Shown piece after piece: positions 1 through 53,362 of a stretch of 53,362 nt of DNA (position 1 is its first letter; each line of letters opens with the position of its first letter). The stretch covers positions 1 to 53,362 of the forward strand of contig JALFNS010000016.1 of NCBI GenBank assembly GCA_022773945.1. The letters run 5' to 3'. Under the pieces are notes generated by a model. That model saw only the letters and a program-made list of their open reading frames with translations, made no database searches and was not told the origin of the DNA. This stretch comes from Clostridiales bacterium. Lineage in GTDB: Bacteria; Bacillota; Clostridia; Peptostreptococcales; Anaerovoracaceae. A program made the translations under genes and the position numbers.

Positions 1-23
1 TAATCGAAATCGTCTATTTTCAT
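1..23 (-). CDS. 5' end of a divergent gene cut by the window edge
   Basis: Only the first seven codons are visible (M K I D D F D). They follow a good ribosome-binding site, AGGAG, 7 nt before the ATG, and a near-consensus promoter at 67-95. The start resembles QueA (S-adenosylmethionine:tRNA ribosyltransferase-isomerase), which often begins M-K-x-x-D-F-D and often sits near ruvB in Clostridia. Seven residues cannot establish identity, so the product is left open. Confidence 0.5.
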
Positions 24-66
24 CTTATTCTCCTAAATGCAAAACTCTGACAAACAGGCTCTGTAC

Positions 67-95
67 ATTATACGGTATTTCTCCTCTCACTGCAA
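67..95 (-). promoter_or_regulatory. promoter of the left-edge gene
   Basis: On the minus strand a TTGCAG -35 box (90-95) and a perfect TATAAT -10 box (67-72) are separated by 17 bp. The promoter fires away from ruvC, so the 1-148 region is a divergent promoter region. Confidence 0.65.
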
Positions 96-112
96 ATTAT
101 TCCCGTCCCCCG

Positions 113-142
113 TTTACAAACACTTGTTCGATATGGTATACT
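113..142 (+). promoter_or_regulatory. ruvC promoter with embedded LexA (SOS) box, predicted leaderless start
   Basis: The -35 is TTTACA/TTACAA (113-119) and the -10 is TATACT (137-142), with 17-18 bp between. The spacer holds CAAACACTTGTTCG (117-130). Its reverse complement CGAACAAGTGTTTG fits the Bacillus-type LexA box CGAAC-RNRY-GTTYG. The -10 ends 6 nt before the ruvC ATG and no Shine-Dalgarno sequence is present, so transcription probably starts at or next to the ATG. SOS control of ruvCAB is expected from the family, but here it is inferred from sequence. Confidence 0.7.
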
Positions 143-148
143 TGTCCC

Positions 149-664
149 ATGAAAATATTAGGAATCGACCCCGGTTACGCCATTCTCGGCTACGGGGTTA
201 TAGAGAAAACAGGAAACAGATTTATACCTTGCACCTACGGTTCTCTGACCACGCATAAGGATATGCCGATGCCGGACAGGCTCGAGCTCCTCTACGACGG
301 GCTGAGAGAGATAATCGTCAGCGAGGAGCCGGAGGTCGCCAGCATTGAAGAGCTCTATTTCAACAACAATGCCAAGACCGCCATTAACGTGGGACAGGCC
401 CGCGGCGTGGCCATGCTGGCCTGCATCAAATCCGGACTGGAGATTGCGGAATACACTCCTCTCCAGATAAAGCAGGCCCTGGTAGGTTACGGCAGAGCGG
501 ACAAGCATCAGGTGCAGATGATGGTGAAGACCATACTCAATCTGAAGGAGATACCTAAGCCCGATGATACGGCAGATGCCCTGGCGGCGGCCATCTGCCA
601 CGGTCACAGCTGCGGCAACCGGCTCAGAATGAGACAGATACAGGAGAAAGGAGCCCTTAGATGA
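149..664 (+). CDS. ruvC: Holliday junction resolvase RuvC
   Basis: RuvC is the endonuclease that cleaves Holliday junctions during recombination repair, working with the RuvAB branch migration motor. The 171-residue protein is full length. It begins with the typical G-I-D-P-G motif. The four catalytic acids are visible as D7, E67, D140 and D143 (in D-D-T-A-D-A-L). It is the first gene of ruvCAB: its TGA overlaps the ruvA ATG by 4 bp, implying translational coupling. The ATG at 149 has no ribosome-binding site and lies 6 nt after a -10 box, so a leaderless mRNA is likely. A LexA box in the promoter suggests DNA-damage induction. Confidence 0.97.
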   Translation: MKILGIDPGYAILGYGVIEKTGNRFIPCTYGSLTTHKDMPMPDRLELLYDGLREIIVSEEPEVASIEELYFNNNAKTAINVGQARGVAMLACIKSGLEIAEYTPLQIKQALVGYGRADKHQVQMMVKTILNLKEIPKPDDTADALAAAICHGHSCGNRLRMRQIQEKGALR

Positions 665-1254
665 TAGGCTTTTTAAGAGGAATCCTTGCTTCTAAAGGCA
701 ACGGATACATAGTAATAGACATAAACGGTGTGGGATGGCAGGTTACAGTTCCGCTCAACACGGAGGCCTACCTCAAGCCTGAGGGCAGTGAGGTTATGGT
801 GCACACAGCCATGGTCCTCCGGGAGGATGATGTAAGCCTCTACGGATTCTCCGGCGAAGGCGAGCTGGACACCTTCAGGAAGCTGACCTCCGTAACGGGA
901 GTCGGACCTAAGGCCGCCCTGTCCATTCTATCGTCCTTCTCTCTGGAGGAGCTTCATCAGGCAATAGTATTTCAGGACACCTCCGCCCTTACCCGGGCCA
1001 ACGGCATAGGCAAGAAGACGGCTGAGAGGATAGTTCTCGAGCTTAAGGACAAGTTCTCCCCTGAGGATATTTCAGGTGCGGGCGCACCTGCTCCTGCTGC
1101 GGCCTTTGCTTCGGATGCCCGAGGCGAGGCGCTCAATGCCCTCATGGCTCTGGGATACACAAGAGGAGAAGCCTCTGGAGCCCTCACAGGCATCAGAGAA
1201 CAGGACCTTACTTCAGAAGAATATATCAAGAGGGCTCTTAAAAACCTCTTCTAG
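661..1254 (+). CDS. ruvA: Holliday junction branch migration protein RuvA
   Basis: RuvA binds the four-way junction as a tetramer and loads the RuvB motor. The 197-residue length is normal. It starts M-I-G-F-L-R-G, as RuvA proteins do. The central helix-hairpin-helix DNA-binding segments include G-V-G-P-K-A-A and G-I-G-K-K-T-A-E-R. An alanine/proline-rich linker near residues 137-150 leads to the C-terminal RuvB-binding domain. It overlaps ruvC by 4 bp and is followed 14 bp later by ruvB. It ends in TAG, showing that TAG is an ordinary stop codon in this genome. Confidence 0.97.
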
Positions 1255-1268
1255 GGAGATTTCGGATT

Positions 1269-2282
1269 ATGGACTACAATGAAAGAATTACAGCAGCCGA
1301 ACTGGGCGAGAACGAAGAGCGAAGCGAATTCACACTCAGGCCCCAGACTCTTGACGATTACATCGGCCAGAAGAATGTGACCGACAATCTCAAGATATTC
1401 ATCAAGGCGGCGAAGCTCAGAGGTGAACCTCTGGATCACGTTCTCTTCTACGGCCCGCCCGGACTGGGCAAGACAACACTGGCCGGCATCATCGCCAACG
1501 AGATGGGTGTTGATATACGAATCACCTCAGGCCCGGCCATCGAGAGAGCCGGAGACCTGGCTGCCATACTTACAAACCTTAACGAGAACGATGTCCTCTT
1601 CATTGACGAGATACACAGACTCAACAGATCCGTCGAGGAGGTTCTCTACTCCGCCATGGAGGATTATGCTCTGGACATAGTCATAGGCAAGGGACCTTCC
1701 GCCCGCTCCATACGCCTTGATATAGCCAAATTCACCCTTATAGGGGCCACGACCAGAGCCGGGAGTCTGAGCGCACCGCTCCGCGACAGGTTCGGTGTCA
1801 GCTGTAAATTCGAGCTCTACAACAAGGAGGAGCTGGGTAAAATAATAAGGCGTACCGCAGGGCTGCTCAACGTCAGTGTTGATGAGGAATCCGTGGCAGA
1901 AATGGCAGGACGCTCCAGGGGAACACCAAGAGTGGCCAACCGCATTCTCAAGAGAGTGCGCGACTTCTCACAGGTCAAGGGCAACGGATCGATTGATTCA
2001 CAGATAACCCGGGAAGCGCTGGATGCACTGGGCGTTGATTATCTGGGTCTGGAGAATCTGGACCGGGAAATACTCAGAACGATTATCGAGCGATTCCACG
2101 GCGGTCCTGTGGGGATAGACACCCTGGCCGCATCGATAGGTGAAGAAAGAGTCACTATAGAAGATGTATATGAGCCTTATCTGATACAGGCCGGCCTGCT
2201 GGACAGAACCAAGAAAGGGCGCGTCGTATCAAGCCTGGCCTACAAGCATCTCGGTCTTGAATATCAGGAAGAACTGTTCTGA
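1269..2282 (+). CDS. ruvB: Holliday junction branch migration ATPase RuvB
   Basis: RuvB is the hexameric AAA+ motor that drives branch migration. The 337-residue protein has Walker [10 protein letters not shown] at about residues 62-70, Walker B L-F-I-D-E-I-H-R, sensor-1 G-A-T-T-R and a C-terminal winged-helix segment containing G-G-P-V-G-I-D-T-L. An AGGGAG ribosome-binding site precedes the ATG. It is the last gene of ruvCAB. The next gene, argR, has its own promoter about 40 bp downstream. Confidence 0.97.
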
Positions 2283-2320
2283 TATTATTGTCTCGATATT
2301 GATAACTTTCAGTTTTTTGG

Positions 2321-2349
2321 TTGCACATATTTCCTTTTTATGGTAAAAT
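2321..2349 (+). promoter_or_regulatory. argR promoter (extended -10)
   Basis: TTGCAC (2321-2326) and TAAAAT (2344-2349) are separated by 17 bp, with a TG extension just before the -10 box. Transcription would start near 2356, about 50 nt before the argR ATG. The leader contains ATTC-type half sites (around 2374-2390) that faintly resemble ArgR operator halves; autoregulation is possible but not demonstrated by the sequence. Confidence 0.7.
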
Positions 2350-2403
2350 TTGCATACTGAAGTTATTGATATGTTATTCGCATATTCATTGGGGAGGAAG
2401 ACT

Positions 2404-2853
2404 ATGAGAATATCAAGACAAAACAAGATTCTGGAGCTGATAAGCCAGCATGAGATAGAAACTCAGGACAAACTGGCTGCCATGCTTAAGGATTACGGTT
2501 ACGAGGTCACGCAGGCCACCATATCCAGAGACATTAAAGAGCTCCAGCTCATCAAGGTTCTTTCGTCTACGGGACATTACAAATACTCGGTGTCAACTAA
2601 CAACGCCGGACCCGTATCCGAGAGATTCAAGGACATCTACAGGAAATCAATTACATCCATTGCGCAGTCAGGTAACATAGTGCTGCTGAAGGCACTGTCC
2701 GGATGCGGACCTGCCGCAGGAGAGGCGCTTGACTGTCTGGATTTGCCGCATGTTATCGGCTCCGTGGCCGGAGACAACACAATTCTTCTGGTTGTGGACG
2801 ATCCTGAGAACACACAGGAGGTCGTAGAGGAGCTTGAGAAAATGTATAAATAA
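2404..2853 (+). CDS. argR: arginine repressor ArgR/AhrC
   Basis: ArgR is the hexameric, arginine-sensing repressor of arginine biosynthesis and activator of catabolism. From the ATG at 2404, which follows GGGGAGG, the protein has 149 residues, the normal length. An upstream in-frame TTG at 2350 is unlikely because it lies at the transcription start region and lacks a ribosome-binding site. Residues 1-65 form the winged helix DNA-binding domain (with A-T-I-S-R-D-I-K-E-L). The C-terminal domain carries G-C-G-P-A-A-G and the D-N-T-I-L-L-V motif of the arginine pocket. recN follows 14 bp later, an argR-recN arrangement common in Bacillota. The ArcD-like and DDAH-like genes at 33-35 kb are possible targets. 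Confidence 0.95.
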   Translation: MRISRQNKILELISQHEIETQDKLAAMLKDYGYEVTQATISRDIKELQLIKVLSSTGHYKYSVSTNNAGPVSERFKDIYRKSITSIAQSGNIVLLKALSGCGPAAGEALDCLDLPHVIGSVAGDNTILLVVDDPENTQEVVEELEKMYK

Positions 2854-2867
2854 TAAGGAACATTTCC

Positions 2868-4508
2868 ATGATCAGACATATTGAAATCAGGAATTTTGCA
2901 ATTATTAAAGAGGTAGTACTGGACTTCCATGATGGTCTGAATATTATTACCGGAGAAACAGGTGCCGGTAAATCAATCGTAGTTGAAGCAGTGAGCCTGG
3001 CTCTTGGCAGCCGGGCGGACACTGCTTTTATTCGTTCGGGAGAAGATAAGGCCACCGTCCAGATGATAGCCGATTACAAAGGCGAGGAATACATTATTAC
3101 AAGAGAGCTTTCTTCCGGTGGCAGAAACATATGTCGTATTAACGACAGTATCGTTACCCTGGCCACACTTAAGGAGCTCTGCGCGAAGCTGGCCGACATT
3201 CACGGCCAGTATGACCACCAGTCTCTTCTCGACCCGGAGAGTCACATAAGTCTGGTGGACACCTACGAGAAGGATAAGATTTTGCCCCTCAAGGAAAAGG
3301 TCCGCACCTTATGGCAGGAATACAGAGATATCGGAGATCGCCTGGCCGGGCTCAGAAAGGATCTGGCAGAAAGCAACCATCAGAGAGACTTCATGGCCTT
3401 CGAGCTGGAAGAGATTCGAAATGCCGCTCTCATACCGGGAGAGGAGGAGGAGCTGCAGGACAGAATCTCTCTCCTCAGAAACAGCGAGAATATCTACTCC
3501 AATCTGTCCGGGGCGTACCATGCCGCCACTGAATCAGAGGGCGCACTTCTCGACGGACTCAAGCAGATTTCAACAATGCTGGCGGATACGGCACCTTATT
3601 CCAATGCTCTGAACCGGCTGAGCATGCGTGCTGATGAGCTCTATTACGAGTTTGAGGATATATGCACCGAAATCCGCAGAAGCCGCGACGAAGCCGTCTT
3701 TTCTCCGGAGGAGCTGGACTGTGCCATAGCCAGGGAAGAGGAGATTTCACGACTCAGGAAGAAACACGGCAAGACCGTTGAAGAGCTTCTGGAATACGCT
3801 GACAGCTTGGAGGAAAGCCTTTCACAGATCGACAATGCGGACGAAATGGAGGCCGTTCTTCAGAAGGAGCTTGAAGCTTCCCGCGATAAGCTGTACGCCG
3901 CAAGTATAGAGCTGAGCAACCGGCGAAAGCAGGCCGCTTCCATGCTGGAGAAACTCATATCTGAAGAGCTTCATCAGCTCAACTTCGGAGATGCGAAATT
4001 TCTCATAGATTTCAAATCAACTCTTGACGGTGATTCGGAAGCCTTCTCACCTGAAGGAACGGACAAGGTTGAATTTCTTATATCCACCAACAAGGGAGAA
4101 CCTCTGAAGCCTCTGAGCAAAATCGCCTCCGGCGGTGAAATGTCCAGGATAATGCTGGCCTTCAAAAAAATAGTAGGCGATTACGATGAAATACCTACGA
4201 TGATTTTTGACGAAATTGACAGCGGCATCAGCGGCATAGCCGCCTCTGTCGTAGGCAGGAAGCTGCAGGAGATTTCCTCAGGGCATCAGATAATATGCAT
4301 CACTCATCTTCCTCAGATAGCCGCCTGCGGCAGCAGCAACTACCGCATATCCAAGCATACCGAAGGTGACATGACCTTCACTACGGTGGATTATCTGAGC
4401 CATGAGGAGAAGATTTCCGAGATTGCCAGACTGCTGGGAGGAGAAAACATCACCGAAACCACAATGGCTTCAGCGGGAGAGCTTGTTGCATCCTCGGAAG
4501 CCCGGTGA
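2868..4508 (+). CDS. recN: DNA repair protein RecN
   Basis: RecN is an SMC-like ATPase recruited early to double-strand breaks. The 546-residue protein has an N-terminal Walker A G-E-T-G-A-G-K-S (residues 29-36), a long central coiled coil of roughly 160-360, the ABC signature around S-G-G-E-M-S-R, and Walker B M-I-F-D-E-I-D-S-G-I-S-G near the C-terminus. The length is normal. It is co-transcribed with argR (14-bp gap) and ends at a strong bidirectional terminator facing the ispH-rpsA gene. Confidence 0.96.
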   Translation: MIRHIEIRNFAIIKEVVLDFHDGLNIITGETGAGKSIVVEAVSLALGSRADTAFIRSGEDKATVQMIADYKGEEYIITRELSSGGRNICRINDSIVTLATLKELCAKLADIHGQYDHQSLLDPESHISLVDTYEKDKILPLKEKVRTLWQEYRDIGDRLAGLRKDLAESNHQRDFMAFELEEIRNAALIPGEEEELQDRISLLRNSENIYSNLSGAYHAATESEGALLDGLKQISTMLADTAPYSNALNRLSMRADELYYEFEDICTEIRRSRDEAVFSPEELDCAIAREEEISRLRKKHGKTVEELLEYADSLEESLSQIDNADEMEAVLQKELEASRDKLYAASIELSNRRKQAASMLEKLISEELHQLNFGDAKFLIDFKSTLDGDSEAFSPEGTDKVEFLISTNKGEPLKPLSKIASGGEMSRIMLAFKKIVGDYDEIPTMIFDEIDSGISGIAASVVGRKLQEISSGHQIICITHLPQIAACGSSNYRISKHTEGDMTFTTVDYLSHEEKISEIARLLGGENITETTMASAGELVASSEAR

Positions 4509-4533
4509 CAATACATTATCAGAAACAAAAAAT

Positions 4534-4560
4534 CCGCTGCCGGATCAGTTCCGGCAGCGG
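4534..4560. terminator. bidirectional intrinsic terminator between recN and ispH-rpsA
   Basis: An 11-bp perfect stem (CCGCTGCCGGA, 4534-4544, pairing with 4550-4560) has a 5-nt loop. It is flanked by an A-run on the left (4527-4532) and TATTTTTATT on the right, so it can terminate both converging transcripts. Confidence 0.9.
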
Positions 4561-4576
4561 TATTTTTATTATTGTC

Positions 4577-6583
4577 TTATTCTTCTGTTGCTTCTTCAGC
4601 TTCTGCTTCAGCCTCCGGTGCAGCCTGCTCTTCTGCTGCAGGGTCCAGAGTTTCTCTGATGCTCAAGCTGATTCTCTTTCTGTCCTTATCGATCTCGAGA
4701 ATCTTAGCCTTGACAACCTGTCCCACTGAAAGCTCATCAGCGATGTTGCCGACTCTCTTGTGAGCAACCTCTGAGATGTGAACCAGTCCGTCAAGTCCCG
4801 GCTCCAGCTCAACGAAAGCACCGTACTCCTTGATCTGGAGAATTCTGCCCTCGATAACCTGTCCAACCTCATACTTCTCATCGATGATGCTCCAAGGCTC
4901 AGGTGTAGTCTGCTTCAGACCCAGTGAAATCTTGCCCTTCTCCGCATTCATGGAGAGAACCTTAACATTGATCTTGTCGCCAATGCTGAGGACTTCCTGA
5001 GGGTGCTTGAGCTTGCCCCATGAAATCTCTGAGATATGAAGGAGTCCGTCGATTCCGCCGATATCTACGAATGCGCCGTAGTCAGTGAATCTCATTACAG
5101 TACCTTCAACAATGTCGCCTACGTTCAGCTTCTCCCAGATCTCTGCGATAAGCTTTTCTCTCTCCTCGTTGAGGAACATCTTGTGTGAGAATACTGCTCT
5201 GTTTCTTCTCTGGTCAACTCTGGAAACTCTTACTTCCATAGTCTGTCCAACGAATTCTTCTGCGTTCTCAACATAGTGATCCGAAAGCTGTGAGAGTGGA
5301 ATAAATCCGTAAACTTCCTTGTACTCAGCAATAACTCCGCCGTTTACTGTTCTCGTAACCTTAACTTCCAGAACAGTTTTATCTTCAAGTGCCTTGACGA
5401 TTTCTCCCCAGTTGGCACTGATTTCTAACTTCTTCTTGGAAAGTAAGATTCCTCCATCAACATCATCGGTCTTGATAACCTTCGCCTGTACTTCGTCGTC
5501 AACTTTAAATACGTCAGCTAAAGTCTGGCCTTCTTCAAGACTTACTTCATTGATTGGAAGAATTCCGTCTTTCTTGCATCCTAAATTGACAATTACTTCT
5601 CCGTCGTTGACCTGATGTACTTTACCGGTAACAACCTCTCCGTTTCTCGGTAATCTGAGGGACTTATCAATATCCTCCATCAGATCATCCATAGTTAATT
5701 CTTTTTCAAGTGTAACTTCACTCATGCTGGCAATAACCTCCTTAATTGTGCATTCTGGTGTCGATGCACCAGCCGCCACGCCTATTTTATTATATTTTTC
5801 CAAGTGGTGCAACGGTAAATCTTCAATATTTGAAACAAAAACAGAATGAGGGCAGTATTTTTGAGCAATTTCATATAATTTGCGGCTGTTTGAGCTGTTT
5901 TTTCCCCCTATAACAACCATGGCGTCGCATTCTCCCGCCAGCTCGGCGCAAGCTTTCTGGCGTTCCTCTGTAGCATGACATATGGTGTTGTGGAGAACAT
6001 AATCCATCCCTGCCAGCTCCCTCTCGACCTCTTCAACTGTCTCATTTTTAAGAGTTGTCTGTGTTACCGCCAGCAGCCCCTCGCGAAAATATTCAGCTCC
6101 CATTTCATCCAGCAAAGCCTTCATCTCATTGCCTCCCGATACTATGAGAGCCTCCCTGCGGCACCAGCCTGCAATACCCCTTACCTCCGGATGATTTCTG
6201 TCGCCTATTATGAGCACCCGCCTTCTCTCCTCACAGGCAACCAGGCGGTGAATTTTATCGACAAAGGGACAGGTGGCATCTGTAATATTAATACCCAGAG
6301 ATTCGCATCTCTCGTAAACACTTCTTCCTTCGCCGTGAGATCGTATTATAAGTCTCACCTTCTCCTCCCCGCCTGCTTCCAGAGCCTCATCGGGCGAAGA
6401 TACGGCCGTGACACCCTTCCTTTTAAGGTCCTCCGTCACCGTCTCGTTGTGAATCAGCGGTCCCAGGGTGAAGACTCTCTCCTCTCCCCCGGCAGCATTC
6501 TCGGCAACCTCCACTGCTCTTCTTACCCCGAAGCAAAAGCCGGAGTTCTCGGCTCTGATTATTTCCTTACAGTTCTCCTTCAT
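4577..6583 (-). CDS. ispH: IspH (HMBPP reductase) fused to ribosomal protein S1-type domains
   Basis: This is a bifunctional protein of 668 residues. Residues 1-285 are IspH, the iron-sulfur enzyme that makes IPP and DMAPP in the last step of the MEP isoprenoid pathway. Cluster ligands C17, C105 and C202 are present, as are H45 in P-L-I-H-N-E, the H-P-E-V motif and S-S-N-S. Residues 314-643 contain four S1 RNA-binding repeats (about 314-383, 400-470, 487-557, 573-643), followed by an acidic Ala/Glu tail. The fusion is known in Clostridia, where it supplies an S1-like protein. Its start overlaps rarA by 17 bp, so it is probably translated from the kinase-regulator-rarA transcript. A terminator follows. 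Confidence 0.95.
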   Translation of the reverse strand: MKENCKEIIRAENSGFCFGVRRAVEVAENAAGGEERVFTLGPLIHNETVTEDLKRKGVTAVSSPDEALEAGGEEKVRLIIRSHGEGRSVYERCESLGINITDATCPFVDKIHRLVACEERRRVLIIGDRNHPEVRGIAGWCRREALIVSGGNEMKALLDEMGAEYFREGLLAVTQTTLKNETVEEVERELAGMDYVLHNTICHATEERQKACAELAGECDAMVVIGGKNSSNSRKLYEIAQKYCPHSVFVSNIEDLPLHHLEKYNKIGVAAGASTPECTIKEVIASMSEVTLEKELTMDDLMEDIDKSLRLPRNGEVVTGKVHQVNDGEVIVNLGCKKDGILPINEVSLEEGQTLADVFKVDDEVQAKVIKTDDVDGGILLSKKKLEISANWGEIVKALEDKTVLEVKVTRTVNGGVIAEYKEVYGFIPLSQLSDHYVENAEEFVGQTMEVRVSRVDQRRNRAVFSHKMFLNEEREKLIAEIWEKLNVGDIVEGTVMRFTDYGAFVDIGGIDGLLHISEISWGKLKHPQEVLSIGDKINVKVLSMNAEKGKISLGLKQTTPEPWSIIDEKYEVGQVIEGRILQIKEYGAFVELEPGLDGLVHISEVAHKRVGNIADELSVGQVVKAKILEIDKDRKRISLSIRETLDPAAEEQAAPEAEAEAEEATEE

Positions 6584-7862
6584 CTATCTTTTTCAGCTCC
6601 TCCAGATACTTTTTAAATGAAGCCTCGCTTCCGTTCGCCGTAGGTTCGTAATAGACAGTCCCTTCCCTGTAGAGATTGTCCGGCAGGTACTGCTGAGTCA
6701 CATATCCGCCGTAGGCGTGAGGATACTTGTAGCCTTTGCCCCTTCCCAGCTTCTCCGCACCGCCGTAGTGCGCATCCTTCAGATGATCCGGAACGTCGTC
6801 TATCTTACGCGAGTGCAAATCCTTTATCGCCGCCTTGATGGCCTCGTTGGCCGAATTGGATTTAGGACACGAAGCCATGAGCACCGTGGCATGGGCCAGA
6901 GGTATCTGAGCCTCCGGGAAGCCTATCATCTGAGCCGCCTGAACGCAGGATGTGACTATGCTTATTGCATTGGGATAAGCCATTCCCACGTCCTCGCTGG
7001 CCATTACCATGAGGCGCCGGCCTATCATCATTTCGTCGGCTCCTCCCTCGATAAGCCGTGCCAGATAGTGCACAGCAGCCTGAGGGTCCGAGCCTCTCAC
7101 GGATTTCTGCAGAGCACTGAGGAGGTTGTACTTGTCCTCCTCCTTGTCGTAGAAGGTGGTCTGCTTCTGCATTGCTTCCGCTACCATGTCCATGTCAATG
7201 TGCCCTTCTCCGCCTGACATATCAGTGTTGTCCACTATAAATCCCAGGGCATCGAGAGCCACCCTGCAGTCGCCGCCGGACATGGAAGCCAGCGTCCTGA
7301 GAGCATTCTCCTCGCATACTATGTTCAGTCCTCCGAAGCCCTTCTCTCTGTCACGCAAAGTCCTCTCGAGTATCGTCAAGATTTCATCCGTCTCAAGGCG
7401 CCTGAATTCATATATGTTTCTCACCCTGCTCAGAACCGCTTTGTTAATTGAGAAATAGGGGTTTTCCGTCGTGCTTCCTATAAATTTGATTACGCCCTCT
7501 TCTATTGTCTTGAGGAGGGAATCCTGCTGCAGCTTGTTCCACCGGTGAACCTCGTCAACATAGAGAAACGTGGTCTCCTTAAGAAGTCCGTAGAACCTGT
7601 CCGATGCGTTGGACAGTATCTCCTTGAGCTCCTTGGTTCCCGTAACCGATGCGTTTATCTCCACGAAGTTGCTGTCCATCTCCCGCGCTATTATTCTGGC
7701 CAGCGTCGTCTTCCCCGTTCCGCTCGGACCGAAGAACACGGCCGATTCGAAGGTTCCCTTCCTGATGGAATTATAAAACAGAGAGCCTTCATACATGAAG
7801 TGCTTCTGTCCCACGAAGTCCTCAAGCCTGTCGGGTCTCATTCTCGTCGAAAGTGGTATCAT
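6567..7862 (-). CDS. rarA: replication-associated recombination AAA+ ATPase RarA (MgsA)
   Basis: RarA acts at stalled replication forks with single-strand binding protein. The 431-residue protein has R-P-x-x-L-x-D-F-V-G-Q at the N-terminus, Walker A G-P-S-G-T-G-K-T-T (45-53), Walker B L-Y-V-D-E-V-H-R with the RarA-typical W/F-N-K-x-Q-Q-D, sensor-1 G-S-T-T-E-N-P-Y-F and the C-terminal tetramerisation region with H-A-Y-G-G-Y-V. The ATG follows GGGAAGGAG one base after the response-regulator stop. It overlaps ispH-rpsA by 17 bp at its 3' end, so it is inside a four-gene operon. Confidence 0.95.
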   Translation of the reverse strand: MIPLSTRMRPDRLEDFVGQKHFMYEGSLFYNSIRKGTFESAVFFGPSGTGKTTLARIIAREMDSNFVEINASVTGTKELKEILSNASDRFYGLLKETTFLYVDEVHRWNKLQQDSLLKTIEEGVIKFIGSTTENPYFSINKAVLSRVRNIYEFRRLETDEILTILERTLRDREKGFGGLNIVCEENALRTLASMSGGDCRVALDALGFIVDNTDMSGGEGHIDMDMVAEAMQKQTTFYDKEEDKYNLLSALQKSVRGSDPQAAVHYLARLIEGGADEMMIGRRLMVMASEDVGMAYPNAISIVTSCVQAAQMIGFPEAQIPLAHATVLMASCPKSNSANEAIKAAIKDLHSRKIDDVPDHLKDAHYGGAEKLGRGKGYKYPHAYGGYVTQQYLPDNLYREGTVYYEPTANGSEASFKKYLEELKKIDEGEL

Positions 7863-7863
7863 C

Positions 7864-8634
7864 CTATCTCCTTCCCTTCGCTTCTATTCTGAAACACAGC
7901 TTGTCAGTGAAGCTGTGTGTGTTCGTTTCCGCAGATTCCATTATAACAGAGGATCCGCAGGCAGCACCCATCAGTTCACAGATTTCTGCCGAAACAATAC
8001 TGTAAAACGATCTTCTGCCCTGCTCCACCAGACTGACATTATCCCTCCTGCGCATCAGCGTATGCTCCAGCGGAGTGAATGCATCGTATACAACGGCGTC
8101 GACGGAATCCCCGTGCAGGAATACAGCTATATCTCTGGGGCCTTTGCCCGCATACTTCTTGATAACGGAAGACAGGTCCTTCTTTATTCCTGACTCCAGC
8201 TGCCTTCTCTCTTCCGGAGGCAGGTCGGTATTTTCAGGTCTCATCTGCCTGATTTCACCGGCACACTTGAGAAGACACTCTTCAAGCTCACTGAGCACTA
8301 TCGGCTTGATAATATATTTGACTATGCCGATTTCCACTGTGTCCAGTATCGTCTGCATCTCATTGACCGTGGAGGTTATTATGATCTTGGCCATAGGATG
8401 CCCTTTTCTTATCTGCTGAATCATCTCCAGCCCGTCCATGCGCGGCATTATCAGGTCTGCTATTATTATATCCGGATTTATATCGTCAACCATATCCATT
8501 GCCTCAGCTCCGTCAGATGCAGTGAACACTCTGGCCCTTCTTGACAGGAACTTTCTCAGCTCGTTTCGTGTTTCCTCCTCATCTTCAACGTAAAGTACCG
8601 TCAGACCCTGCAGATATGTTCTGTCGTCAGTCAT
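7864..8634 (-). CDS. response regulator: REC domain plus MpsC/DUF2294-like output domain
   Basis: Residues 10-125 form a receiver domain: acidic E17/D18, phospho-acceptor D60 in I-A-D-L-I-M-P-R-M-D-G, T87/S88 and K110. Residues about 146-252 (G-K-G-P-R-D-I, T-P-L-E, and a late C-G-S-S-V region) resemble DUF2294/MpsC rather than any DNA-binding output domain; this assignment is from memory of the family pattern. The ATG at 8634 is preferred over 8643 because GGAGG is 2 nt from the first ATG but 11 nt from the second. It overlaps the kinase gene by 8 bp, so the two surely form a pair. How it signals is unknown. Confidence 0.85.
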   Translation of the reverse strand: MTDDRTYLQGLTVLYVEDEEETRNELRKFLSRRARVFTASDGAEAMDMVDDINPDIIIADLIMPRMDGLEMIQQIRKGHPMAKIIITSTVNEMQTILDTVEIGIVKYIIKPIVLSELEECLLKCAGEIRQMRPENTDLPPEERRQLESGIKKDLSSVIKKYAGKGPRDIAVFLHGDSVDAVVYDAFTPLEHTLMRRRDNVSLVEQGRRSFYSIVSAEICELMGAACGSSVIMESAETNTHSFTDKLCFRIEAKGRR

Positions 8635-10501
8635 TGATATCATCTCCTCCTTCAGGAATTATTATGGTGCACAGCACCCCGTTCTGCTCATTGGTGAGGG
8701 CTATAGATCCCCTCATGGTCTTTTCAAGAATCGACCTTGAAATAGGCAGTCCCAGCCCCGTCCCTTCTTCTCCCTTGGTCGTGAAGTATGGTTCGAACAC
8801 TTCATTCATGATATCATCCGGGACAGGATTGCCGCTGTTGAATATGAAGATCTTCAGTTGCTCCTCATCTTCTGATATGTCAATTCTTATACTTCTCCTG
8901 TCTGCAGGAACATCCTTCAGAGCATCGACAGCATTGGTCAGCACATTTATCAGAGCATGATAGAGAGCACTGGGATATCCGGTGAATTCAATATCACCGG
9001 CAGGGCTGAATTCGAAGCTGACCTTATTCTTCTTAAAGGAATCCGTCATGAGAGCTGCTGCAGATTTTATGAGCGAGCATACCTCAAAATCGGCAGCTTC
9101 GCTTTCCGGTTTCATATACCTGTTGAAATTGTCAATTGTTTCGGACATGAATCTTGTCAGCTGTTCCGTCTTTTCTGTGGCTTCTCTCAGCGATTCCTGC
9201 GTCATCTCTCCGTGAAGATAATCATCCAGTATATTTCCCTGAATTATGTTTATACTGTTCAGAGGCTGCTTCCACTGATGAGCGATTGCCGCCATCATCT
9301 CTCCCGACTGTGCCAGTCTTGACTGGTGAGCCATCATTATGTCTCTGTTCCGCTGAATTTCAACCAGTTTTTTTGCCAGCGCCTCAATGTCCTCCTCGTT
9401 CTCTATTTCGCTTCGCGCCTTTTCGGACAGTTCTCCCTCAAATCCCATGACCTTGAGAATTCCCATGGCTTCCTCAACGGGCGTGTTGTATTTCTTGAGC
9501 ACATACCTGATTATTATAATCAGCAGTACTATTACCACCAGTGCCAGGAATGCGATGGTTATCCTGACCAGCGTAACGGGCGAGAATATCACACTGTTTT
9601 CATTGGCTATTGTCAGCAGCCAGTCGTTGCTCAGACGTGCATATGTAATTGTCATATCATCGCCGTCGACTTTTCTCTGCATGTGGCCATTGGATTTCTT
9701 CATGGCGGGAGAGTCCGGATTGTCAAACAGTCCTTCCATGGATTTTCTAAGCTTATCGTCATCCTCTTCGAAGGAATCCACTATCACCTGTCCTTTCTGA
9801 TTGAACAGGGCTATTTCACCTTTGCTGTCCGGTTCCACAGCCAATATAAGATCTGTCGTGTTCTTCGTATTTATATCAGTTCCCACGACACCTATCAGAG
9901 TGTCATCGACGAATACAGCCTTTGCATAGGAGAGGATGTTCTGATCTATATCCGGGTCGTATATCGGCCCCACCCACACACCTTCTCCCTGCGCTTCAAT
10001 GGCCTTGAAGTAGTACTGCATGTACTCGGCATCATAGTCTGAGAAAGCCTCAAGATACACCCCGTTTTCCGCCGCATCGAGGAAGTATATGTTCCCTTCA
10101 TCATCGTAAACATACCATATTTCATACCCTTCATCACTCACCAGCTCCACGTTAACAGTGAAGAAAAGGCCTACCGTGTTGCTTAGATTCCCCAGAGAAT
10201 TCCTGATTATGGGATTCAGCTCATCCAGATAGCTGTCCATATAATCCGGATCATTCCTGTAGCCGTCAAGGTCAAAGGTGCTGTAGACAGTGGCCGCCAG
10301 AGCGTCAACCGTTCCTTCTGATTTTTCAAGAACGTTGCTCATCTGATTCGCACTCCTGACCGTTTCGTTCGTGCAGTTCTCTATGATGGAATCCTTGAGT
10401 GCACGGCAGGCATAATTCATGCTCAGCAGGGAAAACGCAGACAGAATTATGCCTATGCAGCTCGTAATTATTACCGTTGTCACGAATAGTCGTCTGTTCA
10501 T
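8627..10501 (-). CDS. membrane sensor histidine kinase with extracellular Cache-type domain
   Basis: From the ATG at 10501 the protein has 624 residues. TM1 (about 5-28) and TM2 (about 309-334) enclose a 280-residue extracellular region with Cache-like features (W-V-G-P-I-Y-D, S-Y-A-K-A-V, G-V-V-G-T-D-I). The cytoplasmic part has the phospho-acceptor H408 in I-A-H-Q-W-K-Q-P-L, the N-box N-V-L-T-N-A-V-D-A-L, the F-box F-E-P-Y-F-T-T-K and the G2 box G-T-G-L-G-L. H-Q-W-K-Q-P-L is typical of Cache-coupled kinases. The -10 TATAAT (10508-10513) ends 6 nt before this ATG with no ribosome-binding site, so a leaderless start is likely. The alternative ATG is at 10507. The ligand is unknown. Confidence 0.92.
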   Translation of the reverse strand: MNRRLFVTTVIITSCIGIILSAFSLLSMNYACRALKDSIIENCTNETVRSANQMSNVLEKSEGTVDALAATVYSTFDLDGYRNDPDYMDSYLDELNPIIRNSLGNLSNTVGLFFTVNVELVSDEGYEIWYVYDDEGNIYFLDAAENGVYLEAFSDYDAEYMQYYFKAIEAQGEGVWVGPIYDPDIDQNILSYAKAVFVDDTLIGVVGTDINTKNTTDLILAVEPDSKGEIALFNQKGQVIVDSFEEDDDKLRKSMEGLFDNPDSPAMKKSNGHMQRKVDGDDMTITYARLSNDWLLTIANENSVIFSPVTLVRITIAFLALVVIVLLIIIIRYVLKKYNTPVEEAMGILKVMGFEGELSEKARSEIENEEDIEALAKKLVEIQRNRDIMMAHQSRLAQSGEMMAAIAHQWKQPLNSINIIQGNILDDYLHGEMTQESLREATEKTEQLTRFMSETIDNFNRYMKPESEAADFEVCSLIKSAAALMTDSFKKNKVSFEFSPAGDIEFTGYPSALYHALINVLTNAVDALKDVPADRRSIRIDISEDEEQLKIFIFNSGNPVPDDIMNEVFEPYFTTKGEEGTGLGLPISRSILEKTMRGSIALTNEQNGVLCTIIIPEGGDDIND

Positions 10502-10507
10502 AGGCAT

Positions 10508-10513
10508 ATTATA
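10508..10513 (-). promoter_or_regulatory. extended -10 promoter of the kinase-regulator-rarA-ispH operon
   Basis: The minus strand reads TGCTATAAT, a perfect TATAAT with a TG extension. There is no good -35 box. The next ATG (10501) is 6 nt downstream and lacks a Shine-Dalgarno sequence, predicting a leaderless mRNA. Confidence 0.65.
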
Positions 10514-10540
10514 GCAAAAGTTTAAAGAAATTAAAAAACA

Positions 10541-10569
10541 TTGACAGGGAATAACTCATCAGTTAGAAT
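10541..10569 (+). promoter_or_regulatory. promoter of the M28 peptidase gene
   Basis: A consensus TTGACA -35 box (10541-10546) and TAGAAT -10 box (10564-10569) are separated by 17 bp. Transcription should start near 10576, giving a leader of about 140 nt before the peptidase ATG at 10715. It is divergent from the sensor-kinase promoter about 30 bp away. Confidence 0.75.
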
Positions 10570-10575
10570 TAGGTG

Positions 10576-10690
10576 AAAATTCCGATTGTAACAAGGCGGA
10601 GTTTTATGGTAACTGACTTTTGAGGAAGTTGAGAAAATTAGGAGAAACAGGCTCTTAAAGGATCAACGCGTTTTGCGTTGGTCTTTTTTA
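10576..10690 (+). promoter_or_regulatory. structured 5' leader with intrinsic terminator (attenuator or small RNA)
   Basis: The leader opens with a 9-bp hairpin (10576-10584 pairing with 10597-10605, one G-U pair). It ends with a strong intrinsic terminator: stem GATCAACGC (10661-10669) against GCGTTGGTC (10675-10683), loop GTTTT, then TTTTTT. The terminator sits 25 nt before the start codon and only 12 nt before the ribosome-binding site, so the downstream gene needs read-through. This could be an attenuator, an unrecognised riboswitch, or a separate RNA of about 115 nt. I do not recognise a known riboswitch core. Confidence 0.55.
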
Positions 10691-10714
10691 TTTATTTATC
10701 ATAAGGAGGAGGTT

Positions 10715-12862
10715 ATGAAAAAACAAAAAGCAATTATTTCGGTCGCTGTTTCGGTGACCATGGTCCTCGCCCTGCTGGGTCTCAGCGGATGCGGCGGACA
10801 GACAAGCGAGCTGTCCATGGCTGATGAAGTCAGCGCCTATGTGGATAACATCGACATGGAGTATGCCTATGATACAACCTACAATCTGGCATACAACGAC
10901 GATCTTCATTCATCGGAGCTCGGATTCAGAACGGCAGGTAGCGATGCAGAACATAAAGCTGCAGACTATCTGGCCGGAGAAATGAAGAAACTGGGTCTCG
11001 AGGATATCGAGAAAGTGCCGGTTTCTGTGGACAAATGGCAGTTCAACGGAGCAAGCCTCAAGGTTGACGGCATCGACACTATCACCCCTGCTTCCTATGC
11101 TTCCGTCGGAACAGGCGATGACGGAATCACTGCCGAACTCGTTGACATCGGAGACGGAACCGCGTCAAACTATGAAGGCAAGGATGTCGCCGGAAAAATC
11201 CTCATCGCATCTGTCGATCAGTGGAATGAATACTGGATCAACCTGCCTCTGGAGGAAGCGAATTTCCACGGTGCAGCAGCCCTGATTACTTATGCTTCCG
11301 GTGGATATGCGCAGGTGTCCGGTGATGCGGTCAACATGCAGGACATCTGTACGAATCCGTCAATCCCATGTGTAAGTGTAAGCAAAAACCAGGGCAAGCA
11401 GCTCATCAAGGCTGCCAAAGCAGGCAAAAGCGCAACTCTGACGGTTGACAATGAGGTCGCCGATGACGAGGGCACTTCCTACAACGTGGTCGGCAAGATT
11501 AAGGGCAAGAGCAGCGATCAGCAGATTATCATGTCAGCCCACTATGACGTTTACTTTGATGGTTTTCAGGATGACTGTGCTGCCGTAAGCATGATTCTTT
11601 CCGTAGCCAAAGGCATGATTGAATCGGATTACCGGCCGGAAAACGATATTCTCTTCGTCTGCCACGGCGCTGAGGAATGGGGCGCCTGCGGCTCGGAATT
11701 TGACTGGGCTACAGGATCCTATCAGATGATTAACGAAGCCGTTCCGGAGTGGGCCGAGAACACTATAGCTGTCTTCAATTTCGAGCTTCCGTCATACGAC
11801 GATCAGGCGGAACAGTCTCAGATAAGATGCGTTCCTGAATTCAGAGATTTCGTCAGGGAATATGTTGTAGACAGCGGCCTTTGCTTCGAAGCTGAGGGTG
11901 ATATCTACCCTGAAGGTACCAATGAAGAATCCAAGGACACGGGAACATACGACGACAATATTTCATACAGATTCGCGGGAATCCCTACCTTCACCAACCT
12001 GCACAACTATGGCAACGGCTGGTATCTGGACAACTATCATACTGCATGGGACAATGAGAAAACCTATAACGAGGATGTTATGAAATACAACATCGGCACC
12101 TACGGTACTCTTGCTATCATGATTGATCAGATGCCCGCACTTCCACTTAATTTCCGGCAGACCTGCAACGACCTGAGAGAAGGTTTCAATGCCGATATCG
12201 CAAAGGCTGCAGGAGCAGACGTCGAAGCCTTCAACACAGCTGTTGACAGTCTTGAGAAGGCGGCCGCCGAGCACGATGCCAAGGTTCAGGATATAAACGA
12301 TCGCTACGAAGCGGCAGCAGCTGAAGAGAATACTGAAGAGATGGCTTCCATCAGAGAAGAAGGCAAAGCCCTCAACGAAGCATCAAAGGAAGTATTCGGT
12401 GAAATACAGGACGAGCTGGTATGGGTTGTTCTCTCAGCTGACGTATATCCTAAACACGGTATGACTCAGGACAATATCGACACGATTAACACCATAGTGG
12501 CATCCCTGGAGAAGGGTGAGCTTTCAAACGACGATGAGACGGGTGCTCTTGATGTGGCGTGGAATATCAACGGCGGTCTGGAATACGGGTTCTACAGCTT
12601 CAGCGAAGAAATCTGCCTTGACGAGATGGACACATATACTGAAAGTCAGAATCCGGGCAACTTCTTCTGGGGAAGCGGCAAGGTAGCACCTCTGGCAGAG
12701 ACCTACGAAGCCACAATCTCACTTCTCGGCAAATCCGACGGAGATGACTTCACAGATGAAATAGCCCTCTACAAGGAGGAACTCACTAAGCAGCAGGAGA
12801 TTTACAAGGCATATATCGATGAAGAGACAGATGCCATAAACGAAATCGCCGGAATGCTCTAA
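10715..12862 (+). CDS. M28-family zinc peptidase, secreted lipoprotein
   Basis: The ATG at 10715 follows AAGGAGGAGG, giving 715 residues. A lipoprotein signal peptide ends at L-S-G-C (C26), so the enzyme is probably anchored outside the membrane. Residues about 50-260 include the peptidase N-terminal part with a PA-like insert (about 130-245). The M28 zinc site is visible as H276-Y-D278, D286/D287, E320-E321 and a later Y-H-T-A-W-D-N. M28 enzymes are aminopeptidases that release amino acids from peptides. The C-terminal 200 residues are acidic and helical, longer than a minimal M28 protein, and of unknown role. It is divergent from the Cache-kinase operon, which may sense its products (inference). 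Confidence 0.88.
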   Translation: MKKQKAIISVAVSVTMVLALLGLSGCGGQTSELSMADEVSAYVDNIDMEYAYDTTYNLAYNDDLHSSELGFRTAGSDAEHKAADYLAGEMKKLGLEDIEKVPVSVDKWQFNGASLKVDGIDTITPASYASVGTGDDGITAELVDIGDGTASNYEGKDVAGKILIASVDQWNEYWINLPLEEANFHGAAALITYASGGYAQVSGDAVNMQDICTNPSIPCVSVSKNQGKQLIKAAKAGKSATLTVDNEVADDEGTSYNVVGKIKGKSSDQQIIMSAHYDVYFDGFQDDCAAVSMILSVAKGMIESDYRPENDILFVCHGAEEWGACGSEFDWATGSYQMINEAVPEWAENTIAVFNFELPSYDDQAEQSQIRCVPEFRDFVREYVVDSGLCFEAEGDIYPEGTNEESKDTGTYDDNISYRFAGIPTFTNLHNYGNGWYLDNYHTAWDNEKTYNEDVMKYNIGTYGTLAIMIDQMPALPLNFRQTCNDLREGFNADIAKAAGADVEAFNTAVDSLEKAAAEHDAKVQDINDRYEAAAAEENTEEMASIREEGKALNEASKEVFGEIQDELVWVVLSADVYPKHGMTQDNIDTINTIVASLEKGELSNDDETGALDVAWNINGGLEYGFYSFSEEICLDEMDTYTESQNPGNFFWGSGKVAPLAETYEATISLLGKSDGDDFTDEIALYKEELTKQQEIYKAYIDEETDAINEIAGML

Positions 12863-12870
12863 TCACACAG

Positions 12871-12915
12871 ACCATGTATTGTGCACCACCCTTCCTTCCC
12901 GGTGCACGGTATGGT
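12871..12915. repeat. long imperfect hairpin downstream of the M28 gene
   Basis: GTGCACC (12881-12887) pairs with GGTGCAC (12901-12907), and flanking ACCAT (12871-12875) pairs with ATGGT (12911-12915) with an internal asymmetry. It has no T-run, so it may protect an mRNA 3' end rather than terminate. Confidence 0.5.
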
Positions 12916-12920
12916 ATACA

Positions 12921-12956
12921 GGAAAGAGGCCGCCGCTTAAACGACAGCCTCTTTCC
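12921..12956. terminator. terminator between the convergent M28 and APC permease genes
   Basis: GGAAAGAGGC (12921-12930) pairs with GCCTCTTTCC (12947-12956) across a 16-nt loop, followed by CGTTTTATT on the plus strand. It can serve the M28 gene. Confidence 0.75.
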
Positions 12957-12981
12957 CGTTTTATTGAATAGAAGAAATTTG

Positions 12982-14709
12982 TCAGTCAAAGAATGTTTCC
13001 GTCTTCTCTTCGCTGAGATACTTGTCCAGGACTTCGTCAACGTCCATCTTTCTTTCAGGAAGCGGTGCGTCCTTCTTCCTGCCTACAAGCCAGAGCACAA
13101 TTCCTAGAACTATGCATATGATTCCTCCGATTGCCAGCCAGTTCTGCACCTGAGGAATTACATTGCAGAATACGTCGTAATCGTCAGGACCCCATTCGCC
13201 CCATTCGATTTCATACCATCTCAGCCAGAACTGTCCCAGGAATGCCATGGCACCGGCGCATACAGCGAATACGCCGATTCTAACCGTATCACCTACGGCC
13301 AGTCCGAACCCGTTGGTAGGATTTCCTTCAGGATCCGTTACGCTCAGTCCTCCGAAGGCCTTCTTGAATATTATGTAGGCAACAGGACCCGAGCAGAGTG
13401 CTATAAGTCCCGTGGTCAGATAATCCGTTCCGTTTATGAGCAGAGCGATTATCGAAATTACAATCGGGAATCCGCAGCAGTATATGAGTCCCGCCTTGGA
13501 GCCTTTGATCCAGTAGAGATTTCTCTTGGCTCTGTCCTCTATCGGCAGCTTCTTTCTCAGCTTGATAACAGCCAGCGGAAGAATTATATACAGCGCGAGG
13601 ATGAACACAACCTCCATGGAAACCAGAGTCGTGAAGTCTGACTGTGCCAGTATCCATGTCACTATTGCCAGTGAGAGAATTCCCACATACGGAACCTTTC
13701 TCTTCTTGCTTATCTTAACCAGGAACTGAGGGCAGAGATGATCGTCCGCCAGAACGAAGAATCCGCGAGATCCCGATGCCAGATAAGTGTTGAATATAGC
13801 ACACTGTGAAATAATTGCAACTACCAGGAAGAAGTATCCTCCTGCAGTTCCGAGCGTTGACGTGAGCACTGTGGCATATCCCACATTTTCTCCGCCGAAT
13901 CCGCCCTCTGTGGACCAGAACTGCCAGCTTCCCTCAGGAAGTGAGCAGAGACCGCCCAGAGTAGGGAGTATGTAAGTGAGTGCTATAAGAGGCATTGCAA
14001 TCTTCAGTCCTCTAGGTATAACCTGAGGGTTCTTAACCTCTCCGGCCATATTGGATATGCATTCGTATCCGCAGTACATCCAGATGCAGATGCAGATTCC
14101 TCCGCCCAGACCGTCGATTACAGTGTAGTCTTCAGGCATGAACGGCTCAACCGGATTTGTCTGCCAGTTAATAAGACCTACAACCGCCACCAGTGCAAAG
14201 GCCGCGATAATCAGAACCGACAGAATGGTACTTACCGTTCCCACTTCTCTGAGACCCAGCAGATTGATAATGGTGAATATGAGAATCATTCCCACCTTGA
14301 GGGCTTCACTCGCCAGAGGTGAAAGTCCTCCCACCATCTGACTGACGTATCCGGCAACGAGAGCAACATACACACCATTGGTTATGTATGTGGAAACCGT
14401 TGCCCACCAGCCTGCCTGAAATCCCCAGAATTCTCCGAAGGCTTCCTTGATCCAGACGTATATACCGCCCTCCGACGGCATAACCGAGGAACATTCAGCG
14501 ACAAGGCTGCTTATAGGATACGCCCAGATAAAGGGGAACACAGCAAGCAAAAGAACTGTCATGCCCGGTCCGGCTTCCGGAATCATCTCCTCGATTCCGA
14601 AGGCACCTGCCGCTACCAGACAATAGAGCATGAATACAATTCCCGAAGTTTTAATGTCGTGCTTTTTTAATCCGGCAACGCCGTGCACGTGTGTCGTCTG
14701 TTCACTCAT
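12982..14709 (-). CDS. APC-superfamily amino-acid permease, member of the three-site regulon
   Basis: The protein has 575 residues from the ATG at 14709, which has GAGAGG 7 nt upstream; the in-frame TTG at 14724 is inside that ribosome-binding region. It is a polytopic membrane protein with about 12-14 helices. The APC-type first helix carries G-A-F-G-I-E-E-M, and G-E-V-K-N-P-Q follows mid-protein, as in amino-acid/polyamine permeases. The tail (about 480-575) adds two helices and a charged end, longer than the usual 450-500 residues. Its substrate is not clear from sequence. Its promoter holds the 47-bp operator (14786-14832) also found at both dehydrogenase/araC pairs, so it probably imports a substrate or inducer of that pathway. 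Confidence 0.9.
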   Translation of the reverse strand: MSEQTTHVHGVAGLKKHDIKTSGIVFMLYCLVAAGAFGIEEMIPEAGPGMTVLLLAVFPFIWAYPISSLVAECSSVMPSEGGIYVWIKEAFGEFWGFQAGWWATVSTYITNGVYVALVAGYVSQMVGGLSPLASEALKVGMILIFTIINLLGLREVGTVSTILSVLIIAAFALVAVVGLINWQTNPVEPFMPEDYTVIDGLGGGICICIWMYCGYECISNMAGEVKNPQVIPRGLKIAMPLIALTYILPTLGGLCSLPEGSWQFWSTEGGFGGENVGYATVLTSTLGTAGGYFFLVVAIISQCAIFNTYLASGSRGFFVLADDHLCPQFLVKISKKRKVPYVGILSLAIVTWILAQSDFTTLVSMEVVFILALYIILPLAVIKLRKKLPIEDRAKRNLYWIKGSKAGLIYCCGFPIVISIIALLINGTDYLTTGLIALCSGPVAYIIFKKAFGGLSVTDPEGNPTNGFGLAVGDTVRIGVFAVCAGAMAFLGQFWLRWYEIEWGEWGPDDYDVFCNVIPQVQNWLAIGGIICIVLGIVLWLVGRKKDAPLPERKMDVDEVLDKYLSEEKTETFFD

Positions 14710-14756
14710 AATAAAACCTCTCAATAAATAAATAAATAAGATATGATTACTCTTTA

Positions 14757-14762
14757 ATCATA
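14757..14762 (-). promoter_or_regulatory. -10 box of the APC permease promoter
   Basis: TATGAT on the minus strand lies exactly 23 bp from the near arm of the 47-bp operator, the same spacing as at 22395-22400 and 49051-49056. No recognisable -35 box exists at the expected position; the operator's flank occupies it, suggesting dependence on an activator. Confidence 0.65.
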
Positions 14763-14785
14763 ACCACTGCCCCTTAAATTAACAG

Positions 14786-14832
14786 TAGCCAATTTTTATT
14801 AAAGAACGCCCGTATTTACTAAAATTCGACTA
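14786..14832. promoter_or_regulatory. operator site A (47-bp inverted repeat) upstream of the APC permease
   Basis: The left arm is TAGCCAATTTTTA (14786-14798). The right arm read on the minus strand is TAGTCGAATTTTA (14832-14820). Ten of 13 positions match between arms, and the whole 47 bp aligns without gaps with sites B and C. The plus-strand promoter that overlaps the right arm in B and C is lost here (TCGACT, then TTGTAA), which fits the absence of an araC gene on this side. Confidence 0.75.
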
Positions 14833-14861
14833 GAATTATTTACATTTTTTGTAATTTCCTC

Positions 14862-14890
14862 TTGCAAAGGCTTTTGCGGTATGGTATTAT
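14862..14890 (+). promoter_or_regulatory. promoter of the Tad pilus operon
   Basis: TTGCAA (14862-14867) and TATTAT (14885-14890) are separated by 17 bp. The predicted transcript starts near 14897, about 22 nt before the cpaF ATG. The purine-rich AAAGGAAG lies rather far (about 15 nt) from the ATG. Confidence 0.7.
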
Positions 14891-14918
14891 CTCTCTTGAA
14901 AGGAAGATTTTGTAAATA

Positions 14919-16154
14919 ATGGCACATTATTCTACAGAAGACATCGCATCCTATATCAGCGAAACGAGACTGCGCCTTTCGGAGCAGGGAGAACAGCTTA
15001 CCGACAGTCGTGCACTGGAGAGAATTGAGGATTTTGTATTCTCACTTGATAAATCTCAGCTCTGCAGCCACGAGGAGAACAGCCGCCTCATAGAGAGACT
15101 GTTTCTCGCTCTGAGGAGTGAGATGGACATACTGCAGCCGCTTGTCGACGATAAGGATATATCTGAAATAATGGTCAACGGCAAGGACAATATTTTCATC
15201 GAACGGGCCGGGCGCATGGAGAAACTGCCCCTCGCCTTCGACACCACGGAGAACCTTGAAGAGCTTATCCGCCGCATTGCCGGCAAGGTGCACAGAGAGA
15301 TAAACGAGCTCAATCCCATTGTGGATGCCCGCCTCAGTGACGGGTCCAGAGTAAACGCCGTATTCAGAAACGTGGCGGTTAACGGCCCTATTCTCACCAT
15401 AAGGAAATTCCCCGGTGAGGTTATGACCATGGCGGATCTCATACGGAACGGCACTCTGTCTCTCGATGCAGCCCGGCTGCTTGAGCTGCTGGTGCAGTCC
15501 GGATACAACTGCTTCGTTTCCGGCGGCACCTCCAGCGGCAAGACGACGCTTCTGAATGTGCTGGCTCAGCTTATCCCGCCACACGAGCGGGTCGTGGTAA
15601 TCGAAGACTCTATCGAGCTTCAGATAAAACAGGTCGAGAACATAGTGAGAATGGAATGCCGAAGCGGCAATTCCCACGGCAAGGGTGCGGTAGATATGGC
15701 AATGCTGGTCAAGACCAGCCTGCGTATGAGACCGGACAGGATAATAATCGGAGAAGTTCGCGGCGGGGAAGTCTTCCACATGATAAATGCCATGAATACG
15801 GGGCACTCGGGAAGTCTGAGCACCGGTCACGCCAACAGTATCTCCGGAATGCTCAAAAGGCTCGAGGCCATGTTCATGCAGGCTGTGGACTACCCGGTAC
15901 AGGCTATAAGAAGTCAGATTTCCGAAGGAATAGATGTAATCATACACATGACCAGACAGAGCGACGGACAGAGAAAAGTTGTGGAAATCGCCGAGCTTGA
16001 CAGTGTCGTGGACAACGTGATTGTTACAAATACGCTCTATCGCTGTGACACAGGACTTACAGGCAGCAGAATAATACACCGGGAAAAACTTCCCGATGAA
16101 TACCGTAATCCGGAGAAGGGAGACAATGATGATAAGAGATTACTCGAAATATGA
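14919..16154 (+). CDS. cpaF: Tad pilus assembly ATPase CpaF/TadA
   Basis: This is the cytoplasmic hexameric secretion ATPase that powers Tad (Flp) pilus assembly. The 411-residue protein has an N-terminal helical domain, Walker A G-G-T-S-S-G-K-T-T (202-210), the Asp box V-V-V-I-E-D-S-I-E-L (226-235), R-M-R-P-D-R-I-I-I-G-E-V-R-G-G-E as Walker B region, and a G-H-S-G-S-L-S-T-G-H-A-N His box. The length is at the short end for CpaF. It is first in an eight-gene operon and overlaps tadB by 29 bp. CpaE, the CpaB/RcpC secretin parts and a prepilin peptidase are not in this window. Confidence 0.93.
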   Translation: MAHYSTEDIASYISETRLRLSEQGEQLTDSRALERIEDFVFSLDKSQLCSHEENSRLIERLFLALRSEMDILQPLVDDKDISEIMVNGKDNIFIERAGRMEKLPLAFDTTENLEELIRRIAGKVHREINELNPIVDARLSDGSRVNAVFRNVAVNGPILTIRKFPGEVMTMADLIRNGTLSLDAARLLELLVQSGYNCFVSGGTSSGKTTLLNVLAQLIPPHERVVVIEDSIELQIKQVENIVRMECRSGNSHGKGAVDMAMLVKTSLRMRPDRIIIGEVRGGEVFHMINAMNTGHSGSLSTGHANSISGMLKRLEAMFMQAVDYPVQAIRSQISEGIDVIIHMTRQSDGQRKVVEIAELDSVVDNVIVTNTLYRCDTGLTGSRIIHREKLPDEYRNPEKGDNDDKRLLEI

Positions 16155-16875
16155 GCTTTCGGGAAGGGAAAAGCTTACCTTTTATCTCGGCGGCTACGCT
16201 GCCATATTCACCTTGTCCTTCATATTTTACAGGATCCTACTCCTCTCGCTGGCTCTGGGGTTCCTGGTGATTAGGCTGCGTCCCTTTTACGAAGAGTACC
16301 TGGCGGAGAAGCGGCTCATTCGTCTTCAGGAGGAATTCAAGGACATGCTTTATTCCCTTTCCTCCTCTATTTCGTCGGGGCGCCATATGTCTGAAGCAAT
16401 CATGGAAGCACGGGAGAACCTGTCACTCAGTATCTCTGACAATTCCCAGATACTTGCCGAGCTTGCCCACATGGACAAAGCTCTGAAGGAAAACAATGAG
16501 AGCGACAAGGTGCTCCTTGCTGATTTTGCGGAGAGAAGTCACTGCGAGGACATAAGAAACTTCGTTCAGGTGTATACCACATGCAGGAGCATGGGAGGAG
16601 ATCTGGAGAGAGTGATAGCCCGCAGCTGTGACATAATAACCGACAAGATGAATATAAGGAGGGAGATCAGAGCGATTACAGCTCAGAAAAAACTGGAAGG
16701 CAGGCTTATTGCACTGATGCCTCCGGTTATGCTGGCACTGCTCAATCTTCTCTCACCTTCATATATAGAGCCTTTGTACACCACCGCAGGAGGCAGAATA
16801 GTAATGACCGGGGCCCTGGCTGCCATGTTTTTCGGAGTCCGGCTCATGGAAAGGATTTCGAATGTTGAAATCTAG
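16126..16875 (+). CDS. TadB-like pilus assembly membrane protein
   Basis: The protein has 249 residues from ATG 16126, which follows GGAGAAGGGAG. Two N-terminal membrane segments (about 20-55) precede the type II secretion F-like domain (about 60-220), with S-S-S-I-S-S-G-R-H-M-S-E-A and R-S-M-G-G-D-L-E typical of TadB, and then C-terminal membrane helices. TadB forms the inner-membrane platform with TadC, on which the ATPase acts. It overlaps cpaF at the start and the tadC-like gene by 14 bp at the end. It ends with TAG. Confidence 0.85.
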   Translation: MMIRDYSKYELSGREKLTFYLGGYAAIFTLSFIFYRILLLSLALGFLVIRLRPFYEEYLAEKRLIRLQEEFKDMLYSLSSSISSGRHMSEAIMEARENLSLSISDNSQILAELAHMDKALKENNESDKVLLADFAERSHCEDIRNFVQVYTTCRSMGGDLERVIARSCDIITDKMNIRREIRAITAQKKLEGRLIALMPPVMLALLNLLSPSYIEPLYTTAGGRIVMTGALAAMFFGVRLMERISNVEI

Positions 16876-17890
16876 GAAGTCCCCGCCGGAGAGTGAAATC
16901 ACCTCCCGCTACTGCCTCCTAAAACTGAAAAGGCAGATAATTATACTTATACTTGCAGGCTTCCTGGTTCTGGCTCTCGATATGATTACTTCTTCCATGT
17001 CCGGAGGAATCACCTTCATCAGCAAGAAAGGTGAGATATACATGATGAGGCCGGACAGCGGAAGTGCATCTGACAGCTCCGGCGTCACTGCCACAGTTGA
17101 GCTTGAAGACGGAACTCTGGAGAAGAAATTCAATTTCCGTCTGGAACCTCAGGGGAGCAATGATGAAAAAAAGTCGGCTTCTGGAGAACCCTCCGAAGAG
17201 ACCGACCCCCGCGAAGAAGCTGTTAAGGAGCTCACAGATATAGTCTCCTCAATTAATGAAGACGTATCGCATAAATATGTTGCCCTCCCCTCTCATCTTT
17301 CAACAGGTGAGATTATAAACTGGAAGGTTGAGAAGACCGGTAACAGCATTGTTATAATTGCCGGCATGATTCTGATTCTCTTTCTTCTGATAAAAAACAG
17401 ATATGCCCCTCTGCAGAAGCTTCAGAAGGAGCATCAGGAATCAATAGCACGACAGCTTCCGGAATTTGTAAACAGGCTGGTACTGCTTCTCAACGCAGGG
17501 CTTATCCTCAACACAGCCTTCCTGCGCTCTGTTGAGGAAAGCCTCCGGTACAGCGAAAACGACAGCGATTATTTCTGTCGGAACATGAAGAGAATTTACG
17601 TGACCATAGGCAGCACCAACGGCTCCTTCAGCCGGGAGTTCAGGGAGTTCGCCAGAAGCTCCGGCTCCGGAGAGGTCATGAGAATAAGCAATATCATCAG
17701 CGACAATATCAGCAAGGGTGTGGAGCTTACGGATAAGCTGTGCAGTGAGAGCGAGCTTCTGTGGCTCAACAGGAAGAAGTACTGTGAGGAAAAGGGCCGC
17801 ATTGCGGAAACCAAACTCACCCTCCCGCTAACGATTTTTCTTCTTGTGCTGGTCATCATTACCGTGAGTCCCGCCCTGCTTGAATTGTAA
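16862..17890 (+). CDS. TadC-like pilus assembly platform protein with large extracytoplasmic insert
   Basis: The protein has 342 residues. TM1 (about 26-44) is followed by an external region of about 110 residues (45-155) rich in Ser/Glu/Lys, then TM2 (about 160-178), the type II secretion F-like domain (about 190-310) and a final helix (318-340). TadC proteins normally lack such a long insert between the first helices, so this may contact the cell-wall side of the pilus. It overlaps tadB by 14 bp. The pilin gene follows after 21 bp with its own AAGGAGG. Confidence 0.78.
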   Translation: MLKSRKSPPESEITSRYCLLKLKRQIIILILAGFLVLALDMITSSMSGGITFISKKGEIYMMRPDSGSASDSSGVTATVELEDGTLEKKFNFRLEPQGSNDEKKSASGEPSEETDPREEAVKELTDIVSSINEDVSHKYVALPSHLSTGEIINWKVEKTGNSIVIIAGMILILFLLIKNRYAPLQKLQKEHQESIARQLPEFVNRLVLLLNAGLILNTAFLRSVEESLRYSENDSDYFCRNMKRIYVTIGSTNGSFSREFREFARSSGSGEVMRISNIISDNISKGVELTDKLCSESELLWLNRKKYCEEKGRIAETKLTLPLTIFLLVLVIITVSPALLEL

Positions 17891-17911
17891 TAAATGAGAA
17901 GGAGGTATTGA

Positions 17912-18046
17912 ATGAACAAGAAAGGAATGGAACTCGTGCAGGTGGCTATCCTGGTGGCTATAGCCGTCGCTCTGGGCCTTATTTTCAGAACACAGATTAC
18001 AGATTTCGTCAACAGGACTTTCGAAAGTCTGAATCAGTTCAACTGA
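17912..18046 (+). CDS. Flp-type pilin subunit (44 residues)
   Basis: This small gene encodes M-N-K-K-G followed by M-E-L-V-Q-V and a long hydrophobic helix (residues 9-25), ending in a short polar tail with N-Q-F-N. A strong AAGGAGG lies 8 nt before the ATG. The K-K-G/M-E junction looks like a prepilin cleavage site: positively charged leader, Gly at -1, and a hydrophobic assembly helix. Unusually, Glu is at +2 and Gln at +5 rather than Glu at +5. It sits between tadC and tadE, where a Flp major pilin is expected. Its TGA shares one base with the next ATG (TGATG). Confidence 0.82.
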   Translation: MNKKGMELVQVAILVAIAVALGLIFRTQITDFVNRTFESLNQFN

Positions 18047-18453
18047 TGAAACAGATTCTGAGATTACCCGGGAACAGACGCGGCAGCGCCATTGCGGAAG
18101 CAGCCATTGTCCTGCCGGTTACAATCATGGTCACGGTTACGGTCCTTCTGATAATTGTTTTCTTTTCCAATTTATCCATGGAACAGAGCCGTATGCACAT
18201 GGCCATAAGGGAAATCGCCGGAACCGGCGAGGGTCACACAGTGACAGTAAGCAGTCAGCCTGCTTTTTCGGGAAGAATCTCTACGGATGATGAATATGTG
18301 CGCGGGGAAAGCCGACTTACGCTTCCGGATCTTTTCTCAATGCTCAATTCGGACAGTTCATCTGTTGAAGCAAGAGGTCGGAAATGGAATGGAGTTAAAA
18401 ATGCCGGGAACAGCACATGGCTCAGTAAAGCCGGAAACAACAGCCTCAAATAA
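18046..18453 (+). CDS. TadE-like minor pilin
   Basis: The protein has 135 residues. After a basic leader (R-R-G) comes S-A-I-A-E-A-A-I-V-L-P-V and a hydrophobic helix to about residue 42, the classic TadE prepilin-like N-terminus with Glu at +5. The remaining ectodomain is small and Ser-rich. The start ATG overlaps the pilin stop by one base. The 3' end overlaps the DUF5702 gene by 53 bp. Confidence 0.8.
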   Translation: MKQILRLPGNRRGSAIAEAAIVLPVTIMVTVTVLLIIVFFSNLSMEQSRMHMAIREIAGTGEGHTVTVSSQPAFSGRISTDDEYVRGESRLTLPDLFSMLNSDSSSVEARGRKWNGVKNAGNSTWLSKAGNNSLK

Positions 18454-19006
18454 AAAAGGCAGTATAACCGTTTTCATATGCATAACTCTGCCCGTACTGA
18501 TTGCAATGACACTCGCCCTCATCTATGCGGGGCGCGAGATGTCTGCGGTCAGCCGTGCGGACAGCATTATGAATCTGGCGGGTTATTCACTTCTGTCGGA
18601 ATACGATTCCTACGTGCAGGATGAATACGGGCTGTTTCTGGTGAATGTTTCCGATGAGCTTCTTACCCGCAAGCTTAAGAGCTATGTAGGTTTCTCAACC
18701 GCTTCTATGGAGGATATGAATCTTAACAGCTGCCGTGTGTCATCCCGGGGCTACGCAGTCGTGGAGCCTGCCATGATAGAAAACCAGATTATGGAATTTA
18801 TGAAACATCCTTCGGCAGTATCCGCAGCAATAACGGATAAACGGGAGAAAAACACTATGACAGAACATACTCTGAGGCATGGTCCCACGAAGGTGTCTCT
18901 GCCTTCACGGGAGCTTCCCGACAGCAATTTCATAGATAAGGTATCCTCCTTCGGTAACAGTATCAGCAGCGGAGACAACCTGCTGAAGGAAGGAACGGAT
19001 GAATAA
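18401..19006 (+). CDS. DUF5702-type TadG-like pilus protein, N-terminal part
   Basis: The ATG at 18401 has GGAG 6 nt upstream. After a short cytoplasmic lead, K-K-G-S-I-T-V-F and a hydrophobic helix (about 24-45) precede a Glu/Tyr-rich ectodomain with S-E-Y-D-S-Y-V-Q-D-E-Y-G-L-F, the DUF5702 pattern seen in clostridial Tad operons. The reading frame stops at TAA 19004-19006, but the same frame resumes with ATG at 19010 and the missing DUF5702 C-terminal part. This is therefore one gene split by an in-frame stop, or two coupled genes. Confidence 0.7.
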   Translation: MPGTAHGSVKPETTASNKKGSITVFICITLPVLIAMTLALIYAGREMSAVSRADSIMNLAGYSLLSEYDSYVQDEYGLFLVNVSDELLTRKLKSYVGFSTASMEDMNLNSCRVSSRGYAVVEPAMIENQIMEFMKHPSAVSAAITDKREKNTMTEHTLRHGPTKVSLPSRELPDSNFIDKVSSFGNSISSGDNLLKEGTDE

Positions 19007-19009
19007 CTC

Positions 19010-19648
19010 ATGGGGAGCTACATACTGACGATTTTTAACAGCGAAACCACCCTGAGAAACAGTGAGCATTTTTTCAGAAACGAAGTGGAATACATTATGT
19101 CGGGAAAATACTCCGACGAGGAAAATCTGAAAGCTGCCGGCAGAGCGATAAGAGCTCTACGCACAGGTCCCAACCTGGCACACATATATTCCGATCCGAC
19201 TAAACTTGCATCAGTAACGGCCGCTGCGGAAGCAGTCACGCCGGGGCCTCTGGGAACACTGACAGCACTGGGGATAGCCACTGCCTGGGCAGCTGTTGAA
19301 TCGGCAAACGATTTTAATCTGCTTAAATCAGGACACCGCGTTCCTCTGGTCAAGGACAACCTTTCATGGGCCACAGACCTTGACGGCGTTATTTCCGGAG
19401 TCCTCAGTGAAGACAGCACAGAGGCAATTGTTCCTCAGAAGGAATCAGGTCTGAGATACGATGAGTACATGAGAATACTGCTTACAATCAAGGATGATAA
19501 TCTGGTGACAGCCCGCATACTGGATCTGGTACAGATTAATATGAGGAAAAGCCATGACAACGATTTTCTCATAGGCGACTGTGCCGCCGGTCTCTCAATA
19601 AAAGCCACAATAAACGACAGAGACTTCAGCTATGATAAAAAATACTAA
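19010..19648 (+). CDS. DUF5702-type pilus protein, C-terminal part (after in-frame TAA)
   Basis: The protein has 212 residues, in the same frame as the preceding gene and starting 3 nt after its stop. Y-I-L-T-I-F, N-E-V-E-Y-I-M-S-G-K-Y-S-D-E-E-N-L and I-Y-S-D-P-T-K match the typical second half of DUF5702 proteins. It has no signal or anchor of its own, so as a separate protein it could not reach the outside alone. GAAGGAACGG about 12 nt before ATG 19010 might allow re-initiation. A nonsense mutation or sequencing error is equally possible. Confidence 0.6.
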   Translation: MGSYILTIFNSETTLRNSEHFFRNEVEYIMSGKYSDEENLKAAGRAIRALRTGPNLAHIYSDPTKLASVTAAAEAVTPGPLGTLTALGIATAWAAVESANDFNLLKSGHRVPLVKDNLSWATDLDGVISGVLSEDSTEAIVPQKESGLRYDEYMRILLTIKDDNLVTARILDLVQINMRKSHDNDFLIGDCAAGLSIKATINDRDFSYDKKY

Positions 19649-20393
19649 AAAAGGGTCACATACAATAGAGGCTGCTCTTCTGCTCCCTCTGCTCGTGCTG
19701 TCGCTTCTGTCACTGGGCTATATAATACGCTGTGATTCATTATGGGAGAATGCTGTCTACTGCAGTGTCGACGAGTGTATCGCTTTTTCCGAAAAAACCG
19801 TTCCCGTCTCCCCTTCTGTGCTTAGTGACAGAGTGGAGAAACGGCTGATGTCGGAGAGAAATCACCCGGATACCGTGGAGGTGACCAATGTTATCTCCGG
19901 ATATCGTGACGGTCTGAGCAGCAGGCTGACCTCCTTCGCCATAAACGAAGAAGTGCACATGAGTCTTCCCGTCGGATTTGAGAAGGATGTCTCATTCCGG
20001 GGCAAACTCAAGTACAGAAGCTTTTGCGGTCATACCTACAGAAGTTCCGGCATGGGAAGCGAAGGTCTGGAAACCTATGAAGGTGAAAATCCGGTATGGA
20101 TATTTCCGAGACAGGGAGAAAAGTATCACAGCGAAAGCTGCACCTACGTTAAAGCCACCGTCAGAAGTGCTGTTCTGACTTCATCACTTAAGCGGGATTA
20201 TTCACCCTGCGGCCTCTGCGGTTCAGGGGATATTCGTGAAGGAAGCATCGTATTCATTTTTCGAAGCGAAAATTCGGCATACCACCGCAGCACCTGCAGC
20301 TCTATCAACAGACATACAACTGTCATCGACAGATCTGAAGCTGTGGAGCGGGGTTACACTCCCTGCTCCAAATGCGGCGGCGGGGCTGACTAA
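19632..20393 (+). CDS. TadE-like pseudopilin with two C-terminal Cys-rich domains
   Basis: The protein has 253 residues. K-K-G-S-H-T-I-E-A-A and a hydrophobic helix (about 10-33) form a TadE-like N-terminus with Glu at +5. The C-terminal half has two tandem copies of a motif: aromatic strand, Y-H-x-x-x-C, about 20-25 residues, then Y-x-P-C-x-x-C. The copies lie at about 150-199 and 207-250. The same pattern ends many extracellular nucleases and competence-related proteins and is thought to bind metal or be disulfide-linked. Such an arrangement on a Tad pseudopilin is unusual. It overlaps the upstream gene by 17 bp. Confidence 0.78.
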   Translation: MIKNTKKGSHTIEAALLLPLLVLSLLSLGYIIRCDSLWENAVYCSVDECIAFSEKTVPVSPSVLSDRVEKRLMSERNHPDTVEVTNVISGYRDGLSSRLTSFAINEEVHMSLPVGFEKDVSFRGKLKYRSFCGHTYRSSGMGSEGLETYEGENPVWIFPRQGEKYHSESCTYVKATVRSAVLTSSLKRDYSPCGLCGSGDIREGSIVFIFRSENSAYHRSTCSSINRHTTVIDRSEAVERGYTPCSKCGGGAD

Positions 20394-20425
20394 AAGGGGA
20401 TTTATATATAAGAGAGGAAATTGAA

Positions 20426-20962
20426 ATGTGGAGAAACAATGAATACAAGTTATCCCTGCGGGAGGACTCCATACATGAATACGAGAAAATAATGCTGACC
20501 TCGGGAGACTGCGGGTATCTTCTTCCTATGGTTTTCATGGGAGTTAACGATCAGGAGATTGCCTTCTACCAGTGCGGCGGATTCTGCCCTCTCAGCGAGT
20601 TCCGCCTTGAGAAGACAGAGGATGTCATCTACGTGCTTGAGAAGGTGCTCCTCATCCTGAGCAGGGTTCCCGACTATCTTATAACACCTTCGAGACTTAC
20701 GGTCACAGAGGACACCGTATTCTACAACGAGACAAGCGGGGAAATCAAACTGGCCTATGTTCCCCTTCCGGATGAGGATGTGAATATGCGAAAACACCTT
20801 GTCGCCTTCGTAACCCTGCTGGGCAGAGAAATAAGTGACGGGCTGGAGGCCTATCTTGAGGAAGCGGCCGCTCTGGTCGGCAACGCCTCTTTTGAAATCA
20901 GAGACATTGTCAATCAGCTGGGTCTTCTCAGAAGAAAGCTGTATTCAGCCACCGTTCAATAG
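20426..20962 (+). CDS. DUF6382-like protein, last gene of the Tad operon
   Basis: The protein has 178 residues after a GAGAGGAA ribosome-binding site and a 32-bp gap from the previous gene. The pattern (early beta-rich domain, L-L-P-M-V-F, a helical stretch with V-L-E-K-V-L-L-I-L, then V-F-Y-N-E-T-S-G-E-I-K-L-A-Y-V-P) resembles DUF6382, usually the N-terminal half of an FHA-domain protein encoded with clostridial Tad pili. Here no FHA domain or membrane segment follows, so it is a stand-alone or truncated form. The assignment is by pattern only. Confidence 0.65.
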   Translation: MWRNNEYKLSLREDSIHEYEKIMLTSGDCGYLLPMVFMGVNDQEIAFYQCGGFCPLSEFRLEKTEDVIYVLEKVLLILSRVPDYLITPSRLTVTEDTVFYNETSGEIKLAYVPLPDEDVNMRKHLVAFVTLLGREISDGLEAYLEEAAALVGNASFEIRDIVNQLGLLRRKLYSATVQ

Positions 20963-20975
20963 GCCGACATAGCGG

Positions 20976-21008
20976 GAAAGGCTGCCGCATAACACGCGGC
21001 AGCCTTTC
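20976..21008. terminator. terminator between Tad operon and dehydrogenase-like gene
   Basis: A perfect 13-bp stem (GAAAGGCTGCCGC, 20976-20988, pairing with 20996-21008) has a 7-nt loop. It sits between converging genes. The T-tracts on both sides are weak (CTCCTTATCTT on the plus strand). Confidence 0.75.
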
Positions 21009-21038
21009 TCCTTATCTTCTTCCCATATAAGACAGTAT

Positions 21039-22343
21039 TTACAGTTCAACCTTTGTTACCGTAGGGCCGTCCCACCAAGGCTTGAATTCCTTAACAGGAT
21101 CCTGCTCCTTGAAGTACGGATCGTCGTATACGAATCTTCTCTCTACGGTTATCTCCAGCTCCTTAGCCCATTCCAGATACTGATCGTTCTCTTCTTCGGT
21201 AAGCATATCCGATGAGATGAATCCTGTCTGGCTCATCTTATCGTTCACGAAGAGCTTGGTGAAGAGGAATCCGCCCTGTCCTGTCAGGTACTGTTCGCCG
21301 GATACTCCGAACTTCTCGTAGGACTCTGCGAATCCCGGTGCGAAGAGGTGAGATTCAACTCTCACGTCCTTGCCGTCCTTCTTGCCGATAGCTTCAACTA
21401 CGAAAGCTCCGTTATCCGTTACAAGACCTTCGTCCAGGATTTCCTTGATTTCGTGGTCGAAACGCGGCGGTTTAGGCAGAGCATTCAGGATTACGTTGTG
21501 AGTGTTAACCATCTGTCCGTCAATCTCAACCGGTGTTCTCTTGAGGAGTCCTGCTCTGGCCAGAGGCTCTGCGAATTCAACTCCGACGCCGCCGTACTTG
21601 AAGAAAATGTTGTGAGCTCCCTTGAAGAGTGTCTTGCTGTTTCTTCCCATGTAGAACGGTTCATCGTGAGCGTGTTCAACGAATCTTACCGGATATCCCA
21701 CATAATCATAATTTCTGACTATAGGGAATGCGAACGGCTTCGTGTTGACAATCTCGTCATTGATATAAGCAACCGGCAGGTCGTCCATATCATTGAGGGC
21801 AACCTGAGGTGACCACCAGTAAGGCTGGAATCTCTTGGCCTCAACGCCTTCATAAACATTCATGTATATAGTGTCGCATTCATCAATGTCCTTCATTGTG
21901 TCTCTGGCGAGAACGCACATAGTTCCCGGAGCCGAGCCCGTTCCCATTATTGCCAGCTTGTCGATTTCCTTGAACTTCTTGTCATACTCTGTCAGCAGTA
22001 TGTCCATGCACTTTTCCCATGTTTCTGCGAAACCTTCAGGTGCCGCGAAATCCTGATAGTTACACTTGGCCTCAAGAGCTGCTTCTATTACATTGATTCC
22101 GAACTCCAGAGGAAGAGCATTTACAACCAGGTCGCAGCCTTCAATGAGAGGAATGATGTTCTCCTTCTTGCCTGCGTCAACAAAGCATCCCTCTGCCTTG
22201 GTAATGGCTGCTGCCAGTTCCTTGGCAGCTGCTTCGTCATAGTCGGCACATATAACCTTGTCAACATTCGGCTCTCTGTCAAGTCTCTTAACAACAGTAG
22301 TTCCCTGTGCGCCTGTTCCCAGTACTAATACTTTCTTTCCCAT
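21039..22343 (-). CDS. saccharopine dehydrogenase-family oxidoreductase, copy 1
   Basis: The protein has 434 residues; the ATG follows AAAGGAG. The N-terminus has V-L-V-L-G-T-G-A-Q-G-T, a Rossmann NAD(P)-binding loop, and A-D-Y-D ending strand 2 (NAD-type). G-C-D-L-V-V-N-A-L-P and G-T-G-S-A-P-G follow, as in the COG1748 saccharopine/homospermidine dehydrogenase superfamily. It is a paralog of the 47715-49007 gene: both share F-Q-P-(Y/F)-W-W-S-P and Y-L-T-G-Q-G-G. The substrate is unknown; an amino acid or opine-like compound is likely. The promoter has operator site B and the divergent AraC regulator. A MATE gene follows copy 2 but not this copy. Confidence 0.85.
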   Translation of the reverse strand: MGKKVLVLGTGAQGTTVVKRLDREPNVDKVICADYDEAAAKELAAAITKAEGCFVDAGKKENIIPLIEGCDLVVNALPLEFGINVIEAALEAKCNYQDFAAPEGFAETWEKCMDILLTEYDKKFKEIDKLAIMGTGSAPGTMCVLARDTMKDIDECDTIYMNVYEGVEAKRFQPYWWSPQVALNDMDDLPVAYINDEIVNTKPFAFPIVRNYDYVGYPVRFVEHAHDEPFYMGRNSKTLFKGAHNIFFKYGGVGVEFAEPLARAGLLKRTPVEIDGQMVNTHNVILNALPKPPRFDHEIKEILDEGLVTDNGAFVVEAIGKKDGKDVRVESHLFAPGFAESYEKFGVSGEQYLTGQGGFLFTKLFVNDKMSQTGFISSDMLTEEENDQYLEWAKELEITVERRFVYDDPYFKEQDPVKEFKPWWDGPTVTKVEL

Positions 22344-22394
22344 GGATCACATCTCCTTTGTTTCATGAGCAACTTAATTTTTTATCCTAAAAAA

Positions 22395-22400
22395 ATTATC
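22395..22400 (-). promoter_or_regulatory. -10 box of dehydrogenase copy 1 promoter
   Basis: GATAAT on the minus strand is exactly 23 bp from operator B, matching the spacing at sites A and C. It lacks a consensus -35 box, as expected for an activated promoter. Confidence 0.65.
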
Positions 22401-22423
22401 CACCAGGTTCGGCGCTTGTTCTA

Positions 22424-22470
22424 TAGCTGTTTTTTATTACTTAAATTCATTTTTATCTAAAATTTGACTA
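22424..22470. promoter_or_regulatory. operator site B (47-bp inverted repeat)
   Basis: The left arm is TAGCTGTTTTTTA (22424-22436); the right arm on the minus strand is TAGTCAAATTTTA (22470-22458). It lies between the dehydrogenase and araC genes. The right arm includes TTGACT, the -35 box of the araC promoter. Confidence 0.78.
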
Positions 22471-22492
22471 TAAGACCGGAATATTGTATGAT
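22464..22492 (+). promoter_or_regulatory. leaderless promoter of araC-family regulator 1
   Basis: TTGACT (22464-22469), 17 bp, TATGAT (22487-22492), then 6 nt to the ATG at 22499 with no Shine-Dalgarno sequence. The -35 box is inside the operator arm, so a bound regulator would probably block its own transcription. Confidence 0.72.
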
Positions 22493-22498
22493 TATGAC

Positions 22499-23458
22499 AT
22501 GAAACTTGACAATTACAATCTGACATTTAAGAAGAATCTGCCCTTCCATGCGGAGCTTCTTCATATCACCAAACTCCTCCCCCACAGGCATGAAAAAGAG
22601 CTTGAACTGATCTTCTGCCTTGAGGGTTCCGTTAACATGGAGGCGGCCGATCAGAAGTACACTCTGACCGCCGGACAGATTCATTCAATAGATTATGACG
22701 ACGTGCATCGCATCTGGTCTGACTGTGAGAACACCATTCTCATATTCCACATGGATCTTTCCGCCTTCGATGACTGGGACAAGACGTGCAACATGCTCTT
22801 TTCCTGTGAGAGCAATCACCTCTTCCCCTATCAGGAAAAACCTATGGCGGACGTGAAGGACATAATCCTGTCTCTTTCCTATGAATTCTTCACGGACTGT
22901 CCTTCGCCGGAGCTGTACTATAAGCCTTTGCGCCGGCTTCTGGATATAATCATTCAGTATTTCAACTGGTTCAACTACGAGAACCAGGACAACTACATGA
23001 ATCCGGAACTCTACGAAAGATTTCACCGGGTTCTGGAATACTGCCTGGACAACTACAGGAACAAAATCTCCATATCCAACATTGCCAGAGAGGAGAACAT
23101 AAACAGAAACTACTTCTCACAGTTTATAGGCAAGACCGTATTTTCAAGCTTCAGCAAGATGATAAGCTACATAAGATGCTACTACGCCGAGAGGCTGCTG
23201 CTTGAAACCAGTATGCCAAATTCGGAGATTTCCTTTGAATGCGGATTTTCGGATCCCAAATATTTCTATGCATCTTTTAAGGATATGTGGGGCCGCACAC
23301 CTACAGAGCACAGAAAGATTTATCTGGACTACTACAGGGAATGCCTCAAAATAAAAGGCGGCACCACCGCCGAACTCTTTTCGGACAGTGACGCCGCGTC
23401 ATATATCAAGGATTATATCGGCAGATGGCATCAGGAAAAAATCCTCACTATGCTGTAA
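22499..23458 (+). CDS. AraC-family transcriptional regulator, copy 1
   Basis: The protein has 319 residues from ATG 22499. An in-frame TTG at 22484 precedes the predicted transcription start and is rejected. Residues about 20-95 form a cupin-like sensor domain (H-R-H-E-K-E-L-E-L, G-S-V, L-T-A-G-Q). Residues about 175-275 are the double helix-turn-helix AraC domain, with I-A-R-E-E-N-I-N-R-N-Y-F-S-Q-F and I-S-F-E-C-G-F-S-D-P-K-Y-F. It is a paralog of the 49155 regulator, including a shared C-terminal tail. It likely activates the divergent dehydrogenase and represses itself through operator B. Confidence 0.9.
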   Translation: MKLDNYNLTFKKNLPFHAELLHITKLLPHRHEKELELIFCLEGSVNMEAADQKYTLTAGQIHSIDYDDVHRIWSDCENTILIFHMDLSAFDDWDKTCNMLFSCESNHLFPYQEKPMADVKDIILSLSYEFFTDCPSPELYYKPLRRLLDIIIQYFNWFNYENQDNYMNPELYERFHRVLEYCLDNYRNKISISNIAREENINRNYFSQFIGKTVFSSFSKMISYIRCYYAERLLLETSMPNSEISFECGFSDPKYFYASFKDMWGRTPTEHRKIYLDYYRECLKIKGGTTAELFSDSDAASYIKDYIGRWHQEKILTML

Positions 23459-23464
23459 TTCACC

Positions 23465-24892
23465 TTATTTGGTTCCCTCGATCATATCATTCTTGAGCTT
23501 CCATAAATCGTAGGAAAGGTCAACATAATACGTCTGCGGATTCTCGAATCTCTTCATCTCATCCCACATGAGATCAAGCTGCTCTGCACAGTAGGACTTG
23601 ATTTCGTCTATCGAAGGAGATTCGTATACGCACTCGCCGTTTCTGAAGATTTCCTTTCTCAGGTTCTTGACATAGTAGTTGCTGATTTTCTTTCTCTTCC
23701 ACACGGCATTAGGATCGAAAATCTCGTACTCCTCAACTTCCGGGATTTCCTCTCCGTCGAGAGCGATAATGTCGCAGAGAGCCCTGTTTGTATCCTTGTC
23801 AAAGAGTCTGTAGAGAGTCTTGAATCCCGGCGTGGTAATCTTCTCAACGTTCTCGCTCACCTTAATCTTAGGTATGAGTTTACCGTCAACCTCTACTGCC
23901 GCCAGCTTGTAGACTCCTCCGAATACAGGCTCCGACTTGGCCGTTATCATTCTCTCACCCACACCGAAGGAATCTATGCATGCTCCCTCCTGAATTACAT
24001 CTCTGATAATATACTCGTCGAGAGAGTTGGATATTACGATTTTGCAGTCCTCAAGTCCCGCATCGTCCAGCATCTTTCTGGCCTTCTTCGTCAGGTATGC
24101 TATGTCTCCGCTGTCAATTCTTATTCCCTTGTTAGGCGGATCCAGCTCCTTGAACACCTTGATTGCGGCAGGCACACCCGATTTCAGAACATTGTATGTG
24201 TCCACCAGCAGAGTGGCATTGGTCGGATACTGCTCCACATATGTTTTGAAAGCCTCATACTCATTGTCAAACATCTGAACCCAGCTGTGAGCCATGGTTC
24301 CCAGTGCCGGCGTTCCGAACTCTCTGTCGGCAATGGTGCAGGCTGTTCCCGCACATCCGCCTATATATGAAGCTCTGGCTCCGTATACAGCAGCGGTGGT
24401 GCTGTGCGCTCTGCGGGTACCGAATTCCATTACCGGTCTTCCCTCGGCAGCTCTGACTATGCGGCTTGCCTTGGTGGCTATAAGGCTCTGGTGATTAACC
24501 AGAAGCAGTATCATCGTCTCCACGAACTGCGCCTGCATAACAGGACCTCTGACCGTGATTATAGGTTCATAGGGGAATATAGGTGTTCCCTCCGGAACAG
24601 CCCATACATCACATGTGAATTTGAAGTTCTTAAGGTATTCCAGGAACTTGTCGCTGAATATACCCTTGCTTCTCAGGTATTCAATATCTTCATCGTCAAA
24701 TTCAAGACCCTTCAGATATTCAATTACCTGTTCCAGCCCTGCCATGATGGCGTATCCGCCCTCGTCCGGAATTCTTCTGAAAAACATGTCGAAGTATGCT
24801 ATCTCGTCGCTCATTCCCGCTTCGAAATAACCGTTCGCCATAGTAATCTCATAAAAGTCCGTCAGCATGGTCAGGTTAATTTTCTCAATCAT
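23465..24892 (-). CDS. pncB: nicotinate phosphoribosyltransferase PncB
   Basis: This enzyme salvages nicotinate, with PRPP and ATP, to nicotinate mononucleotide for NAD synthesis. The 475-residue protein starts M-I-E-K-I-N-L-T-M-L-T-D-F-Y-E-I-T-M-A-N-G, typical of the Bacillota type. It contains E-F-G-T-R-R-A-H-S, G-T-M-A-H-S-W-V-Q and R-I-D-S-G-D, the motifs around the active site and phosphate loop. AAGGAGAG precedes the ATG. It has its own promoter (24945-24973) and converges on the araC gene with a 6-bp gap. Confidence 0.95.
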   Translation of the reverse strand: MIEKINLTMLTDFYEITMANGYFEAGMSDEIAYFDMFFRRIPDEGGYAIMAGLEQVIEYLKGLEFDDEDIEYLRSKGIFSDKFLEYLKNFKFTCDVWAVPEGTPIFPYEPIITVRGPVMQAQFVETMILLLVNHQSLIATKASRIVRAAEGRPVMEFGTRRAHSTTAAVYGARASYIGGCAGTACTIADREFGTPALGTMAHSWVQMFDNEYEAFKTYVEQYPTNATLLVDTYNVLKSGVPAAIKVFKELDPPNKGIRIDSGDIAYLTKKARKMLDDAGLEDCKIVISNSLDEYIIRDVIQEGACIDSFGVGERMITAKSEPVFGGVYKLAAVEVDGKLIPKIKVSENVEKITTPGFKTLYRLFDKDTNRALCDIIALDGEEIPEVEEYEIFDPNAVWKRKKISNYYVKNLRKEIFRNGECVYESPSIDEIKSYCAEQLDLMWDEMKRFENPQTYYVDLSYDLWKLKNDMIEGTK

Positions 24893-24944
24893 TTTTCTCT
24901 CCTTACCCTTTCGGGCATAAGCCTCCGAAATACGTATTGTTCCT

Positions 24945-24973
24945 ATTGTACACCAGAAGCGGCTTTAATTCAA
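24945..24973 (-). promoter_or_regulatory. pncB promoter
   Basis: On the minus strand TTGAAT (24968-24973) and TACAAT (24945-24950) are separated by 17 bp. The leader is about 45 nt and has a normal ribosome-binding site. Confidence 0.65.
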
Positions 24974-24976
24974 GAA

Positions 24977-24997
24977 AGAGACGGGTTCTCCGCCTCT
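24977..24997 (-). terminator. weak hairpin after uvrA
   Basis: On the minus strand an 8-bp stem (AGAGGCGG against CCGTCTCT, one G-U pair) follows the uvrA stop by about 13 nt and is followed by TTCTTGAATT. The T-tract is poor, and the sequence adjoins the pncB -35 box. Confidence 0.4.
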
Positions 24998-25010
24998 CTT
25001 CTCACTATTG

Positions 25011-27848
25011 TTACAAAATCTTCCTGAGAAATTCTCCCGTATAGGAATTCTCACAGCGAGCGACTTCCTCCGGCGTCCCCTGTGCTACTATCGTTCCTCC
25101 TCTGAATCCTCCGTCAGGGCCCAGATCGATAATATGGTCCGCCCTCTTGATAACATCAAGATTGTGCTCTATTACCACTACGGTGTTTCCCGCATCCGTC
25201 AGCTTCTCCAGCATGCTCACGAGCTTCTCCACATCTGCGAAGTGCAGTCCCGTTGTAGGCTCGTCGAGAATGTATAGTGTTCTGCCGGTGCTCTTCCGTG
25301 CCAGCTCCGTGGCAAGCTTGATTCTCTGGGCCTCGCCTCCCGACAGCTGTGTGCTCGGCTGTCCCAGCTTCACATATCCCAGACCCACATCCTCCAGCGT
25401 CTGCAGCTGTCTGGATATGGCCGGATGATTCTCGAAAAATTCAAGTGCTTCACTGATGTTCATATCCAGCACGTCGAATATGCCCTTGCCTTTGTACTTG
25501 ACCTCCAGAGTCTCCCTGTTGTACCTTTTGCCTTTGCAGACTTCACACGGAACATAGACATCCGGCAGGAAGAGCATCTCAATCTTGACGATACCGTCAC
25601 CCTTACATGCCTCACATCTGCCGCCTTTAACGTTGAAGCTGAACCGGCCTTTGCCGTAACCTCTAACCTTGGCCTCCGGCAGACTGGCAAACAGGTCTCG
25701 TATATGGGTGAACACTCCCGTATACGTCGCAGGATTTGAGCGCGGCGTCTTGCCTATAGGCTTCTGGTCGATATCAATCACCTTGTCTATATGTTCAAGA
25801 CCTCTGACCTCTCTGAACTTTCCCGGCTTGTCCTTGGCACGGTGAAGTCTGGCGGCCGCAGTCTTGTAGAGTATCTCATTTATGAGTGAGCTCTTGCCCG
25901 AGCCGGACACGCCCGTAACACATACGAACTTGCCCAGAGGTATGCTCACATCTATATCCTTAAGGTTGTTTTCTCCGGCACCGATTATTTCAATAAATTC
26001 TCCATTGCCTTCTCTGCGCGTCTCAGGCACGGCAATGGACCTCACGCCGCTGAGGTACTGTCCGGTTATCGATTCGGGACAGGCTTTGATATCCTCCACT
26101 GTACCCTGGGCCACAAGCTCTCCGCCGTGAATTCCTGCTCCCGGTCCGATATCTATAATATGGTCCGCCGCATACATGGTGTCCTCGTCATGTTCCACGA
26201 CTATGAGCGTGTTTCCTATATCGGTAAGACGTCTCAGAGATTTGAGAAGCTTCTCGTTGTCCTTCTGATGCAGGCCTATGCTCGGCTCATCCAGGATGTA
26301 TGTGACGCCCACAAGCCCCGAGCCTATCTGTGTCGCCAGCCTGATACGCTGAGATTCTCCTCCCGACAGGGTGGATGCGCCCCTGCTCAATGTCAGATAA
26401 TCGAGCCCCACATTGGCAAGAAAACGCAGCCTTCCTCTTATTTCCCTTATTATTTCACCGGCTATTTTCAGGCTGTTTTCGTCAAGCTCATCATCGAGTC
26501 TTTCCAGAAACTCCAGAGCCTCAGCCACAGACATGTGACAGAATTCCATTATGTTCTTGTCGCCCACAGTGACAGCCAGAAGCTCCGGCCTCAGTCTCTC
26601 ACCTCCGCAGGCATCACAGACTGAAGAGTTCATATACTGCTCAATCTTGCTCTTAATCCACTCCGAATTCGACTCCACATATCTTCTCTCCAGATTAGGT
26701 ATGAGTCCCTCGAATGTATGCCTCCTGTGCTGAACCATTCCCGATCTGTTTGTGTAATCGTAGACAAGCTCCTCGTCTCCGCTTCCGTAGAGAAGCACCT
26801 CCTTGAACTTGTCATTCAGCTCTTCGAATGGAACATCCAGATCCGCATCATATTTCTCTGCCAGAGCGTTTATCACCTGCCAGTAGTAGCTGGTGTGCTC
26901 CATCGTCGCAAAGGCATTTCCCAGTGCCTTATCGGCAATGCTTTTGCTCGGGTCCGGTATGAGCAGCTCCGGATCCACCTTCTGTATGAATCCCAGACCT
27001 TTGCACTGAGGGCATGCGCCGAGAGGATTATTGAATGAGAACATTCTCGGTTCCAGTTCCTCTATGCTGACGCCGTGATCGGGACATGCCAGACTGGTGC
27101 TGAAGGTCTTCTCTTTCTCTTCTCCATCCTTGCCTATTATCACCTGAACCAGACCTTCTCCGTGGGATATGGCCAGCTCACATGCTTCAGCAAGTCTGGA
27201 TGATATTCCGTCTCTAACCTTGATTCTGTCTACCACTATCTCTATAGTATGTTTGAAGTTCTTCTCAAGGCTGATTTCATCTTCGTCCAGCAGCTTCGTC
27301 TCTCCGTCCACTCTGACTCTGGTGAATCCCTCTCTGCGTATACGATCCAGCAGCTTCTCGTGCATTCCCTTCCTGCCGCGCACCACAGGTGCCAACACCG
27401 TAAGCCTGGTTCCTTCACCTTCATTCAGCAGAGACTCCACAATCTGGTCCACCGTCTGGCTGCTTATCTCCCTGCCGCAGACAGGACAGTGAGGCACTCC
27501 TATGCGGGCGTACATAAGTCTCAGGTAATCGTAAATCTCCGTAACCGTTCCAACCGTGGATCGAGGGTTGTGATTTGTCGTCTTCTGATCTATACTTATG
27601 GCCGGCGACAGACCTTCTATACTCTCAACATTCGGCTTCTCCATCTGTCCCAGAAACTGTCTGGCATATGAAGAAAGGCTCTCCATATACTTTCTCTGTC
27701 CCTCCGCATATATGGTGTCGAAGGCCAGCGAGCTCTTGCCGCTGCCCGACAGTCCCGTCAGAACCACCATCTTATCCCTGGGAATGGTAACGTCTATCCC
27801 CTTGAGATTGTTCTCCTTTGCCCCTTTTATAACTATCTCTTTTGTCAT
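25011..27848 (-). CDS. uvrA: excinuclease ABC subunit UvrA
   Basis: UvrA is the damage-sensing dimeric ABC ATPase of nucleotide excision repair. The 945-residue length is normal. It has two Walker A motifs ([12 protein letters not shown] near residue 32 and [12 protein letters not shown] in the second half), two ABC signatures (L-S-G-G-E-S-Q-R-I and L-S-G-G-E-A-Q-R-I) and C-x-x-C zinc modules (C-P-V-C, C-D-A-C, C-E-A-C...C-E-V-C). It follows uvrB by 14 bp in the same operon, so it is under the uvrB LexA-box promoter. Confidence 0.98.
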
Positions 27849-27862
27849 GCTCCAAGTATCTC

Positions 27863-29848
27863 CTATAACTTCGCCTTGTATTCAAACACCAGGTCTCTCA
27901 GCATCGCGGCCTGCTCGAACTGCAGGTCGGCAGCTGCCTGTTTCATCTCCTTCTCCAGTCTGCCCACATAATCCTTAAGCTCTTTCTTGGTCAGCTCCTC
28001 AGGCTTGCGTCCCGCCAGGAATGAGCTGTACTCCTCACTGTCCTCGGCAACCTTGGTGGCTTCTATTACAGCACGTACGTCCTTCCTGACACTCTTCGGT
28101 ACGATTCCGTGCTCTCTGTTGTATTCCTCCTGTATGGTTCTTCTTCTGGAGGTCTCGTCCATGGCCGCTCTCATGGCATCGCTGATTCTGTCGCAGTACA
28201 TGATAACCCTGCTGTGATCGTTTCTCGCCGCACGACCTATGGTCTGTATCAGAGATGTTTCCGTTCTAAGGAAGCCCTCCTTGTCCGCATCCAGTATTGC
28301 CACCAGAGAAACCTCCGGAATATCAAGACCCTCTCGCAGAAGGTTAATTCCCACAAGGACATCGAACTCTCCCAGTCTCAGATCCCGTATTATCTCAAGC
28401 CTCTCCAGAGTATCGATCTCCGAATGGAGATATCTGACTCTTATTCCTGCCTTCTTCAGATAATCCGTCAGGCTCTCGGCCATTTTCTTCGTAAGCGTGG
28501 TGATGAGAACTCTGTCACCTTTAGCCGTGACTGAGTTAATTTCTCCGATAAGGTGATCTATCTGCCCCTCTGTCGGATGCGTCTCAATCACAGGATCCAG
28601 AAGTCCCGTAGGCCTGATTATCTGCTCAGCCGATATTCCTCCGCTCTCTTCCCTCTCATAGGAGGCAGGCGTGGCGCTCACATACACTATCTGGTTCACA
28701 AGACTGTTGAACTCATCGAACTTGAGCGGTCTGTTATCCAGAGCCGACGGCAGCCTGAAGCCGTACTCCACCAGAGAGCTTTTGCGCGCTCTGTCCCCGT
28801 TGTACATTGCCCTCAGCTGAGGGAGCATAACGTGTGACTCGTCTATTATAATCAGGAAATCATCCGGAAAATAGTCTATCAGCGTATAAGGTCTGCTTCC
28901 CGGAGGCAATCCCACCAGATGACGCGAATAGTTCTCTATGCCTTTGCATGTTCCTATCTCCCGGAGCATCTCCAGATCGTATCTGGTTCGCTGTTCGATT
29001 CGCTGGGCCTCAATAAGCTTGCCTCTGTCCCGGAACCAGGTTATCCGCTCCTCCAGTTCCTCGCTTATCGATTTCGCAGCCGCTTCAATCTTTTCCGGAC
29101 TCGTCACGTAATGCGATGCCGGATAGATTGCCACGTGGTTCCTCAGTCCCAGAATCTCTCCGGTCACCGGATTCATCTCCTTGATGCTCTCGATTTCATC
29201 TCCGAAGAGCTCAATTCTCACAGCGCTCTCCGCACCCGCCGGGTAAATGTCTATAACATCACCACGCACCCGGAAGTTTCCTCTCTCGAAGGCTATATCA
29301 TTCCGCGTGTACTGGATATCCACCAGTTTTCGCAAAATCTCCTGCCGGTCCTTTTCCATACCCGGTCTCAGTGAAATCACCTGATTTTCATAGTCCACAG
29401 GACTTCCCAGACCGTATATGCATGAAACGCTGGCAACGATGATAACGTCCCTCCGCTCCGACAGTGCCGCCGTCGCCGAGTGCCTCAGCTTCTCTATCTC
29501 CGCATTTATGTCGGAGTCCTTCTCTATATATGTATCCGTGGATGCCACATAGGCTTCCGGCTGGTAATAGTCATAGTAGGAGACGAAGTATTCAACCGCA
29601 TTCTCCGGGAAGAATTCCTTGAATTCCCCGTGGAGCTGTGCCGCCAATGTCTTGTTGTGGCTTATCACCAGCGTCGGCTTCTGCACCCGCTCAATAATAT
29701 TGGCCATAGTGAAGGTCTTGCCCGAGCCTGTAACACCCATAAGCGTCTGGGCGCGCTTGCCCGACTGAATGCCCTCAACCAGCCTGTCTACAGCCTGAGG
29801 CTGATCACCCATCAGTTTGTAATCCGAATGTATTCTGAATTCCGGCAT
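27863..29848 (-). CDS. uvrB: excinuclease ABC subunit UvrB
   Basis: UvrB verifies damage and recruits UvrC. The ATG at 29848 follows AAAGGAG with 9-nt spacing and gives 661 residues starting M-P-E-F-R-I-H-S; an upstream in-frame start at 29917 would lie in the promoter. Walker A is G-V-T-G-S-G-K-T, the beta-hairpin region holds [14 protein letters not shown], helicase motifs include D-E-S-H and G-R-A-A-R-N, and the C-terminal UVR motif is L-E-K-E-M-K-Q-A-A. It is first in uvrBA with a LexA box at its promoter. Confidence 0.98.
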
Positions 29849-29884
29849 ATTCCGGTTCTCCTTTCCGGGTAGGATTCCTACGAC

Positions 29885-29924
29885 AGTATACCATATCGGA
29901 AACGGATTTGCAAACAAACGTTCG
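29885..29924 (-). promoter_or_regulatory. uvrBA promoter with LexA (SOS) box
   Basis: Minus-strand TTGCAA (29908-29913) and TATACT (29885-29890) are separated by 17 bp. A box CGAACGTTTGTTTG (29911-29924) overlaps the -35 and matches the LexA palindrome CGAAC-N4-GTTYG. The core GATATGGTATACT is shared letter for letter with the ruvC promoter. Confidence 0.72.
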
Positions 29925-29939
29925 ATGATACTGGATGGC

Positions 29940-30005
29940 CATGTATTCCTTCAACCCCGTTTTTGCCTCTTTAGGAATACATGCGCACTTGATACCCGGG
30001 GGTAT
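29940..30005. repeat. composite inverted-repeat unit, copy 1
   Basis: CATGTATTCCT (29940-29950) pairs with AGGAATACATG (29973-29983). Ten bp later comes a second inverted repeat, ATACCC (29992-29997) with GGGTAT (30000-30005). The 9-bp core arms TGTATTCCT/AGGAATACA have a 22-nt spacer. Copy 2 lies 191 bp downstream. The rest of 29849-30417 holds no gene that I can support. Confidence 0.7.
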
Positions 30006-30130
30006 GTGCACTCAAATCTTCACTTTTTGCCTGTCAGACATGTGTTAGAAAGCTCCTGAGGAGATCCATCCACACTAAAATGCTGTGTTTTTAAGCGGCG
30101 GCTCTGCAATTGCAGCCATATTTCGAGATG

Positions 30131-30201
30131 CATGTATTCCTATGACCTTGTTTTTGGGGTTATAGGAATACATAGAAGATTTAAATACCCCACCCGGGTA
30201 T
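30131..30201. repeat. composite inverted-repeat unit, copy 2
   Basis: ATGTATTCCTAT (30132-30143) pairs with ATAGGAATACAT (30162-30173), again with 22 nt between the 9-bp core arms. ATACCC (30185-30190) with GGGTAT (30196-30201) follows. The order and spacing repeat those of copy 1. Confidence 0.7.
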
Positions 30202-30225
30202 ATGACAGCTAATCAAGGCATCTAT

Positions 30226-30317
30226 ATGCGACACGAACAGCAATTATGTGACGCAACAGAAGAGAACAATGCGGCGTTTCCGCAGTGACAGCAGCAACCA
30301 TATGCGAAACGAGACAG
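30226..30317 (+). repeat. three degenerate direct repeats
   Basis: ATGCGACACGAACAG (30226-30240), ATGTGACGCAACAG (30246-30259) and ATGCGAAACGAGACAG (30302-30317) share an ATGYGA...CRA...CAG pattern. They are short and imperfect, so this may be chance. Confidence 0.3.
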
Positions 30318-30318
30318 G

Positions 30319-30398
30319 AAAACAGTAAAATCCCGGTCATGTCTGAGAGACGAAGTCTCGAGTTGTGACCGGGATTCTGTTTTCGTCGAGTGAGCATC
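30319..30398. repeat. structured intergenic element X, copy 1
   Basis: The outer stem AAAACAG (30319-30325) with CTGTTTT (30377-30383) continues, after a 3-nt bulge, into AATCCCGGTCA (30329-30339) with TGACCGGGATT (30366-30376). A nested GAGAC-GAA-GTCTC hairpin lies at 30347-30359. CGAGTGAGCATC (30387-30398) follows. It ends about 20 bp from the stop of the minus-strand acyl-CoA ligase gene and could terminate its transcript. Copy 2 (33192-33268) has the same plan with compensatory base changes. Confidence 0.7.
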
Positions 30399-30417
30399 TA
30401 TGGTTGCGGCGATTTTA

Positions 30418-32151
30418 TTATTTCTGTTTCAGTTCCTCATATCTCTTAACCTTGCCCGTGGTGGTCTTTATCATCTCCTTGTCTGTGGTGATGATTCTGA
30501 GCATTTTCTTGTACACAGGCAGGGTCTCATTGATGGCATCAATATCCTTTCTGATGAATTCGTCAATATCATCGTGCTCCGTAATACCCTCATGTTCCTT
30601 CATATACTCCGTACTGTAGACAATCTTGGCGCATACCGCCAGATCCTTGTCATCTCCGTCATCGTGACGCGGTTCTCCGTAAACCATGCACTCCTCCACA
30701 TAAGGCAGGTTGTTAATGAGAACCTCCAGCTCTTCAGGATAAACGTTCTTGCCGTTCTTGAGAACTATAACGTTCTTCTTCCTGCCGCAGATGAACACGA
30801 AGCCGTCTTCATCCGTATACGCCAGATCGCCCGTGTGGAGCCATCCGTCCTCAAGAGCCTTTGCAGTCTCCTCCTCGTTCTCATAGTATCCGGACATTAT
30901 GCTCGGTCCGCGGGCGATGAGCTCGCCTACTCCCTTTTCATCCGGATCCAGTATCCTCACCTCAAGTCCCGGAAGCGGCCGGCCAATTGACCCGTTCTTC
31001 TGCTCGTATCTGTTTTCAACACATATAACAGGCGAGGATTCCGTCATCCCGTATCCCTGAAGTGCCGTTATTCCGAAGCTCTTGAAGCCTTCCATGGCAA
31101 CGGGATCTATAGCTGAAGCTCCGCTCACCACCAGACGTATGTTTCCGCCCAGCTTGTCCAGAACTTCCTTGAAGAGTTTTCTTCGCACCTTGATTCCGAA
31201 TTTCTCGGCAATATTCGCCAGCTTCATTCCCATGGCCAGCTTTTTCTCCTTGCCTTCCTTTTTCACCGTGGCCATTACCTTCTTGTATATGGATTCGATG
31301 AGCAGAGGCACACAGAAGAAAACCGACACCTTGTATTCAACAAGATTTTTCTGGAGGTATTTAAGACCGTCGCAGTATGTTGTCGTGGCGCCCCGGGATA
31401 TCATGACAAACTGTCCGATTGCCCCGAAGGTGTGATGGTAAGGCAGGAAAGCCATGCTCACATCCTCCGGCGTTACATATATTATCTTTTCTATTGCTTC
31501 CAGATTCGCCATTATGTTTCTCTGAGAGAGCATTACGGCCTTTGCCTTAGACGTGGTTCCCGAAGTGAAAAGCAGCAGATCTACCTTCTCCGGGTTCACC
31601 TCCAGTTTCTCGTAGGCGCCCTTTCCCGATGCCGCAAAGGCTTCACCTTCTCTTATGTAGTCTCCGACAGACGGGAAACCCTCAACCGGGTCCATCGAAA
31701 TGAAAGTATGCACTTCCGTCGTATCCTTATCGATGAGGCGTCTTATCAGTTCCTCATGGTCACTGTCGAATATTAGAATATCGCTTCCGCTTCTTATGAG
31801 AGATGATTCCAGCTCTTCATAGGGAAGGCCTTTATCAAGTGGAACGCATATGCCCAGCCCGCCCAGAATCGTGAAGTAGCTGAGAAGCCATTCATACCTG
31901 TTTTTGCCTATGATAGCGATTCTCTTGCCACTGCCGTGCTTAGCCAGAATCCCGTTTCCGAAAGCCCTCACTTCCCTTCTGAACCTGTCGTATGATATGT
32001 GCTCGTACTCGGGATTTTTGCGGGATTTGCCCTTCTTGACTATGAAGGCATCATACTCTCCGTACCTGTCGGCGCTCTTGTTCAGCATATCTCTGAAATC
32101 CGTGTACACATAGCCGTCAAAGGCAGGTGTAAGCTGTTTTATATTTTCCAT
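30418..32151 (-). CDS. AMP-dependent acyl-CoA synthetase/ligase
   Basis: This enzyme activates a carboxylic (probably fatty) acid to acyl-AMP and acyl-CoA. The 577-residue protein has the AMP-binding loop L-L-F-T-S-G-T-T-S-K-A-K (T-S-G-T-T typical), G-Y-G-M-T-E-S-S (A5 motif), W-L-H-T-G-D-L-A (A7), and T-T-G-K-V-K-R-Y near the C-terminus with the catalytic Lys (A10). It resembles FadD15-type long-chain ligases; the exact chain length is unknown. It is transcribed from a promoter whose -35 box nearly abuts that of the divergent DUF1836 gene. Confidence 0.9.
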   Translation of the reverse strand: MENIKQLTPAFDGYVYTDFRDMLNKSADRYGEYDAFIVKKGKSRKNPEYEHISYDRFRREVRAFGNGILAKHGSGKRIAIIGKNRYEWLLSYFTILGGLGICVPLDKGLPYEELESSLIRSGSDILIFDSDHEELIRRLIDKDTTEVHTFISMDPVEGFPSVGDYIREGEAFAASGKGAYEKLEVNPEKVDLLLFTSGTTSKAKAVMLSQRNIMANLEAIEKIIYVTPEDVSMAFLPYHHTFGAIGQFVMISRGATTTYCDGLKYLQKNLVEYKVSVFFCVPLLIESIYKKVMATVKKEGKEKKLAMGMKLANIAEKFGIKVRRKLFKEVLDKLGGNIRLVVSGASAIDPVAMEGFKSFGITALQGYGMTESSPVICVENRYEQKNGSIGRPLPGLEVRILDPDEKGVGELIARGPSIMSGYYENEEETAKALEDGWLHTGDLAYTDEDGFVFICGRKKNVIVLKNGKNVYPEELEVLINNLPYVEECMVYGEPRHDDGDDKDLAVCAKIVYSTEYMKEHEGITEHDDIDEFIRKDIDAINETLPVYKKMLRIITTDKEMIKTTTGKVKRYEELKQK

Positions 32152-32183
32152 ATTGTCTCCTTATTTACGTAGTTATGGAAACT

Positions 32184-32212
32184 ATGTTATCTAATTACAA
32201 TAACTTTGTCAA
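32184..32212 (-). promoter_or_regulatory. promoter of the acyl-CoA ligase gene
   Basis: Minus-strand TTGACA (32207-32212) and TAACAT (32184-32189) are 17 bp apart. The transcript has a short leader with AAGGAGA before the ATG. Confidence 0.7.
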
Positions 32213-32222
32213 CAGGTTGACA
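32207..32222. promoter_or_regulatory. palindrome formed by back-to-back -35 boxes
   Basis: TGTCAACAGGTTGACA is a 7+2+7 perfect inverted repeat that contains both divergent -35 boxes. A protein bound here would control both promoters at once. The DUF1836 protein encoded next door is the first candidate (inference). Confidence 0.5.
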
Positions 32223-32245
32223 CCTATTTATACACGTGATATCTT
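32217..32245 (+). promoter_or_regulatory. promoter of the DUF1836 gene
   Basis: TTGACA (32217-32222) and TATCTT (32240-32245) are separated by 17 bp, giving a leader of about 36 nt before the ATG at 32288. Confidence 0.7.
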
Positions 32246-32287
32246 TATGTGTAGTTATAGCATTCAATAGATTCTGAGGTGATATTT

Positions 32288-32776
32288 ATGGCTGAAAACA
32301 AAGGACTGAACCTTTTCAGACTGCCAAGATGGAACCAGCTGCCGTCGGTAGATCAGTATCTGGAACAGGTTCTTCAACTAATTGATGAATGGCTGGGGGA
32401 TTTCATACCCCACACCGGGAAACGGGTTATAACGCGCACCATGATAAACAACTATGTCAAGCAGCGCTTCATCAACCCTCCCGAAAACAAAAAATACAAC
32501 AGGCTCTCTATAGCCTGTCTTTTCGTGATTACAGTACTCAAACCCGTATACACGATAGATGAGATTTCCAGACTCATCCGCCTGGGAATCGATTTCAAGG
32601 ATGCGGAGTTTTCCTACAATCAGTTCTGCGATATGGTGGAGGAAGCGGTTCGCCACGCCTTCGAGGGAACACCTGTCCCTAAGAACCCGCAGCGCAAAGA
32701 CCCCAACGACCTCTTCTGGCACGTAGCCAATTCCTTCGCCTCACAGCTCTACGTGCGGCATACATATCTTCTGTAA
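32288..32776 (+). CDS. DUF1836 family protein (MerR-like helix-turn-helix, putative regulator)
   Basis: The protein has 162 residues from ATG 32288, after GAGGTG; an in-frame GTG at 32279 is inside the ribosome-binding site. The family pattern is clear: L-P-S-V-D-Q-Y-L-E-Q-V-L, then M-I-N-N-Y-V-K-Q-R-F-I-N-P-P-E-N-K-K-Y-N-R, in which a MerR-like winged helix is predicted, then T-I-D-E-I-S-R-L-I. No enzyme function is known for the family. Its divergent position from the acyl-CoA ligase and the shared palindrome suggest local control. Confidence 0.82.
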   Translation: MAENKGLNLFRLPRWNQLPSVDQYLEQVLQLIDEWLGDFIPHTGKRVITRTMINNYVKQRFINPPENKKYNRLSIACLFVITVLKPVYTIDEISRLIRLGIDFKDAEFSYNQFCDMVEEAVRHAFEGTPVPKNPQRKDPNDLFWHVANSFASQLYVRHTYLL

Positions 32777-32913
32777 ACCCGACTTGATGGGACGAGTGAA
32801 AAATAGTGTAATTTTGGTGGAAACCCCTGTACCCTTTAAGAAACATGTCTAAACCGGGCTATGTGAGAGAAATACAAGCGCGGTAGCCTGTCACCGTGCC
32901 TTCTTTCGACGAT

Positions 32914-33193
32914 TTCTGACAAAATCATTGCCCTCACAAGTATTTTGTCAGACTCTGCGCCTAAGTTTAGGGATTTCTGACAAGAACCGAGGAATCGCAA
33001 TATGCTTTGTCAGAAAATCCGACCTGCGAAGGTCTTGAAAGATGGATTTCGGGAGAGTCAGGAGGAATCTACTCTGTTTTCCTCCGCTGTTCTGACAATG
33101 CGTCCTCTTATCCGCTGAATCTTGTCAGAATTCAACGAAACCTAGACCGGAGTTCTGACAAGAAGAGGGTCAATTTTATTGTTATTGTCAGAA
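32914..33193. repeat. array of eight alternating 9-bp repeats (TTCTGACAA / TTGTCAGAA)
   Basis: Direct copies start at 32914, 32975, 33090 and 33153; inverted copies at 32945 (last base C), 33007, 33122 and 33185. They form four inverted pairs with 22, 23, 23 and 23 nt spacers. Successive starts are 31, 30, 32, 83, 32, 31 and 32 bp apart, close to three helical turns except at the middle gap. Pairs 1 and 2 have longer stems (11 and 13 bp). The remainder of 32777-33287 shows no supported gene. Function unknown. Confidence 0.8.
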
Positions 33194-33268
33194 AAAATAA
33201 TCCCGGACTTGTCCGAGAGATGAAATCTCCGGTTCAGTCCGGGATTATTTTTTCTGCGAGTGAGCATC
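33192..33268. repeat. structured intergenic element X, copy 2 (also a likely terminator)
   Basis: A perfect 18-bp stem (33192-33209 with 33236-33253) contains CCCGGACT/AGTCCGGG and ends in A6/T6. It encloses a GAGAT-GAA-ATCTC hairpin (33217-33229). CGAGTGAGCATC (33257-33268) follows. On the minus strand it would terminate the ArcD-like gene that ends at 33288. Compared with copy 1, paired bases have changed together in both stems, while the GAA loop and the CGAGTGAGCATC box are unchanged. Confidence 0.75.
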
Positions 33269-33287
33269 AATAGATGTGCAATCAGTC

Positions 33288-34730
33288 TTAGAACGGTGAT
33301 ATCGTTCCCGTAGCCAGCAGAACTATAGCAACAACAAACATTATTACCAGCACTGCGGCAACAACCTTGTCGTATACCTTAGGGAATATAGGACCGTCAT
33401 TTTCCTCTTTTCTTCTGATGATGTAGAGAATCATACCAGGAGCATAGAGGAGTGCGCATACGAGCACGTATGTGATACTGGAAGCATAGAGCATCCATAC
33501 TCCATAGATGGATCCGATAATCGCGAAGATCCATGTCCATGCCTTACCGCCGCCGCTGAGTCCCTGAAGGGATTCGCCGTTGAAGCAGCACTTGAGTGCG
33601 TAGAATGCGGACAGCATGTACGGAATCATAATAGCGATTGTTGAGAGATAGTAGCAGCTCTGGAATGCAGCATCACTGAGCATTGCGATGATAAGGAATA
33701 TCTCAACGATAATCGCACTGAATATGATTGAATATGTAGGCGCATTGTGCTTGTTTCTCTTTTTGAATATGCTTGGGAAGCATCCCTGGTCGGCAGGACC
33801 GAAGGCACTGTCTGTACAGAGTATTACGTAGGTGAACATTGCTCCGCCGATTGAAATGAATACGGCAACGTTAACCAGAACTCCGCCCCAGGTACCAACG
33901 ATAGCAGTCATAACACCAGCCATTGAAGGCCATCCCAGTGAAGCCAGCTCATCGTGAGGCAGAACGCCCATGGAGAGTGCTGAAATTATGAAGTAGAGCA
34001 GGAAGAGAGCTACGAAGGAAATAACCGTGGCACGTCCTGCCAGCTTCATAGTCTTGGCTCTCTCTGAAATTACAACGGCTCCCTCGATACCGATGAAGAT
34101 CCATACTGTTGTGAAGATGGTTGCCTTCACCTGTTCGAAGAGTGACATATCCGAACCTGCACCTGTGAAGTTGTCCACGAAGATGCTCCAGTGGAATGAT
34201 TTAGCGAATATAGCTGCAATTACCATGAATACGATAGGTATCACCTTGGCAACAACAACGAAAGCATTGATTATCGTAGCCTGGCTTACGCCTCTCATGA
34301 GGAGGAGAACCAGCAGCCAGAGGATAACCGATGAGCAGATAACGGCCAGCGGCGTTGAGCCCGAACCGAATCCCGGTATGTATGAGCCCAGATTTCCGAA
34401 GAATGCCACGAAGAATGATACGAGAGCCAGCACGGCACTCATCCAGTATCCCCATGCGGAGTTGAATCCTATGTATGAACCGAATCCCTCTCTCGCATAG
34501 CTGTATATGCCTGATGTGAGCTCAGGCTTGGCAATAGCCAGTCTGTAGTAGCACATAGTGAGAGCTATCATTCCGATAAATGTCACTCCCCAGCCTATGA
34601 TTGTCGCCAGTGTATATGCGCCTGCAGCCGCAAAGTCTCCTGAGAGCGTGAACACTCCGCTTGCCAGCATGCAACCTATAGCGAAGAACACCAGCGGAAA
34701 TAAACCTAATTTCTTTTCCTGTCCTTCCAT
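33288..34730 (-). CDS. ArcD-like basic amino acid/ornithine antiporter (APC superfamily)
   Basis: The protein has 480 residues with about 12-13 membrane helices. It starts E-K-K-L-G-L-F-P-L-V with the APA-type first helix G-C-M-L-A-S-G-V-F. The segment T-V-W-I-F-I-G-I-E-G-A-V-V-I-S-E-R-A is characteristic of arginine:ornithine and lysine antiporters. It is 33 bp downstream of the DDAH-like gene, so the two are probably co-transcribed. A plausible role is exchange of an arginine-type substrate for a deiminated or decarboxylated product. The transported pair cannot be read from sequence. Confidence 0.85.
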   Translation of the reverse strand: MEGQEKKLGLFPLVFFAIGCMLASGVFTLSGDFAAAGAYTLATIIGWGVTFIGMIALTMCYYRLAIAKPELTSGIYSYAREGFGSYIGFNSAWGYWMSAVLALVSFFVAFFGNLGSYIPGFGSGSTPLAVICSSVILWLLVLLLMRGVSQATIINAFVVVAKVIPIVFMVIAAIFAKSFHWSIFVDNFTGAGSDMSLFEQVKATIFTTVWIFIGIEGAVVISERAKTMKLAGRATVISFVALFLLYFIISALSMGVLPHDELASLGWPSMAGVMTAIVGTWGGVLVNVAVFISIGGAMFTYVILCTDSAFGPADQGCFPSIFKKRNKHNAPTYSIIFSAIIVEIFLIIAMLSDAAFQSCYYLSTIAIMIPYMLSAFYALKCCFNGESLQGLSGGGKAWTWIFAIIGSIYGVWMLYASSITYVLVCALLYAPGMILYIIRRKEENDGPIFPKVYDKVVAAVLVIMFVVAIVLLATGTISPF

Positions 34731-34763
34731 TTTATTTCATCTTCTCCTTTCAGGTTTATCAGG

Positions 34764-35546
34764 TTATGCCCAGAATCTCAGTGACAGGCAGCTGAGTCCG
34801 CCGTCAATCTTTCTGAATTCCGATGTGTCAACTAACAGGGTCTTGTAGCCTGCATCCTGTACAGCCTTGAGAACTGCAGGATATCCTTCAGGTACGATTA
34901 CAGTATCGTTAACCCAGATGCAGTTGGCAGCGTAAGCCTCCTCCTCAGGAATAACAATCTTGTTGTACTTCTGGAATTCAGGCTTCTCAATGAATTCTCC
35001 GGAAACGAGCATGTTGTTGTTTTCGAGGTAGTTTACGCCTGTCTTCAGGTGAAGGACTTTCTCGAGAGGAACCTGTACACACTCAAGACCATACTTGTTG
35101 AGAATCTCTGTGAGCTGTCTGATACCTTCAGCATTTGTTCTGGCGGAGAGACCTACATAGAATGTATCTCCTACCATCATAACGTCTCCGCCTTCCAGTG
35201 TTCCCGGATCCTTGATGTATTCAATCTTATCTTCAGGGAAGAACTTCTTGACTGCCCCGATGATCTCATTCTTCTCTCCGTTTCTTGATTCGGCACCCGG
35301 ATTGGTGATGATAGCGCACTTGCGTGTGATCAGAGCCGGATCCTCTACGAAGCATGAGTCAGGGTATCTCTCGTCTGCCTCGAGAACAGTAACTTCAACT
35401 CCGCACTTCTTCAGTGCTTCGATATACTTGTCATGCTGTTCAAGAGCCTTCTCATATATAGGCTGACCCAGTTCAGGAGCTGATGTGATTCCGTCACAGA
35501 TAGCCTTGCACGGTCTTCTTACTATAACGTTGTTAAATTTTGTCAT
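34764..35546 (-). CDS. dimethylarginine dimethylaminohydrolase-like guanidino hydrolase (DDAH family)
   Basis: The protein has 260 residues with a GGGAGG ribosome-binding site. DDAH hydrolyses methylated arginines to citrulline and an amine. Family motifs are P-D-S-C-F-V-E-D-P (62-70), L-E-G-G-D-V (117-122), the catalytic H166 in H-L-K-T-G and the nucleophile C253 in G-G-L-S-C-L-S-L-R-F. The length fits DDAH, not the 400-residue arginine deiminase. Pairing with an ArcD-like antiporter suggests it works in an arginine-catabolic exchange. Arginine itself or another guanidine might be the real substrate. The promoter has TATAAT at 35575-35580 on the minus strand without a clear -35 box. Confidence 0.85.
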   Translation of the reverse strand: MTKFNNVIVRRPCKAICDGITSAPELGQPIYEKALEQHDKYIEALKKCGVEVTVLEADERYPDSCFVEDPALITRKCAIITNPGAESRNGEKNEIIGAVKKFFPEDKIEYIKDPGTLEGGDVMMVGDTFYVGLSARTNAEGIRQLTEILNKYGLECVQVPLEKVLHLKTGVNYLENNNMLVSGEFIEKPEFQKYNKIVIPEEEAYAANCIWVNDTVIVPEGYPAVLKAVQDAGYKTLLVDTSEFRKIDGGLSCLSLRFWA

Positions 35547-35612
35547 GATAAACCTCCCGTAGCTTGTTTAATACATTATACAATATACAATATGACACCA
35601 TTATGCTCTCAA

Positions 35613-35646
35613 AACAGAGCCCTTGTCAATAGACAAAGGCTCTGTT
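35613..35646 (-). terminator. terminator of the typA operon
   Basis: A 15-bp stem with one mismatch (AACAGAGCC-C-TTGTC, 35613-35627, against GACAA-A-GGCTCTGTT, 35632-35646) has an AATA loop. On the minus strand it is followed by TTTTGAG. It follows the hypothetical gene ending at 35665. Confidence 0.75.
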
Positions 35647-35664
35647 CAAATATTAACAAAATTC

Positions 35665-36207
35665 TTAAATTACATCCACAGCCGACACGGCCTTGAGGAA
35701 AAGAGTTCCGTGGTCGAGAATCTCGTCCGTGATTATATCCTCGTACTTTTCCTCCTCTGCCAGATAATCCTCTCCGTAGACCTTGGCCAGCACCTCAGCC
35801 TTCCTGCTCTTCTCGAAGCCAACACCCATCTGCTTGCCGCCGATAATTTCCGGCTGCAAAAGTCCGCCGTCCCCGTAGATACCCTCTTCATCCTCCATTA
35901 TGAGAACCGGGAAGGAGTAGAGAAGCACGGAATCATTTTCGGAATTCTCGCCCTCGGCAAGTATCGCCTCCTCCTCGGAAGTGAGCTCCTCACACACGGC
36001 CTTGAGCTCGCTGACGCTGTTCATGAAGAATTCCGTGTTCATTCCCACATGCTCAACCACAAGTCCCGCATAGAGATGTGCCAGACGTCCGTATTCCTCT
36101 CCGAACTCGGGATATCCCTCCACGGCGATTTCCTTGACGGTTACGCCTATTTCGATTTCCTTGCTGTGAGTCAGGAGGACATCAAATCTGAATATTTCTT
36201 CCTTCAT
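35665..36207 (-). CDS. hypothetical acidic protein at the end of the typA operon
   Basis: The protein has 180 residues, rich in Glu. I do not recognise a family. It begins M-K-E-E-I-F-R-F-D-V-L-L-T-H-S and has no membrane segment or signal peptide. Its start overlaps yhbY by 4 bp, so it is translationally coupled to an RNA-binding ribosome-assembly protein. It is the last gene before a terminator. Confidence 0.75.
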   Translation of the reverse strand: MKEEIFRFDVLLTHSKEIEIGVTVKEIAVEGYPEFGEEYGRLAHLYAGLVVEHVGMNTEFFMNSVSELKAVCEELTSEEEAILAEGENSENDSVLLYSFPVLIMEDEEGIYGDGGLLQPEIIGGKQMGVGFEKSRKAEVLAKVYGEDYLAEEEKYEDIITDEILDHGTLFLKAVSAVDVI

Positions 36208-36500
36208 GGCAGCACAACCTTTCTGTTTTCCTTTTCTTCAGCCTGTCTGTAGAGAACGAATCTCCTGCCGATAGCCTGAACAAATTCCGCCCCCAATATC
36301 CCGGCGGCTTCGTTGGCGGCCTCCTTGGCATTAAGACTGCAGCCTTCCTGGAGTTTTACCTTAATCAGCTCTCTGGTCTTGAGAAGGTTGTCCATTTCCC
36401 TTATAACGTTCTCGCTCATGGAGCCTTTGCCTATGTACACCACCGGCTCAAGCTCCTGTCCCAGCTTTCTCAGGTAGCTTCTCTGTTTTCCTGTAATCAT
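36204..36500 (-). CDS. yhbY: YhbY/CRM-domain RNA-binding protein
   Basis: The protein has 98 residues and is a single CRM domain. M-I-T-G-K-Q-R-S-Y-L-R-K-L-G and V-Y-I-G-K-G-S-M-S-E-N-V (the G-K-G loop) match YhbY, which binds pre-50S ribosomal particles. I-G-R-R-F-V-L-Y-R closes the domain. It overlaps ecsC (4 bp) and the next gene (4 bp), so it is inside the typA operon. Confidence 0.9.
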   Translation of the reverse strand: MITGKQRSYLRKLGQELEPVVYIGKGSMSENVIREMDNLLKTRELIKVKLQEGCSLNAKEAANEAAGILGAEFVQAIGRRFVLYRQAEEKENRKVVLP

Positions 36501-37297
36501 TCAACTGTTTCTCCCTTTTTCAGTCTGTCTTTGAGATATCTCTTGTGATACTTCAGTCTGGCGTAATTCATTATCTTCTTGTAGTACACCGGGTTGGCCA
36601 TACCGCCGACCGCCCCTACAACGGGCAGTCCCTGAATAAACTTGAGCACCAGCATGTCCACAGCCAGAGCGTCCGCCGTCCTGCCCACCTGATTTCTGAT
36701 CTCCTCATCCCCCGGCAGAGGCATGGCTTCAATCATGTCATCCACCCGCTCGTTGGACTCAATCCACTTTTCCTTTTTCTGCACTGAAGCCTCCATGAGC
36801 TTCAGGAGAAACAGCCTCTCCTCCGGTCTGTCGTAATCGTAGCCGTAACGCAAGGAAGTCTCATATATGGCCTTCAGCAGATACCCGATAAATATCACTA
36901 TGTCCGGAAGCCCTATGCCCAGAATTCCCAGACCCACTCCCTCGAGAGTGGTGAATGCCAGACGGAACTTGTCGGATCTGGCGATTTCGTTTCTCAGCCT
37001 CTTGATTTCGAAGCGGTTCTTCTTCATCTGAATCACGCTGTCATCCTCAGCGAACCTCCGCTTCAGCTCCTCCTTGTCATAGGTCTTCTCTATAATCCCT
37101 ATGCCCTCTTCAAATATGAGATTGAAGGCCGTCGCAAAGGCCGCGCGGAGATTGACATAGGCCTTCTCGGGAATGCTTCCCGTGATTATCTGTTTCCAGG
37201 CGGCCTCCTCCGTCATCGCCTTTCTCTGCATCTCCGATTCCTGCGAGCTTATGTATTTCAGCTCCTTCTCTATTTCTCTGTTCAGCTTGTCACTCAT
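36497..37297 (-). CDS. EcsC family protein
   Basis: The protein has 266 residues. The early acidic/basic helical part leads to I-E-K-A-Y-V-N-L-R-A-A-F-like sequence. A glycine-rich hydrophobic centre follows (G-V-G-L-G-I-L-G-I-G-L-P-D-I-V-I-F) and then the R-Y-G-Y-D-Y-x-x-P-E-E-R motif typical of EcsC. EcsC is encoded with an ABC exporter in Bacillus, but no such exporter is near here. It starts 3 bp after mscS and overlaps yhbY by 4 bp. Confidence 0.8.
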   Translation of the reverse strand: MSDKLNREIEKELKYISSQESEMQRKAMTEEAAWKQIITGSIPEKAYVNLRAAFATAFNLIFEEGIGIIEKTYDKEELKRRFAEDDSVIQMKKNRFEIKRLRNEIARSDKFRLAFTTLEGVGLGILGIGLPDIVIFIGYLLKAIYETSLRYGYDYDRPEERLFLLKLMEASVQKKEKWIESNERVDDMIEAMPLPGDEEIRNQVGRTADALAVDMLVLKFIQGLPVVGAVGGMANPVYYKKIMNYARLKYHKRYLKDRLKKGETVE

Positions 37298-37300
37298 ATT

Positions 37301-38104
37301 CTACCTTCTCGTCAGCTTCACATCCAGATGAGGGAAAGGAATCTCTATTCCCTGTTCCTCAAATGCCTTCTTCACTGTCTCCATAAGATAGTACTTGACA
37401 TGGAAATAATCATCCACCATGCAGTATGCCAGAACCTCTATGACGATGCCGCTGTCTCCGTGCTCAACAACACCCATATCAACCGCCGGATCCCGAAGAA
37501 TCTCAGGACATGATTCACATACGGCAGCCAGAACATCCTTGGCCTTATCCAGATCCGTATCGTATGAAACGGTGAATCTGCAGTCGACACGTCTCACATC
37601 TCTGTCCGACTCATTGTACACAACGGAAGTGTTTATTATTCCGTTGGGAATGGTTATGGTCTTCCTGTCAAGAGTCTGGAGAGTAGTCAGGAAGAGATCT
37701 ATCTTCTCAACCCTGCCCCTGTTGCCGTTGATGGAAACAAGATCCCCCTTGCCGAAAGGATGTGTGGCTATTATCATGATTCCGCCGGCAATGTTGGCCA
37801 GAGAATCCTTAAGAGCCAGGGCGATGGCGGCGCCTGCCGCACCGAGCACTGCCACTATTGTTGAAATCCCCACTCCCAGCATCTGCAGTACCATGCCTAT
37901 GAGTATGACATAGCATATACCCCTCACACCATTTAGAATAAATGTGTGTATCGAAGAGTCCACCTGCTCCATCCTCTTAAGCAATTTTTTGACAACAATC
38001 GTGATTATCTTAATGGCAGCGAGTCCCAGCACTATCATCAGCACGATGTTCAGCACGAAAACCCAGCCTTCTCCCAGATCCGCCACATATTTAATCTTTC
38101 CCAT
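37301..38104 (-). CDS. small-conductance mechanosensitive channel (MscS family)
   Basis: The protein has 267 residues with three N-terminal membrane helices. TM3 is the glycine/alanine-packed pore helix (V-L-G-A-A-G-A-A-I-A-L-A-L-K-D-S-L-A-N-I-A-G-G), followed by the beta domain (P-F-G-K-G-D-L-V, I-P-N-G) and a C-terminal alpha/beta domain. MscS channels release solutes on osmotic down-shock. It lies 5 bp after typA and 3 bp before ecsC. Confidence 0.92.
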   Translation of the reverse strand: MGKIKYVADLGEGWVFVLNIVLMIVLGLAAIKIITIVVKKLLKRMEQVDSSIHTFILNGVRGICYVILIGMVLQMLGVGISTIVAVLGAAGAAIALALKDSLANIAGGIMIIATHPFGKGDLVSINGNRGRVEKIDLFLTTLQTLDRKTITIPNGIINTSVVYNESDRDVRRVDCRFTVSYDTDLDKAKDVLAAVCESCPEILRDPAVDMGVVEHGDSGIVIEVLAYCMVDDYFHVKYYLMETVKKAFEEQGIEIPFPHLDVKLTRR

Positions 38105-38109
38105 TTTTT

Positions 38110-40002
38110 CTATCCCTCGTTTCTCGTTTTCCTGGCGCTTCTTCTCCTGTCCAGCTCGCTGAGAATCTTCTTTCTCAGCCTTATATCATCAGGCACTATC
38201 TCAACCAGCTCGTCATCGTCGATGAATTCAAGCGCCTCCTCGAGAGTGAATACACGTGCAGGCGAGAGCTTGATGTTCTCGTCACTGCCTGCGGCTCTCA
38301 TGTTTGTCGCCTTCTTTGTCTTGCACGGGTTGACAACCATGTCCTCGCTTCTGGAGTTCATGCCCACTATCATTCCCTCGTACACCTTGGTCTGAGGCTC
38401 CACGAACATCTGCACACGCTCGGCTATGCTGAATATGGCATAAGGAGTGGTTACACCCGCCTCCTGAGCTATGGCAACACCGTTTGTTCTCTGAGGAATC
38501 TCTCCCGTATAGAGGTCGAACCTGTCAAATCTTCTGACCATGGTTCCCTCACCGTGTGTATCATTTATGAACTCGCTTCTGTATCCGAGAAGTCCTCTTG
38601 TCGGCACCAGATACTCAAGCCGGGTGAAACCATTCTCGCTCTGCATCTCCTGCATGATGCCTTTGCGTATATTGAGCTTGCTGATAACCGAACCGTTATA
38701 GATGTCCGGCACGCTGAGAACCACCTCTTCGATAGGCTCCAGCAGGCGGTTCTGCTCATCTCTTCTCATTATGACCTCAGGCTTGGAAACAGCCAGCTCA
38801 TAGCCTTCGCGGCGCATATTCTCAATCAGGATTGAGAGATGCAGTTCTCCCCTGCCGCTGACTTTGAAGCTGTCCGTGGATTCCGTCTCCTCGACTCTCA
38901 GTCCCACGTTGACCTCCAGCTCCTTGTTCAGCCTCTCTCTTAGATGACGCGAAGTCACATACTTGCCCACCTTGCCGGCGAAAGGAGATTTATTTACCAT
39001 GAAGTACATGGAGAGTGTAGGCTCCTCGATTTCAATCATAGGCAGAGGATCCGCAGCTCCCTGAGCGCAGACCGTCTCACCGATGCTTATATCGGATATA
39101 CCCGATATTACAACTATGTCTCCGGCCACCGCTTCAGCCACAGGCACTCTCTTGAGTCCTCTGTAGACGAACACCTGATTCAGCTTGCTCTGCCTGATGC
39201 TGCCGCCTTCTCCCGTGACATCCACCGTCTCGGCCTCATGTATGCATCCTCTCGTTATACGGCCGATTCCCAGTCTGCCGATATAATCGTCGTAGGCAAG
39301 AGCCGATATCTGCAGCTGCAGAGGCTCACTGCACAGCTCCTGCGGATAAGGGTCGCAGTGTTCTATGATAGTCTCAAACAGCGGCGTAATATCGAAGCCC
39401 TTCATGCCCTTGGCGCTCTTCTTCAGCTTGGTGCCGGTCGTCTCGGCAATAAGGTCCTTAACCTCATCCGGATCTCTGACAACGATGCCCTGACGCGCGA
39501 TTCCGTAGAGTATAGGGAAATCAAGCTGCTCGTCATTGGCGTTAAGATCCATGAAGAGTTCATACACCTCATCCACAACCTCGTCTATACGTGCATCCTT
39601 CTTGTCTATCTTGTTTATGAGAAGAATAGGGTTGATTCCCTGCTCCAGAGATTTCTTGAGAACGAAACGGGTCTGAGGCATAGGTCCCTCGCTGGAATCC
39701 ACGAGGAGTATGACCGTATCCACAGTCTTGATTATTCTCTCGACCTCCGAACTGAAATCCGCATGTCCCGGCGTATCCACTATGTTAATCTTGGTATCTC
39801 CGTGCATGACGGAACAGTTTTTGGAATAAATCGTTATGCCTCTTTCTCTTTCCAGATCGTCGCTGTCCATAACCTGAGAGGCAACCTGCTGGTTTTCCCT
39901 GAAGACACCGCTCTGGCTGAGAAATGCGTCCACCAGTGTGGATTTACCCGCATCAACATGAGCTATTACCGCAATATTTATTATCTTCTGTTCCGTTTCC
40001 AT
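38110..40002 (-). CDS. typA: ribosome-associated GTPase TypA/BipA
   Basis: TypA is an EF-G-like translational GTPase needed for ribosome assembly and stress growth. The 630-residue protein is slightly longer than the usual 605-615. G1 is A-H-V-D-A-G-K-S-T (14-22), G3 is D-T-P-G-H-A-D-F, G4 is N-K-I-D, and the C-terminal TypA part has R-G-E-L-H-L and R-G-L-L-G-Y-R-S-E-F. It is first in an operon with mscS, ecsC, yhbY and a hypothetical gene, with a minus-strand promoter at 40048-40076. Confidence 0.96.
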   Translation of the reverse strand: METEQKIINIAVIAHVDAGKSTLVDAFLSQSGVFRENQQVASQVMDSDDLERERGITIYSKNCSVMHGDTKINIVDTPGHADFSSEVERIIKTVDTVILLVDSSEGPMPQTRFVLKKSLEQGINPILLINKIDKKDARIDEVVDEVYELFMDLNANDEQLDFPILYGIARQGIVVRDPDEVKDLIAETTGTKLKKSAKGMKGFDITPLFETIIEHCDPYPQELCSEPLQLQISALAYDDYIGRLGIGRITRGCIHEAETVDVTGEGGSIRQSKLNQVFVYRGLKRVPVAEAVAGDIVVISGISDISIGETVCAQGAADPLPMIEIEEPTLSMYFMVNKSPFAGKVGKYVTSRHLRERLNKELEVNVGLRVEETESTDSFKVSGRGELHLSILIENMRREGYELAVSKPEVIMRRDEQNRLLEPIEEVVLSVPDIYNGSVISKLNIRKGIMQEMQSENGFTRLEYLVPTRGLLGYRSEFINDTHGEGTMVRRFDRFDLYTGEIPQRTNGVAIAQEAGVTTPYAIFSIAERVQMFVEPQTKVYEGMIVGMNSRSEDMVVNPCKTKKATNMRAAGSDENIKLSPARVFTLEEALEFIDDDELVEIVPDDIRLRKKILSELDRRRSARKTRNEG

Positions 40003-40047
40003 TTACCGTCCTGCTTTCCTGTTTATATTCTGTTACTTAACCCTTTT

Positions 40048-40076
40048 ATTTTAAATGAAAGTAAGTCTCATGTCTA
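40048..40076 (-). promoter_or_regulatory. typA operon promoter
   Basis: Minus-strand TAGACA (40071-40076) and TAAAAT (40048-40053) are separated by 17 bp. The leader is about 40 nt with a weak CAGGACGG before the ATG. Confidence 0.6.
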
Positions 40077-40099
40077 CCCGTTGAAGCAATTGTTTTTGT

Positions 40100-40128
40100 T
40101 TGACACCCGCCCTGACACCATTCATAAT
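40100..40128 (+). promoter_or_regulatory. leaderless promoter of the methyltransferase gene
   Basis: TTGACA (40100-40105), 17 bp, CATAAT (40123-40128), then AGTAGC and the ATG at 40135. No Shine-Dalgarno sequence is present. This is the same 6-nt layout as ruvC, ung and both araC genes. Confidence 0.7.
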
Positions 40129-40134
40129 AGTAGC

Positions 40135-41286
40135 ATGGATATTTTGAATCAGCTGTTTGCATCCGTCATGACTCTTTCCCCTGGGAGAAGCCTTGTGAAA
40201 ATGGTGTTCTCCGACAGGAGAAGGAAGTCCACGGAATACAGGAAAATAACTCTCCGCCCCGTCTCCATAAAGGGAGAATACATGTATCAGGCGGAATACC
40301 ACTATGACAAGAAGGTAACCCACAGGAACATACCTTACTATGAGGGTGTGGATTTCGCACTGGAGACTGTGCGAGACACCTTCAAACAGGTGAACATTTT
40401 CACCGAGGATGAGGACATACAGGTTCTGGCATCAAAAGCGGACCGGCCGGCCGTGAGGAGGAAGCCGGCATCCCGCCCCGAGGCGGACCTGTCCCATGAC
40501 AGGAAGAAGAGATATCTTCTCCGCGACGGGCAGCCCTGCGACTTTCTCATCGAACTGGGTGTCATGTCCCCCGAAGGCAGGATATACAAAAGCCACTATG
40601 CCAAGTTCCGCTAGATCAACAGATTCCTGGAGATAGCCGACAACGCCTTTTCCGACCTTCCTTCGGAAGGAAGAATACGTGTCGTGGATTTCGGCTGCGG
40701 CAAAAGCTACCTCTCCTTCGCCCTCTATCACTACCTGAAGATTATACGGGGCCGTGACGTTGAGATAGTCGGACTGGACCTTAAGAAGGATGTCATAGAT
40801 TTCTGCAATTCCACCGCACGCAGGCTGGGCTATGACAGGCTTAAATTCATAACAGGCGACATAGCCGATTATGAAAGTGACGGAGCCGACATGGTGGTCA
40901 CCCTCCATGCCTGTGACACAGCCACTGACTATGCCCTGATAAATGCCGTCAGGTGGCACAGCCGGGTCATCCTCAGCGTACCCTGCTGCCAGCACGAGCT
41001 TTTCAGACAGATAGAGGAGCCTGTAAACGATTCCTGGCTCAAACACGGGATACTCAAGGACAAGTTCACGGAGCTTCTTACCGACGCGCTCAGAGGGCTC
41101 AGGCTTGAGTCCGCCGGCTACAAGGTGGACATGATCGAGTTCACATCTCTCGAGCACACCTCGAAGAACATAATGATCCGCGCCACAGCGGACCCTTCCG
41201 CGGACAGAAAAAAGGCCTCCGATGAATATGAGGCCCTTAAAGCGATGTATAACGTTAAACCGACAATCGATCTGCTTCAGATATGA
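40135..41286 (+). pseudogene. SAM-dependent methyltransferase (Methyltransf_32-like) interrupted by an in-frame TAG
   Basis: The frame 40135-41286 encodes 159 codons, TAG at 40612-40614, then 224 more codons. Together they make a coherent protein of about 380 residues. The N-terminal part ends K-S-H-Y-A-K-F-R. The second part continues I-N-R-F-L-E, then motif I V-V-D-F-G-C-G-K-S-Y-L-S and T-L-H-A-C-D-T-A-T-D. From memory, related proteins read K-F-R-Q-I-N-R-F, so TAG replaces a CAG codon by one transition. The second half alone could start at GTG 40684 but would lack the upstream domain. It may be a nonsense mutation, a sequencing error or read-through. Confidence 0.75.
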
Positions 41287-41288
41287 TT

Positions 41289-42275
41289 TCAAATGCCCAT
41301 GATGAGCGGAACTCCGACTGACGTCACAAGACACATGAACAGCCCTGTGGCGAAGGAGTAGACTATGGTGTCCTCCCTGCAGGACCGCCCTACAATAGGC
41401 ACGCACACATCCATAGCGGCAACACCCGGGATACCTGTAGACTCCAGGTATCCTATTTTTCTGGCCGCGAGGGGAATGAAGACTATCCCGGCGGTTTCTC
41501 TGATAACATTGTGCACGAAAGATACAGCACCCGCTATGGCATACTGCTGTCCGGCGCCTGAAATCACCGCCGGCGCGTAGGTGTACCATCCGAAGCCCGC
41601 ACTTATGGCCAGACCTTCACGCAGGGAGAAGCCCATGAACATACAGGCAAAGGATCCTAATACCAGGGAGCCTGCCACTGCCGCAGGCGGGAAGCATATG
41701 ACTCTCCAGCCCGCTTTCCTGATGTTCTGTATCACCGTTCCCGAAAACCCCAGATCCATACCTACAAATCCCATAAGGATACACAGGCATATCACGAGAA
41801 GATCACTGCTCACACTGTCGAAGGTTTCTATATTGCCCTGTTCCATTGATGCTATGCCGAATGCGCCGATGAGCATTCCGGCTACCACCGTTGCGACAAT
41901 AATCAGAGTAATCTTCAGATCCGAGCCGGACTTGCCGCCCTCTTCCCGGCGGATCGGAAGCTCCTCTTCCTTAGTTTTTCCCTTCAGATTGCCGTATCTG
42001 TCCATATGAAGAATTTTCCGTACGACAAAAATTGACAGCATGCTTCCGGCGATACAGAAAACGGTTGCCACAAGAGCCTTGACACCTATAGTCCCCAGAT
42101 TACCTGTCACCTGGGGGTCTGCGCCCATTCTCAGACCCATAATGAGACACAGCACATATATGGCCAGAGTCATGAGCTCAGGCACTGCAGCCGCTGAGAC
42201 TTCCCGCTTTCGCATTCTCCATCCGGCCACATAGCCTATGAGCAGCATGCTCCAGTAAAGAACCAGCAGTTTCAT
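41289..42275 (-). CDS. lysO: lysine exporter LysO family protein
   Basis: The protein has 328 residues and about 9-10 membrane helices. The N-terminal region resembles LysO_N (L-Y-W-S-M-L-L-I-G-Y, G-L-R-M-G). The C-terminal region has G-F-G-W-Y-T-Y-A-P, R-E-T-A-G-I-V-F-I-P and A-M-D-V-C-V-P-I-V-G-R, hallmark sequence of LysO/DUF340. LysO exports excess lysine. It overlaps ung by 4 bp and converges on the methyltransferase with a 2-bp gap. The 47-bp operator is not present near it. Confidence 0.88.
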   Translation of the reverse strand: MKLLVLYWSMLLIGYVAGWRMRKREVSAAAVPELMTLAIYVLCLIMGLRMGADPQVTGNLGTIGVKALVATVFCIAGSMLSIFVVRKILHMDRYGNLKGKTKEEELPIRREEGGKSGSDLKITLIIVATVVAGMLIGAFGIASMEQGNIETFDSVSSDLLVICLCILMGFVGMDLGFSGTVIQNIRKAGWRVICFPPAAVAGSLVLGSFACMFMGFSLREGLAISAGFGWYTYAPAVISGAGQQYAIAGAVSFVHNVIRETAGIVFIPLAARKIGYLESTGIPGVAAMDVCVPIVGRSCREDTIVYSFATGLFMCLVTSVGVPLIMGI

Positions 42276-42940
42276 AAAATACTCCAGTTTATCGGTTCCC
42301 TGCCATTCGAGATCAGGAACTCGTTTGTTCTCGAGAAATAATTGCCTCCGAAAAATCCCCTGTGTGCAGACAGCGGACTCGGATGCGCGCCTGTTATTAT
42401 GCAGTGCGCCGGATTTGTTATAAGCTCCTTCTTGGCTCCCGCCTTAGCGCCCCAGAGAATGAACACTATGGGATCGCTCATATCATTGAGAATGCTTATT
42501 ATTCTGTCGGTGAAAACCTCCCAGCCTTTGCCTTTGTGAGAATTCGCCTCGTGGGCACGCACCGTCAGCGATGCGTTAAGCAGCAGCACGCCCTGACGCG
42601 CCCAGCCCTCCAGATTGCCGTGAGGCGGCGGCTCGATTCCCAGATCCGACTTCAGCTCCTTTCTTATGTTGACCAGCGACGGAGGTGCCGGAACTCCCTC
42701 CGGTACGGAGAAGCAGAGTCCGTGCGCCTGTCCCGGCTCATGATACGGATCCTGCCCCAGAATAACCGCCTTAACCTCCTCGGGAGGCGTCAGCCTGAGG
42801 GCGTTAAAAACATGATGCATATCAGGATAAACTGTCTCTGCATCATATTCCTTCCTGAGAAACTCTCTCAGCTCGAGATAATAATCTTTTTTGAATTCTT
42901 CCGCCAGGAGCTCGTCCCAGCCGTTACCTATACTAACCAT
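42272..42940 (-). CDS. ung: uracil-DNA glycosylase
   Basis: UNG removes uracil from DNA. The 222-residue protein has the active-site loop L-G-Q-D-P-Y-H (D64, H67), F-S-V-P, the L-L-N-A-S-L-T-V motif and H-P-S-P-L-S-A, which holds the second catalytic His. The ATG at 42940 lacks a usable ribosome-binding site: TACACT (42947-42952) ends 6 nt upstream, implying a leaderless transcript. It is divergent from the DUF6873 gene and overlaps lysO. Confidence 0.95.
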   Translation of the reverse strand: MVSIGNGWDELLAEEFKKDYYLELREFLRKEYDAETVYPDMHHVFNALRLTPPEEVKAVILGQDPYHEPGQAHGLCFSVPEGVPAPPSLVNIRKELKSDLGIEPPPHGNLEGWARQGVLLLNASLTVRAHEANSHKGKGWEVFTDRIISILNDMSDPIVFILWGAKAGAKKELITNPAHCIITGAHPSPLSAHRGFFGGNYFSRTNEFLISNGREPINWSIL

Positions 42941-42946
42941 GCCTCA

Positions 42947-42975
42947 AGTGTATCACATCAGACGTATAACGTCCA
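42947..42975 (-). promoter_or_regulatory. ung promoter, predicted leaderless
   Basis: Minus-strand TGGACG (42970-42975), 17 bp, and an extended -10 TGATACACT (TACACT at 42947-42952), then 6 nt to the ATG. Its -35 box directly abuts that of the divergent DUF6873 promoter. Confidence 0.55.
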
Positions 42976-43004
42976 TTTACTAATTCCCGATTTCGTGTTA
43001 TACC
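42976..43004 (+). promoter_or_regulatory. promoter of the DUF6873 gene, predicted leaderless
   Basis: TTTACT (42976-42981) and TATACC (42999-43004) are separated by 17 bp, and the ATG at 43012 is 7 nt further on without a Shine-Dalgarno sequence. Confidence 0.5.
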
Positions 43005-43011
43005 TATATGT

Positions 43012-43821
43012 ATGAAGCAGACATATTTATCGAGACTGGCCGGAAGGCCGCTTACAGAATTCCTTCATAAGCAAGGTTACAACGTCAACTACGTTACGGA
43101 AATCGGACTCATATCCGGCGAGACAACCCACCCCGAGAGGCTACTGGCACTGCGGGGCAATGTAGATTACAAGGTGGACCCCCGAATCGCCACACATGCG
43201 GATGTATACATGTGTCAGCTGGGGCTGTGGGACGAAGCCGGAATTTTCATGGGCGACAGGGACAAACTGGGACCCGTGTACCCTGCGGATATAATATACA
43301 ACGCAGTCTGCACCAGAGACTATTTCATTCATTTCATACAGCATACCGACGAGGAGCTTGTTGATGCTGTCATGACCTGGAGACGCGATCTGGCTCTTCA
43401 CGACATTATCAGGGCCACCTCCGGCAAGGAATCCGGACACCATCTCCCCGACGAGGAAGAAATGAAAATCGTGGGAGTGAGTCAGGGCTACAGCAGGTGT
43501 TCCTGCCTGCCCGTGGACAACACCTCCTTCATCACAGCCGACAGAGGTCTGGCAGGCATACTCGAAAACCAGGGAGCCTCAGTGCTTCTCATAGAAACGG
43601 GACACATCCTCCTCCCCGGCTACAACTGCGGCTTCATCGGAGGCTGCGGCGGCAGCATATATCTTGAGGACGGAACCAGAGCCATCGTTTTCAACGGCAA
43701 CCTGGGAGAACATCCGGACTGCGACAGGATAGAGGAATTCATCAAATGCAGAAACATAATCCCCGTATGGTTTGACGACTACCCTCTCGAGGATATAGGA
43801 AGCATATTCGCCACGGAGTAA
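43012..43821 (+). CDS. DUF6873 family GME-fold protein
   Basis: The protein has 269 residues. V-S-Q-G-Y-S-R-C-S-C-L-P-V, F-I-T-A-D-R-G-L, L-L-I-E-T-G-H-I-L-L-P-G-Y-N-C-G-F-I-G-G and F-N-G-N-L match the pattern I associate with DUF6873, which is related in fold to guanidino-group-modifying enzymes such as DDAH. The usual catalytic H and C positions are not obvious, so enzyme activity is uncertain. It has a predicted leaderless start and is followed 5 bp later by the radical SAM gene. Confidence 0.75.
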   Translation: MKQTYLSRLAGRPLTEFLHKQGYNVNYVTEIGLISGETTHPERLLALRGNVDYKVDPRIATHADVYMCQLGLWDEAGIFMGDRDKLGPVYPADIIYNAVCTRDYFIHFIQHTDEELVDAVMTWRRDLALHDIIRATSGKESGHHLPDEEEMKIVGVSQGYSRCSCLPVDNTSFITADRGLAGILENQGASVLLIETGHILLPGYNCGFIGGCGGSIYLEDGTRAIVFNGNLGEHPDCDRIEEFIKCRNIIPVWFDDYPLEDIGSIFATE

Positions 43822-43826
43822 AAGCT

Positions 43827-44870
43827 ATGAAGAAACACGCCATAATACCGATTTTCATCCCTCACATGGGCTGTCCCAATGATTGCGTATTCTGCAATCA
43901 GAAGGCGATAACGGCCAGAACCGACGAGGTCAGCCCTGAGGATGTGAGAAACACAATAGAAACCTACCTGCCCACACTGCAGTGTCGCGGCCTGGAAACA
44001 ATTGAGGTCGCTTTTTTCGGTGGAAGTTTCACGGGAATTCCCATGGAGGACCAGTCGGCATTTCTCGCAGTGGCACAGGAATACAAACAGGCGGGCATTA
44101 TAGATAAGATTCACCTCTCGACCAGACCGGACTATATCAGCGAGGAGATTCTTGATAATCTGAAGAGTTTCGATACTGACACCATTGAACTGGGAATCCA
44201 GTCCTTCGACGATGAGGTTCTTCTGGCCTCAAACAGAGGCCACACCTCCGAGGATTCGCGTCGCGCCTGCTCAATGATTAAGGAATACGGTTTCGAGCTG
44301 GGAATCCAGCTGATGATAGGGCTGCCGGAAGACAGCATGGAGAAGTGTATCTACTCCGCCCGTGAGGCTGTCAGAATGCAGCCTTCGATAGCCCGTCTCT
44401 ATCCCACAATAGTGCTCAGTGACACCGAGCTTCTTCGCATGTACAGAGAAGGCAGCTACCATGCCCTCACTACTGAAGAGGCTGTGGATATAACCTCCGC
44501 CATGTACAGAATAATCGCGGGAGCCGGTATCAACATCATACGAGTGGGACTGAAGAGCACGGACCTTATTACCGAAGGCGGCGAGATTCAGGGTCACACC
44601 TACCACCCGGCCTTTCGCCAGCTTGTTCAGGGCCGCATAGCCCGGGAGGATCTGGAGGCTCAGCTTCCGCCAATACTCGAACAGACCGACTCCGTGGACT
44701 TCTTTTCATCAGGCAAGTTCTTCTCCGACATGATAGGAAACAGCCGGCGCAACAAGGAATATTTCGAAAACAAATACCCCCACGTAACCTTCCGCTTCAG
44801 GCGGGATGATTCCCTGGGGGATATGGTTTTCGTCGCCGCACCTTCGCCGCGCAAAGGCAGGAGACTATAA
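43827..44870 (+). CDS. Elp3-like radical SAM protein
   Basis: The protein has 347 residues after a CGGAG ribosome-binding site. The iron-sulfur motif is C16-P-N-D-C20-V-F-C23, followed by F-F-G-G-S-F-T-G-I and S-T-R-P-D-Y-I, E-L-G-I-Q-S-F-D. These are the Elp3/MiaB-like radical SAM signatures, as in clostridial radical SAM proteins with a Radical_SAM_C part. There is no acetyltransferase domain, so it is not a full Elp3. The role is unknown; tRNA modification is possible. It shares its last 6 bp with the converging CmpB-like gene. Confidence 0.85.
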   Translation: MKKHAIIPIFIPHMGCPNDCVFCNQKAITARTDEVSPEDVRNTIETYLPTLQCRGLETIEVAFFGGSFTGIPMEDQSAFLAVAQEYKQAGIIDKIHLSTRPDYISEEILDNLKSFDTDTIELGIQSFDDEVLLASNRGHTSEDSRRACSMIKEYGFELGIQLMIGLPEDSMEKCIYSAREAVRMQPSIARLYPTIVLSDTELLRMYREGSYHALTTEEAVDITSAMYRIIAGAGINIIRVGLKSTDLITEGGEIQGHTYHPAFRQLVQGRIAREDLEAQLPPILEQTDSVDFFSSGKFFSDMIGNSRRNKEYFENKYPHVTFRFRRDDSLGDMVFVAAPSPRKGRRL

Positions 44871-45638
44871 AAGTCGTTTTTTTATGTTTTCCTCGGCCTC
44901 TTCAAGCTTCTGTTTCTGGTGTTCAACAGATCGCTCTATAAACTTCTCAAGGTGTTCTCTGATAGGCGTCTCTGAGTGAAATGCCAGCAGAAACCTGTGC
45001 TTCTCCTCCAGTTCTTCTCTTCGCTCCCTGATAAAGTCCTTGAGTTCCTCATATCTGATAACAAGCTCCTTCTCTTCGGCGAAGCTTCGTATCTTTGACG
45101 AGAGATTCAGTGAATAACCCAAGTCTGTAGCGAACACTCCGAAGAACATTCCTATGAAGAAGGAAAAAGCCAGATGATTTGACAGCCACATCACCCAGTC
45201 GATAACGTGTGTATTGACCGTGAAGTAATAAACTGTTCCCAGCGCTCCCCATATAACCGTGAATTTAGGACATATTATGCCTTTGACATTAAGCTTTTCT
45301 CTGCTGTAATCCCACAGTTTGACCTTCATACCCTTCACGAATACGAGTCCTGCAATATACTCTATTACAGTCATTGTCACCGCCATTATTACGAACACCA
45401 TCGCAATGTTGACAAATATATTACTCGTCTCGAAGCTCATAATGAAGCAGGACATGACGAACATTCCCCAGAGGCCGAAACCGTACAGCGGCAGATAGGG
45501 TCCCACGAGAAACCCGGGATTTATCCATTTTCTCTGAGGATTGTTTGACGATACAAATCTTCTGAAAAGCAGCTCGGCACACCAGCCAAGACAGCTTCCT
45601 ATAAAAAACAGAAACGCGAATATTAAAAGAAAATTCAC
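44865..45638 (-). CDS. CmpB-like putative ABC transporter permease (membrane protein)
   Basis: The protein has 257 residues starting at GTG after AAAGGGG. About five to six membrane helices occupy residues 1-185 with G-W-C-A-E-L-L-F, N-P-G-F-L-V-G-P-Y-L-P-L-Y-G and V-I-E-Y-I-A-G, the ABC_trans_CmpB family pattern. The last 70 residues form a charged coiled coil ending in K-K-R-L-L. Despite the family name no ATPase partner is nearby. It lies 23 bp after pgeF. Confidence 0.8.
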   Translation of the reverse strand: MNFLLIFAFLFFIGSCLGWCAELLFRRFVSSNNPQRKWINPGFLVGPYLPLYGFGLWGMFVMSCFIMSFETSNIFVNIAMVFVIMAVTMTVIEYIAGLVFVKGMKVKLWDYSREKLNVKGIICPKFTVIWGALGTVYYFTVNTHVIDWVMWLSNHLAFSFFIGMFFGVFATDLGYSLNLSSKIRSFAEEKELVIRYEELKDFIRERREELEEKHRFLLAFHSETPIREHLEKFIERSVEHQKQKLEEAEENIKKRLL

Positions 45639-45661
45639 CCTTTACCCCTTTCCTGATTCAT

Positions 45662-46354
45662 TTACAGTATGCAGATTCCCGCACCCATCCTCATGTATGT
45701 TCCTCCCTCGCGTCTGTAGGAGCAGAACATTTCAGGCTCGCAGTAGGTGCAGTGACCGTCATCGCTTATGTTTACGGACGGCACGCCGGCATCTTCAAGC
45801 TGGCGCCTGATTATGGCCTTCAGATCCATCATGTTGTTCTCCGTGAAGGAATAGCCCCATTCCAGGTTAAAGGCTCTTATAACCTCATCCCCCACTTCGA
45901 AGCAGCACCTGCTTATGGACGGCCCTATGTGAACCCTGAGATTCTCCGGAGATATTCCGTAGAGTGAAACCATTCGCCTTACCGTCTGAGGACATATTCC
46001 CGCCAGAGTTCCTCTCCACCCGGAGTGAACCATGCCCACCGCATCACCTTTATTGTGAGCGAAGTAAACGGGCGGACAGTCAGCGTGCACCGTGGTTAGA
46101 AGCACGTTTTTCTCCCGTGTCACCGTCCCGTCCGTTGATGGAAGGCTGATGCTGTCTCCGCGAATCATATCACCGGTGATGTCACATACGGTCGCTTCGT
46201 GCACCTGCTGAGGAAACACCCTGAAGGCCTTCTCCAGACCCAGCTCGCTAAAAAGCTCCTCATTATTGTAAGGCGAACCTTCAACGGCTCCCTCCTTAGT
46301 TGAGAAGAAAGCCTTTATTCCCGGTATATCTTCGAAAATCTCCAGATACTTCAT
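45662..46354 (-). CDS. pgeF: PgeF/YfiH (LACC1-like) multi-copper-type purine nucleoside enzyme
   Basis: The protein has 230 residues. T-V-H-A-D-C-P-P-V, V-H-S-G-W-R-G-T and I-G-P-S-I-S-R-C-C-F-E-V-G supply the conserved His/Cys zinc site of the family. These proteins are annotated as polyphenol oxidases but act on purine nucleosides and edit peptidoglycan precursors in E. coli. It lies between MATE (3-bp gap) and the CmpB-like gene, possibly within a long transcript from operator site C. Confidence 0.9.
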   Translation of the reverse strand: MKYLEIFEDIPGIKAFFSTKEGAVEGSPYNNEELFSELGLEKAFRVFPQQVHEATVCDITGDMIRGDSISLPSTDGTVTREKNVLLTTVHADCPPVYFAHNKGDAVGMVHSGWRGTLAGICPQTVRRMVSLYGISPENLRVHIGPSISRCCFEVGDEVIRAFNLEWGYSFTENNMMDLKAIIRRQLEDAGVPSVNISDDGHCTYCEPEMFCSYRREGGTYMRMGAGICIL

Positions 46355-46357
46355 AGT

Positions 46358-47704
46358 CTATTCTCCCAGAATCTTGTAGTTGTACTTCCTGCTGTATTTT
46401 CTCAGGAGCAGGAATGAAAGTCCAAGTGTAAGTATATCGCCGAAAGGCAGTGCCAGCCATGCGCCGTCCATTCCCATAAGCTCCGGCAGTATCAGCAGAC
46501 CTGCCAATAGGAACACCAGCCCTCTGGCGATGGCTATAACAGTGGACACAAGTCCGTTGCCGTAAGCGGTGAACATGTTCGATGCGAAAACGTTGATGCC
46601 TATTACCAGCAAAGACAGAGAAACTATGCGCAGGCCGTTCGAACTCATTTCGAAGAGCTCGCTTCCCGGTCTCTCATATATCATAGTGAGAGGCTCCGCC
46701 AGAATGAAACACAAGGCTGCTATGGCCACCGATGCCACAAGCATATACTTCTTCGTGTATTTCATCACCTTGTTGATTCTGTCTGTCATACCCGCACCGT
46801 ACCAGTAGCTTATGAGCGGCGTGACTCCCACGCTGTATCCCATGTGTACGGACATGAAGAAGTAATGAATATTCAGCACTATGGCCGCTGCAGCCACTCC
46901 TGTCTCTCCCGCCAGTCTGACTACAATCATATTATAGCAGAAGACCATAATTCCGGCAGCGCTTTCGTTGACTAATTCAGGGGAACCGTTAACGAAGCTG
47001 TGACCTATATATCTGAAGTCAGGGTGGAACCTGCTGAATGAAAGACGTGTCTTGGCGAAGAGGAAGTACCCCAGTCCTGTCAGCGCCGTCATCCAGAGTC
47101 CGCCCACATTGGCCACTGCAGCACCTGCAAGTCCCATATGAAGAGGTCCCATGAGAATGATGTCCAGTCCTAGGTGAGTCACACCTCCTCCGATGTATAG
47201 AAATATGGTGAATGCCGGCTTGCCGTCAACCCTTATGAAAAACTCGAAGAGTACTCCGAGAAATGCCGCCGGACAGCCCCATACGAATATCTTGAGGAAG
47301 AGAGCGCAGTCCTTGGCCAGCAGCTCCGTGGCTCCCAGCACGTCCACGACAGGATCCATGAAAATGAACATCAAAAGGGTGGCTCCGCATCCCAGAGCCA
47401 GCCCGAATACACATATGAAAGTGAATTTGCTGTCAGCCTCCCTCATGTTGCCTTTGCCCATCTCTATGGCAACGAGGGCGCTGGATCCGGCGGCCAACAT
47501 TACTGCCACGCCCCACATAAGTCCCTGCACGGGATATGCTATGTTAATGGCCGCCAGTCCTTCTTCTCCCACATAATTAGCTACGAAAATGGAATCAATC
47601 GTGTAGTAGAGAGCCATCACCACCATCATCAGAACCGATGGCCATACGAAGCCTGCGAATTTCTTAGCCGTAAGCTCTCCATTATAAATATCTTCCGAAT
47701 GCAT
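46358..47704 (-). CDS. MATE family efflux transporter
   Basis: The protein has 448 residues and 12 predicted helices, with AAAGGAA before the ATG. It has the MATE start F-V-W-P-S-V-L-M-M-V-V-M-A-L-Y-Y-T-I-D-S-I-F-V and two repeated six-helix halves. It starts 10 bp after the dehydrogenase copy 2 gene, so it is probably co-transcribed from the operator C promoter. It might export the dehydrogenase product or a toxic analogue (inference). Confidence 0.9.
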   Translation of the reverse strand: MHSEDIYNGELTAKKFAGFVWPSVLMMVVMALYYTIDSIFVANYVGEEGLAAINIAYPVQGLMWGVAVMLAAGSSALVAIEMGKGNMREADSKFTFICVFGLALGCGATLLMFIFMDPVVDVLGATELLAKDCALFLKIFVWGCPAAFLGVLFEFFIRVDGKPAFTIFLYIGGGVTHLGLDIILMGPLHMGLAGAAVANVGGLWMTALTGLGYFLFAKTRLSFSRFHPDFRYIGHSFVNGSPELVNESAAGIMVFCYNMIVVRLAGETGVAAAAIVLNIHYFFMSVHMGYSVGVTPLISYWYGAGMTDRINKVMKYTKKYMLVASVAIAALCFILAEPLTMIYERPGSELFEMSSNGLRIVSLSLLVIGINVFASNMFTAYGNGLVSTVIAIARGLVFLLAGLLILPELMGMDGAWLALPFGDILTLGLSFLLLRKYSRKYNYKILGE

Positions 47705-47714
47705 AAATTCCTTT

Positions 47715-49007
47715 CTAGATTTCTTTTATCTCCGTGCCCAGGGTTATTCCCAGTTTCTCAGCATACTCGAAATACCTGTCCACCTGCTTCTGGTTTATCA
47801 TATCCGAGGAGATAACTCCCGACATTCCGTCGAAGGATCCGTCCAGGAAGAGCTTGGAGAAGAGATATCCTCCCTGTCCCGTCAGATACATCTCACCTGT
47901 CATTCCCGCTCTCTCGAAGGATTCCACGAATCCCGGCGCATTGACGTGAGTCTCCACGAGAATGTCCTTGCCATCCTTCTTGCCGTATGCTTCTATAACC
48001 ATGCATCCCGAATCGAGAGCCAGTCCTTCATCTATTATCTCCTGTATTTCCTCTCTGTACTTCGGAGCCGGAGGAATATGACTGAGAACGAAATCAAACG
48101 GCACAATCTTCATGCCATTGAAATCCTCCTCCTCGTGGCTGAGAAGTCCTGCTTCGTAGAGAGGCTTGGCGAAATCCATTCCGGCGCCCGCATACTTGAA
48201 GTAGGCGTTCTTCACACCCTTGAAGTGTGTGTCCTTGTTAAAAGAGTACTGAAGCGGCTCGTCGTGACAGTGTTCCCTGAACACTATAGGTTCATCGTTT
48301 TCCACAAACTTTCTCACCACATCATCACCGAAGGAGTGAGTATTGACCAGCTTACCGTCCTTGAGAGCTATAGCTACCTCGCTCATATCCGTCAGAGCCG
48401 TTATCGGCGACCACCAGAACGGCTGGAAACGCTTCGCATATGCGCCCTCCCAGACGAAGTTGTATATTGTCTCACAGGAATCCAGATATCTCATGGATTT
48501 CTTCGTAGCCGCACAGATAAGTCCCGGCGCCGAGCCTGTGCCGAAGAGGCATAGTTTGCCTATCTCTTCAAACTTAGGACCGTATACATAGTACATCGCG
48601 CAAAGGCTTCTGTACCAGTTGAGAGTGGATTCGTCATCAACATCAGGTTCTTCAGGATGAGCCTTTCTTTCTTCGCTGTTGAGCCATTTGTTATATAGAG
48701 AGATTGTCCCTGCGTAATCCTGATAGTGTGCCTTCACTGCCAGAGCCGCATCGAGAACATTCTCAGTGCACTCCAGAGGAAGACCGTTTATTATAAGGTC
48801 GACACCTTCTGCCGCCGCGATAATACTGTCCAGATCATGTGCATCCACCTGAGCGCCTCTGCCCTTCTTAAGCTTAGCCACCAGGCTTTCAACTGCTTTA
48901 ACGTCATAATCCGCGCAAACGATTTCTTTAACTTCAGGTTCTTCGTCCAATCTCCTGGCTGCTGCACTTCCCTGTGCGCCAACGCCTAAAACGAGTACCT
49001 TCATCAT
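47715..49007 (-). CDS. saccharopine dehydrogenase-family oxidoreductase, copy 2
   Basis: The protein has 430 residues; the ATG follows GAGGTG. V-L-V-L-G-V-G-A-Q-G-S forms the Rossmann loop and A-D-Y-D ends the second strand. G-V-D-L-I-I-N-G-L-P, G-T-G-S-A-P-G, F-Q-P-F-W-W-S-P and Y-L-T-G-Q-G-G-Y-L-F-S-K-L-F are all shared with copy 1. It has a longer insert near residues 105-130 (E-E-R-K-A-H-P-E-E-P). The catalytic substrate is unknown. The promoter holds operator C with the divergent AraC copy 2, and MATE follows on the same strand. Confidence 0.85.
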   Translation of the reverse strand: MMKVLVLGVGAQGSAAARRLDEEPEVKEIVCADYDVKAVESLVAKLKKGRGAQVDAHDLDSIIAAAEGVDLIINGLPLECTENVLDAALAVKAHYQDYAGTISLYNKWLNSEERKAHPEEPDVDDESTLNWYRSLCAMYYVYGPKFEEIGKLCLFGTGSAPGLICAATKKSMRYLDSCETIYNFVWEGAYAKRFQPFWWSPITALTDMSEVAIALKDGKLVNTHSFGDDVVRKFVENDEPIVFREHCHDEPLQYSFNKDTHFKGVKNAYFKYAGAGMDFAKPLYEAGLLSHEEEDFNGMKIVPFDFVLSHIPPAPKYREEIQEIIDEGLALDSGCMVIEAYGKKDGKDILVETHVNAPGFVESFERAGMTGEMYLTGQGGYLFSKLFLDGSFDGMSGVISSDMINQKQVDRYFEYAEKLGITLGTEIKEI

Positions 49008-49050
49008 AATTTCACCTCAAATCTTGTTTTCAGAATTATCGTTCACATAT

Positions 49051-49056
49051 ATTATC
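49051..49056 (-). promoter_or_regulatory. -10 box of dehydrogenase copy 2 promoter
   Basis: GATAAT on the minus strand is exactly 23 bp from operator C, as at sites A and B, again with no consensus -35 box. Confidence 0.65.
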
Positions 49057-49079
49057 ACCCCGAGCAATTTCCTAAACAG

Positions 49080-49126
49080 TAGCCGTTTTTTATGCAAATC
49101 CCATAGAGAAATCTGAAATTTGACTA
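49080..49126. promoter_or_regulatory. operator site C (47-bp inverted repeat)
   Basis: The left arm is TAGCCGTTTTTTA (49080-49092); the right arm on the minus strand is TAGTCAAATTTCA (49126-49114). The flank AACAGTAGCC is shared with site A. The right arm contains the -35 box of araC copy 2. Confidence 0.78.
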
Positions 49127-49148
49127 GTTTTTGTCTATATAGTATTAT
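49120..49148 (+). promoter_or_regulatory. leaderless promoter of araC-family regulator 2
   Basis: TTGACT (49120-49125), 17 bp, TATTAT (49143-49148), then 6 nt to the ATG at 49155 without a ribosome-binding site. The arrangement is the same as at araC copy 1. Confidence 0.72.
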
Positions 49149-49154
49149 CTGATT

Positions 49155-50120
49155 ATGAATAAATATTTTGCCACAGACGAACACATACCATATCCTGAAG
49201 GACTCACAACTCACGTGGAACTCTGTTCCCTGAGAAATTCACTTCCCCACTTTCACAAAACCTCTCTCGAGCTTGTATACTGCCTGCGGGGGCAGGTTTA
49301 TCTTGTCACGGGAGAGCAGAAGGTCCTTCTCAAGGAAGGATATATCTTCTCCGTTGATGCCAATGAGATTCACTATATGAGCAATCCTGCGGATGAGGAC
49401 AACCTTCTGCTTATATTCCATATGGATCTTACTGCACATGAAGGCTGTTTCTTTGACGGCGAAACTGTAATGTTCACCTGCGAGAGCACCCACATATACC
49501 CCTATCAGTATGAGGCTATGAACCATGTTAAGGATATCATACTGGCACTGGCCGCCGCAAGCTTCGGAGGCTATCTGGATTACGAATGCCGCACCGCAGA
49601 GGATAATCTGGCGGATACGCTCTGCAGGTATTTCGACTGGTACAATTACAACAACCAGGATGAATACATCAATCCCGATCTCCATGACAGATTCTACAGC
49701 TCCTTCAGCTACTGCATGAGACATTACCGGAACAAGATCACAGCATCGGAACTGGCGTCGAGAGAACATGTCAACCCCAACTACTTCTCACAGTTCCTCA
49801 CAACCACCGTGTTCAAAAGCTTCAGCTCCATGGTAAAGTACGTCAGGTGCTTCCGAGCTCACCATCTCCTTCTGGAGACGGATCTCCCCAACTATGAGAT
49901 AGCATATTCAGTCGGCTTCTCGGATCCCAAGTATTTCTACGCCGCATACGGCGAATGGTGGGGATGCTCACCCAAGAAAACCAGAAGCGCCGCCGATGCT
50001 CACGTACGCAACTGTCTTGCCGACAAAAAGAGCATTGACGTCATAGATGACACCAATGCTCTTAAAACAATCGAAAGCTATATTTCCCAGTGGCACATGA
50101 GAAAAATTCTGTTTCCCTGA
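49155..50120 (+). CDS. AraC-family transcriptional regulator, copy 2
   Basis: The protein has 321 residues. A cupin-like sensor domain (about 20-95: F-H-K-T-S-L-E-L-V-Y-C-L-R-G) and a C-terminal AraC double helix-turn-helix (about 178-275) with E-L-A-S-R-E-H-V-N-P-N-Y-F-S-Q-F and Y-S-V-G-F-S-D-P-K-Y-F are clear. It is similar to copy 1 along its whole length, including a final W-H-M-R-K-I-L. It probably controls the divergent dehydrogenase copy 2. The two regulators may cross-regulate because their operators are nearly the same. It ends one base before the converging cation efflux gene. Confidence 0.9.
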   Translation: MNKYFATDEHIPYPEGLTTHVELCSLRNSLPHFHKTSLELVYCLRGQVYLVTGEQKVLLKEGYIFSVDANEIHYMSNPADEDNLLLIFHMDLTAHEGCFFDGETVMFTCESTHIYPYQYEAMNHVKDIILALAAASFGGYLDYECRTAEDNLADTLCRYFDWYNYNNQDEYINPDLHDRFYSSFSYCMRHYRNKITASELASREHVNPNYFSQFLTTTVFKSFSSMVKYVRCFRAHHLLLETDLPNYEIAYSVGFSDPKYFYAAYGEWWGCSPKKTRSAADAHVRNCLADKKSIDVIDDTNALKTIESYISQWHMRKILFP

Positions 50121-51287
50121 CTAAATATACGCGTTGTCGAAATTCACAACCGTGTTGAATGTCGGGTCCGCGGCCTTTGCGGCTGAATCCATGGCGGCGG
50201 AAATCGCCTCCTTGTCTATTCTCGCGCCCGGCTGTATTACCAGATCGAAGATAATGTTGGTATGGGTCTTCCCCGGGACCACTCTCAGATCGTGGAAGCT
50301 CTCCACCTGAGGAAACTTCTTTATCGCCTCACCGATAACCTCCTGCATCTGCAGTCTTATGGGGTTGTCAACTTCCACCGGGTCCATATGGCATGTTGCC
50401 TTGATGCCCAGCTTCTCCATTATCTCCTGCTCAACATCATCAATCAGGTCGTGAATCTCCATCATATCCTCTCTGGAATCCACCTCCGCATGGAAGGATG
50501 AAAACTCCCTTCCCGGACCGTAGCTGTATATTACAATGTCATGAACGCCTATTATCTGCGGATGCTCGCTGATAATCCCGCACATTGCCTCCACTCTCTC
50601 CCTGTCGGGAGGCATGCCTATAATCGGTCCCACCGTCTCCCTGATGAGCTGGAAGCCCGTATACAGGAAGAGGAGTGATACCACGCATCCCAGATATCCG
50701 TCAAGATTGACGCCCGTGTAGTGGTACACGAGCAGTCCTGCCACGATTATAATACTGGAAACCACATCGTTCCTGTTCTCCTTGCCGGCACCGATCACCG
50801 GCAGAGAATCTATGTGCTTTCCTGTGGCTATAGTGAAGAGAGACTGAAGTCCCTTTAACACTATCGCCGCCAGTATGGCACCTATCACCGGCCACGAAAA
50901 CTCCAGAGGCGCCGGGTGCAGGCATCTGTCTATGGATGTGACCATGAGCTGATAGCCTACAATCAGCACTATTGCCGAAACCACCAGACTCACCAGATAT
51001 TCCACCCGCGCATGTCCGTAGGGATGCTTGCTGTCCGCCGGCTTTCCGGCAATCTTAGCTCCCACCAGAGTTATACACGAGGTGAGGGAATCCGCCAGAT
51101 CGTTGACACCGTCCACGATGACGGCCACGCTGTTGAGAACCGATCCCACCACAACCTTGATTGCGCAGAGAATGCAGTTCGTAATAATTCCCATGACTCC
51201 CGTCAGTCTCGTATAACGCGCCCTGACAACAGGGTCTCTGTAATTCTCATAATCCTTAACGAATAGTTTCCATATAAATTTTTTCAT
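50121..51287 (-). CDS. cation diffusion facilitator family transporter
   Basis: The protein has 388 residues. Six membrane helices include G-V-N-D-L-A-D-S-L (the D-x-x-x-D metal site in TM2) and H-P-Y-G-H-A-R-V-E (TM2-TM3 loop); a second site motif in TM5 is G-A-G-K-E-N-R-N-D. The C-terminal cytoplasmic metal-binding domain has F-H-A-E-V-D and I-K-A-T-C-H-M-D-P. CDF proteins export Zn, Mn, Fe or Co. It starts 8 bp after the CoA-transferase gene. Confidence 0.92.
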   Translation of the reverse strand: MKKFIWKLFVKDYENYRDPVVRARYTRLTGVMGIITNCILCAIKVVVGSVLNSVAVIVDGVNDLADSLTSCITLVGAKIAGKPADSKHPYGHARVEYLVSLVVSAIVLIVGYQLMVTSIDRCLHPAPLEFSWPVIGAILAAIVLKGLQSLFTIATGKHIDSLPVIGAGKENRNDVVSSIIIVAGLLVYHYTGVNLDGYLGCVVSLLFLYTGFQLIRETVGPIIGMPPDRERVEAMCGIISEHPQIIGVHDIVIYSYGPGREFSSFHAEVDSREDMMEIHDLIDDVEQEIMEKLGIKATCHMDPVEVDNPIRLQMQEVIGEAIKKFPQVESFHDLRVVPGKTHTNIIFDLVIQPGARIDKEAISAAMDSAAKAADPTFNTVVNFDNAYI

Positions 51288-51295
51288 CAGTCCCC

Positions 51296-52621
51296 TTAAT
51301 AGGCAGTGTTGAATCTTACCTCAAACTCCTTAGCGAGCTCTTCTCTCACGCTCGGATGTGCAATTTCAATCAGTGCCCTTGCTCTCTCCTTGAGAGTCTT
51401 GCCCTTCATTCTGGCGATACCGTACTCGGTAACGATGTAGTCTACATCATACCTGTTTGTGGTTACCGCTGCGCCCTCGTCGATGTAAGGCGTAATCTTT
51501 GATATTACAGTGCCGTCCTTCTTGGTTGTGATGGAAGGCATAGCGATGATTGACACGCCCTTGCCGTCTTCCGCCATGGCAGCTCCTCTGACGAAGTCAA
51601 CCTGTCCGCCTACTCCCGAGAACTGCTTCTTGCCTATTGTGCAGGCTACAACCTGTCCCATGAAGTCAACCTGAAGAGCCGAGTTGATTGAAACCATCTT
51701 GTTGTTCTTTGCTATAACTGCAGGGTTGTTTACATAGTCTACCGGCTTCAGTTCAAGCATAGGGTTCTTGTGGGCGAAATCGTAGAGACGCTTGGTACCC
51801 ATAAGAAATGTTACTATCATCTTGCCGTTATGTAAAGTCTTTTCGGAGCAGTCAATAACGCCTGCTTCAACCAGGTCGATTACTCCGTCGGCTATCATCT
51901 CCGAGTGTATTCCCAGATGCTTTCTGTCCTTCAGCTCGGCCAGAACCGCATCAGGAATTGCTCCGATTCCCAGCTGGAGAGTGCTTCCGTCCTCGATCAG
52001 GCTCGCACAGTACTTGCCTATAGCCTTCTCAACCTCTCCGATCTTAGGCGGAGCCTGCTCGAAGAGAGGCATGTTCATTTCAACGATCTTGTCCAGCTCG
52101 CTCACGTGAACGAAGGTGTCGCCGTATGCAACAGGCACGTTCTCGTTAATCTGAGCGATAACCGTTTTCGCTGACTTGATAGCCTGATATGTATATCCGG
52201 ATTCAACACCCAGGTTGCAGTATCCTCTCTCATCCGGAGGTGAAAGCATAACCATGCACACGTCGAAATTGAGAAGACCGTTTCTCATCCATACAGGAAC
52301 GTCGGAGAAGTATACAGGGATGAAGTCGCCGTGACCGTCTGCCACGCACTTTCTCGTTCCCGCTCCGCAGAATATTCCTTTGAATGTGAAGTTGTCCTTG
52401 TACTCCGGCTTCGTGTACTCACCCTTGCCCAGAGATACCATATGAGATATGGCTACATTTCTGTAGGCATCGGCATTTGCCACCATGGCATCGATAAGTC
52501 CCGTAGGCTCGCTGATGCAGTGACCGAAGATTACACTGTCTCCCGACTTGATACTCTGAACCGCTTCTTCAGCAGTGCAAAGTCTGCTCGCATAGATTTC
52601 TTTCCAGTTTTTCCAGTCCAT
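51296..52621 (-). CDS. acetyl-CoA hydrolase/transferase family CoA-transferase
   Basis: The protein has 441 residues after CAGGAG. The catalytic glutamate is E241 in L-G-I-H-S-E-M-I-A-D-G. G-I-G-A-I-P-D-A-V-L and F-S-G-V-G-G-Q-V-D-F (oxyanion and CoA-binding loops) match butyryl-CoA:acetate and 4-hydroxybutyrate CoA-transferases. Such enzymes exchange CoA between short-chain acids in amino-acid or butyrate fermentation. The specific acids cannot be read from sequence. A minus-strand TATAAT at 52666-52671 may be the -10 box. Confidence 0.9.
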   Translation of the reverse strand: MDWKNWKEIYASRLCTAEEAVQSIKSGDSVIFGHCISEPTGLIDAMVANADAYRNVAISHMVSLGKGEYTKPEYKDNFTFKGIFCGAGTRKCVADGHGDFIPVYFSDVPVWMRNGLLNFDVCMVMLSPPDERGYCNLGVESGYTYQAIKSAKTVIAQINENVPVAYGDTFVHVSELDKIVEMNMPLFEQAPPKIGEVEKAIGKYCASLIEDGSTLQLGIGAIPDAVLAELKDRKHLGIHSEMIADGVIDLVEAGVIDCSEKTLHNGKMIVTFLMGTKRLYDFAHKNPMLELKPVDYVNNPAVIAKNNKMVSINSALQVDFMGQVVACTIGKKQFSGVGGQVDFVRGAAMAEDGKGVSIIAMPSITTKKDGTVISKITPYIDEGAAVTTNRYDVDYIVTEYGIARMKGKTLKERARALIEIAHPSVREELAKEFEVRFNTAY

Positions 52622-52665
52622 ATTTTCACTCCTGTAGATATGTTATTAATAATACTTACTTTCTC

Positions 52666-52671
52666 ATTATA
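52666..52671 (-). promoter_or_regulatory. possible -10 box of the CoA-transferase gene
   Basis: TATAAT on the minus strand lies 45 bp upstream of the ATG. No good -35 box is seen at 17 bp. Confidence 0.4.
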
Positions 52672-52732
52672 TTACAGCAGTGGCGATAATCAGTTCATTT
52701 TTACAACGTCCGGCCTTATTTTAATGCAAAAA

Positions 52733-52770
52733 GAAGGGAATTTAATGCGATTCCGCATTAAATTCCCTTC
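52733..52770 (-). terminator. terminator after the pyruvate carboxylase operon
   Basis: A perfect 17-bp stem (52733-52749 with 52754-52770) has an ATTC-type 4-nt loop. On the minus strand it is followed directly by TTTTTGC. It follows the small membrane protein gene that ends at 52793. Confidence 0.88.
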
Positions 52771-52792
52771 CATTCGTATCACGCTGCCGTCC

Positions 52793-53026
52793 TTACCTCT
52801 TCCTTCCCTTTTTAGGAACAGCATTGGCTGCAGCTTCGCGCTCCTCGCGCTTTTTTTTGCCTTTGTACCTGGCCACATTCCAGACAATGTATATGAGGGC
52901 CGCAGCAATCAGAACCATGATTGCAGTCTTCGTATCCTCCATAACTCCCCCGATCTTGCCGAAGATGATAACACCTATCATGAAAATCCAGAAGTATATT
53001 ATTTTACCGATTATACCATTGCCCAT
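52793..53026 (-). CDS. small membrane protein downstream of pyruvate carboxylase
   Basis: The protein has 77 residues with a GAGGTG ribosome-binding site. Two hydrophobic stretches (about 7-26 and 33-50) are followed by a highly basic tail (K-K-K-R-E-E-R-E and K-K-G-R-K-R). It starts 21 bp after the pyruvate carboxylase stop and precedes a terminator, so it is likely co-transcribed. I do not recognise a family. A topology with a cytoplasmic basic tail is likely. Confidence 0.7.
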   Translation of the reverse strand: MGNGIIGKIIYFWIFMIGVIIFGKIGGVMEDTKTAIMVLIAAALIYIVWNVARYKGKKKREEREAAANAVPKKGRKR

Positions 53027-53047
53027 AATGCACCTCGTTTCCTCATG

Positions 53048-53362
53048 TTATTTAAGCTTGGCTATAAGCTCTCCCGACTTGACCTGAGAACCTTCGCTCA
53101 CATAAATCTTATCAACGACGCCCTTCTGGGTTGCCAGAATGTTCGTCTCCATCTTCATGGCCTCGATAACAGCTATCGGCTGCTTCTCCTCAACTTCCTC
53201 GCCTTCCTCCACGAGAACCTTGATAATCGTTCCCGGAATGTTGGCTCCGATTTCAGTAGGATCGTCAGCATCCGCATAGACAATCTGCGATGCCGATGAA
53301 GCGATATTGGCGTTCTTGTCCTTGATTCTGACAACGCTTCTGTTGCCGTTAACCTCGAAGAT
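53048..53362 (-). CDS. pyc: pyruvate carboxylase, C-terminal part (biotin carboxyl carrier domain), cut by the window edge
   Basis: The last 104 residues are visible. F-E-V-N-G-N-R-S-V-V is the linker region of the carboxyltransferase/PT domain, and the biotinyl domain follows with the acceptor lysine in E-A-M-K-M-E-T. It ends G-E-L-I-A-K-L-K. Pyruvate carboxylase makes oxaloacetate from pyruvate and bicarbonate. An oxaloacetate decarboxylase alpha subunit or other biotin enzyme is possible, but the F-E-V-N-G linker fits Pyc best. Confidence 0.8.
   Translation of the reverse strand: MFEVNGNRSVVRIKDKNANIASSASQIVYADADDPTEIGANIPGTIIKVLVEEGEEVEEKQPIAVIEAMKMETNILATQKGVVDKIYVSEGSQVKSGELIAKLK

Follow-up and report, generated by a model that had tools for sequence, protein, structure and literature searches.

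AraC of Escherichia coli consists of a ligand-binding domain joined to a domain with two helix-turn-helix (HTH) motifs, and it induces from half-sites that are directly repeated. Operators of the family are direct repeats more frequently than inverted ones, which counts against the AraC reading of an inverted repeat that we favor below. The AraC half-sites are given as TAGC-N7-... in PMC4514859. Inverted 17-bp half-sites with a 17-bp spacer are described for E. coli RhaR at rhaSR (PMC3870299), and at rhaBAD two RhaS half-sites are reported to be bound unequally, with half-site 2 including the -35 region (PMC12858550). In Pseudomonas aeruginosa, the gene for CdhR is divergent from its target operon, and the protein is described as binding the shared intergenic region, with self-inhibition proposed (PMC5806209).

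The window analysed here is the whole 53,362-nucleotide stretch of contig JALFNS010000016.1 from a Clostridiales bacterium of the Anaerovoracaceae. Re-checking of the sequence confirmed the three 47-bp sites of the initial annotation in their coordinates, their placement relative to genes and their gap-free alignment. The conserved unit determined from a matrix is 51 bp long, adding 2 bp to each side of the 47-bp core, and in it two half-sites of ∼17 bp stand in inverted orientation ∼17 bp apart (Table 1). The loci had been called unlinked, and they do serve separate transcription units, but a 34.4-kb stretch of one contig contains them all. The arms face each other as had been noted, but they differ in sequence: TATAGTCAAATTTTAG is the arm on the araC side (distal) and TATAGCCGTTTTTTAT the one on the target side (proximal). 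Arm position 6 is T in the distal arm of all 44 sites and C in the proximal arm of 43, the sole exception being that of Anaerovorax. Mean arm-to-arm identity is 10.4 of 17 positions, compared to 5.7±1.4 with permuted columns, and only 2 of 2000 permutations were as high. The center is variable at positions 24–29 of the 51 (0–0.1 bit), although it is flanked by A-rich shoulders that carry up to 1.3 bit.

Table 1. Operators, promoter elements and genes of the putative regulon (window coordinates).
Feature	Coordinates	Strand	Remarks
APC-family permease (target 1)	12982..14724	-	Pfam PF13520; likely start ATG 14709 on our reading
SDH1, saccharopine/carboxyspermidine-dehydrogenase-like (target 2)	21039..22343	-	Pfam PF03435
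SDH2, SDH1 paralogue, 46% identical (target 3)	47715..49007	-	
MATE exporter	46358..47704	-	Begins 10 nt past SDH2; probably cotranscribed with it
AraC1, cupin and AraC-type HTH regulator	22499..23458	+	Longest ORF from TTG 22484
AraC2, AraC1 paralogue, 41% identical	49155..50120	+	
Operator 1 (51 bp)	14784..14834	-	Reads to APC permease; half-sites 14784-14800 (proximal), 14818-14834 (distal)
Operator 2 (51 bp)	22422..22472	-	Reads to SDH1; half-sites 22422-22438, 22456-22472
Operator 3 (51 bp)	49078..49128	-	Reads to SDH2-MATE; half-sites 49078-49094, 49112-49128
Permease promoter, -10 hexamer TATGAT	14757..14762	-	23 nt past 47-bp core
SDH1 promoter, -10 hexamer GATAAT	22395..22400	-	23 nt past core
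SDH2 promoter, -10 hexamer GATAAT	49051..49056	-	23 nt past core
araC1 promoter, TTGACT-17-TATGAT	22464..22492	+	-35 inside distal half-site; ATG 6 nt past -10
araC2 promoter, TTGACT-17-TATTAT	49120..49148	+	-35 inside distal half-site; ATG 6 nt past -10

Searching the genome of origin with a two-arm pattern allowing up to three mismatches returned only these three places (together with site 1 read backwards), and a control pattern returned none. A 51-bp matrix built from 38 sites, with this species and its nearest relative (G027) left out, picks out exactly the same three, scoring them at 68.5, 37.9 and 21.9 bits; elsewhere in the window no distinct place exceeds -9.5 bits, and 40 simulated windows reach 0.8 bits at most. 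By pattern and profile search alike, the strong copies in this genome are these three only, and a multitude of stray copies, which the initial annotation had named as a ground for refutation, did not turn up.

Across the 49 genomes of the genus, the pattern has 43 matches, spread over 29 genomes (two matches for the control), with strong copies numbering one to three in a genome. A profile trained on 26 of the same site sequences, and applied under strict filters to at most 121 candidates per genome, scores 42 of the 43 at 32.7 bits or above, with the next match at 15.9; it did not recover G016:C11, a place with three mismatches to the pattern. Among 43 distinct sites the target is SDH1 in 24, the APC permease in 12 and SDH2 in three, while three sites lie at a contig edge and a single one precedes an amidohydrolase-dehydrogenase operon, in Anaerovorax odorimutans SL.3.17. 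The operator keeps a fixed orientation towards the next gene's start in 40 of 43 sites, those in which a gene is visible. Orthologous genes of many species in the genus, albeit not all, are preceded by the operator, and the lack of conservation that would have refuted the initial proposal was not observed. SDH2 is under a strict site in three species only, and there is no operator directly before it in 15 other genomes viewed; one is likewise absent before SDH1 of G063 (L147) and directly before the permease of G018. A wide spread of the operator in the order was considered and rejected: in the 369 genomes outside the genus, from a sample of 393 searched, the pattern, which is less sensitive than the profile, gave 15 places at three mismatches against 22 for the control pattern. 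The one place in these genomes at a single mismatch is in the genome read as Anaerovorax SL.3.17.

Conservation before orthologues, the small number of copies per genome, the fixed geometry and the co-occurrence with AraC1 together strongly support the earlier proposal that a dimeric regulator's operator defines a regulon here. We put at roughly 80% the probability that the sites are operators of AraC1 and AraC2, at which a bound dimer would activate transcription of the permease and the dehydrogenases while repressing the araC gene itself.

Both regulators have an N-terminal cupin domain and a C-terminal double HTH (PF12833; E = 1.3e-14 for AraC1 and 5.7e-16 for AraC2, both above the gathering score). 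Against the NCBIfam equivalogs AraC1 scores 36.4 bits for RhaR (cut-off 363) and 29.7 for RhaS (cut-off 288), and by this test it is an orthologue of neither. The AraC proteins adjoining strict sites have the helices NYFSQF and GFSDPKYFY in common, with one reading TYFSQF, and in both helices the comparison set of three full AraC paralogues without an adjoining strict site differs. AraC1 is present in 26 of the 29 site-bearing genomes and in none of the 20 site-less ones, and each of the 26 genomes with AraC1 has the operator. Furthermore, four genomes with SDH1 but no AraC1 (G022, G023, G025 and G068, locus L152) have no operator in the visible DNA upstream of SDH1, and they fall on two branches of the SDH1 tree. 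These patterns make it improbable that some other regulator binds the repeat and that the AraC genes are mere neighbors, even though ten of the 12 permease sites have no adjoining AraC gene and G065 (93% complete) has a site and no AraC1. The remaining site-bearing genomes without AraC1 are G011 (71% complete) and G012 (74%).

The presumed AraC1 dimer, or in this lineage also one of AraC2, would occupy the two inverted half-sites about three helical turns apart. The target-side arm is always the same one, and 42 of the 44 sites have a -10 hexamer at an offset of exactly 23 nt past it; over the rest of the range 14 to 25, no offset gives one in any of the 44. Upstream of the target -10 by 17 nt, the hexamer differs from TTGACA at three or more positions in 38 of 44 sites. 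The proximal half-site abuts the -35 region of promoters with a good -10 and no recognisable -35, where a bound dimer activated by its ligand would bring in RNA polymerase (class-II activation) for transcription of the permease, SDH1 and SDH2-MATE, with ligand control presumably exerted through the cupin domain. An arm ending by the -35 region could block polymerase, and the same proteins might mainly repress these promoters until a ligand lifts repression; we consider this unlikely, since a conserved -10 with a poor -35 fits activator-dependent promoters and the fixed spacing suits contact with polymerase. At the other end, the distal half-site holds the araC -35 hexamer, so binding there would be expected to repress the divergent regulator gene. 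That position also bears on whether the inverted repeat might act as an RNA element (an attenuator, terminator or riboswitch hairpin), since a repeat upstream of the predicted target -10 and containing the araC -35 should not be transcribed from either promoter. Such an element, or a mobile or extragenic repeat, is hardly credible given also the low number of strong copies and the constant orientation to the next gene.

Membership of the MATE exporter in the regulon, suggested in the initial annotation, is plausible from its position just after SDH2 and from the same gene order in G017, G018, G026 and G032, although in G017, G018 and G032 no operator directly precedes SDH2. SDH1 and SDH2 both match PF03435 above cut-off, and SDH2 also matches PF16653 below it. 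The best solved relative of SDH1 is carboxyspermidine dehydrogenase (PDB 8deb; E = 1.4e-27 with a family profile, over nearly the full length), and because of this the earlier guess of lysine as the compound finds no support. Next come 4ina, 4rl6 and 8h4z, deposited as saccharopine dehydrogenases, of which 4RL6 and 4INA appear from PMC10413350 to be carboxyspermidine dehydrogenases as well. SDH1 and SDH2 resemble carboxyspermidine dehydrogenase, yet they fail the membership tests of that family. Scores against NF043000 (cut-off 800 bits) are 45.7 for SDH1 and 18.7 for SDH2. The catalytic triad of BfCASDH is given as His228-Glu229-Glu230 (PMC10413350); in a profile alignment His228 aligns with H224 of SDH1, which is followed by A-H, although an invariant H226-D227-E228 two residues on might be equivalent.

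A role in polyamine biosynthesis was weakened by these sub-cut-off scores, by the presence in this genome of a distinct gene resembling carboxynorspermidine synthase (G000:C29; 163 bits against a cut-off of 800) and by the absence of the partner enzyme, carboxynorspermidine decarboxylase. TIGR01047 has no match in this genome and none above cut-off in the 49 genomes, with weak matches in 12; as a control, it matches in six of 14 named genomes, one above cut-off. We note that in a distant relative (L202) an SDH homologue adjoins a gene resembling carboxynorspermidine synthase as well as genes for an ABC transporter of the spermidine/putrescine type, and this neighborhood is a lead towards a polyamine link. 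The permease probably imports the inducer, which would be an amine or a compound resembling an amino acid. More tentatively, and we would not rate it above a possible reading, the AraC1 family may respond to a polyamine conjugate or to an N-substituted amino acid, controlling an undescribed anaerobic pathway of the Anaerovoracaceae, comprising APC uptake, amidohydrolase release in some species, and NAD(P)-linked secondary-amine cleavage by SDH1 and SDH2; these two would then make up a novel enzyme family neighboring that of carboxyspermidine dehydrogenase.

The regulon is new, while the AraC-type inverted-repeat operator layout is already known from RhaR. Among the matches listed from the open-licence literature, the titles and abstract openings contain no report of this regulon, and Anaerovoracaceae together with saccharopine dehydrogenase were not found in that literature. 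With this analysis a genus of the ruminant gut, represented here by metagenome-assembled genomes alone, gains a well-defined regulon and a precise operator, and a single task is assigned to a permease, two enzymes and an exporter. The operator is also present in a named strain, A. odorimutans SL.3.17, in which the regulator and substrate might be studied. Its fixed geometry and unequal half-sites allow AraC activation from an inverted repeat to be tested cleanly outside the Proteobacteria. Under the more tentative reading of an undescribed pathway, paralogues in which the recognition helices are altered and the adjoining operators shifted would constitute a natural specificity series for the AraC-DNA code.

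Among the enzymes of known structure, 8deb is thus like SDH1 over nearly its full length, but its His-Glu-Glu is not conserved in the alignment and its pathway partner is lacking above cut-off throughout the genus genomes. Among regulators, AraC of E. coli shares with AraC1 and AraC2 the ligand-binding and two-HTH build, but its inducing half-sites are direct repeats and those described here are inverted; the proximal arm here likewise reads TAGC. CdhR, as described, has in common a divergent AraC-family gene, an intergenic site and proposed inhibition of its own gene, but it is a class-I activator of the GATase-1 subfamily acting at direct repeats, in contrast to the cupin domain and inverted repeat of the present system. 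The operator layout of RhaR, as reported, is the same as that found here, and a likeness to RhaS at rhaBAD may lie in the unequal half-sites and in the proximal half-site beside the -35 region, a position seen in 42 of 44 sites, from which activation is predicted. The Rha systems (RhaR at rhaSR, RhaS at rhaBAD and rhaT) differ in half-site sequence; here the other end of the operator holds the araC gene's own -35, and the targets are an APC permease and dehydrogenases in Clostridia.

The three 47-bp inverted-repeat sites claimed in the initial annotation are all present, each forming the core of a 51-bp repeat with two half-sites of about 17 bp: a proximal arm towards the target gene and a distal arm towards the araC gene. 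A MATE exporter gene begins 10 nt after SDH2, one of two paralogues resembling saccharopine and carboxyspermidine dehydrogenases, and a TadA-like secretion ATPase lies on the non-permease side of site 1. The expected scarcity of copies was borne out, as a two-arm pattern allowing up to three mismatches finds only the three window sites in the 1.83-Mb genome (plus site 1 read backwards), and the reversed control pattern finds none. Immediately to the right of site 1, the stretch 14919-20393 holds genes like those of Tad/type II secretion (the TadA-like ATPase and a T2SSF gene); several relatives likewise have the ATPase close to the permease or to its site.

Predicted operator sites of the window, and AraC paralogues with changed helices beside altered half-sites in other loci
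Feature	Sequence	Coordinates	Setting
Site 1	window	14786-14832	5' of leftward APC-family permease (12982-14724)
Site 2	window	22424-22470	between leftward SDH1 (21039-22343) and rightward AraC1
Site 3	window	49080-49126	between SDH2 (47715-49007) and AraC2
Changed-helix paralogue, altered half-sites	L281	5128-5175, 8107-8153	
Changed-helix paralogue, altered half-sites	L280	2595-2642	
Changed-helix paralogue, altered half-sites	L279	7853-7899	

Conservation in relatives was likewise found: the pattern matches 43 places in 29 of 49 genus genomes, with two control matches. A sequence-only profile, trained on 26 sites including those of the window and applied under strict filters to at most 121 candidates per genome, gives 42 of the 43 places at least 32.7 bits and the other candidates listed at most 15.9. 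A three-mismatch match on contig C11 of genome G016 (19427-19473) was not recovered by the profile; a 31% AraC paralogue stands 57 nt away from it. Because the training set included the window's sites, we built a 51-bp matrix from 38 sites, none of them from the window or from G027, its closest relative. The window sites score 68.5, 37.9 and 21.9 bits when read on the target strand; the next distinct place in the window reaches -9.5, and the highest score among 40 simulated windows is 0.8. Arm positions carry 0.8–1.9 bits, middle positions 24–29 carry 0–0.1, and the A-rich shoulders between them up to 1.3.

The distal arm reads TATAGTCAAATTTTAGT and the proximal arm TATAGCCGTTTTTTATC, alike at 11 of 17 positions. 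Within sites the arms agree on average at 10.4 of 17 positions, a value reached in 2 of 2000 column permutations, whose mean is 5.7. Their inequality is kept in 43 of 44 sites. Both contain TATAG.C and TTTTA about one helical turn apart, a spacing that would suit the pair of HTH motifs in a single monomer of AraC type.

Promoter geometry was counted at 44 sites, additional contigs included. On the target side, a hexamer with at most one mismatch to TATAAT starts exactly 23 nt from the 47-bp core in 42 sites and at no other offset from 14 to 25 in any; further out it occurs in one to two sites at offsets 26, 28, 32 and 33. The hexamer 17 nt before this -10 has at least three mismatches to TTGACA in 38 of 44. 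On the araC side, TTGACT closes the distal arm, giving TTGACT-17-TATGAT for araC1 and TTGACT-17-TATTAT for araC2. Because the ATG follows 6 nt after the -10 and no ribosome-binding site is seen at either gene (22464-22499 and 49120-49155), these messages may be leaderless. Such a -10 is found at 27 of the 44 sites, with a first ATG 5–8 nt beyond it in 13; the layout is not general, since in several a Shine-Dalgarno-like motif follows further downstream. The distal arm is TAGTC-like even at permease sites without an araC gene, and is therefore conserved not merely as a promoter.

Targets were tabulated for 43 distinct sites with up to three mismatches, 42 from the genus (leaving out the G016 match and contigs L146 and L209) and one from G350, apparently Anaerovorax odorimutans SL.3.17, of the same family. 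The next gene is SDH1 at 24 sites, the permease at 12, SDH2 at three (G027, G063 and the window's own genome, G000) and an amidohydrolase-SDH pair at the Anaerovorax site; three sites lie too close to the edge of a contig. In all 40 visible cases it is the same arm that looks towards the target. An AraC gene stands on the far side at 24/24 SDH1, 3/3 SDH2, 2/12 permease and 1/1 Anaerovorax sites. SDH1 is preceded by a site in 24 of 32 genomes bearing it, some counted from fragments only (G011, G020 and G021 hold SDH1 as fragments); there is none before SDH1 in G063, and G022, G023, G025 and G068 have SDH1 with neither site nor AraC1. No site directly precedes SDH2 in 15 other genomes viewed. 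From this distribution, SDH1 and the permease are the regulon core and SDH2 a variable member.

AraC1-like proteins (at least 47% identity, our own cut) are encoded by 26 of 49 genomes, each of which has the site, and by none of 20 site-less genomes (Fisher p = 6e-11, counting genomes as independent of kinship). Three genomes have a site but no AraC1: G065 (93% complete), G011 (71%) and G012 (74%). One protein inside the cut, on G063:C49, is closer to AraC2; G063 also has a second, 50%-identical one. In the SDH1 tree, genomes lacking both site and AraC1 occupy two branches or more where upstream DNA is visible (G025; G022/G023/G068, with G068 read as locus L152, whose coordinates are identical); G020, a possible third, starts at a contig edge and was left out. 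In the G022/G023/G068 group permease and SDH1 are now neighbours on one strand. At loci L101, L140, L152 and L157, of species without AraC1 and site, the permease gene immediately precedes SDH1 on the same strand, and in G023 (L157) a gene weakly matching LuxR-type regulators stands upstream of the permease.

Recognition helices, compared disregarding unrelated ORFs, are NYFSQF and GFSDPKYFY in the AraC proteins beside strict sites, the Anaerovorax one included (TYFSQF in G016), and differ in the three full paralogues compared that are away from strict sites (L135, L137, L209_123). Degenerate sites of the same layout adjoin three more distant paralogues with changed helices: G067:C12, with SDPQ for SDPK and arms TAGTT/TTGTT for TAGYC; G026:C41, with the first helix and the inner box changed; and G350:C260, with both helices changed. 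A fourth paralogue, G014:C57, has no clear site. These few cases suggest that the second HTH may read the outer box, and such pairs are possibly a natural specificity series. The genome read as that of Anaerovorax odorimutans SL.3.17 has a second AraC paralogue (39%) in L279 (2609-8911); its site is degenerate, and across from it stand genes for an MFS transporter and two amidohydrolases, together with a DUF3237 gene.

The reading as a predicted AraC regulon holds on the conserved sites before the same genes, the few copies per genome, the fixed geometry and the co-occurrence with AraC1. The likeliest mechanism is that AraC1 (or AraC2), as a dimer carrying its ligand, would fill both half-sites, touch polymerase at the adjoining promoter to activate permease, SDH1 and SDH2-MATE, and at the same time cover the -35 of its own araC gene. 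With the SDH2 genes lacking a site weighed in, we put activation of the permease and dehydrogenase promoters by this dimer at roughly 0.8, and consider it very improbable that another regulator binds the repeat.

The lysine substrate guessed initially finds no support, the nearest solved protein to SDH1 and SDH2 being carboxyspermidine dehydrogenase. Both nonetheless fall short of that family, with scores below the NCBIfam cut-off, no exact His-Glu-Glu triad in the alignment and no partner decarboxylase above its cut-off in the 49 genomes. Matches of the permease to NCBIfam models of amino-acid/amine transporters are all below cut-off. Gene neighbours in relatives (permease adjoining SDH; amidohydrolase, SDH and MATE in G026; MATE accompanying SDH2 in several) would fit a route by which an N-substituted amino compound is taken up, released and oxidised, a tentative guess that is less likely than not. 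A polyamine lead for the family comes from L202 (3180-8955), where an SDH homologue adjoins genes for ABC transporters of the spermidine/putrescine type and a carboxynorspermidine-synthase-like gene. On contig C29 of the own genome (L278, 5561-8502), a protein of 513 aa with 26% identity to AraC1 adjoins a carboxynorspermidine-synthase-like gene; matches to both lie close together again in G003, G007, G008, G016 and G027.

Judged by NCBIfam cut-offs, AraC1 is an orthologue of neither RhaR nor RhaS. What emerges is a small predicted AraC regulon of a familiar type, with operator, targets and host new as far as literature searches go. Its operator layout equals that reported for RhaR in PMC3870299, two 17-bp half-sites with 17 bp between, and its unequal arms recall RhaS, for which PMC12858550 describes one half-site as bound more tightly and the other as including the -35.
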